A stretch of 64,000 nucleotides of DNA from Paramarasmius palmivorus. Lineage: Eukaryota > Basidiomycota > Agaricomycetes > Agaricales > Marasmiaceae. Below are positions 1 to 64,000 of this stretch, piece by piece. Both the position numbers and the translations under genes were made by a program. Within the stretch, counting starts at the first letter, position 1. The number at the start of each line of letters is the position of its first letter. Where the stretch lies: contig JAYKXP010000087.1 in NCBI GenBank assembly GCA_037176845.1, positions 160,914-224,913 on the forward strand, read 5' to 3'. The notes beneath the pieces are model-generated. The model saw only the letters and a list, made by a program, of their open reading frames with translations. It was not told where the DNA came from and did no database searches.

Positions 1-1327
1 TGTGCAAAGGGCTCTATGTGGATGATTCATCCAATGTAAATCATTCGGTTGTCAACATGAACAATGGCAGCATAAGTCAGGACGATCATCCTTCCCTTAA
101 CCTCCAGACCTACAGCAGCACCAACACTCTTTTCCAATACCTCATCGGAATTATTCCTGTACACAATATCATCCGGGGAATCAGCTGGTCTCACAGATTA
201 ACCCCAGAGCGGCCCAACAACAAAGACGCCAAACTCATCCTCTCATCTCTCCCTGACACAATCTACCACAGAACAACTCGAGAGGTCATCACTCACTACC
301 CGGGAGACAGAGATCGATGGTATTATGACCCTTGGGAGGAGCAGTTTCATGTACCGGATGCTATGCGAGAAAACATGCACGTGATGGATGATGGATCGGT
401 GAGGTGCGTTTGAAATGGTGTCAAAGTGGTTATTTGGGCTGATTGGGGGTATAGGTTTATGTTGATGCCAGCGAACATTGCCAGCGTCGAGTCGTTTGGG
501 TTATGTTACTATTTGGCACCTGGGGCTGTGCGGGATTCCTTTCTGGATTCATGGGTGTCGCAGGCACGTGGGATTTTCAGCCAGCTTGGGATTGAAGAGG
601 GTGAATGGGGGAAGTATTGTGAGTTTATTGTGGTTCTTGTCAGAGTGCCGGTACTGATTGATTTATGTTAGCCATTCTTGTTGAATTCCAGCTTCAGTTT
701 GAATGTGAATGGGACAAAGGATCACATACACCCACTGACACCCCCACCAGCACCCCGGTATACCTCTTCATCCGACCAGTACCCTGCCCCTCTGATGATG
801 AGAACAAGTGGGATGCTTGGCTGGGAGGGAGGAGGTACTATTGGTCACTCGACTCCACTGGGAAAGGGGAGATGTTGGAGGATGAGCAGCGGAGGTTGGG
901 GCTTCCGTCATTCGAGACTTCTATTGAAGTTTGGCATCGTTGGTGGGATTGTGACACCCATGAGGCGATCAAAATGGTCAATCGTCACCAGGGCTTTAAT
1001 CTCACGTCGATGGATTTGGCCCGATCTCTTGGGCATACAATTCTTGAAGTTGTTGGTGATGGGTGTTTTGAGGAGGTTGAAGACGAAGGTGAGCACCCTG
1101 TACTTCCTCTGATACACCACTCTTACATAGAACATTCTCTAGATGATGAGCCCTTGGCTATTAATACCAGCAACGAGTCGGCCCAGCCATCTACTCTCCC
1201 ATCGGAATTCAAGGAGAGGATGCGATGGATCTGCACATATCGCTCGTTATTTCTAGGCTATACAAGAATATCATCAAGCAAGGATAGCCTGTGCTTGCAT
1301 GGACCAGATATCGCAGATGTTGATTGA
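1..1327 (+). pseudogene. Kinase-like Agaricomycete family protein, left copy (5' truncated by window)
   Basis: The 5' exons lie outside the window. Three reading blocks (18-413, 426-671, 665-1327) are collinear with the more complete copy at 51097-53192, with nearly the same residues. The last block carries a conserved pattern YYWSLD then LGLPSF then WWDCDTHEA then QGF then LARSLG. I recall this pattern from the C-terminal part of a large Agaricomycete-expanded family whose N-terminal part resembles a degenerate protein kinase; biochemical function is unknown. An in-frame TGA (411-413) separates the first two blocks and is present at the same place in the right copy. The second block ends near 671 and joins the third only through a frame change or an intron. 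It is either a pseudogene or a gene with splice sites I could not resolve. It is followed by R1-type repeat sequence, as in the right copy. Confidence 0.5.
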
Positions 1328-1329
1328 GT

Positions 1330-2059
1330 GGTGTACTGAAATCTTACTTTGTTTAAATTCCTACGATGTTCTGTGTCACAGTGACTTACTATGCTTCGAT
1401 TGGCCTAACTATCATATGTACACCACCTAAGTGTAGTTCTAGTGTAGAAACAGTTTGTATACCCGCGACAGACAAAAATTGTGAATGGCATTTGAGGCAA
1501 CTGGTACGAAGCGCCGAGATGGTGTAATTGCCCCCAGATGTACACACAACTCTAATCCAGTTGCCTTTTTGTCAATACCCACACCCCCAGAAGCTCTAAA
1601 GTAATAGCCCGTAATCCATCTTTATCAACACCCCTGACTTGGATACCTGCGTGGGCAATCGTTCCTTGAGTTTTCGGGGCTTGGGTTTAGGTTTGGCAAT
1701 TTGCGTAGGTGTGAAATCGTTGCTAGCGGCGGAGAGTGCTGGGTCAGATGGGCAGGAGCAGTGGTTATGCCTAGCGTGTGGGTGTGGGATATTGAGTTTG
1801 GCAGGCTGGGACACGGCTTAGCATTGGAGTGAGGTAGTGCCGAAATAGCAGGAACGGAGAAGTGGTGTGGGCTCTGGAGGTGGGACTGCAATGTTGCTTT
1901 TGGTTCTAGTGCAGGTAGGGAGGGGATAGAGTGATGCATATGTCAAAGATCGAGGATTCTGATGTCGTAGGATGACCGAGGCTGAGGGATGCATATCTGG
2001 ATCCTGATATTGAGGCAGGTCAAGGTCTAGGTGGTGACGATGTTGTGAGAGCAAGGAAT
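1330..2059. other. Gene-poor stretch, collinear with 53290-54050
   Basis: No convincing gene is visible. The short reading frames on both strands overlap one another and have no recognisable composition. The whole stretch is collinear with sequence downstream of the second family-gene copy (for example the shared TTGGCAGGCTGGGACACGGC near 1798 and 53769). It is therefore part of a larger direct duplication. Confidence 0.5.
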
Positions 2060-3540
2060 AAAGCAAAGGGATGAAAACACACCTGTTCTTTATTTACTCA
2101 GCCTGCAGAATCCCCACTCTGAGCACCGAAGGAAGTAGGGACATCGAGGTCAAAGGCACGATGCGTGGTGTTGCCCTGAGAGATGGGCTGAGCGTGTTAC
2201 CAGGGATGTGATGAAGGAACACATACCTATGGTGAAGTGTATGGTGAATTGAGAACCTTGACGGCGCATTGGATGGACAAGAGGTAGTGGTCAAGGTGGA
2301 AGTGTTCTATCGCCGGCGCTTCTCTTCTCACAACGACCACCTCCTTCAACGCGTTCATCTCGGTAGGCATAAAAAGGTGTGTTCAAACTTTCTGTATACT
2401 GTTATTAGATCTAACGTACCTTTCAGAAGCTCATAAAAATCGAATACAAGATATACCTCAAGAGGTATAACTGTCGGTATGTTCACTATTCTCGACGTTT
2501 TTCACCCCTGCTCACAGCTCTCCTATAGCTACCCAAGTACAAGCCCCAAAACACCATCTAAACCTTTGAAGATATATTGTAATCAACGCATACCCCAACA
2601 TCTTTCAGTCACCTTCTCAAACGCGCTCCTCGACACCGCTACGACCCCATTCCCAATCACTCCACGACAGTACCATCCACAAAGCCCCAACTACTTCAAC
2701 CTAGGCTTCATTTCTCTCATTCCGCAGTATGGGCTATACACGTCCCTTTTCTTCCTCCTACTCCTGATACGACGGATCCAATGACATGTTCTCTACTTCC
2801 GCATCGTGGTGCTCATGCTGCACTTTTCCCATCTCCACCTCTCAAGATTCCGCAGGATGAACGTCCCCATGAAAGACCTGGCCTACTTCTCCATACGAGG
2901 CCTTTTTTTACCGCTACCATGAACACTCCCAATGTCAACACACCAACAACCATTTCACCCGCTCCCTTTGTCCAGTCCAGGAGTCCAGTCCTATACCTTC
3001 CACCAAGTCGCGGACGCGCTCGTGGTGGTTCATATACGTTTGTAGGGCGATGATAGACTTGTGGATACAAAAATAGGCATGGTAGAATTGACAACTGAGT
3101 CGAGTTTGTTGGCCTACCAGTAAGTGCTCACTGTCCCTCACTTTTCGTCGCGTTTTACTGACATACTATTGTCTCCAGCAACAAAAAACCTTGCTGAAGT
3201 CCGGTTGTAGCGTTTTGGTGAACCAGCAAGCTTGGGAAGCACGTCTCAATCCTACACCTGCAACCTGCCTTTGTTGATACCCAAACGTTACCTCTCTGCC
3301 CCCTACCGCCTCGTAGCCCTACTCCTCCCAAATCCATCCTCCAGATCCATACCCCAAGCTCCTCCTAAGCTTCACAAGCGTTCCCAGGTTGTTCTACCAA
3401 CCAACACCTTCATTTCCCCTTCTTCGGCTCAGCACGTCTACACCCCCAGCTCCACCTCCACTCGAGCTCTGTCTCCTTCGCTCCGTCACTCATCGAGACC
3501 TGCCCAATGAATGAGCTCATTTGTGCCTACTTCACGGAGA
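2060..3540 (+). repeat. Dispersed repeat R1, copy a
   Basis: This copy contains the shared blocks of the repeat I call R1. In order they are: a block with CGCCGGCGCTTCTCTTCTC (near 2310), an intron-like segment from AGGTGTGTTC to a CAG near 2428, an AAGCTCATAAAAATCGAATAC-like block, and a CTCAAACGCGCTCCTCGACA block near 2617. Related blocks recur near 5200/33190, 38560, 40150, 42310 and 54180. No open reading frame is conserved between copies. The repeated GT...AG spacing suggests descent from a spliced transcript or a decayed gene, but that is inference. It is not a recognised transposon class. Confidence 0.5.
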
Positions 3541-5010
3541 AATACTGGTGGTTGTCGTGATACGTCGTCTCGCAATGGAAACGTGCTACGCCCCCATAGG
3601 TTGCAATGGGTAATGGGGGTATGGGCATGGGCAGGACGATGTGTCTGTCTTGGATGAGGAAAAGGTGGCGAGCTAATTGGCTATGGTGTAAGGATGGGAA
3701 GCGCTGCGATTCACTGTCTCGGTGGGTACTGTTCTTTTTGTTCTGCTGTTACCTGAGGTTGACGTTGTTTCATGTCCAGTAGGAACGAACGACGTTAATC
3801 AATGGCGACGCGCGAAGCTTTTGCCACCGCCGTTCTTGAAAACACTCACTACCTTCCGGGTATTGCACGCAACTTGAGATCAAAAGATGTGCCTTTTTTG
3901 CTACTGGTTTTGAATAGGAGTACGTGGATGGTGGTTATGATAATAGCCCACATACGAACTTTGCATTCTCCATTCAACAAGTGTGTACCTTATGCCATAC
4001 ATGCAACAGATCTCCATCTACTCTGAAATACAGTACCTCTACCCAATAATGCGCCGTTATCCAGTCCTTCGGTACATACATTCAAGTCACCCTTTGGCAG
4101 AGAACGATTGCCCTTTGACCGCGGCAAGAAGCTGATCACAATGTCGTGTCGATGTCCATATATGGTAGGCATCCTTCCCAAAATGGAAGGTGGACAAACA
4201 AAAGTGGAGCACGATGATGGTGGGCCTTGAAGCCTGAGGTACGAGCTTTCAACGTTGCTCTAGGACGGTAGTATCAGCATCTTGAGAGCAACTAGCTCGT
4301 AGATCAAGGTGTTACTTACCTAGCTCGTTAACTTCTCTTGAGCTGTGATTTCCATCCTCCCTCAACCGACGAAGGACCGACCTCGACGCTCATTCCAGTT
4401 GAACGTGTAATTCCCCGGGCTTGGTAACCCAATACCCCCAGAATCGCCCCTGCATCCAACGTTGTAGGAGGATCAAGGTCTCCCCGTAGAGGTTCGGACC
4501 GTTCGGTAGGTGTTTGCTGAGGTGTGGAAATGCTAGGACATTCAACGCAGCGGAGGGCGGGATGTGTTGATATTCGTGTAGTCGTTCGGGTTCATGATCT
4601 ATATCTGAAGTTTGAGGATCTAGGCTGCCGTGTAGAGTGAGTAAAGGTCGTGAATATGGAATACTGGTTCTCACCTTGTTCAAGCCCCATGACCCAGCTG
4701 ATATAGTCAGCCAGGCATCTACTCTCCGTCAACTGTTGCATTTGAGCGACGATAGACCGTCGAGACCTTGGGGTGTGGATTTGGGGGTGTTGGTGTCACA
4801 GGCAAGTGTGGAGATCCAGTACATCGATTCCTTGACGATTCTTCTGGTAAGATCAAATTTGGCGTATAGGCAGGGTATATTCGGTTGGGAGGACGGTGGG
4901 ATTGGGCTACGGGAGCTTGGGCAAGGGTGTTCTTGGTGGTAGGCGCCCCGGGTACTCCAAGGTCAATCCCTAGGTGGAGTTGAGGCTATGATAGCTGGAA
5001 ATGAGGCGAA
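3541..5010. other. Gene-poor stretch without recognisable genes
   Basis: Only short overlapping frames occur, the longest about 100 codons with no recognisable features. The last 150 bases resemble the sequence leading into R1 copies at about 1900-2060 and 41900-42060 (a run ending in GCACCTTTT-like sequence). The flank of the next R1 copy therefore begins here. Confidence 0.4.
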
Positions 5011-5244
5011 GTAGTAGAAGCGCACCTTTTCCTGATCATCCAGTCAGCGGACTGCCTACTCAGAGCAACGAAAGAAATCGGATTGTTGAGATTGAAGGCA
5101 TGATGCGTGATTTTGTCCTGAGAGACGGATTGAGTGTACTACCAGGGATGTAGGAGGAGAAACACGTACTTATTGCAACGCCGGAGGAGAGGCTGGTGTG
5201 CAAACTTTTTTTGCCGCCGGCACTTCTCTTCTCCAAAACAATCA
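5011..5244 (+). repeat. Dispersed repeat R1, copy b, left half (split by the giant element)
   Basis: This fragment aligns with 2090-2330 and 42070-42340, including GAGAGACGGATTGAGTGTACT and GCCGCCGGCACTTCTCTTCT blocks. It stops at CCAAAACAATCA (5233-5244). The homology resumes at an identical CCAAAACAATCA at 33192. Joining the two halves across one copy of the 12-mer gives a continuous R1 unit that aligns with 42315-42360 and 54185-54228. Confidence 0.65.
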
Positions 5245-5369
5245 GATAGGCGGCTGGGTGAAAAACAGCCAACTTACCCACGCCTGTCATAATTTAGATA
5301 CCGCGCCTGGCATGTATCTCTGACCGGTTATATCATTGATGACAAATTCAACGACCTTTGTTCAAACCT

Positions 5370-6170
5370 CAGCGTCTACACACCGAGATGCAATGTAACT
5401 CACTTCAAGTCTCAGCGTGGATTCGCCGACCTATTCCACACTAGCAACTCAGCGTCCTATCGCTGAAACATTCTACCTCTCCAGAACTCAGCGTCGCATC
5501 GCTGACACCTGTGACATCGATATCTGCACCTCCCTACCTGTCTCAGCGTGTCCTCGCCGACCTATTCCACACCTTCTCAGCGTCTCCTCGCTGATGTGTA
5601 CCCCCTTCGAAATATCAGCGGACACTCGCTGAGATAAGGCACCACTAGCCGTCTCAGCGTGTTATCGCCACCTCAACGAGTCTCGGCGTCTCATCGCCGA
5701 GGTATTCCACCTCCACCATCTCAGCGTCACCTCGCTGACCTATTTCACGTCCACCATCTCAGCGTCTCATCGCTGAGATATCGCAACTCTACCTCTCTCG
5801 GCGTGTCGTCGCTGACCTATTCCACCTCCACCATTTCAGCGTCTCCTCGCCGACCTATTACACGTCCAACATCTCAGCGTCTCGTCGCTGAGATACTGGA
5901 CCTCCAACATCTCAGCGTGTCATCGCCGACCTATTTCACGTCCAACATCTCAGCGTCTCCTCGCCGACATGATCCGCCTCCACTATCTCAGCGTCTCATC
6001 GCTGGGACATTTCACCTCACACATCTTAGCGTGCCATCGCTGAGGTACTGGACCTCCACCATCTCAGCGTGTCATCGCTGACCTATTCCGCCCATAACAA
6101 CCTAGCCGCCTCCCAGCGCTACAACGCTGACACCTTCACCTGCGTCCCCTCAGCGTCGACACGCTGAGAT
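5370..6170. repeat. Palindrome array A: about 21 units of CTCAGCGTSTCNTCGCTGA
   Basis: About 21 units are spaced roughly 38 bp apart, each with the imperfect palindrome TCAGCG-N6-CGCTGA (variants CGGCG and CGCCGA). They start at about 5369, 5411, 5448, 5488, 5541, 5577, 5613, 5653, 5682, 5719, 5758, 5797, 5835, 5873, 5910, 5949, 5988, 6025, 6063, 6112 and 6150. Spacers are pyrimidine-rich (ACCTATTCCACCTCCACCAT-like). Long open frames across it are just translation of the repeat. The position just inside the left element end and the shared motif with array B suggest a subterminal transposase-binding region. Confidence 0.9.
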
Positions 6171-6353
6171 GCTCGGTTTGGCCGTGTTGATGTAGATTCT
6201 ACGAAAATTTTCTTCGGCCTCATCCACCATACCGCATTCACCGACACATATCTACCCCTGCAAAGTTCGTCTATCCTCCTATTGAGACCAGACCATCTTG
6301 AATAACATTTTCTGTAGATTCAATCCAAGGCCGAGATATCACGGCTCTCCACC

Positions 6354-7433
6354 ATGGACACCTTCCCAACCGAGTTGATCAGCATGATAGTCCAGCATGC
6401 CCTCCCATCCGCACCCATATCGATTGACACATCAACACATCGACGCCTACTCCATCATCTAACCAGTATTTGTCGGAAGTTCCATACAACCACGCTACAA
6501 ACTGCTCGGCTCGAACAGATTGCCCTATATATCGACTCATGCCCCCATAACCAAAATTCACTCAAATTCCTCACGTTTCTTCTTGAGCACGCTCGAACAC
6601 CTCTCAAAATTTCCATACGTTTCAACCCCCTCACTCTCGACACCTTACCTTCATTATGCCCATGCATTGCTCTCCTCCTCACCAAGCCTTGGGACACACT
6701 CACAGTACAGGGTATTAACTGTAACCCTGGGACGGCTGGACAGGTCATTGACGCCCTAATTCCCCAACACGCCCTGACATCGCTGTCCCAGGTCAAGATT
6801 AACGCCGAGGAACACACCACCGACCCACATATAGAGCAGCTGTTTCTCGTTCTCTCCCAAAAGCGTGCCCATGGTCACCTTAACTTGGATCTGTGGCCTT
6901 GGTGCAGTACAAATCTCCAGCACCATCGTTTTCCACATCCACTTCCACACATAACAACACTTCACCTCACCACCAGCTGGCGCAACATTCCTACCATTCT
7001 CTATCTTCTTCCTAATCTCCATTCGGCAACACTGGCAATTGAACGCCCAGATACCCATGCCGGAGACCCCGATCGATATACCGGACCGCGTGTACGGCTT
7101 CCCTTGCTCCAAAATCTCACCATCGTCATAAGCCAACCCATGCAATCCGCGTCTGCCACCATTGCAGACACCGTTCATGGATCTGATTGTTTGTCGAAAC
7201 TTCTCTCGCCCGTCCTCTGTGCCTTTACCCTGCGGTGGAATGCACACCCAGGACCCTCACACTGCCAACACCTACCACGCGGCCTCGGTACGATCCTCAG
7301 GCAACACAGAGACACAATACGCCTGTTTATGTTTCACGATTACACCCATGATCGAAAGGGAATATCAAGCTTGTTACGGAGTAGCGGTGTTCACGATAGT
7401 ATTTTTCGGTATCAAGGATATTTGTCTCCGTAG
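6354..7433 (+). CDS. F-box protein (cargo paralogue 1)
   Basis: Single-exon 359-residue protein. The N-terminus (MDTFPTELISMIVQHAL) is an F-box core of the LP-x-E-L/I-I type. After it comes a short helical segment (HHLTSICRKF) and a long leucine-rich C-terminal region with LRR-like spacing. F-box proteins bind Skp1 and recruit substrates to SCF ubiquitin ligases through the C-terminal part; the substrate here is unknown. The segment SLKFLTFLLEHARTPLKI and the later PCIALLLTKPWDTLTV align with the two minus-strand F-box genes near the other end of the element. The start is the first ATG, immediately before the F-box. It lies 180 bp inside palindrome array A and points inward. Its reading frame is intact. 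Confidence 0.8.
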   Translation: MDTFPTELISMIVQHALPSAPISIDTSTHRRLLHHLTSICRKFHTTTLQTARLEQIALYIDSCPHNQNSLKFLTFLLEHARTPLKISIRFNPLTLDTLPSLCPCIALLLTKPWDTLTVQGINCNPGTAGQVIDALIPQHALTSLSQVKINAEEHTTDPHIEQLFLVLSQKRAHGHLNLDLWPWCSTNLQHHRFPHPLPHITTLHLTTSWRNIPTILYLLPNLHSATLAIERPDTHAGDPDRYTGPRVRLPLLQNLTIVISQPMQSASATIADTVHGSDCLSKLLSPVLCAFTLRWNAHPGPSHCQHLPRGLGTILRQHRDTIRLFMFHDYTHDRKGISSLLRSSGVHDSIFRYQGYLSP

Positions 7434-7535
7434 ATTCTGGCATTGTAATACATACACATAGCCTCATGCTCTATTACGCTCGCTTTTACTTTCAACCAAT
7501 GCGACCCCCACGTGATACAATTGAACTCGCTTACC

Positions 7536-7616
7536 GTAACCTTAGCCTATCTACCATTGTTCTGTCTCATCTCATGTTACCTTAGCCTATCTACCATCGC
7601 TCTGTCCCATCTCATG
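7536..7616 (+). repeat. 41-bp tandem duplication at the start of the zinc-motif gene
   Basis: Two adjacent copies of ACCTTAGCCTATCTACCAT followed by CTGTCCCATCTCATG occur with few differences. The second copy ends at the ATG chosen as the start of the following gene, so the first copy supplies an upstream ATG in the leader. Confidence 0.75.
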
Positions 7617-9234
7617 GCCTCTCCCAGTAAAACCATCACAGCCAAGCAAAAGGCCCAATTCAAAGAATTATACCCCAAGCGCGATCTTAATCATGCAAGC
7701 CAGTGGCTCAAACTGAATGCCTCCAAGGTAAAGCACAACACCATCCTAGACGAGCAACCACCCAGCCCTTTGATATAGACGTGTCGAGCCTGCAAAGCCA
7801 GTGGTACAAAATGTGTCATGCCCGAAGGTGGTACCGCAACACGATGTGTTCCATGTGGCAGCTCCAAACGTACACCTTGTTCGAAAACAATTCTTGAGCG
7901 GAAGGCCCGCATCCTCGCGGCCATGAACCTGACCCATGCTGAATACGACTGTCTCGACGAATGGTATAATGAAAGTGTTTTGATTCCTCGAGCCGAAGCC
8001 AGAAAGGAGCAAAGACGCAACGAAAAAGTGAGCACCGCTAGATGATCTTGTTTACCCACTCAACGTCTCCCCAGGGTCCATCGTCCTCTCAGGTTAACAA
8101 GAACCATAAAAACAATAAGAACACAGTCAGTAATCCATTCTCATTCTTTATCCCTCCAGATCTCAATGTCGTCAACCTTTAGCGTTTGTCATCTGAACGC
8201 AGTACTTCCCCCTCCAACCACCCCAACCACAAACGAAAACCAAGCGCTGTAAACCTCAGTATTACCCCCAAACATGCCATCATCCCTAATGACGCCATAT
8301 ACAGAGCCCTGAACCCCATGCAAAGAGAATCAAAACTGTTGTCCCCGAATCAGAATCCGAGGAAGAGATTGTCACACGAAGGAGACCCCAAAAAAACGTC
8401 ACTGTAGAGGTTAGTTACCTCTCCTGGTCCTTCCCAGCCAGTCTAACTGTATCTAGGTACCACCTGTCCTCCAAACCAGCAAAAAACCTCGCGAAAACTT
8501 GGACTCCGACCAACCCACTGACCACGAGACCGACCAAGATGATATCACTCCTAACGACGCACCCATGGCTGAAGGTCTACGTGGTATAAGCCCAGCTTCC
8601 GTCCACAGCGACACAATGCCAACCAGACAAACTGTGACCGAACACGAAAGCCTTCGTGTACGTCGTTCGCCACTCAGTGCCCAAATTAGAAAGCTGACCG
8701 GAATTAGTCGTGCAAACCTACCAAACAGCCACGCAAGTTGACTTTAAATTGGCCATCAACACCCCCAAACGCACAATCCAACGTTCGCCGGCCCCTGTCT
8801 CCACCAGAACGTAGACATCCCCGGAAGTCAGCGCGGCGTTCCCCCTCGAAATCGGTGACTCCTCCGGCTTCCATCCATTCTATGCCCAAACGCCAAGCAG
8901 AATACAAGACCGACTGAGACATAGCAAAGCCACCCGTGTCAACCTCCGCTGTACCTCAATCCAGCATTAGTCAAAGCCTGCCTCCCCGGTACTTCATCAA
9001 TCTATGGCCACTAATCAGACCATTGCTTACCGTTCTTCTCCTGTTAGGCCAACCATTCCATCTCCGGAGGACTTTAGGCAAATGATTCATGCGCTACGAC
9101 ACGTCAAACGCGCCTTTGAAGATGTCTCCAGCGATCTCCGTTTTAACCGACGAGCACCGGGGGAATCCCTGGGGGATTTGAATGTAGCTATTGACAGATT
9201 TCATTCGGTTCTTGCACCCCACGAAGGAATTTGA
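7614..9234 (+). CDS. Zinc-motif (double Cys cluster) protein, multi-exon, 3' part uncertain
   Basis: Exon 1 (7614-7727, 38 codons) and exon 2 (7779-8027, 83 codons) join in phase across a 51-bp intron with a TATAG acceptor. Exon 2 carries C-x2-C-x6-C then, ten residues later, C-x2-C-x6-C (TCRACKASGTKCV ... RCVPCGSSKRTPCSK). This resembles fungal zinc clusters but lacks the classical full Zn2Cys6 pattern. After it comes a conserved-looking helical stretch (ILAAMNLTHAEYDCLDEWY). Further exons are likely (8186-8407, 8499-8741, last exon ending at 9234), but I could not fix their junctions. A DNA-binding regulatory or transposition-accessory role is inference from the cysteine motif and location inside the KDZ element. 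The LTR element begins 14 bp after the last stop. Confidence 0.5.
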
Positions 9235-9250
9235 ACCATGTAGCCGCTAA

Positions 9251-11091
9251 TGTGTCACAAACAACCTAAGTATAAGTGGTGGGCTCTGCGACTTTGGGTC
9301 ACTAATAGAACTATAGGACACAGCAGAAGCCTAGTAATAGACCACAAATACAAAGATTCAGTAGATGCTGGTTATGAACAGCAGCACACTAGGGGTGACT
9401 AGTTGTGCAAGTGTGGTTCGACGTGATCAGAGTTGCCGTACTTAGAATAGTACACAAACTATAGATCTGAGAGTGATGATACGCTCTTCGTTACTTCAAA
9501 AGCAATCGAGATACACCTTATATTAGGGGCGACTAAAGGTTACGAATGCTTATAATAGGGTAGGAAACAGTCCCAAGTGCTATAGGTAGCGATCTCGAGT
9601 TCAACCAATACTGCCTCAAGTGTACTGATCCTGATAGAATCAAATCAACGAACTGTGCGCAAGCAGGAATCCAACTGACTCTCCAAAATGGTCAATCTGG
9701 GCCACTCTACGTCACTGAAGCTTATAAAAGCTAGTCCGAGGTCTAATCTCTACACAGAAAACGCAATGCAACCAATGCTTTAGAGCTACAGATCACAAGC
9801 CAGAATACTTGATCTCTCTGCCAATACAACTTAAGCTCTTGTATACAGTAAGGTCTCAACTAGACTTTCAATCTAGGGCCTGTCCTGAGGAGTGGAAGCG
9901 AATGCAAAGGTCGTCAATAGATCAACCAGGTCTGATCAGAGGTCGACTCGTAACAAGCATGAAACACCACTGGATCAACTTATATAAGAAGGTCCAATCG
10001 AAATGCACATGTGCCAGCAGATCAACTATCAGATCAAAGAGGTCTATTCGAGCGACAGCCACATACAACCTAATGATATGGGCTACAGAGCACTCTCCCT
10101 TCGTCTTTCTCTGCCCTTCTACCTACAAACTGCAAGCCTATATATACTGTCCAGAAATATAAGTAAAGAAATATGTAATAAAAGATGGAAAACAGACGGA
10201 ACGCAAGCGGAATAAGTGAGGAACAGAGATAGTCCATAGGAAATTATACAAATCAGGAAAATATTACAGTCACAACGTCCATATAAGTCGTTTTATGCGT
10301 GACCAATAAATAGGAATTTCTATCTTTAGACTCAGAGTTGAATCCTGTGCCTGTGGGTTGGCGTTTAGCCCTAGTAAAGTTTATCTTTTCTTTGTGCCAA
10401 GGCACTTATCCACAATGAGAGTCGTTTCCGACTTCTCCACACACCGGAATGCTCAGTCATCCTTGTTTCTGGACCTGGCATATCTTTTACAAGTCTCCGT
10501 GTCCACAAGGAACACTTCTATAAGCAGTTTATCTTCTATATCAGCCTCCATACCATGACAACCATATGCGTCACAGTTCTACAGCTTTGCCTCTGTGTCC
10601 GATCAATAGGAACAACTATGGCCAACAATTCTAGACTCGGCAAGTGCCTTTCATATGCTCTCGGACCATATCTGCCGATGAAGCCGTCTCCTACATCAAC
10701 TTGGATCGTTCCCTTTGAACCCGCTCATCTCTTTGGTTGGTCATGAAGAAGTATTAAAAGTGTTTAAAAGCAAATAGTCCCCTTGATATGTCTTAGACCA
10801 TGCACAGACGGTGTACCAGTCGTGATCCAACATAGTACAGCTCCCTACAGTTTTCAGGAAAGGGTCTGCATTGACAGAACCACTAATATAAGCTATAGCA
10901 GTGGCCAGATACCCATGTGAGGCGTACCATGTAACCATATACCTGCTAATATAAGTGCGTCTGACAAGTCCTTGACTTTGACTAGCTATTCAGGGCTCAT
11001 ACTAGTCCTTCAGAGTCCCAATCATAGCATAACAGAATATAAAAGTGCAATAATGCGTTCAAATAAAAGGTATTAAAAGTCAGGCGTATCA
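9251..11091 (-). repeat. LTR (3' LTR in element orientation)
   Basis: 1841-bp long terminal repeat matching 15097-16931. I counted about six substitutions and twelve 1-bp indels against its partner. All indels fall between about 9690 and 10480. Ends read TGTGTCAC and GCGTATCA on the plus strand. Confidence 0.9.
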
Positions 11092-13366
11092 TCTCCCCCC
11101 AAACAAAATGAAGGATTGTCCTCAATCCATCCACTTGCTGGTAGATTCAAAGACAAACAACAAGACTGAATGACCACCATCATAAGATATTCTCTTGGGT
11201 TTACTTTGGGTTACCAAGATTGTGCTAGTGACTAAGGTCTTTTGCATCTAATCTTTTGGCTAACAAAGTTCTATCTCTCTAGATCAAGTAACACTGAAAC
11301 TGCTATACACCTTGTGTTCAAACACACTTTTAAAGGTGCTGCAACTGCATGTTCTTGGTAGGCTATGTTCTTTCAATTTCCGAGTGCTTCAGACATGTGT
11401 AACACTCATGTTCACCAATATAAGATTGTAGGGGTCTGGGTTCAATAAAATTCATCCATTCCATCCTACTTTCTTGCTTTCTAAGTCTTTAGGTGAGTGT
11501 TCCCTTCTATTTCGTCTCCTTAATATATCTTGGTAGACTAATATTAGGTACTAACACCTCCTGTTATCTTTTATAAGGTCTATTTTATGCATCTTTCATC
11601 TTGTACTAGGTCATTTCTAGCTTCGGTACCTGGCAGGCTGCCAGTTCGAGCTTTGAACCTTAGCAATCATCAAGATTACTCTGCACTCTTCTTCTAAATT
11701 CGTTAAGTATACTAGTACTAGCCAATCTGATGTCACATTCTGAATGCTTCAGTCAGATCCTCTAGCTATCTTGTACACTCGCATTTCTAATGTCTTCTAT
11801 AAGGCTAATACAACAATGGTTAAGCATTGTACATCTGATTATTGATACAGATGCTAACTCCAGCTCTTGTTGTAACCTTCTGTCTATAATCATCTATCAA
11901 TCTTGTCTAGGATTGCTCAAGAACGTCAAGGCTTTGTCTATCAATCAACAATCTAGCCATCTATGATCTGCTCTTTTCAATCTCAGGACTTGATCTTGCT
12001 TTTATAGGGTCTCTTCGATGTCTTACAACCTTAATATGCTTTTCATCGTGTCAAGCATCGTCTTGTAATACTGCATCTACTGCATGAATTACATTCTATA
12101 GCTTTGACTGACACTACTAGCTTCATTAAGTTGCATTCTCTCTATTGCACAAGTCGAACTAGTAATATAAGTCTTTTACTAGCCCTTAACTTGTAAGGTT
12201 TTGAATGTATAGCAGTCATACTACTTGTATACATTCGTTTACTATCCCATCAACTCTAACTTCTGCTTGTGGGTGATCTGAGTCTTCAATCTAAGTAAAG
12301 CAATAATACAGCATCGACATTTCATGCTTATATTAGCTCTATCTTCGTTTACTCTTGATCTGAGGTTGCTCTAATACTCTGTGACTGATACAAACTTGTA
12401 AATCGCAAAAAGTCCAGATGGCTAAACCTCCTTCTCCCCCCAAACAAAATGAAATATCAACATCCTTGTTGATTCTCATATATCAGAGTTAGGATTCTAG
12501 TTTTCGCTTCTATAGCAAGCTTATATAAGGTCAAGAGATCATGGAATCACATTGAAATTGTAGTTGTCTTGTCAAGTTGTAGCTTATACAAGCCCATAAA
12601 CTACTTTCAATAACTGCAATTCCACTCTAGCTGATAGTCTCTACCTTATACAAGGTTACTGTCATTCTATATGTCTTTCAAATCATAAGTGAAAGCAACA
12701 CCAATAAGGTTCACTGTCTAAATGCTTCTCTAAACATTTACTAGAGCTTTGAGACTATGAATCCAGGTATCCTGCCATCGTCTCTGGCTAGTCATATGTT
12801 CTAGCATTATTGAACAGCTTGCTTCCCTTTCTATATGCTGTAATTCAGCTAAATCCATCATTTATAGGTCTTATAGAAGGTCTCATCAGATAGATGCAAT
12901 CGTCATATGCATATACAAGTCAACTAAGCAAGCATCTGAGTCACATTGACCATGCTATTCAGGTCAATTGATAGTACTCAACACTTCTAATAGATCCTTG
13001 TGCTAACTGATGTACTGCTTCAAAGCAACAGTCTCTAAGTTAACTGCACGTGTCCAATCTGATACATCTATCTCTCATATGTATATGTTACATATGTTGA
13101 CTGCTTAACAGCTCATTCAACAATATGTACATTAATATCAATGTTTTAGGTCAGATAGTAGCTTATAAAAGCTATCTACTGCCTTTCATTCTCTATATTT
13201 CATAACATAACCCAGTTCCATACCATGAAACCAAGTGTATGTGTCCAATCTAAGCTAGCGTGATGATCCTGAAAGCCTTTTGTACCATGTTTTTGCCCAA
13301 TAAATAATAATATATGCTTTTATAAGGGTTTTATAAGAGGGCGCAAACTTGTACTAGGTCTTCCAA
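11092..13366. other. Internal non-coding part of the LTR element
   Basis: AT-rich DNA with no reading frame of at least 60 codons and no pol motifs where pol would be expected. It includes a second copy of the polypurine-tract core (CTCCCCCCAAACAAAATG-like) at about 12437-12451, resembling an internal or displaced priming site. Confidence 0.6.
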
Positions 13367-14458
13367 TCAATAGTCGTCTACTTGCTCAAGCCAGGATGCT
13401 TGTAGTAGTCCAGGAAGGTCATCCAGAGCCTGCTTTATACTCTGTACTTCTTCTACTAGACCATCTACTTGTGCAAAAGTCTCTCTAAGCGAGTCTAACT
13501 CCTGTTGTCTGCCTTGCAAAGTAGCAGCATATGCTTCACATACGACATCACCATCATCATCACTAACTTCATATTCATTGAAGTAAGCCTTGTAAACCTC
13601 TTTCTCTATGCTTTCAAGATCTCTATCAAGTGCTTTTGACCTTTTATAAGTACTGGAGGAAGACACATGGAACGATTCAGCCTGTACAGATGACTTGGAT
13701 GAAGTCTGAGATGGTTTCCTCTGCAAGCTATCTTTTATAAGCATGTCTGCTAAAGATAAATCATTCATCTTCATATAGACATTGCTCTCCTCAGATGCCA
13801 TAAGATTCTCCATTTCATTCATAACATCCTCAAGTCTCCAAGGATCGTCCTGACGTCTCCTTGTCTTTCTAGACTGAGATTGATCACTCTTGATTTTTTC
13901 ACGGGTTATATTACCCATTACTTCAAACAAGCGACGTCTCCAATACTCATTCAGTCCACTCAAATAGTACTGAACAGCATGATAATTGTTCACAATCACT
14001 GGCTCTTCCATAAGCTTGTTAACTTCAAGCCTGAAGGCACGGTTATAGGCTTTCAACTTCTCTAGGTTATCTATATCATTCTGACGATGTCTATGAATGA
14101 CTTGCTTTAAACAGCTAATAGAACCACTTTCGCTACGAGCTGCCTCTGGGAAATCATCAAGAATCATCTCTCTAAATTTGTCGTAGGAGTGTCCAAGAAC
14201 AACGTCTCTAGACTCTATCTCTTTTCTATATGATCTATCACATTTACTCATTGCAAGGTAAATCTTGGCCGACTCTTCTCTTATATTAGCAGCTTGGAAT
14301 GCTATTTCTAGCTCATCCAACCAATCAAGCAATAAGTCAGACTTATCAGGATTGAATGTACTCAAGTCCTTGAATGTCTTCCTTGTATTAGCATTGCTAA
14401 TCTCAGCTGCTGCCTCATCAGATAGAGTAGTCCACAAAGTATGCAATAAATGTGCCAT
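13367..14458 (-). CDS. Gag-like protein of the LTR element
   Basis: Intact 363-residue ORF starting MAHLLHTLWTTLSDEAAAE. The middle region has the layout of a retrotransposon Gag core: LLDWLDELEIAFQAANI, then a helical section with YDKFREMILDDFPEA, then IHRHRQNDIDNLEKLKAYNR and YYLSGLNEYWRRRLFEVM. The C-terminal third is acidic and ends in a coiled-coil-like segment (LVEEVQSIKQALDDL). No CCHC zinc knuckle is visible. It should form the capsid of the particle if translated. It starts about 640 bp downstream of the 5' LTR in element orientation and is the only coding sequence, consistent with a gag-retaining non-autonomous element. Confidence 0.75.
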   Translation of the reverse strand: MAHLLHTLWTTLSDEAAAEISNANTRKTFKDLSTFNPDKSDLLLDWLDELEIAFQAANIREESAKIYLAMSKCDRSYRKEIESRDVVLGHSYDKFREMILDDFPEAARSESGSISCLKQVIHRHRQNDIDNLEKLKAYNRAFRLEVNKLMEEPVIVNNYHAVQYYLSGLNEYWRRRLFEVMGNITREKIKSDQSQSRKTRRRQDDPWRLEDVMNEMENLMASEESNVYMKMNDLSLADMLIKDSLQRKPSQTSSKSSVQAESFHVSSSSTYKRSKALDRDLESIEKEVYKAYFNEYEVSDDDGDVVCEAYAATLQGRQQELDSLRETFAQVDGLVEEVQSIKQALDDLPGLLQASWLEQVDDY

Positions 14459-15096
14459 TTTTGTCTATATGACTAGAGGTTTATCAAATCTAAGGGTTTT
14501 ATAAGCTTATAATAGCTTTAAATGTAGACAAAGTCCACAAAAAATTGTTGCCTAGGGTGGCAGGGTGTTCAGACGTAGATAGATGGAAGTATTCAAGCAC
14601 ACTCTGCTCTAGAGTCAATAAACTCTTTTGAACAAAGGACCTCAGCACTCAAAGTATCCTCTAAATGACGATTCCAAACTTTTGGGGGCTAGTACTAGGG
14701 TAATAAACACTTGTACTAGTAGCGTAATTGGCACGAATGAACTTGGTACCAACAACAATAGCTTGGCTAAGAGTTACAAGCTCAAGCTAGATGTGTATCA
14801 AGGCAGATGAAAGAAACCTCTGAGGTATCAGACGCTCCAAAGGCTTCTATAAGCAACTGCTACACTTTTAATCGAAAACCACACTCAATCTAGCGACTAA
14901 ATGTGGGGTTTTGATAGAAGTACTTGTCTAACTTCAATCAAGATAGATGGGGATGTAAACCTCGTCAAGGTCTACAAGTAAATGAAAGGAAAGGTGCAAA
15001 TATCAAGCTAATAAAGCTTCTAAAAGGTATCACTTCGTCTCAAATCCACAATCTATGACAATTCTAGAACCACCCCTCGCGGTGGGCTCCAGATAA
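14459..15096. other. 5' untranslated internal region of the LTR element
   Basis: Lies between the gag start and the 5' LTR. It contains the candidate primer-binding site (15075-15091, minus strand). No other gene is visible. Confidence 0.6.
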
Positions 15097-16931
15097 TGTG
15101 TCACAAACAACCTAAGTATAAGTGGTGGGCTCTGCGACTTTGGGTCACTAATAGAACTATAGGACACAGCAGAAGCCTAGTAATAGACCACAAATACAAA
15201 GATTCAATAGATGCTGGTTATGAACAGCAGCACACTAGTGGTGACTAGTTGTGCAAGTGTGGTTCGACGTGATCAGAGTTGCCGTACTTAGAATAGTACA
15301 CAAACTATAGATCTGAGAGTGATGATACGCTCTTCGTTACTTCAAAAGCAATCGAGATACACCTTATATTAGGGGCGACTAAAGGTTACGAATGCTTATA
15401 ATAGGGTAGGAAACAGTCCCAAGTGCTATAGGTAGCGATCTCGAGTTCAACCAATACTGCCTCAAGTGTACTGATCCTGATAGAATCAAATCAACGAACT
15501 GTGCGCAAGCAGGAATCCAACTGACTCTCCAAATGGTCAATCTGGGCCTCTCTACGTCACTGAAGCTTATAAAAGCTAGTCCGAGGTCTAATCTCTACAC
15601 AGAAACGCAATGCAACCAATGCTTAGAGCTACAGATCACAAGCCAGAATACTTGATCTCTCTGCCAATACAACTTAAGCTCTTGTATACAGTAAGGTCTC
15701 AACTAGACTTTCAATCTAGGGCCTGTCCTGAGGAAGTGGAAGCGAATGCAAAGGTCGTCAATAGATCAACCAGGTCTGATCAGAGGTCGACTCGTAACAA
15801 GCATGAAACACCACTGGATCAACTTATATAAGAGGTCCAATCGAAATGCACATGTGCCAGCAGATCAACTATCAGATCAAAGAGGTCTATTCGAGCGACA
15901 GCCACATACAACCTAATGATATGGGCTACAGAGCACTCTCCCTTCGTCTTCTCTGCCCTTCTACCTACAAACTGCAAGCCTATATATACTGTCCAGAAAT
16001 ATAAGTAAAGAAATATGTAATAAAAGATGGAAAACAGACGGAACGCAAGCGGAATAAGTGAGGAACAGAGATAGTCCATAGGAAATATACAAATCAGGAA
16101 AATATTACAGTCACAACGTCCATATAAGTCGTTTATGCGTGACCAATAAATAGGAATTTCTATCTTTAGACTCAGGAGTTGAATCCTGTGCCTGTGGGTT
16201 GGCGTTTAGCCTAGTAAAGTTTATCTTTTCTTTGTGCCAAGGCACTTATCCACCAATGAGAGTCGTTTCCGACTTCTCCACACACCGGAATGCTCAGTCA
16301 TCCTTGTTCTGGACCTGGCATATCTTTTACAAGTCTCCGTGTCCACAAGGAACACTTCTATAAGCAGTTTATCTTCTATATCAGCCTCCATACCATGACA
16401 ACCATATGCGTCACAGTTCTACAGCTTTGCCTCTGTGTCCGATCAATAGGAACAACTATGGCCAACAATTCTAGACTCGGCAAGTGCCTTTCATATGCTC
16501 TCGGACCATATCTGCCAATGAAGCCGTCTCCTACATCAACTTGGATCGTTCCCTTTGAACCCGCTCATCTCTTTGGTTGGTCATGAAGAAGTATTAAAAG
16601 TGTTTAAAAGCAAATAGTCCCCTTGATATGTCTTAGACCATGCACAGACGGTGTACCAGTTGTGATCCAACATAGTACAGCTCCCTACAGTTTTCAGGAA
16701 AGGGTCTGCATTGACAGAACCACTAATATAAGCTATAGCAGTGGCCAGATACCCATGTGAGGCGTACCATGTAACCATATACCTGCTAATATAAGTGCGT
16801 CTGACAAGTCCTTGACTTTGACTAGCTATTCAGGGCTCATACTAGTCCTTCAGAGTCCCAATCATAGCATAACAGAATATAAAAGTGCAATAATGCGTTC
16901 GAATAAAAGGTATTAAAAGTCAGGCGTATCA
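15097..16931 (-). repeat. LTR (5' LTR in element orientation)
   Basis: 1835-bp partner of the repeat at 9251-11091, with the same ends. It is shorter mainly because of single-base indels clustered in its middle part. Confidence 0.9.
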
Positions 16932-17194
16932 CCGCATCCGTACCACCTTTCCCTGTCCTGTTGATTGTACTTGACCTCCGTTTATCTCGTTGTTGACCTC
17001 ATCTTGCACTCTGTGACTCTGGACAGATTCTTTTGTATATTGTATACGCATCGTCAAACGCTTACTCGACAATACAACCTCCCATTTGATATCTTTCTAC
17101 TTGTTTTGAACACCTGCGGCCCTACACCTCCGAACACGTGCCCAATTTGTTGATGTTTGCGCTTAGTCATTCTTTGCAGCTCACCCTTTTACAC

Positions 17195-17239
17195 TCAGCA
17201 TCTGGTCGCTGAGCTTGAGTGTCAGCGACCAGATGCTGA
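17195..17239. repeat. Perfect 18-bp inverted repeat, 9-nt loop, carrying the array motif
   Basis: TCAGCATCTGGTCGCTGA (17195-17212) and its exact reverse complement (17222-17239) are separated by nine bases. The outer and inner hexamers are the same TCAGC/CGCTGA family as arrays A and B. It lies 227 bp downstream of the KDZ transposase stop codon. Possible roles are a transcript 3'-end structure or an internal transposase-binding site. Confidence 0.85.
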
Positions 17240-17465
17240 CTCTCCTACGAACGACCACGACCAACACAGTACAAGGTAATCTCACTTCTTTTTCAACGAT
17301 TTCGGACTATTCACCGAACATTCCACAGTCTATTGTCACCGAACATCCCTGTTCTCACCGAACATCTGAGTCACTCCTTCAACCAAGGCAAACCACCATG
17401 TCCTGCACTTGCCACTCCGCCACCATGAAATTACATTTCGGACTCTATCGGCCACATCCACCACT

Positions 17466-20400
17466 TCACACTGTCCTTGCTCGAGCCCTGAGCATACGCC
17501 GGATGCGAATCCGGTTCCAAATACACAGGTAATGTTTCGTGTATAAGATAGCCCGATTCTGACGCATATAACTCACAGACTTCCTGATTCTTCCAATACC
17601 GCTGTTTCCACATTCTGCTTCACTCGAATTCAGTCTGCCTGCCTCATCATCGACCTCCGCGTACATTCCCAACGAAGCAGCCGAAGAACATTTCGAATGC
17701 CCTTTGGCATGAAACTTGTCCACAAGAAACTGGGTCTTCGAAAAAAAAACCGGCTCTCTGTTCCAGCAATATGGCCCCAACGCACACGCGAAGTCGTATA
17801 TCACTCGACGAGGTGCCTTTGGCCATCTGGTTACCATTGCGGAGAACACGTCGTTCCGCCCCTCTCCTTTGGGAATGCAATGGAATCCGTAGCATATGCT
17901 ATGCGTGCACCATGCACACATTATACCCCCCGTGAGTCTCTTCTCTCCATATGTTGAGTAGTACTTAGAACATTTCCCCCTTGTTTTGACATCCTTCTCA
18001 GGTTCCCCATCTCCGGGAATACCAGGATATATGGGTCGTTTACGGATTTGCGGCAACCCATAGCAACATCCCGTCTGAGGATTAAGCCAGTTAGCGGACC
18101 AGGCTATCCACATTACAAGGTCACCCACCTCTCTCCAGTCAGGCGACTCCTCAACGTCACATATATCTTCCAGACGTCGCTCTGACTCGTCATCCTCGAT
18201 CAGATTCCACACTGTGGTCGCACGCTGCACCATCCACGCACACAATGCCAACAGTGAGTCCCAATGAACTTTCCCGTTATCCATGCTTGACTCCAGCGTT
18301 AGCATCAGCGCAGGAATTCCTACTAGAACTGTTGCCCTTTCTCTGGACGGTGATTGAACAAAATTCTTGAGAGATTGCAATGCCTCTCTATTCACCATTT
18401 GTAGTGCTGAGTCGTCTGCGGATAGCTGTCACTGTTGGTCAATATTTTCACGCTGCCACATCTCCCTGCTCACCTGTTCCAACAGTATCCGATATCTACG
18501 TTTTGCCCGCTCTGCCATCTCCATACTACCTCGTCCAAACACATTGACCAGCAGAATGGCCACGGAATCACAGCCCCCACTCTTCAGGGCGTCCACAATG
18601 GCGTCCAATTCCATCCATCTTTCCTCCCCTTCCACATTACTCTCGTCCTCACTCGAGTCGCCAGATTCTCCGACTTTGTTATCTTTGTTCTCTGACAATA
18701 TGGTCAGTACCATTGTGCACCACGGCAGTCAAGGAAACACACCACCATTGGCACATGCTTTCGTCCTACCCCATCTTTTCAGCCACTTTAACAAGCGGCG
18801 TCTAACTTTACTACGTCCTTCGTCCGGTATGACGATCCACTGCTGCTCTAGCACTCTCTTGTGCCGTCGACGAGGCGCGTCGGGAGCCTTTTCCGTTGGA
18901 GGTCGTAGGCTGCTGCGTATATGTTTTTTCCCAAAAGCCAGCGTCACACCATCCCAAATCACACTCTCAGGATAGGTCCCGCAATCAGGACACCACATAT
19001 CGTTTTCCAATTCCTGGAGTGACGCGTACGCAAACCACGCCGAGCGAAACAGGTCCTCCCCGATGAACTTTGTTCCACGCGATTCGTATATTCGAGAAAT
19101 GCACAGAACAAAGGCTACAAAAGGTGTCTCGCTGGTGGTGTACCGGTTGGTATATTCGTCGAGCAGTTCATGTGTAAACAACGCTGAGTTGTTCAAGTTG
19201 AATAGGCCACTTTCTCTTGCATCTGGGCCAATCCAACACTGTCGGTGAGGAGCACAAGAGGGACACTCCTGCAGTTCTATCTTCCGAGTTAGGCGTTCCG
19301 ATAATGTGTACACATGGCAAGATTTTTGCACTATGGCCTTGTCATGCTGCCAGTAATGCATTCCGCATGCACTGCGGCTGTTCTCGCCGATATGGATGAC
19401 TTCCTCGATTTCGCGGCAGGGATCCGGTCGTGAGTAGAGTATGTTGTCGGTCGGTAAAGCAGCCCACTCGGGCGGAAGAATTGGAAGGTACGACACAGCC
19501 CTCTCTGTCGACTGTCCCACATTCATATCATCCACTTACAGAAATCAGCTTATGAGATAAGTTCGCCGATAAAACGCTGCACGCACCCATGTACATCCCT
19601 TCGAATGAGCCGGCTGTGTCTATATCTCCTTCCCATTGCAGGTCCCTCACCATCAGTGCCAGCGCTTTGCGCTTGTGACTGCAGTTGACATGAGCATCTT
19701 TGTGGCAGGACCAACGTCCCTCTCTGCTCAGGTTTCCCTCGTATGTGACGATTGCTCGGCTTCGAGCATCTTCTGTCCCCGAATCTCCCTCTACTGAAAA
19801 ACAAAGTCGTATTCTCTCCTCTTCTGCTCCTACAACTCTGCGAGAGAAAAGCACCACCTGTGGATCTCCAACCACGGACTAGTAATTTATCGGTTAGCGA
19901 ATAACTGGTGCAGATCACAACGAATGCTTACTACCTCCTCAGAGTCTTCCTGCCCATCTCCAAACCGACTTTCCTGGAACTCCTTGTAGAACCGTTTGTG
20001 CAAGCAATGCTGATTTCCGCGTGGACACAAGCACGTTAATTGTACGTCTGTGCCTCGTGGTCTTGCCTGGAAATGATACCAAGCGTCCTGTACTTCAATT
20101 GTCAATGACATCGTCCTCCACGCGAAAGGCGACTGACCGTGCCCTCCTTCCGGTTCAGATCAAACCCTTGTACCATGTACAGGGTCCGAGATATCCTAAC
20201 AAAACCCACATAACCTTCTGCCACCAGGCTGATGAACCACTGGTAGGTGTCATCAGCGTCTACCTCGTCCTCCTCCACCGCCAACATCGGCTGGTCTTCG
20301 AAGCCCCCCGGCCATTCTTCTATACCTCCTATACCTCCCGCACAACCTTCTGCCTCCCTACTATGTGCTGCCTCTGTTACCGGGTCATGGCCACACGGCG

Positions 20401-20620
20401 ATCTCTTCGCTCCCTCGACTGGCGTTCTGCGTTTGTTTGGCGCACGAATCCGACGCCCTTTCGGGTTGACTTTGGAAGGGCTTCGATTGAACGTCTGAGT
20501 ATGTCCAGGAAATCGCACTGAGGCACGCCTTGTCTCCGCAATCGGTTCCAGGACAAATGTGCGTTTCCGCTGTGGTGCGGGCTCTAGGGCAGGCATTGTC
20601 GATTGCTTACTAAGCGCCAT
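17466..20620 (-). CDS. KDZ transposase with CxC4/SWIM-like cysteine clusters (giant element)
   Basis: Six exons (20620-20138, 20087-19932, 19878-19587, 19534-18746, 18691-18474, 18425-17466) joined by 48-54 bp introns keep one frame and total 2898 nt, 965 residues. Exon 2 has a SWIM-like C-x-C...C-x-H (LTCLCPRGNQHCLH) and exon 3 another cysteine-histidine cluster (SCHKDAHVNCSHKRKA). Exon 4 has CPSC and CPDCG pairs around a section (FVAFVLCISRIYESRGTKF) typical of CxC4-associated KDZ proteins. The core in exon 6 has likely catalytic acidic residues in RVIYDFACALGPYC, the conserved LVDKFHAKGHSKC, and an acidic motif NSSEAECGNSGIGRIRKSV. KDZ proteins are RNase H-fold DDE transposases that cut and paste DNA in the nucleus. 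An apparent in-frame TGA (18429-18431) falls inside the fifth intron (GTGAGC...GACAG). The start is 33 bp from the divergent gene. Confidence 0.85.
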
Positions 20621-20653
20621 GCCCGATAAATATCACGCGTTTTTGTTTGTTTA
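20621..20653. promoter_or_regulatory. Very compact divergent promoter region
   Basis: Only 33 bp separate the first ATG of the KDZ transposase (minus) from the first ATG of the knuckle gene (plus). Using the next in-frame ATGs on both sides, the gap is still under 100 bp. Shared regulation is likely. Confidence 0.5.
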
Positions 20654-22199
20654 ATGCTCACATCCCCCATTTTTTGCCCCATGACATCCAGTCCCCAACG
20701 CTCTTCCAATCGACGCGTCTCTCCTACGAAGAAAATTCAACATAGCAGCTCTCACCCCAAAACTCCCAAGATACGATACTGCCGTAAATGCAAAGATGCA
20801 GAACGCCATGAACAACGCCTGTGCCCCAATTACAAGCGTCGGGTGCCCAAGCAGGTGGGTGTACGTTACTTAGAAGCACGCTATCTCCAAAATTTACTCC
20901 GATAGCTTCAGGGTGTTTCACCACTCAACCAGGTCAACACAGTTCCACCTGTACAACCGCTGACACAGAATAGTTCGACAGCTATGCCCAGCCCGGCCCC
21001 GTTGGCGGTACGTGACATATATGTATCGGTCTGCCTGTCTTGACTCTGTCTCTCAATTATAGCCCACCGTTGGCTCCACCGGCTCTGATGAAACTGTGAG
21101 TGGAATGATCTCACGCCGTCTCGATATATTGTACTAACGTAGGCCACATACAACAGAGAGAGGAGCAAATACCCATAGATCCAATCTTAATACGGTCGAC
21201 CGGCTCTGATGAAACTGTGAGTGGAATGATCTCATGCCGTCTCGATATCTTGTACTAACGTAGGCCAGATACAACAGACAGAGGAGCAAATACCCATAGA
21301 TCCAACCTTAATGCAGTCGCCATCGCCTCCACACTGTACAACGTTACCGGCCCTTGCCAGTGGATCACCATTTTGCCCTGTATCACCACAAAGTGATAAT
21401 CCGTTCATAATCTCGGGACCCTCTTCATCTTTGAATGTTCCAACTCACATGATGACACCTCCCCATGCTCCCTCTGCCACACCGTCTCGTTCTTCATCAC
21501 CGTCTACTCCGTCCCGGTCGTCACCCATTGTCTCTGCCATTTCCCGTCGTGGCTCTGTCACGCCTAGTTGCTCTCGCTCTTCTCCGACTTCGAAGCGCAT
21601 ACGTGCCACCGTCAAGAATCCGGTTTTTGGCACCATAGTCGGTGCCTACAGAGGTAGTAGAGTCATGAGTGTGTCTCCCTCCTATTCAATGTTGGTCAAC
21701 AGTCTAAATCACTCTGCAGCGGTAGCCCGCTCACGTCCACTCGGCGATGTGAAGACGACCAAGGTTGCGAAGCATTTCCAAGAGCGGTTACATGCCTTAC
21801 TCACGTGAGTATGTTACGCTTTCTCCTGATATCAATTGTTTTGTTGAATGATTCTTACAGTGTGAAGACTTGGCTCACGAAACCGGTTGTTGGCTATACC
21901 TCTCTGCCCAACTTCCCACCGCCAACGTACCATTCACGCATTTCACGTCAGAGCGACTGCGGGCGGAAGGAGGAGCTATAATGGATGAAATACATGATGC
22001 CTCTGATCGTCTTTATGATTCCCTGATGTCGGCTCGCCGTCGAGACAATGCTCAGCTTGCATCTGAGATCATTAAGGCCAATCGGGATCGTGAGGCGGCT
22101 CGTGAGGGGGAGGCTGCAGCGCTGGACCGACTTTCCCAAATGGAAGCAGTATTGTTGGCGGCAGGACTACCTGTGCCCCCTATGCCCAGTAGTGAATAA
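20654..22199 (+). CDS. Zinc-knuckle-like protein with C-terminal coiled coil, divergent from the transposase
   Basis: Exons 20654-20854, 20912-21007, 21063-21095, 21157-21216 and 21278-21804 join in phase. A last coding block (21861-22199) is clearly coding, but its junction does not resolve cleanly by eye. Residues near 45-60 have CRKCKDAERHEQRLC (C-x2-C-x5-H-x4-C), close to a CCHC knuckle. The middle is Ser/Pro-rich (SPSTPSRSSPIVSAISRR). The C-terminus is a charged helix (AREGEAAALDRLSQMEAVLL) likely to form a coiled coil. Exon 4 and the start of exon 5 are duplicates of each other (EEQIPIDP in both). Function unknown; as the divergent partner of the transposase it may assist DNA binding or transposition. 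Introns have TACTAAC branch sites. Confidence 0.6.
21081..21322 (+). repeat. Tandem duplication of one exon-intron unit (121-bp period)
   Basis: 21081-21201 and 21202-21322 are near-identical. Each contains GGCTCTGATGAAACT, a GTGAGT donor, a TACTAAC branch site, a CAACAG acceptor and the GAGGAGCAAATACCCATAGA coding block. Both copies keep the reading frame. Confidence 0.85.
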
Positions 22200-23076
22200 T
22201 GTCATACCAAACTCTAGTAATACATTGCATTTAGATAGCGTGATTTCATGATACACAGTGGACAGCGACAGTATGAACAATACATTCGAAAACTGGGGTA
22301 AGTGTTGGGCTTGAGCGGAGTCGGTTGATGCCATCGTATCGGAGGCCTGTAGAGATTAGGGAACGATGTGGTAACATTGGGCAGTTGAGATGAGGCCCAG
22401 ATATAGTTCGACTGGCTTCTAACCAGGGGTGAGCTGAGCCTACAACGTAGCGGAGTGGAACGTACTGTGTGGCATCACCGTCAGGAACCCTGTCTGCATT
22501 CTTAGGTCTGTATCGTGGCGGATGATGCTCTACAACTGTTGAACCTCCCCTTCCTTCCGCAGATGCAGATCCGGCAGCTTGGTCTGGAAACAAACTAAAT
22601 GTGCCCGTTTTTCAGTCTGTAGTCATACATCCTCAAAGAAAGGCACACCTCTGTCTGTTCGTTGAACGGTGTCTCCTCATTCGTTCTCGAGCCTGCTGCC
22701 GTGTGAGGTCCAAATTCCTGAGAGAGTCAGAAAATTTTATATCGAGTGTTAGAAGGACTCTACCGTCTCCGGTAATTGGCGGATCCAGTGCGGTTGGCTT
22801 CTCGTTTCTCGACAGTCACCATGGCAGAAAAGTAATAGAAAAGATGTCACATCCATGTCACGAGTCACACGCTTCGCTTCATGGCATGGTGAGTCCTCAT
22901 TCAGTAGCTTTAGTCCATCCCTAACCACAATGGTATTCATATACACTTTCCCATTCATGTTCATATAAACATCTGAGAAGGACATATATCATAGGACTAC
23001 CAAAGGGACAACATTCTCCGTGTAACAGGAAGCACCGTGGTGAGTCCGTCGACACACTAACGGCGAGTATGGAATC
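22200..23076. other. Intergenic stretch, no clear gene
   Basis: No frame with convincing coding features. Two strong donor-like sites (TGGTGAGTCC near 22888 and 23038) and an acceptor-like CATAG near 22993 suggest untranslated or additional 5' exons of the large gene that follows. Confidence 0.4.
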
Positions 23077-26000
23077 ATGTCCGTATCTACTATCTACTAT
23101 CGCCCTATGTCTGATTCGATCATGAAAAGAGTCACCCCTGGAGTACGATTACCGGCCGAGCTCCTCGCCCACCCCGAAGTGGACTACAGCGCTGTGAAGC
23201 GTCCATTCGACTTCAGTAAACCTAGAAAATGTGGTATGGTGTGGCAATGACTGTGAGAGGGTTAGAGTAGTTGTCGCATTGACGTCAAGCAACCCAGTGC
23301 CGCGCGGGGGAGGGGGCCAAAATTCTTTGTATCATTAGAGTACGATGACATGGATGGGGGCAAGACGACATTCCAATTGGCGCAATCAAGGCAGAAAGGA
23401 TGGTTCTGCTCATGTGGTGAGTCCGCAAACTTCAGGTCAGGCGTCGATCAACCGTGCAACCATCAATCAACTATGCAAGCTTGCGAGGCATTTGACAATC
23501 ACTCGTGATCAACGCTGACACCTACAGCCATGCCAGGTCCTCAAGACCATCACGGATACCAAGCATGGTGAGTCCCCAAACAACACTGGCCGGCCGTCGC
23601 TCGACTCCAGGAATGCAAAGGCAGGATGGGTGTGACTGACAATTCCCTATCATAACAGAAAATGATCATTCAATTGGATGGGAGATGCCAATGTAGCCTA
23701 TGGAAGGAATGGGAGACCAGAACCTCATCGAGTTCGCGCACATCCCGATTAGGCAAATGCCGACGGCAGTGTGATATTGCCGCTTTTCACCCCTCACCGT
23801 CTGCACCACACATGAACGGAGTTCCGTCGTCAGCTCTCCGTCCTCAACCTCAATCGCCAGGAGAACAGGACCGCTCAGGGTACAGCTCTGATGGTAGCCT
23901 CGACGAATTCATCCAAAGTGTTCTGGACGAACCATGTTCGGACGTGGAATCCACCGCAACGAGGGAACCACCTCTGCCCCCCGACTATTACGCCTCAGAC
24001 GAAGATGACATTCTCGATGCTTTTGTTCGCCAAAATGTACAACATGCCGCCCCCGATTCTCCTTCTCCACCACCGAGAGTTGGTATGTATTTTGCGTGTC
24101 GCCTCAGTTACCGCGTGTCGTTTATCGTCGATCCCAGCTTATATGACCGTGAAGCATCGCCTGTGCCAGCAGAACACGCGGCCAAACGTACTACGACCAT
24201 CCACAGGCAGTGAAAGGGTCGTTGGACCAAAATCTCAGTCTCGGCCAATTCGAGAAACACTTGTTGGACCACACCGGACTTCATTGGACTCAATACAGGC
24301 TCAGCCAGGCAAAACGAGTGGTGTAAACCAAAGTATTGTGAGGGAGGTCACCAATGAAGGTAATAAAGGCAGACCTCGCCTTCGGACCTCTGATCATGCC
24401 GTGCTTGGTGGATAATGCTCGAGTGTTCGAGGACGAATGACACGATAGGCACGTACAGGGCACCTAGTCACTTGATTGGTACTCATAACCCCGGATGCAG
24501 CGACACAAGGACCGGACCATGATCACACACGCATCAATGTCGAGATGACAGCCAGTGATGGAGTGGATGCCTTGGAGCGACGACGAGAAAGGGAGCGGGA
24601 GCGAAAACGACGGTAAAATTCCTTGTATTGTGGACAGTTACCTCTGTGTTCCTGACTATGATATGGGCATAGGGAGAGGAAGGCCAATCCAGAATTGCAC
24701 CGAGCCAGGCAGAGAGTCTATTCCGCTCGCTATAGGAAAGGGCGGGAGGCTGAACTGGCGGAAGCCGAAAGATTACGCCGACGGAAGAAAAAGGGGGACA
24801 ATCGATGAAGCATGTGGCAGTGATGAAAATGGTGTGATATCGTTATCACAGTTGCGAAGGATCGTCCCATGGCAGCTTGGCACCCGTTCGTAATATAGCC
24901 ACCCAGATAGATGTAATGCGTGTAGAGCGCAAAATAAGGCCCAAAAATCCAAAGAAAAAATGGGCTGCGCTAAAGAATACTAGTGATGGTTTTTCTCGGA
25001 GGGCGAGAATGATGGAAAGACAGGGAGTTGGCGCCAGGGGTGAAAGAGTGAACCAAGGGCAGATGATTTTGAAATGCGTGCAGTCGTTGCACTCGGGGGA
25101 AAATCCACCTTTCTTTCCTACCAGCACGTCTCAGTGTCAACCTGCGCCAACACTTAAGCAATGGATACTTGTAAGGGCCCAAAAAAAAACTTACTAAACG
25201 CCCACTGATTTTTATTCCACCACAGCGAGTACAAGCATGATGGAGGAGTGTCGCAAGGGTAGGTAACATGCCTGCGGGGTGTTCCAAATGACTAACGAAG
25301 AGCGACAGAGTTGTCCGACGCCAGACAAAAGCTTGTAGCGTTGGAAAAGGCTCAGGAGACCGCTATGAACCAGCTTCGCAGTGCGAAGGGGAGAGTGACG
25401 CAAGCGACGAATAAGCTGAAGGCTGGGCGTGCACTCCCTGCCCGGCCGGGTAAGGAAAGGGAAAAAGAGATCAGGATAACCCAATCGGAAGAGCGTTCGG
25501 CCCAGGCAGTGGAGGCCAGGGACGCGAAGCAGTCTGAGTTGGAGAGAGCGGCAACTGAGGTTGAACAAGGGAAGAAACGAGTGCTGGCGCTACTAGCCAA
25601 ATTGCAAGGTATTTCTTCGTTTTGCTGGCCCAAATAACCGCCTCTCATTCTTCTCGATAGAATTGGAGGCGATACAAGCTGAGCTTGTTCACCAACCGGA
25701 GAGGCAGTCGCAGGAAGAACACCCGAGGAGTCTGCCAGGTATGCGAGTCCAACGTTTATGTGAGGTAGGTGTTGATAGACCGCCGCCGTAGTGTCTCCAC
25801 TGCTGCCAGAGGGAGAGAAGTCCCCCATGCAAGAGATCAGTGAGTGTTCACTCAATTTTTGTGAGTCTCATCGTGAGCACCAGCCAGATTCTTCGGGAGA
25901 TAAGGTCTCGATACCGACAGATGTGCCTGTACCAGTTCACGGCCATCACCCACCAAACACCGCGGAAGAACGGACGCCAGAGCCGATTGGTGATGACCAT

Positions 26001-28053
26001 CGCTCAGGCGTTGCTGTCGGAGTGAATACTCCCATAGTCGTTGGTATTCCTTCGCAATTGCAATCCAATGTCGACCCTGCAGTGGTCGTGGGCACGGCTG
26101 GAACGAATGGTGGAGGTGGTTCGTCTTCAAGCAGTGAACCATCACATGCATCACATCCTATCGCAGTCGCACAAGCATCAACTTCAGTGGCCGGAAAGGG
26201 GCCCAACGCTGCGGCTTCGGCGGCTTCCTCGTCTACTACAGATCCAGTGGATGTCCCGGTTGTGGTTAGGGATGGTATGGTGTTAGATGAGGAGGACTTG
26301 CTTGCCGTTTCAGCTCCACCGAAATGCAAAGGCAGCGATAACATGCCGGAGAGAGGAGCGACCCCCAAAAGAGTACGTCGTGGAACGGATTCGATGGAAG
26401 TGGAAGATTCGCAAAACCAGGTACGTTCTCCTTGTGAATCGATATCATTCATAAGAATAATAGGGCGAGTTGTAGATGGATAATGTCGGTGAGAGACTGG
26501 AGATCACGGACGATTGCGGAAGCGCGCCAACTGGGGTGGAGGGGGAGCCGACGGCCAATGTCAACAGTGAAGTGAGTGTACATTGTGGTTGTGGTGTGTA
26601 ACAGAGGCCTGAACTGCGACTTTGTACAGGCGGCAACGAGTGTGGGCGGAAAGCAGCGTGACAAAGGCAAAGGGAAGGCGAAGGTCCAGCCAAAGCAGAA
26701 AGGCGAGGGCAAGAAAAAGGCGAATATCGGCCCTGCCTCTCGTGTCAAGGCGATTGGAACGGTGGAAGTTGCTGATGATGAAGCACGCCCTGTTGCAGAG
26801 CTTCTCGATGATCGTGCGTGCATCAGTTCACCTTTCGACGCAAAAGAGTTTTCCCTGGGTGAGTCATGGCGTAGGTCTTCTGAGAGAAAAGAAACTCACC
26901 TGGTGTTAGAGATGGAAGAGAAAATCAGGGATTGGCTAAAGCTCGTCCTAAAAGATCCCGCCAAACTGAAGGAGGTGTCCCCCCCAACTGGAACATACAC
27001 CTATATCATGTCTGATGCACGTCTCGCTCCAGAGGTGGCGTATACAGCTCAGGAGATTGCAGAAAAGCTGTTTGTCTCGCAAAACGCTGCATTCAAATGT
27101 GTCTGCCATTCTCGAGGAGACAAGCAGACGCAGAGTTGGGATCACCCTGACGAGTTTTTCGGAATCCCTTGGGAGCCGTTTCCAACCACCTTGAAAAAGA
27201 TGATGGGTCAACATATGTGGCCACCAGTCAAGCGGGATGCACCGGCTCCGAAGACTTTGTTCGCGGCGAGGTATGCACCGGATGTCGTCGACCGACTGGC
27301 AGACATGAACCAGAAGAGGTTGGCGTACAACGTGAAAAAGAAGCAGACGTTGGAGTTGAGGGTAGAACCAGAACATAGCTTTGGTGGCCCTAGCTCCGTC
27401 TCGCAAGGGGTCGAGCGAGACTCGTTTGGGAGAGACGTTCGGTGTATGGACTGTGGTTGCTTGTTGAGACATGCGCTGATGTACTTGGCGTTGTGGAAGA
27501 TGGGGAGAATAGGGTCTATAACTCATCCAGGGTTCTTCATGCAGGGGAATGATTCGTATCTGGCGTCTCGAGATCGACAGTTCTACCTGGAAGATTTGGA
27601 ACGGTTGGGGAAAGTCAGATTGGAAGATCTGTACACACACGTACTGGTGACGGATCCAAACGACCCTCAAAAGCAGATCTTCCAGAGGAAGAACCCTATG
27701 CTTGCTCTATGTAACCAAGCGAGTCGTATCTTCCAGGATATGCATTTGTTGGCAGCAAAGGGATTTTCAGTGCCGAAGGAATTTGAGCAGTTGGGTGATT
27801 TCCTGGGTATTGCTACGAAGCAGGTTAAGCCGGCGGAGGAGAAAGAGGAGGAGCCGATGTCGCTGTTGGACCAGAACAACGAGGAATACCTGGAACAGGG
27901 TGCACTGCGCGCTCAGCGCTCAACGTAAGTAGATTGTATTGTACCTCTTTACTGTATACATAAACGGAGGCACGTGCCGTTACCCGTCTCTTCAATGTTG
28001 GACTCGACAATTTCAGACTGAAACCATTGCTATTGTATGATGCGCAACGAGTG
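23077..28053 (+). CDS. Large multi-exon accessory protein of the giant KDZ element
   Basis: The first exons fit in phase: 23077-23215, 23339-23416, 23528-23567, 23697-24082, then one starting about 24138, then one near 24501. About fifteen exons reach a terminal exon after 28010. Early exons encode a Cys/Trp-rich segment (QKGWFCSCAMPGPQDHHGYQ, then CLWKEW) that could be a GRF-like zinc finger, comparable with the accessory gene of the second KDZ element. Next come acidic regions, a basic helical section (LERRRERERERKRR, then ARQRVYSARYRKGREAEL) and a coiled coil at 25311-25610. After a Ser/Ala-rich linker, the C-terminal 430 residues (26631-27928) are well conserved in appearance (HPDEFFGIPWEPFPTTLKKM; RCMDCGCLLRHALMYLALWKMG). 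I do not recognise that domain. It is not a TET/JBP dioxygenase: no HxD iron motif is seen. Probably a transposition or regulatory partner, by location. Confidence 0.55.
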
Positions 28054-28200
28054 GGTGAAACAGTGAGTTTACTGGTGAGTGACGAATTTTATTGACGCAA
28101 GTAATTGAGCAACTCAAGAATATTCAAGAAGAGCTAGATACAATGTACGATTCGATATACAAATAAAACGGGAGTCCTTTGGTACGAGCTTCGACGATAG

Positions 28201-29601
28201 TTACATGATGGTTGGGTCCGTGGTCCACTTGTAGGAGAACGGGGCATTGGTTTGGATTCGGTCCTGCAAACGTTGTATGAAGAGCGAAACCTTCATCGGC
28301 CCGGTTTCATGCAAGAGCACTATGGATTCCCATGGTCCTCGCTCGACAAAGTTGAAGGTGCAGAGCGAGTCGTAGGAATCGGCAACAGTGAGGAAATCTT
28401 CAAGGGCATCGCCGAACCGCTGGGACATGATGTGTGTGTCGTGAACCCAATGCAGGGACATCGACTTGAGATTGATCGCTACGATTTGCTGGAGGAGAAC
28501 ACCCATTGAATCGGAGGGTGCACCTTGCACAACGAGAGTGAAGGACTTTAGTTGTTCGAGATGGATCTTCTGGGTCGTGAATCGAAGCGGGTGTAGTGGT
28601 GATATCGTGTCGTGGAGGTCGAGTGTGTGCACGTGCGAGAATGGACGAAGAGAGTGATGAAAGCCTTGAGGACACCCCCTGAGGCTCAGACTCTGCACCA
28701 AAGGAAGGGATGCCTTCAGAAATGTTGGATCATGAGGAATCCAGTGTCCCAGCCTGAGACTCACATGGCACGACAGTCGACGAGTCGCCAGCACATCCAA
28801 GAGTCGCATGGCATCCCAACCTTTGATGCGTTCATCGACCTCAATCTCGACGTATGTGAGTGAGGGTTGGGTGAACATAGCCTTGTTGAAAGCAAGGTTG
28901 GTAACAATGAAGTCGGTGATTATGGGGTATTGTGACGCCGAGATTGTAAGCGAGGCGATGGGATGTTCCATAACGTTATCCAGGCATGAGCAGAGTGTGT
29001 CACGGACGTGAGGAATGGGGATATTGTACGGACTGTCTTGTGACGACAATAGTTGCAGGGTGAGGTTAAGGGGACGTTTACGTGCGAGACTGAGGATAAA
29101 ATAGAGGAAGCGAATTTGTCGATCGGAGTGAGAGAAACATTCGGGGGGTCTTTTGAGGGTGATTTTGCAGAAGTTGCCAGGATTTGTCAAGGTGGCCTGT
29201 CGAAATCGCTGGGAGACATGTGCTACTGCAAGGGTTCGTCTGTTGTCGCCTCGCCTGTAGTGGTGGGTACTGTCAAAGGTGAAGCCGTTGACCATGGCAT
29301 GCGAGACTATCTCGCGTATGATCTCGGCGGGGAAAATCGCGAAATCTCCGTCGATCTGACTAGAGGAAAGGGTTAGAGGACGCGTGTGAGGTTGCCTGAA
29401 GATGGATGAACGTACGCGTTACTGGGTGTTGGGGACCGGTCTGCTGCAAGATTGACGTCGTCAGGGGGAGTGGGTGACTGGTGGGCTGCTGTCGCTGATA
29501 TAAATCTGAATGTAGGCTTGAGAAACTTGTAATTTGGTGCGTTATGATGAAAAGAACATACTCAATGGAGGGGCTTCGACTGATAGGTCGGCTTGTGACA
29601 T
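28201..29601 (-). CDS. F-box protein (cargo paralogue 2), three exons
   Basis: Exons 29601-29562, 29494-29416 and 29359-28201 join in phase across 67- and 56-bp introns (GTATGT and GTACGT donors) and give 425 residues. The F-box core is at residues about 44-70 (FAIFPAEIIREIVSHAM), followed by VAHVSQRFRQATL. The rest is leucine-rich with LRR-like spacing. IRFLYFILSLARKRPLNL aligns with the equivalent region of the 6354-7433 protein, showing they are paralogues. Likely an SCF substrate adaptor; substrate unknown. The frame is intact. It is tail-to-tail with the large accessory gene (148 bp apart). Confidence 0.8.
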
Positions 29602-30254
29602 GGCGGGATGGCATGGTGATGATACTCTGGACAACCGAACGTTAGAGTGGAAGGGTTGCTGTACTTGGTGGGACTCACTGAGCAAGAGGTAGAGAACGTG
29701 AGAACCAGAGAGGCTGTTGGTTATGCCAATGAAGCTTTAGAGGTGTGCTGTCGTGCCTATGGGAGTTATAGAACGACGAGACGGGAAAAGTGCCTGTTTT
29801 GAACGTAGTGCGGTGGAGAGGTAAATGGGAGAAAAAAAGAGTTGAAGGTCTGAGTCAGCGAATGTCTGGATTTGTTCCGGAGAATTGCAGGAAATTGCGG
29901 ATGTGACGTGATGTGATTAGAGTCGTAGAACGAGAATGGAATTTCAGACGACTTACTGGGCAGTACATCGGAAGGATGAAAAAAGATATGGACTGGGAGA
30001 ATAGGCAGTGAATGCTGAGTAGCGTTGTGGCTGGTGGCGAGGAAAGCAGTCGGATCAAACCCAGCATATCACCGCTGAGTCACAAACGTCCGAATTTGGC
30101 AGGTTTTATCGGAGATAAAAAGATGAAGTAGATCAATTAATTGTAGCAGTGGTTACAGGGATTGGATGTGCTGTGAGATATCTATAAGGACAGAATGATA
30201 ACTAACAAAGAGAAGAATATTCGAGGTGTCGCTCCTTGCCCGACCGCATCTCCG
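29602..30254. other. Intergenic stretch, no clear gene
   Basis: Upstream of F-box paralogue 2 and downstream of the broken F-box copy. Only short frames are seen. No repeats or RNA genes recognised. Confidence 0.4.
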
Positions 30255-31526
30255 TTAGCCAGTTCCGCTGGGTGCGGGCTGGTCGAAATTGCCGTCTGTT
30301 GTCCCCCAGGTTGGTATAGGTCCCCAGTTCCCGTTGGAAGGACTGTCTTCATCGTACCACAGGTCAAATCCACGATAATGATATTGAAAGCCGGAAAGAG
30401 CAAATTGACAGCTAAGAAGCATGTCTGCGAATTCCTCGCCGTCGTAATTGCTCTTGGTTTGGAAGTTGTGGAAGGTGAAGGTTCGTAGGGATATAGAGGT
30501 TTGATGAATGAGGGCACGGATGCCGTCGAAAAAAAATTGACTAGTTGTGGGGCTCTCTGGAGCGGTCCATTCAATCGACAACGTGCGAAGCCTGGGCAGC
30601 ACGAGATTTTGAAGAAGGTCATGGAAATGATGTGTAGGCTCGGTGGTAATGATAAATTCCAGGGAACGTAGATCTGGCAGGGATACATGACCCCTTGACC
30701 AGTGCCGTTCAGGTCGAAGAGTCCAATCGCCAAACGATAAATTAAGCTGGACGGACTGAAGACTGGGGAAACACGCGATGACGGGGAGAACAGCAAGGGT
30801 GCTGGAGTAGAGTATGAGCGTGTAAATGAAGGGGAGGCGGGACTGAATGTGGACATGTTGAGGTAGGGGTACCAGCCCCATGTTGCGGTAGACATGGTGC
30901 CTTAATCGAAAGCTGACGCTCAGCAAGGGAGGTTGGAGAAGCCGGGGAAAATCGTCACCCCATCAACCGTTGGAAACGCCGGTTTCGAACCGGGTCAGGC
31001 TGTCGATGTGTAGAGGAGAATCACATCGTCAAGTAAAATCACAAATGCGATTGAATCCCCAGCAGGTGGTGATCTTCAGTATCGGCCCATGGACGGTGAA
31101 GGACGATATCGAGGCAAATGACAAGGAACAGCGGGGTCGTCCAGCTCTGCTGGCTTGTGCAGCCTTCTTCGTCACTCTGCGTGTCACTGTCGCTGTGGCT
31201 TGGTGAGAGGTCGATATCGAGTTCGAGGGGATGTTTGGCATTTTGCACCAGAAATATGAGGAAGGCGATGGAGGCGGGATCGGATGACAGAGTATCGCCG
31301 TCGTCCGCTCGCCAGCAGTTAAGGGTTATCCGATGAAATGGGTGCATTGAGAATGACGATAGCGTGGATGCGTTTACTAGTGAAGTAAAAGGGACAGCAG
31401 GTCACGGCGGCAGAGGTGATCGCAGTCGGGGAAAAAATCTAGAGCATGGGCAAACTATCTGCGCCAGAGCTCGTGGGGGAGTGAAGGCGGTGATGAATTT
31501 TCGGTGGGTAATTTGGGGGACTGCAT
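30255..31526 (-). pseudogene. F-box paralogue 3, broken
   Basis: Starts MQSPKLPTENSSPPSLPHELW (31526), an F-box beginning. The frame then meets TAG, although the same frame continues with FAHALDFFPDCDHLC. It then shifts at TSKRIHAIVILNAPISS, and again into a third frame at HPFHRITLNCWRADD (31347-31039). The next block (30926-30255) contains LPDLRSLEF, LQNLVLPRLRTLSIEW and TSISLRTFTFHNF, aligning with the other two F-box proteins. At least two frame changes and one stop indicate a decayed copy, or a poorly assembled one. Its orientation (pointing inward from the right-hand array) mirrors F-box 1 at the left end. Confidence 0.65.
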
Positions 31527-31966
31527 AGTGGGATGGGTGTTGTATATGGCGAGGTGGAGGAAAATTGGGATGTGGTGGTGGTGGTGGTGGCCAATTGTGA
31601 GATGTCGTGCGAGAATTGTGAGGAAATGCAAAGGATTGACATTTGGCTCTTCATAGGGTACACATACTAATCATAACACGAATATATAGCAAATAATCGG
31701 CAAAAGCGTCATGTTCTGGGTAGGAACAGCGCTGGTGTGGACGGTAGACTGATGTTAAATGATTGAAAGTTACTATCGCTAGATAAGATGTAGGAATTGC
31801 TCTGCGAGCCTCGACCAGTTTCGGTGTGTTTTAAGAACACGCAAACATGGGTCTGGTGAGAGTGGCAGGAGCAAAATACAAGGGAAGGCAGGGTGATTAG
31901 GTTTTTTGGGGCAGTGAGGCTGATGTTTGGATGTACCTCTGCGATGACGTGTTTAGCGAGACAGAA
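31527..31966. other. Stretch without a gene between broken F-box and array B
   Basis: Contains a (GTG)n-type run near 31567-31590 and otherwise nothing recognisable. Confidence 0.4.
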
Positions 31967-33035
31967 GTCAGCGTGACAACGCTGAGCCTGAGAAAGGAAT
32001 GAAAGTGGGCAATGGAGTGCATTTGGCGGAGGTCGAGTGAGCGATTGATCGCTAAGATAGATGGCCATGGTCGACTCAGCGATTCAACGCCGAGGTTGAG
32101 GGATTCATGAAACTGAGCAAGGGGTCGCTGAGACGAATGCCGTACAACGCCGAGTATGTAACTGAACTGAGCGAGGAGACGCCGAGACAAATGGCAGTGG
32201 TAGACTCAGCGAATCAACGCCGAGTTTCAGGGATTCATGAAACTGAGCGTTTGGTCGCTGAGAGAATTGCTGGTAGTAGACTCGGCGATGGAGCGCCGGG
32301 TTATTGGGCTATTCGACCACACTGGAAAAGGTATTAAGTAGTTATACAAGATGGTATTAGGGTGTAGACATACCATATAGGATAATTGGGATATTAGACA
32401 GGACTGGAAGTGAGCGATGGGTCGCTGAGATAGATGCCTGCGGTAGACTCAGCGATTCACCGCCGAGTTTCGGAGAGGAAATTGAAGTGGGCGAGGAGAC
32501 GCTGAGATAGGTGACAGTGGTAGACTCAGCGAGTCAACGCCGAGTTTGGGTGAGAGAGTGAATCTGAGCGAAGGGTCGCTGAGATAGGTGACAGTGGTAG
32601 ACTCAGCGATTAAACGCCGAGTTTGTTAGGTAGTGAATTTGAGCGATGGGTCGCTGAGACAGGTGCCAGTGGTAGACTCAGCGAGTCAACGACGAGTTTG
32701 GGTGAGGAAATTGAAGTTGGCGATGGGTCGCTGAGATAGGTGACGGTGGTAGACTCAGCGAGTCAACGCCGAGTTTGGGTGAAGGGTAGATTGGGAAGGC
32801 TAGACATGTAGAGAGCAGTGAGTACCATGTAATACGGACGGAAGTGGACATACCGATGGTCGGACGCAACGGTCAAAGCAACCCTTAACACCTGAGCGTG
32901 GCATCGCCGAGAACCTTGAACCCGAACAATGTCAGCGAAGACTCGCCGAGCCTTGGAAATGGAAAATGTGTTCTCAGCGCATGTACGCTGCAACGGGTCA
33001 TTATACAGAGTGGGCGTGTGGTCGCCGAGAGTTAT
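31967..33035. repeat. Palindrome array B (right end of the giant element)
   Basis: The first unit (TCAGCGTGACAACGCTGA, 31969-31986) is identical in form to array A. The rest is a 70-80 bp unit with two palindromes each: GAGCGATGGGTCGCTGAG and CTCAGCGAGTCAACGCCGAG, separated by ATAGGTGACAGTGGTAGA-like sequence, repeated about nine times. Array A-type units return at 32892-33030. The motif runs in inverted arrangement relative to array A. Likely the subterminal repeat region of the KDZ element. Confidence 0.85.
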
Positions 33036-33191
33036 GAAGGTCGGTGTCCTATTCTTGTCTACTTTACATGTTTGGATATTTATTCCCACAAGTACACTTT
33101 TGGTGGATACGGTATCCCGACACCGCCCGGCACGGTATCCAAGTTATGATGGGCGCTGTTACCTTATCTGTCATTTTCCCAGGCGGCTGCC

Positions 33192-34380
33192 CCAAAACAA
33201 TCATGTCATTCACAGCGTGTTCATCTCTTCACGGTGCTACAAAGGTGAGCTCAGCCGTTTCCTGTGCACAGTATTCAATCTAATATACCTTCAAGAAACC
33301 CGTTTAAAGAGATCGCAGCTTCAAACGACCATAAGCTTGACGCGGATTCTCGTACGCTAGTGCTCTCACTCAATGCTTTTCGTAGCTACTCACTCCTACG
33401 CAAGGACAGGCTCAAATTTTTACTCACACCTCTAATGGTGTATTTCTATGCATCGTCTTGAAACCTTCATCAACTTTATCCTTTCCCAAACACGCTTCCC
33501 GTTGCCCGTCACCACTACTCCCAATCACCTCCACGTCTCCAAGAACCACGGCAATGATACTTCTCACAAGTACGAATCGTTGACTTCCACCACTCAATCA
33601 GCTCGGGTTACAGGTCTACTGCCGCACCCGAAATGTTCTGCCCCTACTTCTTAGTCCACGGTCCAGAGCACTATCGCCCAGGATTCGCTGGACCACATCC
33701 ACATCACTCTTTTCCAAGCGTTATCCTACGAAGCAAGTGCCGTCTTACCGCCGCATTTGGTACCCGTAGATGCCTTCGTTGTCATCGCACAGCGATTACC
33801 GCTCCGCTTGCCCTTGGTGGCCGTTGTCCTTGCGCACTCGAACGTAGATGAAAAGGTTGTATTGTGTTGGGTTATGATAAATTCATCGGTACCAAGACAA
33901 TGTTAGAATCAAGCTCGGTGTTCGAAGGAACTCCAGAGCTCTGTTCTGGGTGAGTACTAGGTGTTTACCATCTTTTCAGCGCATCTTGTTAACTTCCATC
34001 CTCCCACAGCAACATCTTCAGCTTCGACATCTCAGCCGAATCAAGAAAGTCGAACGCCTACCTGCACATTATCCCTCCAGAGTCATCTTCAGCGCCTTGG
34101 GAACACGACATGGTCCCTAACGCGCCAACCTTTCCCAAACCGCTCGACTTCTCATATTTGGATTCTGAGCCTTGCACGCTCAGTTTATCATCGATATCCA
34201 CAGGATTTCGGGTCCAGGCATAAGGCTTAATACACGAGCCAGAGAATCAGCATTCGATGTTGACATTCTCGCGGTAGTTTTCGCGTCGAACGCCAGTGCT
34301 GCCTCTTGGACTGGGACTATCACTGCTCGTTATCGATGGTTCACCAAACCTCAAGTTCTCGTGCCTTAGGTCTACAAAAT
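33192..34380 (+). repeat. Dispersed repeat R1, copy b, right half
   Basis: Begins with the 12-mer CCAAAACAATCA and continues as TGTCATTCACAGCGTGTTCATCTC-like sequence, matching R1 at 2340, 42350 and 54210. It then has the intron-like block (AAAGGTGAGC ... CTTCAAG) and R1 downstream sequence. No gene is supported; the short frames are not conserved between copies. Confidence 0.55.
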
Positions 34381-34417
34381 GTCGAAACATTACCAACCAT
34401 GGCGGAGAGACGAGGAT

Positions 34418-37375
34418 CTCACCTTTGTGTCCCATCACTCGCGTCTGATAAGACGCCCAGAACGGGGTGGTTCCTGGCGTCTGATTAGACGGAATGATGG
34501 GGGTTTTTCCTGCACCCCGATGCACCTTCCTGCCGCTCCTCGCTGCACCTCTCTTTTCCTCTCAAGTTTCTTCAAGTCTCGCCCTAACTGCCGGTCCTCG
34601 CTGTCGGCCTCGATGACTCATGCGTCATCAACGTTTCAACTGTTACTCCCACGGCCTTCATCATCCCTTTTGCTCTTGTCGTTGCCCCGAGTATCGTTGT
34701 CAACGTCCTCATCGTCAAAAATTTTCTCTCAGGTCGCCCTATTACACCAACCCGACGGTATCTGCTAGTCCTCCCCGCCGGCCTCCATGAACCATCCTCA
34801 ATCCTCAATCAAATCTCTCAATTGGTGTCGTCGTCATTGAACCTTGCGCGGTCATCGTCGCCCAGCGTCGAACTCATAGTGGAAACTCTGCGTCTTGTCT
34901 GCAGATACCTCTTCCACTGCTCTCGCGGCCTTTTCGTTATTGTTTAGAGAAAGAAAGAGGGTAGCATCGTTGTTAGAATTTATCAGGTGCGCTGAGCTCC
35001 AACTTTTGAACTCAAAATTCTAGTAACAATGCCTTAGCTTCTTCTAGCATCTAGGCTTCGTACCCTCAAGGTCACAGTCAACGGATTTTCCTACTCATAA
35101 AAACAAAGCTCCAGATTAATCTGCAGTGGGTAACATGGGAAGTCTTCACAACTGCGCGTCCTACGAATACTCGAAGCCCGGGAATACGTATGACGGGCAA
35201 GGATGAACTACGTTCCATGAAATCTGCAATTAAGCCCAGCCAAAGCGACTATCATGGCCGACTCGCCGAGGAGAAATACAAGTACGGCGACTGACTCCTT
35301 CAGTGAGTGCGACATTACCAACTCGTCTTTGCTTGCTAATTTGTGCCGTTGAGCGATTTAGATATCCTCTGGCCTTCAGCACCCTCGCGACACTCCCGTT
35401 GGTCAACATACGCTCCAACCGCTTGCCTACTCATTATCGCGGGCACTACATCATCACCCTTCTGGGTGCGTCCCACCAACCTCAATTGTTTTCTTAGCCT
35501 TGTAATGCATTGACTAGATGTCAACTCAGACTTTACTGTTCGTTCATTGCAGCGCGTGACTTGTTGGTAATTAGAGTGAAAGCGTAGTCTATATCTCAGC
35601 TCGCTTGAGCATGCTGGCTTTGCTTTGTGAACGGCAATATCTACAAGTCGTGATATTGTATTCAGTATATTACTTGTTTATACAACTTGATAATACATAT
35701 TTTTGCAAAACTAACACTTGATGGAATGACCATAGATTTAGAATCGCACTAAGTCCAGTTCAAGCAATTCAAACAGATAATTTGACTCTCGAAATTCCAG
35801 TAGATAGTATACAACCACCGTTGAGGACATGAATCCAGCATAAAGTGACTCCCAGCTTATGACTGCATACGGGATGTCAATTTGTGTTGAGGAGTTGGGA
35901 GACAGTGTATGAAGATACGATGTGATCAATAGATAGTGCGCGCCTCAATGTCAATTGCAAGCTTCAGACCACAAGCCAGCTTTCCTACCTCGATTGCTCT
36001 CAGGAACTTCAGTCAGTCTATTCACATCACAATGAACGATTTTGAACAACCTCTTGACCATATATCGGAGAGGGAAACAACAATCCCCTGGAAAAATGAA
36101 AACCAAGGTGAGTTCCACAGTATGTACCTCGATTGTGTGGGCGTGCATCAAGTTTAAGTGTTTCGTATTTATCAAGGATGTCAACAGGTGCTAATAGAGT
36201 GTTTACAGATAGATATCGGTACCAGAACGGTGATAGAAAGCATTGCAGGAGCCGAAGATTGTGTCGAGAGGTGAGTTTCACAGATTTTTTCGCCGGAATT
36301 GCATAGTTGCACTACACCTAAGGAGTTGAAATGTCCTCAAAACATTGTTCTACCCATTTAAGATAACTTTCACTCCAATGCATCTCACAGAAGGAAGGAA
36401 CGGTGTTGAAATCGAGAGATTGAAATCACGAAGATGCGAGCACTTGATGGGCGCTTGCAAGCGGCACATTGTGGTTGCAATAGGTAATTAGATGGGATAC
36501 GAATAGTTATATTTCATGTATACAGTATATGGGAAGTACATGTGAGCAGTGTACTATGGGGAAGCTACATCTACACATTCTTCGAGATTTTGATGATTTT
36601 AAGCGAATTTTAAGCAACATCAGCCCGTAAAAGCTACTAAATATTCGGTGACAGTGAACATCAGCATAATCAGAGAGCAGAACATACCCATTTCATGTAT
36701 CTTAAAGTACACGCAACGACCTCCACCTGCCTCATATCCTTCCAAATGCTGTCTATGATTCGAGATTCGAGCGAGCTAGAGCCTAGAGGCTGTTGGGAGA
36801 GGAAAGGATTGGCTTGAAGGTATAGCGTGTTGGGTGGACGTTGAACTGATAGCGGCAAAAAAAATCTGGTGGCATGAGTAACAGTTCGGCTCTGAGTCAG
36901 ATTTAGAGACGCACCTGATGAAAATTTAGTTTACGCTCTCCCAGGCCGTGATTCCAAGTACATGACTCCATAGGAACTCCACATCGATATTTCGTGGGGC
37001 CGGCAAAGTGTATGCTGAGAGGTCAGTCTCAAGTAGGATGTTGAATGAAATCCGACCTGAAGAAATTTTTCGACGACGACGACGACGTTGACAACGGTAC
37101 TCGGGGCATCAATGAGAGCAATGACAAAGGCCGTGGGAGTGACAGAGGAAGGGAAGAAGCTTGTGATGAGTCATCGGGACCGGCAGCGAGGACCGGCAGA
37201 TAGGGCGGCGGAGACTTGAAGGAATTTGAGAGAGGAAAAGAGAGGTGCAGCGAGGAGCGGCAGGAAGGTGCATCGGGGTGCAGGAAAAACCCCCATCATT
37301 CCGTCTAATCAGACGCCAGGAACCACCCCGTTCTGGGCGTCTTATCAGACGCGAGTGATGGGACACAAAGGTGAG
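34418..37375. mobile_element. Non-autonomous TIR element (about 330-bp terminal inverted repeats)
   Basis: The outer 145 bp of the two ends (CTCACCTTTGTGTCCCATCA inward from 34418, and its complement ending at 37375) are essentially identical. Similarity continues with small indels to about 34740 and 37050. Each end carries two tandem small palindromes, GCGTCTGATAAGACGC and GCGTCTGATTAGACGG. The 2.3-kb interior has no transposase or any supported gene. GAT flanks both ends, which could be a 3-bp target duplication, but similarity extends weakly outward (CGGAGA), so the true ends are uncertain. The transposase family is unknown. Confidence 0.65.
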
Positions 37376-40020
37376 GATCTCCGCCCTTCACACCCATGTC
37401 CCGATCAGGAAACCGGCACCATATCGGGTCACTCACTATGGCTCTTTTCACGGGTATACAGTATAACGGGGGAGTATCAGGATGGGAGGTAGAGATGCCG
37501 AGAATTGGGGACGGTGACCAAACGTTTAGAAGGACGTACACCTACATGCTTGTACACGGTGACAGCTCACTTGGGATGGATTTGCGCATCCTCAAGGAAC
37601 TAAGCGGTACGTCACAATCCTTCTAAACATATCATTCCCTTCCACTGAAGCCTTGGATTAGCATAAGCTTCAGTACAACCCAGACAGATTGCCGTTCCCT
37701 GCTCTAGCAAAATTGGGGTACAAGGTTAGTTGGAAAAGGATAAAACGGTACGTTTGACCGCTACACGTTCGTGGTTTAGGCTCTATCAGATCTAAAACGG
37801 CTCGGTAGTATAGACTTCAAGATACAACTACCCAAGGCTATGACACTACCATTCAACCTTCACTGAAGTCGCGTTATCCACACGAGCTCGATTTGGAGAA
37901 TGACTAGCTTCCACACGCCGATACCTGTTCGAAGAATCGAAAAAGACACCACACCGTGGTCAAGCGGGTATCTGGTGTTCAACGCCTAGCTCCATCTTGC
38001 TATATTCTGACGGTGTGCTGTGAGCAGGGTTTTGGATTTATCATCCTGCGGTCAAGGCCTGGCTCGCTCTCAGGTGTTCTCGCTTCACTATACCCCAGAC
38101 ACCAAAGCTTCATTGCAGTAAAAGGAATCGCTTCTTCCTGCGGACACGACATCGAAGCGGCGTCTTTGCAAAGTAGCTTCGAGAAGTTCTTTCAATTTCT
38201 CTTCAACTTCCTCGCTTCCGCTGTTCCTATCTTCAAAAGAAGGTAGAATTCTGGTTGAATTCCCGATATCAGCAGAGGCGCCCTAAATTCTAATTCGGGC
38301 TTCTATTCGCTTCGAAATTGCTCCAAGTTCCTGGGCATGGTTCAGTGAGGTATGTACACGGTTCAAGGTCTTGATTGATGACTGACTCGGGCTTAGAACT
38401 TGAAGCTTGAAGCTTGAAGCACGAATGTTGCAGTTCTTCTTTTCGAAGCTACATAGCTCGACGAAGGACGATCAAACATTGGATTGCGGGAGATCTGGGC
38501 TATATATGGCCTTTTCCTTGGGCTGTGGACACGAAATGCAGTATCGTTTGTTTTGAGGTTCTGTGGGCATACAAAGGTGGGTTCAGCTGTTTTCTACATA
38601 TCATTTTTGGATCTAACATACCTCTTAGTAACTCGATAATGGCGATTCCAGGATACACGTCAAGATAGAATCATTCGAGGTATGACTACGATAATGATTG
38701 TCGGTCTATGTGCTACTTCCCGCGCTTTTCATCGTCACTCTTGCTAGGCAACTATAAGCCCAAACCGCCGTCTAATCACATTCTCAAACGCGCTCCCCGC
38801 AAAGCGACCACCTCGTTCAACTATGTATGTCCGTCTATTCGCGGTACTATAACAGTACGTTCAACTCTTCTACATGTATCTTTCCTGGATCTAATATACT
38901 ACACTCTAAAGTAACTCAGCAAATTCCGCACCAAGTTAGAACCGTTCAAGGCATGAACTGGTGTATCGGGCGCAGGTGTCAAAGAGTACGGCGAAGGTTA
39001 TAATGGAAAGAGAACCTCAGAACCTTTAGGATGGCGTCGAACGTCGTGGCTGGTAGCGCTTCGTTGATGTTAGCGAATCAATACCCTCGCTGGTATGTCT
39101 TGAATCTACACATACTTAAATAACGCCTCGCCTTGCTAATACTTGTGTTTAGCACTAGGTTACTCTCTGATTCAAGGCGCCATACCTACCAATGAACGTA
39201 TCGATGATGGGTCAGGCTCTAGGTTCTGGCCACGAGGCCAAGCAGAGGTGAATGTCCACAAGAAGAGCTGAAGATGCGCAGGCTTTTAACACGGTTACCA
39301 GTACGTCCGCTCCTCTCGTTACAGCTCTTTCCTCACTGATATTTTTTTACTGTCCCCAGTAGCGCGACGCCCTATATAAAGGGCTGAATCGGACGGTTAG
39401 GGCGAGCATAGCTGAGTTTGTCAACTGGGAGCTACGCACAGATACCGATAGAGTATGGGCTAAGTATGGTACTCAGCCATGGAGTGTAGCAAGGCAGCAA
39501 TGACTCGTGGCAGGACGACTTGAAGCCAGAGTGTTGATCGCAGACATACTTCGCAGTTTGAAGGAATCGCACTCGGGAGTTTAGCAGCAGAAAAACAAGT
39601 CTGTATTGTAGCTGCTAGCGTAAATGACAGGGACTTCGAGTGCTATCAGTGACGCGAAGGATTTAATACTGAAGCTCCAAGTTTATCCCTGAATTTGGTA
39701 TCAACGTAGGGAATACAGGTATAAGACGTAGAGCGTACCTTTACTTAGTTATGTATTGTAGTCCCCTTCACAGAGAACCTCTCAATGTAGCTTGATCTTG
39801 AAAGTTGATATCGTTAGAACCTTGAGCCGTAAACCTCAAGCGTAATCGGAGGTAGACCTGAAGCAATGGGATATCGACCTTGAAAGAATACGACTTGGAA
39901 CCCAGAGAGCCTATCGAGTACTTGACAATCAACCAAGACCTATAGATACGGTAAGAGGATCAGAAACGCGTTCAAGCATTGTCGGGAACGTACATTTCCT
40001 CATCGACACGGGATGTTGAG
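37376..40020 (+). repeat. Gene-poor stretch with R1 copy c
   Basis: R1-like blocks occur at about 38555-38640 (AAAGGTGGGTTCAGCTGT ... TTAGTAACTCGATAATGGCG) and 38690-38950. They are followed by a downstream part (39020-39480) that aligns with 43900-44300, including ACGTCCGCTCCTCTCGTTACAGC against ACGTCTATCCCTTTCGTTATAGC. No gene is supported. Confidence 0.4.
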
Positions 40021-41760
40021 TGTGTTTTACTCTGAGGGATAAATCAACCGTACTGCTATACATGTCAAAGTATGTAGACGTACCTACTAAGATGGGCATG
40101 GAAGGCTAGAGCACTTCGAGGAAAGGTGACATGGTGGTCAAAGTGAAAGCGTTCGCCGCGGCGCTTGGCTTTCCTCCAAACCATCACCTCCTTCAACGCG
40201 TTCAGGTGTGTTTACCTATTCCCTACTAACCTTTTCCATTCTCATACATTCCAATAGCCCAACAAAATCGATTCCAAGTACCACCCGAGGCGTTACACGA
40301 TTTTCTGGACTTTTGGTATGTACGCTACCTCTTGTCTCTATGTTTTTCATCGTTGCTCATTCCTCCTCCTACGCAAGCAGCCCCCAATTCATCATATACA
40401 CCTACCAAAAATGTATTCCGCCACATCTTCGACCCAACAACTTTCTGTCTCCCTCGCAAAAACGCGTTCAAGCTATGAACGGACATGACATTTGTCCACC
40501 ACACCCAACGCCAGCCCGACTACCTAAATTCAAACACTCAAAATGAACCTTCTATACTCTCTACGACGATTGGCCCAAGGTCTCACGTTTCTTAGGATCT
40601 CGGATTCCTCCAGACAACGATCTCTACACGAGTTCCTCGACCTCGTCCCTCGCACATCCCATCAAACCGACCAGTCTATCTTGCTATCCCCTTGGGTTAT
40701 TGTGCCCCACCCAACCGAGCCAAGAATGGGTTTCTTGCCAGCGAAGAGCTGGTAGCAAGGCAAAAAAGACCGTCGAGGAAGGATACTAATCTTACGTTAA
40801 CGCCCAATGTGTGTACCTTTTTTTTAATTCTTTTTCTACCCGTTTGCTGACCTCCGCACCTTTAACTCCCAGTCACACCAATATAAGCGAAAGATCCAAG
40901 TCCTCCCCAACCACACAGCCTCCTCTTCATCGATACGGCACCCGAGTAGAATGCTGGGGATGTCTACCAACTACCAACTTACTACCTCCTCCTCAATTCG
41001 GGTCCCCCCATCCTAAACAGCGCGCTGGATTCCTTCATGTTCGTTTTACCGAAGAGATGCGGGTGTAGACGAGGTCTCGCTGTTGATACACCTACAGCTG
41101 AACCTTACCCCCATATCCACCCCCAGCTCCCAAACTGGGCGTTCTTTCTTCGGGTTTGGACTTGTTACAGGTCAGGATTGGAACGTTGGCCGTAGATGAT
41201 ATGGGTGTTGGTGGGTGTGGGGGTATGGATTGGGATGGGGGTGAAGAGATAGCGTGGGCGTAAGGGGAGACGATGACTTCAAGGGAGCGAGCGTACATTC
41301 GCACCGTATACAGACACCACCTGCAGCCTATACTTCACGAACTGGGGGTGTAGCAAGAAGGAAGGAGTAGTTACTCGGTGGACCGCACCAGCTCTGGCAG
41401 CCAATGGTGATGGCTTTATTCTCAGAGCGGCATCTGACGTCTGTATCGATGGTATGTCGTTTGTTTTCTCGTTCGATTGATTTGCTGACTGACCTCCGTA
41501 TTCCTTGTAGCTCGAAGACATGGGCAATGTTAATCCCTGTTCGGTTGCTGTTTGAAAATAGGCATTGGATCTACACCTCACGAAACCACCAGCGGAACGA
41601 CGCTTGGGTAACCGGTACCGGACCGTGGCATGAATAACAGAAGATATCGAACGCCATCCATATCGCGGGAGTACTATTTCATGTTGCGGGCCAATACTTT
41701 GAGTACTGTTACAGTACACTAAAGCGGTTCTATGTCCTTCAAACATTGTGCGCCTCTACT
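40021..41760 (+). repeat. Dispersed repeat R1, copy d
   Basis: Contains GGTGGTCAAAGTGAAAGCGT near 40133, matching 2290 and 42280. It also has the intron-like segment from AGGTGTGTTTAC to CCAATAG (40205-40258) and the TTTTTCATCGTTGCTCATTC block. A minus-strand frame of 155 codons (41279-41746) has no recognisable features and is not conserved in the other copies. Confidence 0.45.
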
Positions 41761-42039
41761 ACCCACCCTTGATGCAGATACTTTGAAAATATGAAATTAG
41801 ATGGTGAGATTGGGCATGACATCGGTAGAAAGGGCGTACATTCAGTCTTCGGAGTATCGTCGTTGGCCTGATGATCATGGACTTCGCCCCTTGTCTTCAC
41901 CGAAGAGCTCCAGTACCGAGCGTAGCTTTAAGCATAGTTGATAAGGAGCATGGTAGATTTGGGACTATGGGAGTACGCGTGAGGGAGCGTGTTGAGTACT
42001 TTGAGGGCAAGGACTAGACGGTGTGGAGGCTATGAGAGT

Positions 42040-44560
42040 GGGATGTAAGCTCGAGCGTTGTAAACGCACCTTTTTGTAGTCATTTAGCCAGCAGAATCTC
42101 TCCTGTGAGGACCGAAACGGGTTATAGTTTTCGAGGTCAAGTTTTGTCCTAAGAGATAGGTTGAGCGCGCAGCCAGGGACGTAGAACGAGAAATACGTAC
42201 CTATTTTCCTTTTGAAGAAGGGGCAGATGTGCTGAATGGGAACTCTTGGAAGAACATGAGATGGGTGAGGAAAAGGGTCAAAGTGGTCGAGGTGTAACTT
42301 GTAAGCGTTTCGCCGCCGGCACTTCTCTTCTCAAAACGACCACCTCGTTCAAACGGTGTTCGTCTCTACGAGTCTAGAGGTATGTTCGACTGTTTATTTG
42401 CGTCGTTATTTGATCTGATATACTTTCCAGCATTCCAGAAGGATCGACTGCAAGTCCAAATCATCAACGGTGTGTCATCGAGATTCTGGTATGTACCGTG
42501 TACGCTACTCTACTTTTTTTCATCATCACTCATAGCTCCTCCTAGGCAATCACAAGCTCAGAACGCTATCTATACCTCCGAAGATGTGTTATCCTCCATC
42601 ACACTTCTCAAACACGCTCTTCGACACCACCCCAACCCAATTTTTAGTTCCTTAAGCTGAGGACTACAGTGACCTCCACTCCACACAACCTCAGCCAACG
42701 AGACTAGCCCCCAGTTGCGTTATCCACGCGACATAGGCTCTACACTTCTCATTTATGCCTCCCACTCCCATTACAACGCGTCCGGTCGCCTACGCTCTGC
42801 CGCCTGCATCCTATAGTCATCATGGTGCACACATTCCGTCCCTATTTCTCCGGACTCTGCAGACAAGCTTCTTCACGACACCCCCAACATCCTTTCTTGT
42901 ATATTGCCCTCGTACTGCAGCCATGGACTCCTCCAAGCACTACGAGTTCTGGCCGCTCCCTTTGCTCGTACCCACTATCGGCTCTTGCGTCGTCCATTTT
43001 ACGAGGTCTTGAAACGTGCTCATAGCGATAATGCCGCGACGATAGGCCTATATGAAAAGACCAGCGTGGTGGAGTAGATGGTTGATCTGGGTTTTGTTAG
43101 TTCTACTGTGCAACACCCAGGGTAAGTACTCGCCGTTCCTCGATCTCTGAACACACCTTACTGATACCATATCAGCTATAGCGGTATTTACATCCTCACA
43201 GAGTACCGGCCTTGGACTTTTAGTCAACTCGGCAAAGTCAGGACCAACATTTTTCGTTGCCATGTTGTCACGCCGGTACACCGCACCTATTTCCTCGTCC
43301 GGCAGCGGCAGTAAAGCCTCCAACCTCATCCTATCTCGCAATCCGACCCTTTCCCATATCCTCCAAACTCGTACCCAAGCTGAGGGCTTGTGCTAGCTTT
43401 CAGAGTGATCCTAGCCATCTAGGCCGCATAAAGAGCCCTGGATGTAGATGTGGGTGCTTGTCTCGCTACGTCGTCGAGGAATTGGGCTTGAAAGTGGTAA
43501 TTCTGGGTGTTATATCCGCACCAAGTCCCAATCCACGAGCCCAAGGATCTGGTTTCCGCGCTGGTGTTCTCGTGGAAGGATTGAACCTTTCACCGAGAAC
43601 CTGGATTCCTCCTAGATGCCGTCATTCCTCCGAGGGCTGTTGGATGTTGAAGCCTCAACTAGCCTCAAGGTGGCGATACCTATCACGTATCTAGATCTTT
43701 GCTACCAAAACGGCAGATTTCGTCAAGGTTTTGACATGTCTACAATCTGGCAAATCGATGCCACTCCCTTCGTTTCCTCATACTCGAGGGCATCTGGTAT
43801 CGTGTCGAGTCCGTGAAGGAAGACGTATCGGGTGCAGGTTGTGAAGGGTATGCCGAGGGCTAGTAGAGAGAGAACGAAGTTTTGAAGAGGCGTCGAAGCT
43901 TGGGATCGGTAGCGTTTCGCTGATATCTGTGAATGGATATTCTCATTGGTATGTTCTGATTCTTCGCGTCATACTTCTTTTTTTTGCTGATTACGGTGTT
44001 TAGTACAGTGAATGATAACTTCCGCTGAAGGTAGACGCCAAATGCCGCCTCTGACCAACCAGGTGTCATACCGGGGAACGTAGTCGTGTTGTTTCACGCT
44101 CTAGGTCTTGACCAGCCACCATTGAGGGGGAATACTAAAAGCTAGAAAGGAGAGTCTGAAGATGTGCTAGGTATCAATGGTACGTCTATCCCTTTCGTTA
44201 TAGCTCTTCGCTACTGATGTCTCGCTGCCCTAGATAACGCAGCATTTCACACGAAAATCCATTGAGCAAAACGTCGTGTTTGTATTGAAGGAGATAAGTA
44301 ACGACGGTAGAATAGGGCTGGTGATGTAGTACGTCGAGAAACTACGCACTGACGGTAAACATGCATGATTGCCTATTTCAAAAACTGCGCTGAGTGATTC
44401 AATTCTTAGACTGGTGAATATTCGTTAGTAGGAATGAGATACCTCGCTCATGGGTTCAACCCGGCTGGTGAGTTCTTGCTACCTACTATCTGTTCCGCGG
44501 CTCATACTCGTTTTCTAATCGGGAAGATAGCAGGACTCAGGATTTAGTTCGCTACCCTTA
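42040..44560 (+). repeat. Dispersed repeat R1, copy e (longest)
   Basis: The fullest copy. It has the upstream block (42065-42215, GAGATAGGTTGAGCGCGCAG), the GCCGCCGGCACTTCTCTTCT block (42312), the intron-like segment, the CTCAAACACGCTCTTCGACA block (42608), and a long downstream part to about 44500 with further GT...AG-like spacers. Frames are short. Confidence 0.45.
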
Positions 44561-45267
44561 CATGTTCTTCGGCCTTCAAACACCCACATCAACTCTGAAT
44601 GACTAACCTTTGCCCCGGAGATGCCATGTCGGAATGGGATTTGTAGGTATTATCTTGCTTGTGCCTTTTGCCTTCGTGATCTAACTCTTGCGTTCTTCTA
44701 GGTATATCTGGCGATACACACGCCTTCCACGGTCTGGGTGCGCTGGAGTACAAAGTACAACAGAAGATGTGGTACAAGACCACCGTACCGTCGCTCGCCC
44801 CAACTATCAACACCCAAGTTCGTGCGATTCTGGAGTCAGGTGTCGGAGTCAGCGGGGGAACCCAGGATCTTCGATAGCGTTTGAAGGCTGACTTGGACAC
44901 AGCCAGAAAACATACAGCCCGTTCCATTCGACAAATTCAGGGTACTACTTCGCGCAAAAGGCTGCCGATGGTCCGTTATTATCCAGCAGTGTATCCTTAT
45001 CTAGCCTGGGCGACTGCTCCGGGAATCTGCAGTCGAAATCAACTGAAGTCAAGGTGTCATCTTACCTATATCTGGATATCAAACACATACCTAACCAACC
45101 GTTAATACCCGAAAACGTACCCATTGCAAGCTGGAATACCTAAACAATTCAAGGTGTCCCAGCTGGGCGTTCAAGAGTGCTGTGAGCTTTGGTAAATGAA
45201 GGATTGGACGGAGAAGCTAGGTTGCTTTGGATGGCCTTCAAATTCTCAGTTCGAGTAAAATCGCAAG

Positions 45268-45558
45268 GTGAGGATTTTGATTCCGTACCTTTTCTCCAGA
45301 CCTTTCACTAACAGTGTCCTGTCCATAGCAGTAGTGGTTCCAGTCCCTCCTTTACGTCCTTATACCGATCTGGGATTACATCTACGCCATCGAATCCAGA
45401 GCTATGATATCCCAGGCAAGGTGTTCCCGCCACTCCTTTGCTTTACCTTCACCTGGCGACCAAGACACCCAGGAACGCGATTGCGCCCATTCCGCAGCAC
45501 CGTGATTGTTTATCATAATCTCGAGGCGCTTGTTCGAAGTTGTCCACAGACGCTGTGA
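45268..45558 (+). CDS. Possible exon of a gene interrupted by the second KDZ element
   Basis: A 96-codon frame ends at ACGCT followed by GTGAGTGA. That sequence is a good splice donor and is also the 8-bp target duplication of the KDZ element. After the element, the second copy of GTGAGTGA is followed by an intron-like sequence ending in CATTCAG (50993). The reading block is Arg/Pro-rich and not recognised. Weak evidence for a gene. Confidence 0.25.
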   Translation: MRILIPYLFSRPFTNSVLSIAVVVPVPPLRPYTDLGLHLRHRIQSYDIPGKVFPPLLCFTFTWRPRHPGTRLRPFRSTVIVYHNLEALVRSCPQTL

Positions 45559-45588
45559 GTGAGAGGGCTTCGACACAAGCTGCCGCGA

Positions 45589-45748
45589 GAAGCGAAAGCG
45601 AAAGGAAAAGCGAAAGGAAAAGCGAAAGTCGAAAATGGGCTACGAGAAAGCGAAAATAAAGGTCGGTATCATTTTCGCTATCATTTTCGCTTCTCTCTCA
45701 CCACATTTTCGCTTTCGGTCCCACTTCTGCTTTCGGTTTTCCTTTCCC
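45589..45748. repeat. Left AGCGAAA subrepeat cluster
   Basis: Five or more AGCGAAA motifs in direct orientation, then several in inverted form (TTTCGCT), within 160 bp just inside the left end. The same motif fills the right end. Probable transposase-binding repeats. Confidence 0.85.
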
Positions 45749-45822
45749 CCATGTCGCATGCAGCCACTGTCTTCCGTATCCGGCAATACATACTCTTTTG
45801 TTCCTATATAAGGTCCCGCCAA

Positions 45823-47931
45823 TGTTCAACATTCAAAGCTCCCTGTTTGCTGTGTACTCCGAGATGGAGCGAATAAGCGTCGCCCAACTTACACAAATTC
45901 GCAATCTCCCAGCTGAGATGACGCTTTCTCGACTTGCTTCTTTCATTCGTATCATCAGACGACTGAAGGATGAATTGATTCACACTCTACATCTCCCGGA
46001 TCCCGCCATTCCCCCGAACAACCTTCCTTCTCACATCGTTAGTTTTCTCTCTGTGGCTCTAAGCCTTACTTCGGAGCTAGTGGCGTCAATCTGGGACGCA
46101 TTGAGGGATTGGGTGTGGAATGCTGCTGCGGAGGAGTTGACTTTTCAGGAACGCGAGTTATTTGAGGAGTACGGTCGGCAAAGTCAGGACTCCCAAAAAC
46201 ATCTAGGTACGTAGCCAGTTGCTGAGTGCTGGTTGCATACTCACAACTGGGTTGCAGCGGCCCATATGTTCTATCCGCCTGTCCAGACTTGTCTACGCTG
46301 TCCCGGCGGTAGAACACTGAACAAGATTTCCCGAATTCCTGTCACATATTTCACGGTCAATGGTCCTGAATGCGCGTTTTCAACATCCTTTCGGTGCCCC
46401 AATTGCCATGCTCGATACCATCCACAATACTACGTAGCCGAACGTCGATATTACTACGGCTTCCAAGCAACCTGTCTCCCGGACTTCGTTCATTTTGAGC
46501 AGCATGCGTTCATGTCATCAGAACTGTGCGAATTGTTCACAGCACTGATGGTCTTTGCCTGGGTCTCCTCTCAGAACTGTGCAACCATCTACAACAATGC
46601 CATGTCAAAACCAGTGACAGAACATCGAGTCAGCAGCCTCTCGCTCAGCTCTGAGCAAGTCTGGCGGGCGTTCGTGTTAAATGCCTTGCTCCGAGACTGC
46701 AAAGAAACGGATAGGACATTGGAAATGCCTGATGGTCCAGGCTTAACACATGATGACCGGCTCAAGTATGCGCAAACAGTCCGTAACGATAGGATCGCCC
46801 TACATGGTCAAGCGCAACGCTTACATGCTTGTGAAACCTGTGAAAAGTTTGTTGATTGTGACGACCCAGGTGGACATAAAGGTTTAGGTGAGTCTTCTGT
46901 CTATTGGAGTGTACAGTATGTTCACGATCACACCTCCAGCGGCTTTGCGAGCAATCGTCATGGATGGTATAACCATTGGTCATCCATGCTGTAAGGTCCA
47001 TAACTGTACTGAGCCTCTCCCAAACAACCGTGCCCACTTCTGCGAATCCCATCAGCATCTCAAGACGCTTTGCGTGGTCAAAGATTGTACCCGAAGCGCT
47101 CGTTCAGGAGGCAAGACGTGTGATTTGCCTGCCCATGTCAAACTCGATGAGTACAAGAACCTGAAGGGCAAAGGCTTTTTCCTTCTCAAACAGTGTTTGC
47201 AGCAGATCGGGCAGCAGCCAAAGGACTCCTTTGGTACTGACACCAATGCTATCATCCCCGATGACGGTGAAATAGTGATGGATGACCCTTCGCACAAGTC
47301 GGATCATGGCAATGTTCAATTAACAGCTCAATATGGACGGAGGCGAACTCACAATGAGCAGCTGGGTGTTGCATGTTGCGGGATTATTGTGTTCCGAGTC
47401 ACAATGAATGGTGCCGAATCAGTTTCTGGTGTCAAGGTATGTACAGCTCAATGGCTCAAGAATATCCTCAAAAGCTCTTTCCAGGACATTGCTAAATCGG
47501 TGTATGAACCCGAGGAGCTGCCGCAATGTATGTTCTTCGACAACAACTGCCAACTTCAGGAACACCTCATCGCTCAGAAGGATGATTATTTCCGCTATGT
47601 CTATCTTCCTGTTGACGTCTTTCATTTCAAGTCGAAGCATAAACAAACTGACACATTTTGCCAAAAACACTGCAACCCCGCACGTTTCAAGAAGCTGGTC
47701 GGCGAAGATGGGAAATGGGTGTTCAACTCCTCTGTGGCGGAGCAGACCAATGTCTGGATGGGAGGCTACCAGGCTATTGTCCGTGACATGCTTGCACACA
47801 ACTATAGCTTCTTCCTTGACGAGATGATTAAACGTCGAAACGAATATCTTGTTGCTAAGTTACAGCAGACACAGAAGTTCCCTTACCTTGTACCCTCTGC
47901 TGCCGAATTGAGGCAAGCATCACAGTTGTAG
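45823..47931 (+). CDS. KDZ transposase with CxC5 and CxC6 cysteine clusters
   Basis: Four exons: 45823-46206, 46258-46887, 46940-47436 and 47485-47931. Introns are 51, 52 and 48 bp; all join in phase. The third intron has no stop, so the frame also reads through it. The start could instead be the ATG at 45864. Exon 2 has the CxC5-type pairs (TCLRCPGGRTLNKI; FRCPNCHARYHPQYY). Exon 3 has the CxC6-type cluster (CCKVHNCTEP ... FCESHQHL ... CVVKDCTRSA ... CDLPAHV). The core follows: THNEQLGVACCGIIVFRVTM, an acidic FFDNNCQL, VDVFHFKSKHKQTD and the late acidic SSVAEQTNVWMGGY, matching the RNase H-fold core of this KDZ clade. It should bind and cut the AGCGAAA-rich ends. The ORF is intact. It is convergent with the GRF gene 262 bp away. 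Confidence 0.88.
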
Positions 47932-47998
47932 AATATCATACAGTATTTGATATCATATTGATGATAAGCTAGCGGGAAGTCAGGGAAGAGTACTCATG

Positions 47999-48039
47999 GC
48001 GTTCGGACAGGAAAGTTGGGAACTTTCCTGTCCGAACGC
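47999..48039. terminator. Perfect 19-bp hairpin between convergent genes
   Basis: GCGTTCGGACAGGAAAGTT, loop GGG, then the exact reverse complement. It lies 67 bp after the transposase stop and 154 bp before the convergent gene's stop. A shared 3'-end structure is plausible; a recombination or small-RNA role cannot be excluded. Confidence 0.7.
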
Positions 48040-48193
48040 TGGCAGGGCCTGGGCCTATGACATCATGGTTTGAGAATGACTCCAACGTCCTAGTGCTTTC
48101 AACTTCTGCATTTTCCTTAGTCTTTGTGAGATTCTATGGCGCATATGGTACTGTACAAAATGAATGAGAAAGATTTGAAGTGGAACTTGTAGT

Positions 48194-50551
48194 TTACTCG
48201 TCATCTGAAATCTCGATTACCTCTTGTGGTCCCATTTCTTTACCTTTGCCCTTGCCTTTCGTCATCTCCAAGTCGTCATCGTCACTGGTAATATCCAGTA
48301 CATTGTTCTCATGGTCCTCTTTCTTCACCGCTGTTACCTCTTCTTCTTTCACCCTAACTGCTTCCTTTCCCTTCTGACTCTTTCCAGCCCTCCTATTCTT
48401 TGATTCTCTACCCAACAGCTGACTTTTAAGACTCTGAAATGTTGGTACAGCATCCCCAGAACTTTCCTTGACCTGCTTGACATAATCTTTCCAGAGGGAC
48501 TTTGGATTGCGAGCAAACTCGTCGCGAATAGATTGGAACTCGGGATTGAAATATTGTGCATATGCACGGTTTCGAGTTGATAGGCTGGCGGTGGATGTTG
48601 GAAAGATTTCATGGTGAGTGGGTTTACTCTGTCTACCCAACATCTCACTCTCGTACAATTTATCCAGGCCTTCTTTCATTGGGGCAAAGTACAGGAGCGG
48701 CCATGGAGCGTTCCCATGAGACCTTTCCTTCTTCTGCGGGGAGGAGAGTGTCATGTTCAATGACAGCCCTGAGGCGACAGGAGGAATGGGGGCCATGGCG
48801 GTAGATGGAGCTGGAGCATGTACCGTGCGCGCGATGGGCTGTATGGGGAGTGAGAGATCAAGAGGTTCAGGAGATGATGGGCATGGTGACGGGGGCTGTG
48901 GATGAGGTAGAGGCTGAGCTGATGAACTAATGAGGGGTTTGGTGCGTTTCGGCGTAACAATGGAAACATCATCTTCGTCGAGTTCAGCAACCTTTCGCTT
49001 TCTGGGTGAGCTGTATACCGTTGCTGGTGCTACTTTGAAAGCTGATGATTGCTTGACCATAGCAGCCTTCATTTCATCAGGTTCCGCGAGCCCACTTTTC
49101 CCAAACGCACCCGATGCTCGAAAGAGGAGTGCTTGTCCAGATCGCAATCTCCTTGGAATAGATGCACCTACAACCTTCCATCGTCCACTCTCCAGGTCAT
49201 AGAACTCGTGATGATCACCGATTGGAGCACGAACGTATTCCGGTGCATCTGTAAGAACAAACATCAGGTAAGTCTTCACCTGGCACTCAAACTCCTGCAA
49301 TTCACCCTCTTCATTCCAATACAGGATTTCGACAACCTTCTGTGCATCAGCCTCATACTTCTGGCGGTTGAGGGCATATGTAGATGCTTCAGTATGACGC
49401 TGGTGTGACTCTTCCCACTTCTGATAGTGAATTGGAGCTAATGGACGCAATCGAGGCTCAGGGATGACCGTTTGCACGGGAGCAGAGGAAGGTGTCCCAG
49501 TGCTTCCAGTGCCAGCTGCAACATCAGGTTTGTGGTTCGCCACTTTGCACCGTTCCACATGAGGGCACTCTGTTTGGTACCGTTTGCAGCAGCTCGCACA
49601 GAACTTGTGCTTGCATGCCTGAGCAGGCTTCGCAGCTTTGGCAGTAGTCTTTGGGCACTTTCCAGCGCAAACGTCTCGGATGTGGCCATTCACCGCTGCC
49701 TGCATGCTTGTGTTTGGCTTCCAGGGCACATCCTGGCTGGTGCCGGAGAGGTTCGGTGCTGGTGCCGTAGCAGTAGATGATGGTTGAGTTGGTGTAGTAG
49801 TTGGTGTAGTAGTTGAGGCTGTAGTAGCTGAGGCTGCTTTCTGGAAACGTTCGGGTAATGGATTTGTAGTGTCGGTGAAAAAATCATCTTCATTAGTGTC
49901 GTCAGAAATGTCTGGTAGTTCAGGAAGACTGGGTAGTTGCGTTCTCGGAGAGACAAGAGCTGATGGAAGGTTCCATGATGGTGTTGAGTGCGGTGTAGAA
50001 CATGGTGTATCTTTTATCGGGGCAGTCAAGTCGAACAAAGCTTCATGTGGATGGAGAGAAGTGTTCGCAGGACCATCGGTATACTTTTGCGGGCTGTGGG
50101 AATGCAATGGAGTGGGAGGATAAGCTTTGAACCTCTCGAGAGTGATTTGGGTGAGATTGTCTTCCAGCGAAGCATTGGGATCATTGTTTCGAAAGCGAAT
50201 CAAATCAAAATCAGGTAGATGGATTGGTGGCTCATCTTGCCACTCTATGAAGTGATTGAAGCGCGGATCTGGACCATAGCACTGTACAATCATATTCAGC
50301 TAAACATTCAAATATCCAAACGTGAAAATGTAGTCACTTACTGCCTCATACCAATAGCCTCTGTGGTCCTTGTTCCTGGATCCTGTGCATGGAAGCACAA
50401 CTACGGGGTTCTTGCATAGTCCGTGACCAACGGGGCATGTTTCATGCTTTGGCTCGATATTGAAAAGTGCTTTCGCAACTTGCTTATTCCACGGATATCG
50501 CCATACCATTCGTGCAGACATAGGCTTTTGTGGACGCGTCATACTGCGCAC
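48194..50551 (-). CDS. GRF-zinc-finger accessory protein of the KDZ element
   Basis: Two exons (50551-50342 and 50281-48194) joined by a 60-bp intron give about 765 residues. Exon 1 with the start of exon 2 forms a GRF-like zinc finger: CPVGHGLCKNPVVVLPCTGS, then HRGYWYEACYGPDPRFNHFIEW. A second cysteine-rich module is central (CAGKCPKT ... CKHKFCASCCKRYQTECPHVERC). Between and after are Ser/Thr/Pro-rich linkers and a globular segment (KVVEILYWNEEGELQEFECQ; YDLESGRWKVVGASIP). The C-terminus is acidic (DITSDDDDLEM ... VIEISDDE), resembling SUMO-interacting motifs. GRF fingers bind nucleic acids. A helper role in transposition is inferred from being the only other gene in the element. Intact frame. 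Confidence 0.75.
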
Positions 50552-50739
50552 ACAGCGGGAAAGGATGCAGGAGAATATTGTATTGTATTGCTAACTACAC
50601 TCGTGCCTCTTATACACTGGCTATTAGAACAATGAGCTCTGCTTGCCACAGGGCACATACCTAATTGGGAGAACAGAGGAGGAGCGGCCACACTAGGGTC
50701 TATTACCATATTGAGCCAATAACAGAAAAGCAAAAATAC

Positions 50740-50903
50740 TGTGAGGGGAAAGCGAAAATAGTCACTACGGAAAAGCGAAAATAGGGAGCGAAAATTTTCG
50801 CTTTTATTTTCACTGTATGAGGAAAGCGAAAGTCAGCAATTTTCGGTTTTCGCCCTAATTTTCGCTTTCGCTAGCGCTTTCGCCCCATTTTTCCTTTCGC
50901 TTC
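50740..50903. repeat. Right AGCGAAA subrepeat cluster
   Basis: At least eight AGCGAAA/TTTCGCT motifs in both orientations, ending CTTTCGCTTC (50894-50903). They form the inverted counterpart of the left cluster. Confidence 0.85.
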
Positions 50904-51096
50904 CCAGAATCGCTGGTGTCGAAGTTCTGGTGAGTGACATTTTTCATATTCGCCGTGCGGCATGACTCACTCCCATTCAGTTCCACTCGATATCATTCTC
51001 ATTCACGCGCTCAACGTCCGACTGCTGTGTGGGTACAGCTTTGAGGTGAACATGTGTTTTCACGCACACATCTTAACCCTTAACCACCATCTCCCC

Positions 51097-53192
51097 ATGG
51101 CATTCACAGGCTGCTCCCATGTTACTATCTATGGTGGAGTCTCTTCAGCCGTCGGAGGTGATCAACACAACAAGAACTATAGCCAAGGAAATGTAGTGCG
51201 GGTGACAGAGGGACAGTCGACGGCTTTGGCTCAGGTATATTGATATGTTGCTGGCGTCTGGCCCATGTTTCTGACCGTGAAATGCTTCAGTTTCATGAAC
51301 TCAAGGTGGCGAATATCCGCCTCAAACGAAAGATTGCAGAGAGTCCGGTGGTAAGAATAGAGAAAGGAGGCTGGATAAGGAAATTCCTTGATGCTCGTCG
51401 TATCATTCACGCTGTCAGCATCCGCGGTGAGGATAGAGACGAAGAATTTTTGCATGTTCAGTATAGCGGCCCTGATGCTATTCGAGTAAGGATACCCTTA
51501 TTTTCAATTCTAACATTGCTGATCACCCTGCATCTGTATAGGCTTACGAGCACGATCTCAAAACCTTTTCTACTGTCAAGTGAGTAGCCCATATTCCTGT
51601 TCCCAAGCCTCCCATGTACTGATAAGGACGCAGAGATGTGAACTGGGTGGAGCTTTTTGGCTATATTGCCTACAATGCGTTACCGGCACTCGTGTTTTAT
51701 GACGGTGAGGCTAAGGGTTCCTGTCTGTAATAAAACCATGCTTAGCTCCATCCATGATGTAGCACTTGTGCCGGTGTCACACATATTCGAACAAAATGGC
51801 TTCTCATGCATGTTGGAAATGTATCTTTGCTATGTGAGACTCTTTGTCTATATCTCCTTGCCCATTCTGACTTTCCTTTCTCTAGTCAGCAACAACACAA
51901 GGGGTGATTGCAGAAACAGTATGTCAACTCCTTGAAAGACCAACTTGATTCTCACAATTGAGCTTTTAGCGTTTTCGTGAACTATGGATCAATCCCCGAA
52001 ATGGCATGTTTCATCAAGGGCCCTATGTGGCTGATTCATCTGACCTAAATTACAATGTTTGGTCTTGGTCAGGTCTTGCACTTCCCGGTAGCAAGCATTC
52101 TTCCCTTGACCTCCAGACCTACAACAACACCAGCACTCTTTTCCAATACCTCATTGGAATTCTTCCTGTACACAATATCATCAAAGGAATCCACTGGTCC
52201 TACAGAGCGACCCCAGAGTGGCCCGACAACAAAGACGCCAAACCCATCCTCTCATCTCTCCCTGGCACAATTTACCACAGAACAACTGGAGAGGTTATTG
52301 CTTGCTACCCGGGAGACAGAGATCGATGGTATTACAACCCCTGGAAGGAGCAGTTTTACGTACCTGATGCTATGCAAGGAAACACGCTCGTGATGGATGA
52401 TAGATCTGTGAGGTGCATTTGAAATGGTGTCAAAGTGGTTATTTGGGCTGATTGGGGGTATAGGTTTATGTTGATGCCAGTGGACATTGCCAGCGTCAAG
52501 TCATTTGAGTTATATTATGATTTGCAGCCTGGGGGTGTGCAGAATTCCTTTGTGGATTCATGGGTGTCGCAGGGACATGGGATTTTCAGCCAGCTTGGGA
52601 TTGAAGAGGGTGAATGGGGGAAGTATTGTGAGTTTATTGTGGTTCTTGTCAGAGTATCAGTACTCATTGAAGCACAACAGCCATTTTGGGTAGCTTTTAT
52701 CTCAAGTTCAAATGTAGACGAAACAAGGGTGCATCACACAGACAGGCAAAAATCCCCACCTCAACCCCAATATACCTCTTCATCCAACCGGTCCCCTGTC
52801 CCTCTGATGACGAAAACATGTGGGATGCTTGGCTGGGAGGGAGGTACTATTGGTCGCTCAACTCCGCTGGGAAAGAGGAGATGTTGGAGGGTGAGCGGCG
52901 GAGGTTGGGCCTTCCATCATTCAAAACTTCTATCAAAGTATGGCATGACTGGTGGGATTGTGACACCCATGATGCGATTGAAATGGTCAATCATCATCAA
53001 GGCTTTGATCCCTTGTCATTGGATCTGGCCTGGTCTCTTGGGTGTACAATTCTTGAGGTGGTTGATCGCAACACACGTTTTGAGGAGGTTGAAGATGACA
53101 GTGAGTCCCCCGCTCTTCCTTTGGCTATCGACATCAGTGTTGGGTTGGCCCATCCATTCACACTGCCATTGGAATTCAAGGAGAGGATGTGA
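51097..53192 (+). pseudogene. Kinase-like Agaricomycete family protein, right copy
   Basis: The first exon (ATG at 51097) begins MAFTGCSHVTIYGGVSSAVGG, the usual opening of this family. Following exons encode FHELKVANIRLKRKIAES, then RIIHAVSIRGEDRDEEFLHV, AYEHDLKTFSTVK, VNWVELFGYI and NALPALVFYDALVPVSHIFE. This order resembles a degenerate kinase N-lobe. Later blocks (52006-52422, 52435-52700, 52686-53192) match the left copy at 1-1327. An in-frame TGA (52420-52422) is shared by both copies, and the block at 52435 joins the next only by a frame change. At least six short introns with good GT/AG sites are visible upstream. Either a pseudogene or a gene with unusual splicing. Biochemical role unknown. 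Confidence 0.5.
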
Positions 53193-54054
53193 TGGATCTG
53201 TGCATATCATTCATTGTTTTCAGGCCATACCAGAATGTCATCAAGCAAGAATAGCCTGTGCCCAGACAGACCAGATATTGCAGATGTTGATTAGGGTATT
53301 GCACTGAAATGTTACATAGTTCAGCAATTTTGTTTACATTCCTATGATGTTCTGTGTCACATTACTTTGTTCTAATTGGCCTAACTATCATGTATACACT
53401 TTCTGAGAGTGCTAGTGTAAATTAATATAGTTTTTATGTCTGAGAGCAACAAAGATTATGAATGGCATTCAGGGTGACTGGTACCCACTGGCACACCATA
53501 GTTGCTCCCATGTGCACATGCAAATCCAATCTGTCACCCTTTTATCACCAACAACATCCCCAGAAGCTCCAATAGCCCATAACCCATCTTTATCAATGCC
53601 CCCAACTTGGATACCTGCGGGTGTGATCGTTCTCCGAGTTTTCAGAGGTCGGGTTCGGCAAGAGGCATAGGTGTGAAATCGTGGCCAGTAGTGGCGAAGA
53701 GTGCTGGGTTGGATGGGCAGGAGCTATGTTTATGCTTGGTGTGTGGGTATAGGTGTGGGATATTGAGTTTGGCAGGCTGGGACACGGCTTAGCATTGAAG
53801 TGAGGTAGCAGTGCCAAAATAGCAAGAATGGAGAGGTTGTGTGGGCTCTGGAGTGGGATCACAATGTAGCTTTCAGTTCTAGTGCACGTAGAGAGGGAAT
53901 AGAGCGATGCATGTATTGAAGATTGAGGATTTTGATGTTGTAGGGTGACCGAGACTGAGGCACGCAGATCTGGATCCTGATGCTGAGGCCTTGAGGCTGG
54001 TCAAGATCTAGGCAGTGACAACATTGTGAGAGCAAGAAATGAAGCAGGGGGATA
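53193..54054. other. Gene-poor stretch collinear with 1330-2090
   Basis: No gene supported. It extends the direct duplication that begins with the family gene. Confidence 0.5.
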
Positions 54055-54528
54055 AAAACACACCTTTTCTTTATTTACTCAGCCTACGAAATCTCACTCT
54101 GATCACCAAAGGAAGTTGGGGCATCAAGGTCGAAGGTACGTTGCGTGGTGTTGCCCTGAGAGATGGAAGTGCTCTGCTGCTGGCATTTCTCTTCTCAAAA
54201 CATCCACCTCATTCAACGTGTTCATCTCAGTAGGCATAGAAAGGTGTGTTCAAACTTTCTGTATACTGTTTTTAGATCTAACATACCTTTCAGAAGCTCA
54301 GCAAAATTGAATACAAGATATATCTCAAGAGGTACAACTGTTGGTATGTTCACTATTCTCAAAGTTTTTCACCATTGTTCATAGCTCTCCTATAACTACC
54401 TAAGTACAAGCCCCAAAATGCCATCTAAACCTTCAAAGATGTACTGTAATCCATGCACACCCCAGCATCTTTCTATCACCTTTTCAAATGTGCTCCCTGA
54501 CACTGCTACGACCCCATTCCCACTTCAA
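54055..54528 (+). repeat. Dispersed repeat R1, copy f (truncated)
   Basis: Aligns with 2085-2670, with a deletion of roughly 150 bases upstream of the GGCATTTCTCTTCTC block (near 54183). Homology stops near ACCCCATTCCCA (54509-54520), where LTR-type sequence begins. Confidence 0.65.
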
Positions 54529-54529
54529 G

Positions 54530-55540
54530 CTAAAATTGCTGTGAGGCTTATAAAATGCTTGCGAACGAGCGAAATAATATGCCAAGTTGTGCGAGTGGGG
54601 CTCGACGTTGTCAAAGGATCCGTACAATCGACACAAGAAATCAACTAGCACACTAGTTGAACGTCTACAAATCACTAGGACACAAGGGAAGTGTACGAGC
54701 GATGAATGAAACAATGTAATATGATAATATAGTCTCGATATGATCAAGACAACGCGAGCCAACCTATAAACCTATCTAAAACTATTCCTATACGTTCCTA
54801 TGACGCAAAATAACCTATCGAACCCGACGAGGGTAAAGACCTATTGTTCCTATGAAAGGCACTGGTTACACTAGTCGAACTAGCACAACAACCAGGCCAC
54901 CTATAAGCTAGTGGGCTCCACCACTAAGCTTTAACGATCACTGTGGGGCTCACACCAAGTGAAAAGGGATCTAGTGGGCTCCACACTAGTCCTGAAAACA
55001 ATTCAATCCTATCCAAAGAGTCTAGATGAACTAGCTCTGTCCTATGGGTATCTCAAAGTTCTTAATTTCACGACTCTAGTTCAATATAGAGAAGGGCTTT
55101 TCAAGGTTTTTATTTTCTAAGTTATTTTCTAAGCACACGCGTCGCCTCTATGGTCAAAGCGTTAGAAGACAAGAACTCTGCTATTGGTGCACTAGGGCTA
55201 CGTATATAGCGGGGTAATTGCTTGAGAGCTTCCTAGGGGAAACCCTGCTGCTTATATACCCACGAGCGTACATATTTTACATATAAGTGAAAGTGGACAT
55301 GATAAAGTAATAATAACTATGCAAGAAATGAGAACGAGGAGAGGATTCTGTCCATATAAAGTAAGTATCTACCAGAAAAGGAAGGTTTGGATATATATTG
55401 GTCGGAATTCGACATTATTTTGCAGGACTGCAAGTCATATTACTTTTTGGTTGCTAGGAAGTGGCGCGCGGAGGCACTGTTCCGCATGGTACGTTTCGGA
55501 TATCGGTGCTAGGACATAGTTATTCCACTCGGAACTTGCT
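54530..55540. repeat. LTR relic related to the 9251-16931 element
   Basis: GTTGTGCGAGTGGGGCTCGACGT-like sequence at about 54594 aligns with GTTGTGCAAGTGTGGTTCGACG in the LTRs at 9401 and 15248, followed by similar CCGTAC and CTAGGACACA blocks. No internal region follows; the next element starts at 55541. Probably a solo or truncated, diverged LTR. No gene is supported. Confidence 0.45.
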
Positions 55541-55847
55541 TGTTGGAAATATAGAACGTTTATACTTACATATGCATGCCACATCTTAGAATATCTCTTG
55601 ACCCGCTCGTATCATTTCGTTTAACCCACTTACTTACACAAAGCCACACAAAGCCACAGTTATTTCTATCGCGTCTATACTTGTACTATTAGGTTTATCT
55701 TTCATCCACTACTCATGTATAAAACCTAGACAGAAAACCTTACAACAATCATCTTGTGTTCACTCAACTCCTCTGGTCATCTGCTATCGTTTATTCGCGC
55801 TTACCTGCGCTATCGCTGCTAACAGAGTTCAATCTAAAACTCTGACA
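55541..55847 (+). repeat. Copia 5' LTR
   Basis: 307 bp with TGTTGG and TGACA ends. No matching 3' LTR is in the window. Confidence 0.75.
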
Positions 55848-56031
55848 GGTTATGGGCCCCGGTCTATAAACCTTAGCCGAACCAGAGTAATACCGATTTC
55901 ATATTGGTATAGTGGCGAGTTTGGGACGCCGTAATATCCCCAAGGAACAAAGAACCAAGATCATATATCAAGTGGCGAGCAGGGACGCCGGAATATCCCC
56001 TACCCAAAGCAAAGGACTATTGGACTAGTGT

Positions 56032-57525
56032 ATGTCCGATAGAGGTAGCCGTTATCAATCCAGAAGCGGTACCCCAGTATCAGGAACGTTTGATCCAGAA
56101 CAAATATTACGAGGATCTAGGAACCCCAGCAGGAATCCTAGTAGGCAACCTACACCAGTAGGCAGTAGAACAGGCAGTCCATCGGGACAGCAACAGAGCA
56201 TATCATCACATCCATCGAGAAACCCATCGCGTATACCTTCTAGGAGACAGAGTCCAGTTGGAGGATTGCACACGCCACCAGCATCTTCCGCACAACCCAC
56301 ACAACTCCGAACAGATCTAATCTGTATAAATTGGCCACACCAATTTGACGTTGGCAGATTACAAGATTGTCAATTAGATCTTGGCAGACGTCAGTGGTAT
56401 CTCTGCACAGAGCAACCGTGTCCAAATAGAAGAAATTGAATTAGCACTCCCAAGGAAGCGCTACTAGTTGGAGATTTTAGGGATTGTGACGATCACAACA
56501 AAGAAGTAGTTCGAGGAAACATCCTACGAACCACAGTACCAGAACCACAACCATTAGTATTCCCACCAGCGGGAACATCAGCTTCACAGGAAGAAACCGT
56601 TGAAGAGCAGATCGAACTTGCTGAAGAGTTCGAACAAGGATTAGGATTCGGTGAAGAATCCGATAAAGAAGAACAGGACCTAGAACAGAAACAAGAGCAG
56701 GATAAAGGAGAATCAGAACAGGAATCAGAAGCTGATACTGATAAACCTGTATCTGACGAAGGAACACCTGCAGAAGAAAAGGACGATCCACCAGAATCGC
56801 CCAGCATAGGTCCCAAACCCAAACCGAGAACACCATCTCCCAAGAGACCACCAAAGGAAGAATCATTGGATTCAGACGAAGAAGAAGACAACATGTCTAA
56901 AGCAGTCAAAGCATTTAACGACTGTACCAAGTTAAAGGACGATGGTTCAAACTGGGGCATGTGGGCAATGTGTGTAGAACGTGCAGCAAAGTCGATAGGG
57001 TATGGGAAGTACCTGACTACTGCAGAAGAAGAAGACGCAGATGCCGATCTCATGAATGCAATTATTGGAAAATTGCCGGACACTATTCTTCGAAGATATC
57101 GAAATGCGGAGACATCACAAGCATTATGGACAGGATTAAAGAAGGATTACAACACGAAGAATCCTTTAACAGAAGCACATCTGGAACGCAAGCTATACAA
57201 TCTATCTTGCAACGACGTTGGCAAAGTCAATGAACATATTGATGAACTCCTCAATATCCGAAATGAACTCACATCACGAAACATCGCTATTTCGGATGAC
57301 CAGTTCAAGAATGCATTAATTGCATCAGTTCCCCAATCATTAAATTCAACAATCACAGCTGTCATGACTGTATACAGTGAATCAAACAAGGATTTAACTG
57401 TTGACAAGCTGATTGCTGCTATTCGAGCTGAAGCAAATGGTCAAGCAATGCGCCGAGGGAAAGTCAAGAAGGAGGAAGCCAATTATTCCCGAGATCATTC
57501 CAATAATAGAGGCCGAGGATTTAAT
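56032..57525 (+). pseudogene. Copia gag (UBN2-type), interrupted and truncated
   Basis: One frame runs from MSDRGSRYQSRSG through NPSR repeats to a TGA at 56437-56439. The same frame resumes and continues open from there to 57606. Around the stop, another frame reads better (QIEEIELALPRKRY), so there is a frameshift pair rather than a simple stop. The acidic middle (56600-56880) precedes a Gag core (NDCTKLKDDGSNWGMWAMCV; TLRRYRNAETSQALWTGLKK-like; IDELLNIRNELTSRNI). The protein breaks at GRGFN, just before an expected zinc knuckle, where the inverted LTR joins. It would package the element RNA if intact. Confidence 0.7.
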
Positions 57526-57842
57526 TGTCGAAGCATATGCCTAGCCTACCGCAGTGGCAGTGGATTGACTGAGGCTTACCTGATGAATATATCTGGTGAG
57601 AGATAGAAGCGTACGCGACTTGGTAGTGTGTAAAGCACTGTCTATTCCAGTAGATACCAACTAGCTTATATACTAAAGTACAGAAGTAACCCGCATAGGA
57701 GTCCAAGTGGTACGTAACAGTAAGACAAGGAATTCCGAGTGGTGCTCGGAGATAGAGTGGTTATAATCTAATCCTTTAAGAGATAGTTTCAACACTCCCC
57801 TAGTGGATATAATCTAATCTAAAGATAGTTTATTTTCCAACA
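57526..57842 (-). repeat. Copia LTR in minus orientation with polypurine tract
   Basis: Read on the minus strand this is TGTTGGAAAATAAAC...CTTCGACA (317 bp). Directly before it, again on the minus strand, comes GCGAGGGGGAG, a polypurine tract, and the end of a Pol-like reading frame (KSKSPTALSEGEC). It is therefore the 3' end of a second-family copia lying head-on to the one at 58540-64000. Confidence 0.75.
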
Positions 57843-58540
57843 CTCCCCCTCGCTAAGTGCAGTAGGACTCTTGCTCTTTGTAGTTTTATCCGTTGTTGTT
57901 GCTGAGGACTCGAGTTTATTGAGTATGAATGGTTGAGAAACTATCTGTAGATTAGATTTTATCACTCTATCTCCGTGATTTTCCGTACTGTACGGTCTCT
58001 TGGAATGCGGGTGTACGGGGGGTGTGATGGGTGTGGGGGGAGCTGCAGGAAGGGGGGGCGGGAAGTGAATCATCTTTGGAGGTGGGGGGGCGATTATATG
58101 CAGCTGGGGTCTTAGGGGTGTGGCGGCCATTTACAGGTGAATCTAGATGTACTTTGGAACGCGGACGGGGTTTATGGTTGGAAGGTATCTTGTGGGGAGC
58201 GGACACGTACCTGTGTGTTCTGCTTCCTTGGCATGGTTTCTTGGGGACTTACGCTTGTTTTGTGTGGGTTGGTTTGCGGGGTTGGGCCTGTCGGGGCAGG
58301 CTTGGGAGACGCTGAGTTATGTTGCGTTTTATTTCTTGTGTGTACCAGCGCGGGCGGTCCTTAGGTCGTGTGCTGTTCTTATGTTGCCCTTCAGTTGTGG
58401 CGAGTATCGGGTCCCGTTTCTATTGATTGTTTTTTTTTTTTTTTTTTTTTTTTTTTCGTACCTTTTGCTTTAGCTTTTTCTTCCGCTTGACTCTCTCCTT
58501 GCTTCGTTCCATGGGCGGGGGTGCGGCTGCGTGTTGTTGA
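57843..58540. other. G-rich and T-rich low-complexity junction between inverted LTRs
   Basis: About 100 bp of Pol 3' end (minus strand), then strand-asymmetric G-runs (58010-58100, several runs of 6-7 G), then a run of 27 T at 58430-58456. No gene supported. Confidence 0.6.
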
Positions 58541-58543
58541 CGC

Positions 58544-58942
58544 TGTTCGGGGCATCGCGTTGCGGTTCACTGCGACATCTTTAGATTAGATGCTGGGCTA
58601 TATGGCTTTGTTTGGTCTGTGTTCTTTATGTTTTTGTTTTACTCTATCTCGAGCGTATTGTTTTGATTTACCACTCGGTTAATTCCTTATCCTGTTTTTT
58701 TGTGTGTGTTGTCTTACTGTCCCCATTTTTACGTACCTTTGGTTTGGACTTGGACTCCTATGCGCTTTCTTATCTTGGTTAACTTCTGTACTTTAGTTAT
58801 ATAAGCTAGTTGGTATCTACTGGAATAGACAGTGCTTTACACACTACCAAGTCGCATACGCTTCTATCTTCATCAGATATATTCATAGGTAAGCCTCAGT
58901 CAATCCACTGCCACTGCGGTAGGCTAGGCATATGCTTCGACA
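58544..58942 (+). repeat. Copia LTR in plus orientation (5' LTR of the downstream element), start uncertain
   Basis: The last about 185 bp (58757-58942) match the inverted LTR at 57526-57710 almost exactly. Further upstream, similarity persists with extra inserted segments. The start at a TGTTCGG near 58544 is a guess. It ends CTTCGACA and is followed by the copia primer site GGTTATGGGCCCCGG (58943-58957). Confidence 0.6.
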
Positions 58943-59089
58943 GGTTATGGGCCCCGGTCGCCACAATGATAAGCGCTGTAATTAGCCGCTGTCAGGCTTG
59001 ACTGGTTGTACCTGTCCGTTATACTGGACATTGGTTTCACGCCTTTTTAATTTGCGCCTTTACGGCTGCATTTATGTTGTCATGACACA

Positions 59090-62000
59090 ATGCTGATTAT
59101 GTTCATCAGAACTTTTATCGCTATGTCTTCCGACGCAACCTCCGCTTCTTCCATCAACCAGGTCCCTGTCCTCGATGGGTCCAACTATCGCCAGTGGGAG
59201 GACAAATTGGTCCCTTTCCTTAGATTCAAGGGACTTTACCAAGTGGTGAAAGGGTTGAATGTTCGCCCTGCCAAACTGGAACCCTCTGGAGAGCGAGGTC
59301 CCACTGCTGAGCAGATCGCAGCTCGCAACAAGGAGATCCTCGAATGGGACAACCTCGACGACCAAGCCCTAGGTGCCATTGAACTCACCATCAAGCAGTC
59401 CCTTAAGCATCATCTCAAGGCCACTGCCAAACTCACCTATGATGAGCTCAAGAACACCTATAGTGTGCCTGGTCCTGCTGTCATCTTTGCCGATTTCAAG
59501 AAGACGTTGATGTTCCAACTCTCGGGAACCGCCAATCCATTGCCAGAGATCAACGAGCTGCTCACTATTTTCGAGCCCTTGAAACAGAACGGCATGGAGC
59601 TTACCGACCTGCAACGTGCGCTCATTCTTCTTGCCGCTATCCCAGCAAGGTGGGACTCAGTCCCAGCTCTCTTCTTGCAAAAGAAGACCAGTGAACTTGC
59701 TTTCACTGAAATTCGCGACGCTCTAGTTGCTGAATTTGAGCGCCGTGACGCGAACAACGCCTCTGCTATGCACCTTTCGGCTGTCAGACGCAAGGGGCGT
59801 GACCCTAACTATAGGGAATCCCGCCAGGGTCAGAACCCCAAGCCTAACGGCAAGGGTAAACCCTTTAAGCGTGGATCGCGTGCTGGGAAACAGCAACAGA
59901 AGAAGAAGCAGCAGCAGCAGCCGTCTCATCACCACCACTCTCACACGGCAATTGCCTCCTTGGCATCTCGAATCGGACCTAGCGCCTCTTCGGTCGCTTC
60001 CTTTAATCCGAATGGGGTTACCTCCAGGAGAGTCGAGACTAGATCTCCGCAGACCTATCAAGGTAGCGTACCCTCCGACTCTGTCTATAGTGACGTCGCT
60101 TACGCTCGAGCACTCTGTGAGCGTCTCGAAGCTCCCAGGTTCGCGCACAATCTCGAAGCCCTCGAGAACGTCGTCGCGTCCAGTTCCAAGCGACTCCTCG
60201 AAGATTTCCCCGCGCCAGCTCAGAAATGTGCGCGTTCAGAGGAAATAGAGGAGAAGTTGGATTGGGGAACCGACGTGGAGGAGGTACCCCCTACCGATCT
60301 TGACGAGGACATGGGTCATACCGAGGAAGAGGTAGACGGGCTTGACCCACTTAGGCAAGTACCTAGCACTGCACACAATAATGCAAACTCTAATTGCGCT
60401 CATCTTACAGCCGCATTTAGTAGTATATCGACAAACGATTTGTATCAATTATTCAATAGAATAAATTCGTTGTCTGATCATTATGCATTGTGTGATAAGT
60501 GTAAGGGAAAGAAACCAATGAATGATCTCATTCTTGCCGACTGGATCATGGATTCAGGTGCTTCTATGCACTTTACCGGCAATTTGGGTGATTTCGCCGA
60601 TTATGAACCTTTACGGAATGGTCCAAGGATCAATACTGCATCTAAACAAACTGAGCTTAAGTGCGAAGGCAAAGGATCAGTATTTTTTGATCACATCATT
60701 GAGACCAAAACTGGTTCATTTACAAGACGCACTACGCGCTTGTACCCAGTATATTATATCCCGAATTTATCTATTAGACTTTTGTCTATGGGAGAAATTT
60801 TACAAGATTCGGTTGTTATAGGCAGTCGCCGAAAACTCGAATTCTTGAATAGAAATGAGCAGCAGACTATGCTTTGTCATCCTCATTCTATTGGTGACCC
60901 AATTTATTGGTTACAAACTCGCATTTCACCTGCTGAGGAATTAATTGCCGGTTTGCTTGTTTCATCATCAAACTTTGAACTATGGCATAAACGCTTTGGA
61001 CATCCGTCTAAGCGAGTGCTTGAAAAAGCAAAGGAGAACACCATTAAGTTCCCACAGAATCTTTCGATTCCCACTGAGCATATTTGCTCTGGATGCGCTG
61101 AAGGAAAAATGAAATCAAAGTCGTTTCCTCCTTCTGGCTCTCGAGCTTCAAGAGCCTTCGAGCGAATCCATTCAGATCTGAAGTCTTTTCCAGTTGAATC
61201 TTATCACCACTTTAAGTACTTCATGACGTTTTTCGACGATCATTCTTCCCATGGCTGGTTAATCTTACTCCACGCCAAAAGCGATGCTATCACGGCTTTG
61301 CGGAACTTTATCGCCATGGTTAAAACCCAACACAACGCTGTCATCAAAGAATGGATGTCGGATGAAGGGGGAGAATTTAAATCGAAGGAATTTGATCAGG
61401 TCTTATTAGACCAGGGAATTAAAATTCTGCAAAGCGTACCGCATACACCACAGCAAAATGGTTGTGCCGAACGTTTTAATGAGACTGTTATGGACAAAGC
61501 GCAGGCTTTACGCTTCGACGCATGTTTACCACAGTCTTGGTGGGAATTTTGTGTGTTGCATGCTTTGCATGTATACAACCGTACGCCGATCATTGGACGT
61601 CTACAAGGAAAGACTCCTTTTGAACGGTTATATGGAAAAGCTCCTGATGTCTCGCATTTCCGAGTATTAGGTTGTGGTGGATACGTTTACGTTCCCAAGG
61701 ATAAGAGAGTTAATAAACTCTCTCCTAGAGCCGAACTAATGACGTTCATTGGCTATCAAGAGGGAATGAAGGGTTTTCTTTTCATGGATTCCCGTAACTA
61801 TATCATCAAAGCCGCTACCGCTCTTTTCGACGAGAACCTGTTTCCGAAGTGTCCGGAGTCTAAACCAAAAGGTGTAACTCCAGTAACCTCTAAACCAGGT
61901 CCATCATTTATTCCTTTATCTTTGGACGAAGACGACGAACCTTCACGTCGTCCTTCACCTCCTACACCTGCAAAGGACACTGCACCTGATCACGACGGTG

Positions 62001-62176
62001 ATCAGAGTCCACGGCAATCATCGCCAAGACAGAGTCCGCTGCCGTCATCACCGAGCAGAAGCAGATCAGCTTCCGAAGGAGATAGATCACCTCCGGGTGA
62101 AATTGGATCAACAGATGGCGATCAACAATTAGGTGCGGATCACGGAGTGATTCATCCTCCAGCTCACCGCCTATGA
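59090..62176 (+). CDS. Copia Gag-protease-integrase polyprotein (open part)
   Basis: 1028 codons. The likely functional start is the second in-frame ATG (MSSDATSASSINQVPVLDG, 59123). A UBN2-type Gag region at residues about 15-230 has WEDKLVPFLRFKGLY. There is a Gln/Lys/His-rich linker at about 268-285 and no standard zinc knuckle. The protease motif DSGAS is at residue 488. The GAG-pre-integrase zinc segment has LWHKRFGHPS near 632 and ICSGC. The integrase catalytic residues are D696 (HSDLKSF), D758 (MSDEGGEF) and E794 (GCAERFN), spaced D-61-D-35-E as in retroviral-type integrases. The C-terminus is Ser/Pro-rich, as usual before RT. The frame ends before RT, where the following sequence is full of frame changes. 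Confidence 0.9.
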   Translation: MLIMFIRTFIAMSSDATSASSINQVPVLDGSNYRQWEDKLVPFLRFKGLYQVVKGLNVRPAKLEPSGERGPTAEQIAARNKEILEWDNLDDQALGAIELTIKQSLKHHLKATAKLTYDELKNTYSVPGPAVIFADFKKTLMFQLSGTANPLPEINELLTIFEPLKQNGMELTDLQRALILLAAIPARWDSVPALFLQKKTSELAFTEIRDALVAEFERRDANNASAMHLSAVRRKGRDPNYRESRQGQNPKPNGKGKPFKRGSRAGKQQQKKKQQQQPSHHHHSHTAIASLASRIGPSASSVASFNPNGVTSRRVETRSPQTYQGSVPSDSVYSDVAYARALCERLEAPRFAHNLEALENVVASSSKRLLEDFPAPAQKCARSEEIEEKLDWGTDVEEVPPTDLDEDMGHTEEEVDGLDPLRQVPSTAHNNANSNCAHLTAAFSSISTNDLYQLFNRINSLSDHYALCDKCKGKKPMNDLILADWIMDSGASMHFTGNLGDFADYEPLRNGPRINTASKQTELKCEGKGSVFFDHIIETKTGSFTRRTTRLYPVYYIPNLSIRLLSMGEILQDSVVIGSRRKLEFLNRNEQQTMLCHPHSIGDPIYWLQTRISPAEELIAGLLVSSSNFELWHKRFGHPSKRVLEKAKENTIKFPQNLSIPTEHICSGCAEGKMKSKSFPPSGSRASRAFERIHSDLKSFPVESYHHFKYFMTFFDDHSSHGWLILLHAKSDAITALRNFIAMVKTQHNAVIKEWMSDEGGEFKSKEFDQVLLDQGIKILQSVPHTPQQNGCAERFNETVMDKAQALRFDACLPQSWWEFCVLHALHVYNRTPIIGRLQGKTPFERLYGKAPDVSHFRVLGCGGYVYVPKDKRVNKLSPRAELMTFIGYQEGMKGFLFMDSRNYIIKAATALFDENLFPKCPESKPKGVTPVTSKPGPSFIPLSLDEDDEPSRRPSPPTPAKDTAPDHDGDQSPRQSSPRQSPLPSSPSRSRSASEGDRSPPGEIGSTDGDQQLGADHGVIHPPAHRL

Positions 62177-64000
62177 GCCAACATCTGCCGTTCATACAGA
62201 GCGATTCTCAGCAAGTACGCTCTGCTAGACAAGCGGACAGGAGGTTCAGTGCCCAGGCCAACATAGTTGGTGAACAAGCTGACCCAATAATCCTGCGCAA
62301 GTAACAGCGGGACGTATAGACCGTCAGTCAGTTTGGAGACAAAGCCAGGGTGATACAGAGACTGGTCCGCTCAAAGCTCTATACCAGGCCTAGAGGTCGA
62401 GGCTAGGACCTCGCGGATTTGAGCGCTTCACGCGTTTGGCCCTATGTTCAGCACCGCAATATCCACCTGATCGCGACACGACTGGTCACGCTTACAGCTG
62501 AATCCCTGATGATAAACTATCCCAGGAAGGGGGAGTAGGGTTAGCGAATTTGCTAATTAATTAAAGCGATTCCTAATCAAAACCATATCAGTCCTTCTAA
62601 TGTTCGGAGTTTGGACCTTTCAAGTTATTGCGGCGAATGCCTGAATTGCAGCAAAAGGAATGGAAGACTGCTTTTGCCGCGAAGAACTTGAAGCCCTTCG
62701 CAAGCGCAAAGTCTTCGAACTTGTTGATATTCCATCGGATCGCAGACTGTTAAGAACAGATGGGTATTCGACATCTAATCTGATAGTCGAAAGAAAGTCG
62801 ACTTGTAGCTAAAGGTTTCTCTCAATGTAGAAGGTGTAGATTTGATGAAATCTATCTCAACCAGTTGTTCGTTATGAGTCTGTTCGTTGTATTAGGCGCT
62901 AGCAAGCACTTCGGACTGGCATGTGTCCGCACTGGACGTCAAGTGCGCTTTCTTATATGGCGAACTTGAAGAAGAAATTCTACTGGAACAACTGAAGGTT
63001 TAAAGTCAACGGACCACCCTAAATGAACGTAAAGTTCTTCGCTTGCGCGAGCTATCTATGGATTGAAACAAGCTGCTGATCGTATGGGGGAGAGCGCTAA
63101 CTAACTCCATGAAGAAATTAGGCTTTAAACGTTTTGTTTCTGATGCAGGCATATTCATCCACGTGATGATCAAGGACGTCTCGTAATGCTATTATTTATG
63201 ATGTCGAGCCTTATTTTATTGGACCTGATCCGAAAATACGTTGCCCAGAAGAAAGCCGAATTCATGAAGAAATGGGATTGTCGTGATCTTGGAGAAGGCA
63301 AATGAGTCCTACGTATGCGCTATTCGTCGAGGTGGTAATAGAATCTTAATTGACCAAATTCATATCTCAAAGAAAGTGCTGCAACGTTTTGAATAGATAA
63401 TGCTAAAAGTAGCAAAGACACCTCTACTGCAGGCTAAAGCCAGTAGAGAATAAAAGAGTCTGTCGGACCCCGCTATTCGGTCCAGATTTCAGTCTGTCTC
63501 GGGTCATGCTACTACAATCATGTTAGGTACACGACTGAGATTGCCTATGCCGGTACCATGCTATCGCAGTTCTCTGCAGAAAATCCTTCAAAGGATCATC
63601 TTAGCAAAGCGCTTTATTTTGCCGCTCTATGCTGGAAGTCAATACTATGTTTAGCGTATGACGGAAGATCATAATAATAGGATTGTTAGGTACACAGACT
63701 AAGATGGGCTGCTGATCCCATTAAGCGCCGTTCTGTGACTGGATACTTTTATAGAAAAAAATGGCAAATGGCATATTATGTTGGCAATCTCGTGCGCAGG
63801 AAGACTGTCCCCATTCTTCAAACGAAAGCGAATATATGGCTCTTTCGGGACTGTAGCCGCCATGCTGCATGGTTTCAAATCCTCTTTCACAGAACTAGGA
63901 TCCGAATCCAGCTATACCAATCAGTGGAGACAACAAGGTCGATATTATCGCTACAATCCTGTACAGGAACGTCGAACTAAGCACATTGATATACGTTATC
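62177..64000 (+). pseudogene. Copia reverse transcriptase-RNase H region, frame-disrupted, partial
   Basis: Fragments in all three frames follow the copia RT order: EWKTAFAA/LEALRKRKVFELVD (62660-62730), NRWVF..IKSD (62750-62790), the AKGFSQ block (62810), a LDVKCAFLYGELEEEI-like stretch (62935-62980), GFKRF..DAG (63125-63150) and, for RNase H, DPIKRRSVTGYF (63715-63750) and the ELGSES region (63890). Most breaks look like losses or gains of single bases in short runs. The upstream 3 kb is fully open, so decay is strikingly confined to this part. The element runs off the right edge. Confidence 0.75.

What the first reader, a model, noticed from the sequence alone, without database searches (positions are those of the whole stretch)
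5245..33191. A 28-kb KDZ-type giant transposon with cargo, defined by a split host repeat
Seen: an R1 repeat copy stops at CCAAAACAATCA (5233-5244) and resumes at the same 12-mer (33192-33203). Joined across one copy it aligns with other R1 copies (54183-54228, 42312-42360). The DNA between has similar inverted ends (GATAGGCGGCTGGG / GGCAGCCGCCTGGG), palindrome arrays near both ends, an intact KDZ transposase and seven or so other genes. Known: KDZ elements of basidiomycetes carry extra genes. Inference: this is one cargo-bearing DNA transposon of about 20 kb enlarged by a nested LTR element, loosely analogous to giant cargo elements of Ascomycota but with a DDE-type KDZ enzyme.
Basis: partly seen in the sequence, partly recalled or inferred. 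Interest (0 to 1): 0.88.

Follow-up and report, generated by a model that had tools for sequence, protein, structure and literature searches.

The report
Multi-gene jumping element with F-box genes
This mushroom genome holds several DNA transposons of roughly 20 kilobases that carry the same set of extra genes, among them a partner gene and predicted F-box genes that likely serve the transposon itself, so KDZ-type transposons can be large multi-gene elements rather than a lone transposase.

Summary
Window 5243-33193 is one inserted KDZ-type DNA transposon, about 20.3 kb plus a nested 7.7-kb LTR element, in Paramarasmius palmivorus. The target duplication is 8 bp (AAAACAAT), not 12. Four paralogous host repeats run on unbroken at the site. 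A full copy without the LTR element lies on C59 (20.7 kb). Searching for ends plus TSD bounded two distant relatives with the same architecture, C19 and C212, and an 11.8-kb rearranged derivative, C44; another copy is likely split over C37/C46. That makes six insertions with six different perfect 8-bp duplications. The extra genes are not random cargo: order and orientation (F-box+, transposase-, partner+, F-box-, palindrome arrays at both ends) persist at 26-72% protein identity; nine gene segments show dN/dS 0.07-0.38 between two copies, two non-coding controls about 1; and a homologue of the unnamed partner protein sits 6-9 kb from, and diverges from, a KDZ/CxC4 transposase at 13 of 16 loci. 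The window transposase reads open over six introns and keeps its conserved acidic motifs. Roles of F-box and partner proteins are inferred: likely help in transposition and escape from silencing.

The parts
5235..5242 (.). left copy of the 8-bp target site duplication AAAACAAT
   Evidence: target continuous in four relatives of the host repeat
5243..5268 (+). left end, CAGATAGGCGGCTGGG... (C59 and C37: CGGATAGG...; C19: CAGATAGCCG; C212 and C44: CAGATAACCG; decayed C167: TGGATAGG)
5410..6180 (.). left array of palindromes TC(A/G)GCG-N-CGC(T/C)GA, 38-bp period
   Evidence: strict palindrome at 100 sites genome-wide versus 9 for the pattern read backwards
6354..7433 (+). left F-box-like gene (homologous to the right one, 25% identity, E 3e-8)
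   Evidence: dN/dS 0.35 [0.26-0.48], no stop in C59; no Pfam match above cut-off
7614..9231 (+). gene with a Zn2Cys6-like CxxC...CxxC spacing (exon 7779-8042 clearest); borders approximate
   Evidence: relatives in C59, C37, C167 and C44; exon dN/dS 0.24; no Pfam hit
9248..16931 (.). nested LTR retrotransposon (LTRs 9248-11091 and 15094-16931, 99.0% alike), not part of the KDZ element
   Evidence: stretch absent from C59
17466..20620 (-). KDZ/CxC4 transposase, predicted seven exons, 929-aa open reading; WDGVTL, YDFAC and AEC(GN) motifs kept
   Evidence: dN/dS 0.14-0.15 for two exons
21230..22199 (+). gene X, conserved product of unknown family
   Evidence: second part 21852-22196 dN/dS 0.07 [0.02-0.14]
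25305..27928 (+). partner protein (P0001 family): predicted N-terminal coiled coil, C-terminal region with conserved CxxH, GxPW and CGC
   Evidence: C-terminal dN/dS 0.17 [0.11-0.24]
28201..29418 (-). right F-box gene (VNI00_014817; UniRef name F-box domain-containing protein)
   Evidence: dN/dS 0.38 [0.26-0.56]
30255..30962 (-). second right F-box/LRR-like frame; an upstream exon around 31042-31401 is possible but not supported (dN/dS 0.74, one stop in C59)
   Evidence: dN/dS 0.24 [0.15-0.37]
31965..33045 (.). right array of palindromes, 77-bp period
33168..33193 (-). right end (read inwards GGGGCAGCCGCCTGGG)
   Evidence: same first eleven bases in C59, C46, C57, C19, C212, C44
33194..33201 (.). 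right copy of the 8-bp target site duplication AAAACAAT

Best explanation
Window 5243-33193 is one inserted KDZ-type DNA transposon of about 20 kb, with a nested LTR element, flanked by an 8-bp target duplication and carrying a gene set shared with other copies; it likely moves by cut-and-paste through its own DDE-type transposase. The transposase would recognise the short, weakly inverted ends and likely the palindrome arrays next to them, cut the element out and insert it at a staggered 8-bp target. The partner protein, found beside distant transposases of the same group, is predicted to be the second core component (DNA binding, assembly or regulation). The F-box proteins are predicted to be substrate adaptors that steer host SCF ubiquitin ligases, likely against host silencing or repair factors. 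Shown: borders, duplications, related copies, gene order, constraint, an open transposase reading. Inferred: activity, binding of the arrays, roles of partner and F-box proteins.
For: Ends and 8-bp TSD in six insertions: W AAAACAAT, C59 GAATATTT, C37+C46 CGAAACTC (read from the flanks), C19 GGGATTCC, C212 CATATACT, C44 CAAAACCT. Unbroken target in 4 of 4 host-repeat relatives read. Order F-box+, transposase-, partner+, F-box- in W, C59, C212 and (whole element inverted) C19, with arrays at both ends of each. Partner homologues: 13 of 16 loci lie 6.0-9.3 kb from a transposase hit and diverge from it; about 1.9% of the genome lies within 12 kb of the 55 transposase loci used; 4 of the 9 weakest were read and share CxxH/GxPW/CGC. 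dN/dS 0.07-0.38 for nine chosen gene segments, two controls 0.92 and 1.00. Pfam CxC4 E 2.7e-40, KDZ 27.3 bits against a cut-off of 26.6. Transposase relatives widespread in mushrooms (220 proteins, 120 listed). Zisupton elements make 8-bp TSDs with inverted repeats (PMC12730594, introduction read).
Against: Nothing shows present activity. C59 reads YNFAC where W and the six aligned homologues read YDFAC. C167 is decayed; C57, C37 and C46 end at contig ends. The KDZ Pfam score is only just above the cut-off, and the inverted repeats are weak (9-13 of 22). F-box identity rests on UniRef names of the right protein and on homology: no Pfam match above cut-off, weak fold model (pLDDT 47.6), no PDB match at E 0.001. 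The partner's fold is unknown (pLDDT 41.8). Three of 16 partner loci have no nearby transposase hit. Antisense frames over the same genes also give low dN/dS in places (for example 0.17-0.20, which printed only values under 0.75), so the ratio alone does not pick the strand; codon-position skew is weak for the zinc-cluster-like exon (p 0.04) and partner N-terminus (p 0.06). No other strain or fungal genome could be searched.
Confidence: 0.85

Rival explanations
1. The extra genes are passenger host genes captured by a KDZ element and of no use to it (cargo in the Starship sense).
For: F-box-like genes are abundant in Agaricomycetes (recalled). The three relatives of the right F-box protein found are all in this species, one being the window's own, so there is no sign of an old element-borne lineage elsewhere at that sensitivity.
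Against: Same genes, order and orientation in elements whose proteins are only 26-72% alike; constraint on the segments tested; of 12 contigs with left-F-box relatives, 11 carry sequence of this element family, C177 being the exception; partner beside a transposase at 13 of 16 loci.
Confidence: 0.2
2. The region is a mosaic of several adjacent insertions or a segmental duplication, not one mobile unit.
For: W is 98.5% like C57 over about 28421-32776 but 89-91% before it; a nested LTR element is present.
Against: Both ends, a TSD and the main genes recur together in C59, C19 and C212, with different TSDs; the C57 pattern fits recombination between copies.
Confidence: 0.04
3. The element is a long-dead fossil family whose arrays and genes are mere remnants.
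For: YN in place of YD in C59, decayed C167 and rearranged C44; 12-25% divergence between W and C59.
Against: W transposase open over six predicted introns; no internal stop in C59 in the nine segments (two stops fall on the first or last codon of a frame); last 406 bases of W and C57 nearly identical.
Confidence: 0.25

Closest known systems
Zisupton / KDZ DNA transposons (Kyakuja-Dileera-Zisupton)
   Same: KDZ catalytic domain, a KDZ-associated cysteine cluster, inverted ends and 8-bp TSD as given for Zisupton (PMC12730594)
   Different: 20-23 kb, at least six further conserved coding segments, subterminal palindrome arrays, a partner protein, no TET/JBP match in the element; sizes and gene content of other KDZ elements recalled, not surveyed
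TET+ Kyakuja elements of Agaricomycetes (Kojima 2025, PMC12730594; abstract, introduction, section 3.2 and passages read)
   Same: KDZ transposase with an extra gene thought to counter silencing
   Different: 7-bp TSD, CA..TG ends and no inverted repeats there; here 8 bp, weak inverted repeats, F-box genes and no TET/JBP
Starship giant elements of Pezizomycotina
   Same: tens of kb, many genes, one mobilising enzyme
   Different: tyrosine recombinase and variable cargo (partly recalled; listing and abstract starts); here a DDE-type enzyme and a recurring gene set
Fish Zisupton with F-box domain and fish F-box::CxC7 genes (PMC12062965, passages read)
   Same: F-box domains associated with KDZ elements
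   Different: fusion within one protein there; here separate F-box-like genes near both ends
KDZ and Plavaka elements of Marasmius oreades (PMC8290104, passages read)
   Same: KDZ elements common in a close relative; their inverted-repeat motifs are said to be described in a supplement
   Different: the supplement was not seen, so whether this family is among them is unknown; 'F-box' does not occur in the main text

Membership tests
KDZ superfamily | KDZ catalytic domain (PF18758) | tested here: met
   27.3 bits, cut-off 26.6, profile 75-217 of 217; 29.8 bits for exon F alone
KDZ superfamily | KDZ-associated cysteine cluster | tested here: met
   CxC4 PF18717, E 2.7e-40
KDZ superfamily | conserved acidic residues | tested here: met
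   WDG, YDFAC and AEC aligned in W and the six listed homologues with both Pfam domains; catalytic roles recalled, not tested; C59 has YN
Zisupton | 8-bp TSD | tested here: met
   six insertions; rule from PMC12730594
Zisupton | terminal inverted repeats | tested here: met
   weak: 9-13 of the first 22 bases in five elements
Zisupton | place in the transposase tree among Zisupton | not tested
Kyakuja | 7-bp TSD, CA..TG ends, no inverted repeats | tested here: not met
   8 bp, left end CA or CG, right end CCCC
Starship | tyrosine recombinase captain at one end | tested here: inconclusive
   none in the 16 window stretches scanned with Pfam; the rest of the window was not scanned
TET+ KDZ | TET/JBP dioxygenase gene in the element | tested here: not met
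   genome search with PF12851: two weak matches below cut-off, both on C207; very distant TET-like proteins would be missed

The most novel reading that the evidence does not exclude
A lineage of KDZ transposons is built on a two-gene core (transposase plus a divergently placed partner protein) that the paper searches made here did not turn up, and one branch has added its own F-box proteins, with palindrome arrays next to them at both ends, to turn the host's ubiquitin ligase against silencing: a protein-degradation counterpart to the TET/JBP genes of other KDZ elements.
Probability: 0.3. Interest if true: 0.85.

Novelty: new variant of a known kind. Interest (0 to 1): 0.66.

Why it matters
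KDZ elements are common in mushrooms (178 or more KDZ-domain matches in this genome alone). This family gives exact ends, an 8-bp duplication, a recurring partner gene and a recurring accessory set, so the composition and mobility of KDZ elements become testable. If the F-box genes serve the element, transposons would join viruses in using the host ubiquitin system against host defence.

Tried and rejected
A first blind scan for ends failed on C19 and C212, whose ends lay partly outside the stretches then held, and for W and C59 it also returned an 8-mer inside the ends (AGGCGGCT) with as high a score; W's own true ends fell below its threshold. On C19 I then spotted the left end by eye, found the matching 8-mer, and only afterwards ran the scan with ends of other elements. 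TET/JBP as cargo: none in the element. My first reading that C44 has no transposase was wrong: exon F remains. Structures of the partner and F-box protein gave nothing usable. Pfam for the F-box-like, partner and zinc-cluster-like genes: nothing above cut-off. A first splice attempt failed by one base and was replaced by an enumeration with 48 open models over 900 aa; the best-scoring is reported. In one search the C59 right end was cut one base off, so its figure there (6 of 22) is void; one search gives 13. Iyer et al. 2014 is not held. Paper searches listed no paper on F-box genes or this partner in fungal KDZ elements (titles, abstract starts and passages of four papers seen); one search was too broad to use (23,127 papers), one search was on the species. 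The Pleurotus MSH4 paper (PMC7641404, passages read) concerns CxC5/CxC6 inserts without a KDZ transposase and is not this.
Full report
Source. The window is G000:C87:160914-224913 of a 68.3-Mb genome. Proteins whose contigs have the same lengths as C87, C59, C57 and C19 (224913, 337019, 352427, 767110) are annotated as Paramarasmius palmivorus.

Borders. The left flank 4960-5244 belongs to a host repeat with 53 matches in the genome, some loci matching twice. Four of its five closest relatives were read across the site; in all four the sequence runs on through a single copy of the target into what is the right flank in the window. They are paralogues at roughly 77-88% identity, so this is a paralogous, not an allelic, empty site.

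Other copies. The left 416 bases find C37, C59 and C167; the right 406 bases find C57, C46 and C59. C59 has both ends 20.7 kb apart and matches the window along most of its length except the stretch 9235-17160, which holds an LTR element at 9248-16931 with 99.0% identical LTRs. C37 (left half, 99.5% to C59) and C46 (right half, 93-96%) stop at contig ends and share the flank 8-mer CGAAACTC, so they are likely one copy split by the assembly. C57 holds the right part to its contig end. C167 holds a decayed left part whose first two bases read TG rather than CA or CG.

Target duplication. Taking the left end as C(A/G)GATA and the right end, read inwards, as GGGGCAGCCGC gives exactly 8 bp for W, C59 and C37/C46. 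Elements on C19 and C212, chosen because they carry relatives of the genes and arrays, were then searched with ends of W and C59 only: the best pair among all positions with matching 8-mers was far above the next (21 vs 13 of 28, 503 pairs; 24 vs 13, 427 pairs), and W and C59 are recovered with ends of C19 and C212 only. C19 is 638627-659963, C212 21526-44618. C44 (347695-359469, CAAAACCT) has ends identical to C212 over the 30 bases shown on each side, but its search used C212's own ends. The inverted repeats are weak: W 12, C59 13, C212 12, C44 12, C19 9 of the first 22 bases.

Arrays. TC(A/G)GCG and CGC(T/C)GA half-sites are packed in the outer 1.5 kb of each end: 67 in W against 23 in the inner 24,951 bases (LTR element included) and 19 in 36,049 bases of flank; 63 in C59 against 21 in 17,701 inner bases; 28 and 27 in C212; 25 and 43 in C19; 27 and 18 at the C44 ends, the second counted over 970 bases only; the stretches read outside C212, C19 and C44 hold 0 to 2. 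Genome-wide the strict palindrome occurs at 100 sites, against 9 for the pattern read backwards (only places up to C54 are listed).

Transposase. Frames on the minus strand between 20620 and 17466 join over six GT-AG introns into an open 929-residue reading, the best-scoring of 48 open combinations. It has the CxC4 cluster (E 2.7e-40) and the KDZ domain just above the curated cut-off. Aligned with the six listed homologues that carry both Pfam domains it keeps WDGVTL, YDFAC and AEC; C59 reads YNFAC. The public model P0007 ends before the last exons. A search found 220 relatives, of which 120 were listed, mostly in Agaricales; the best-scoring outside the species are in Marasmius at 40-45%. The Pfam KDZ model finds 178 matches in this genome (150 of 365 candidates scored); the window copy is not among those listed.

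Gene set. Protein searches of the genome show the order F-box+, transposase-, partner+, F-box- in W, C59 and C212, and the same order inverted in C19. Against the window or C59 proteins, the C19 and C212 genes are 65 and 72% (main transposase exon), 47 and 45% (partner) and 26-31% (F-box, against the left one) identical. C298 (transposase 62%), C134 and C302 hold an F-box gene near a transposase or a fragment and were not read. C44 keeps two F-box genes, a zinc-cluster-like gene and the last transposase part; its middle 4.4 kb and its ends were read, not all of it.

Partner. The window's 26576-27928 frame is the end of a protein like P0001 (766 aa). Outside this genome only one metagenome protein was found (P0002, 41%, 2 hits among 7996 scored). 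Within the genome one search gives 33 matches, at 16 loci as grouped. Thirteen of the 16 are 6.0-9.3 kb from, and divergent to, a transposase hit (55 loci kept of 75 rows, further exons of the same gene dropped; 68 of 146 candidates had been scored); C57 (contig end), C249 and C194 are not. Nine of the 13 are weak matches (E 8e-6 to 9e-4) beside transposases only 44-52% like the query. Four of those nine were read and share a CxxH, GxPW and CGC pattern. None of the nine contigs has a match to the left F-box protein, and no array site lies near the ones that one search's list reaches (C2, C4, C11, C23, C30), so F-box genes and arrays look like additions of one branch.

Constraint. Between W and C59, dN/dS is 0.14-0.15 (two transposase exons), 0.17 (partner C-terminus), 0.23 (partner N-terminus), 0.07 (gene X), 0.24 (zinc-cluster-like exon), 0.35, 0.38 and 0.24 (F-box-like genes); two controls chosen as non-coding give 1.00 and 0.92. 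These nine were chosen from a scan of all frames of 60 codons or more that printed only values under 0.75, among them antisense frames over the same genes with values down to 0.17, and a possible further exon at 31042-31401 with 0.74 and one stop. Codon-position skew favours the stated frames, strongly for six, at p 0.005 for the right F-box gene, and weakly for the zinc-cluster-like exon (p 0.04) and the partner N-terminus (p 0.06). The two stops in C59 fall on the last codon of the exon F frame and the first of the partner N-terminal frame, so none is internal.

How it likely works. Cut-and-paste by the DDE-type transposase is inferred from family knowledge and the duplications. Binding of the arrays, the partner's role and the F-box role are predictions. 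Kojima (PMC12730594; abstract, introduction, section 3.2 and passages read) argues that TET/JBP genes of transposons help them escape silencing; the F-box genes would be an independent solution to the same problem. Viral F-box proteins that attack silencing factors are recalled, not looked up.

Verdict. A real, well-bounded, multi-gene KDZ element family; a new variant of a known kind, with a bolder reading open to direct test.

Noticed in passing
window 34418-37375: Inverted arms of 146 nt, 100% complementary, with GAT on both outer sides: a second DNA transposon of about 3 kb by its ends.
   Followed up: no
window 57526-58942: A 1.4-kb stretch with long near-perfect inverted arms, MITE-like.
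   Followed up: no
window 28421-32776 versus C57: 98.5% identity to C57 here but 89-91% just before: likely recombination or conversion between copies.
   Followed up: partly
C37:1-7417 and C46:421037-426038: Two contig ends carry what are likely the two halves of one copy with matching 8-bp flanks, suggesting that these contigs adjoin.
   Followed up: partly
C44:347695-359469 (L060, L068, L069): 11.8-kb derivative with its own TSD, truncated transposase and two F-box genes; the right F-box gene is inverted relative to C212.
   Followed up: partly
window 87-2593 and 52096-54460: Two copies, about 79-87% alike in pieces, of a longer host repeat that includes the R1 unit.
   Followed up: no
C207:15504-15701 and 60999-61196: Two equal-scoring weak Tet_JBP matches on opposite strands of one contig.
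   Followed up: no
window 21078-21319: 121-bp tandem duplication beside gene X, apparently single in C59.
   Followed up: no
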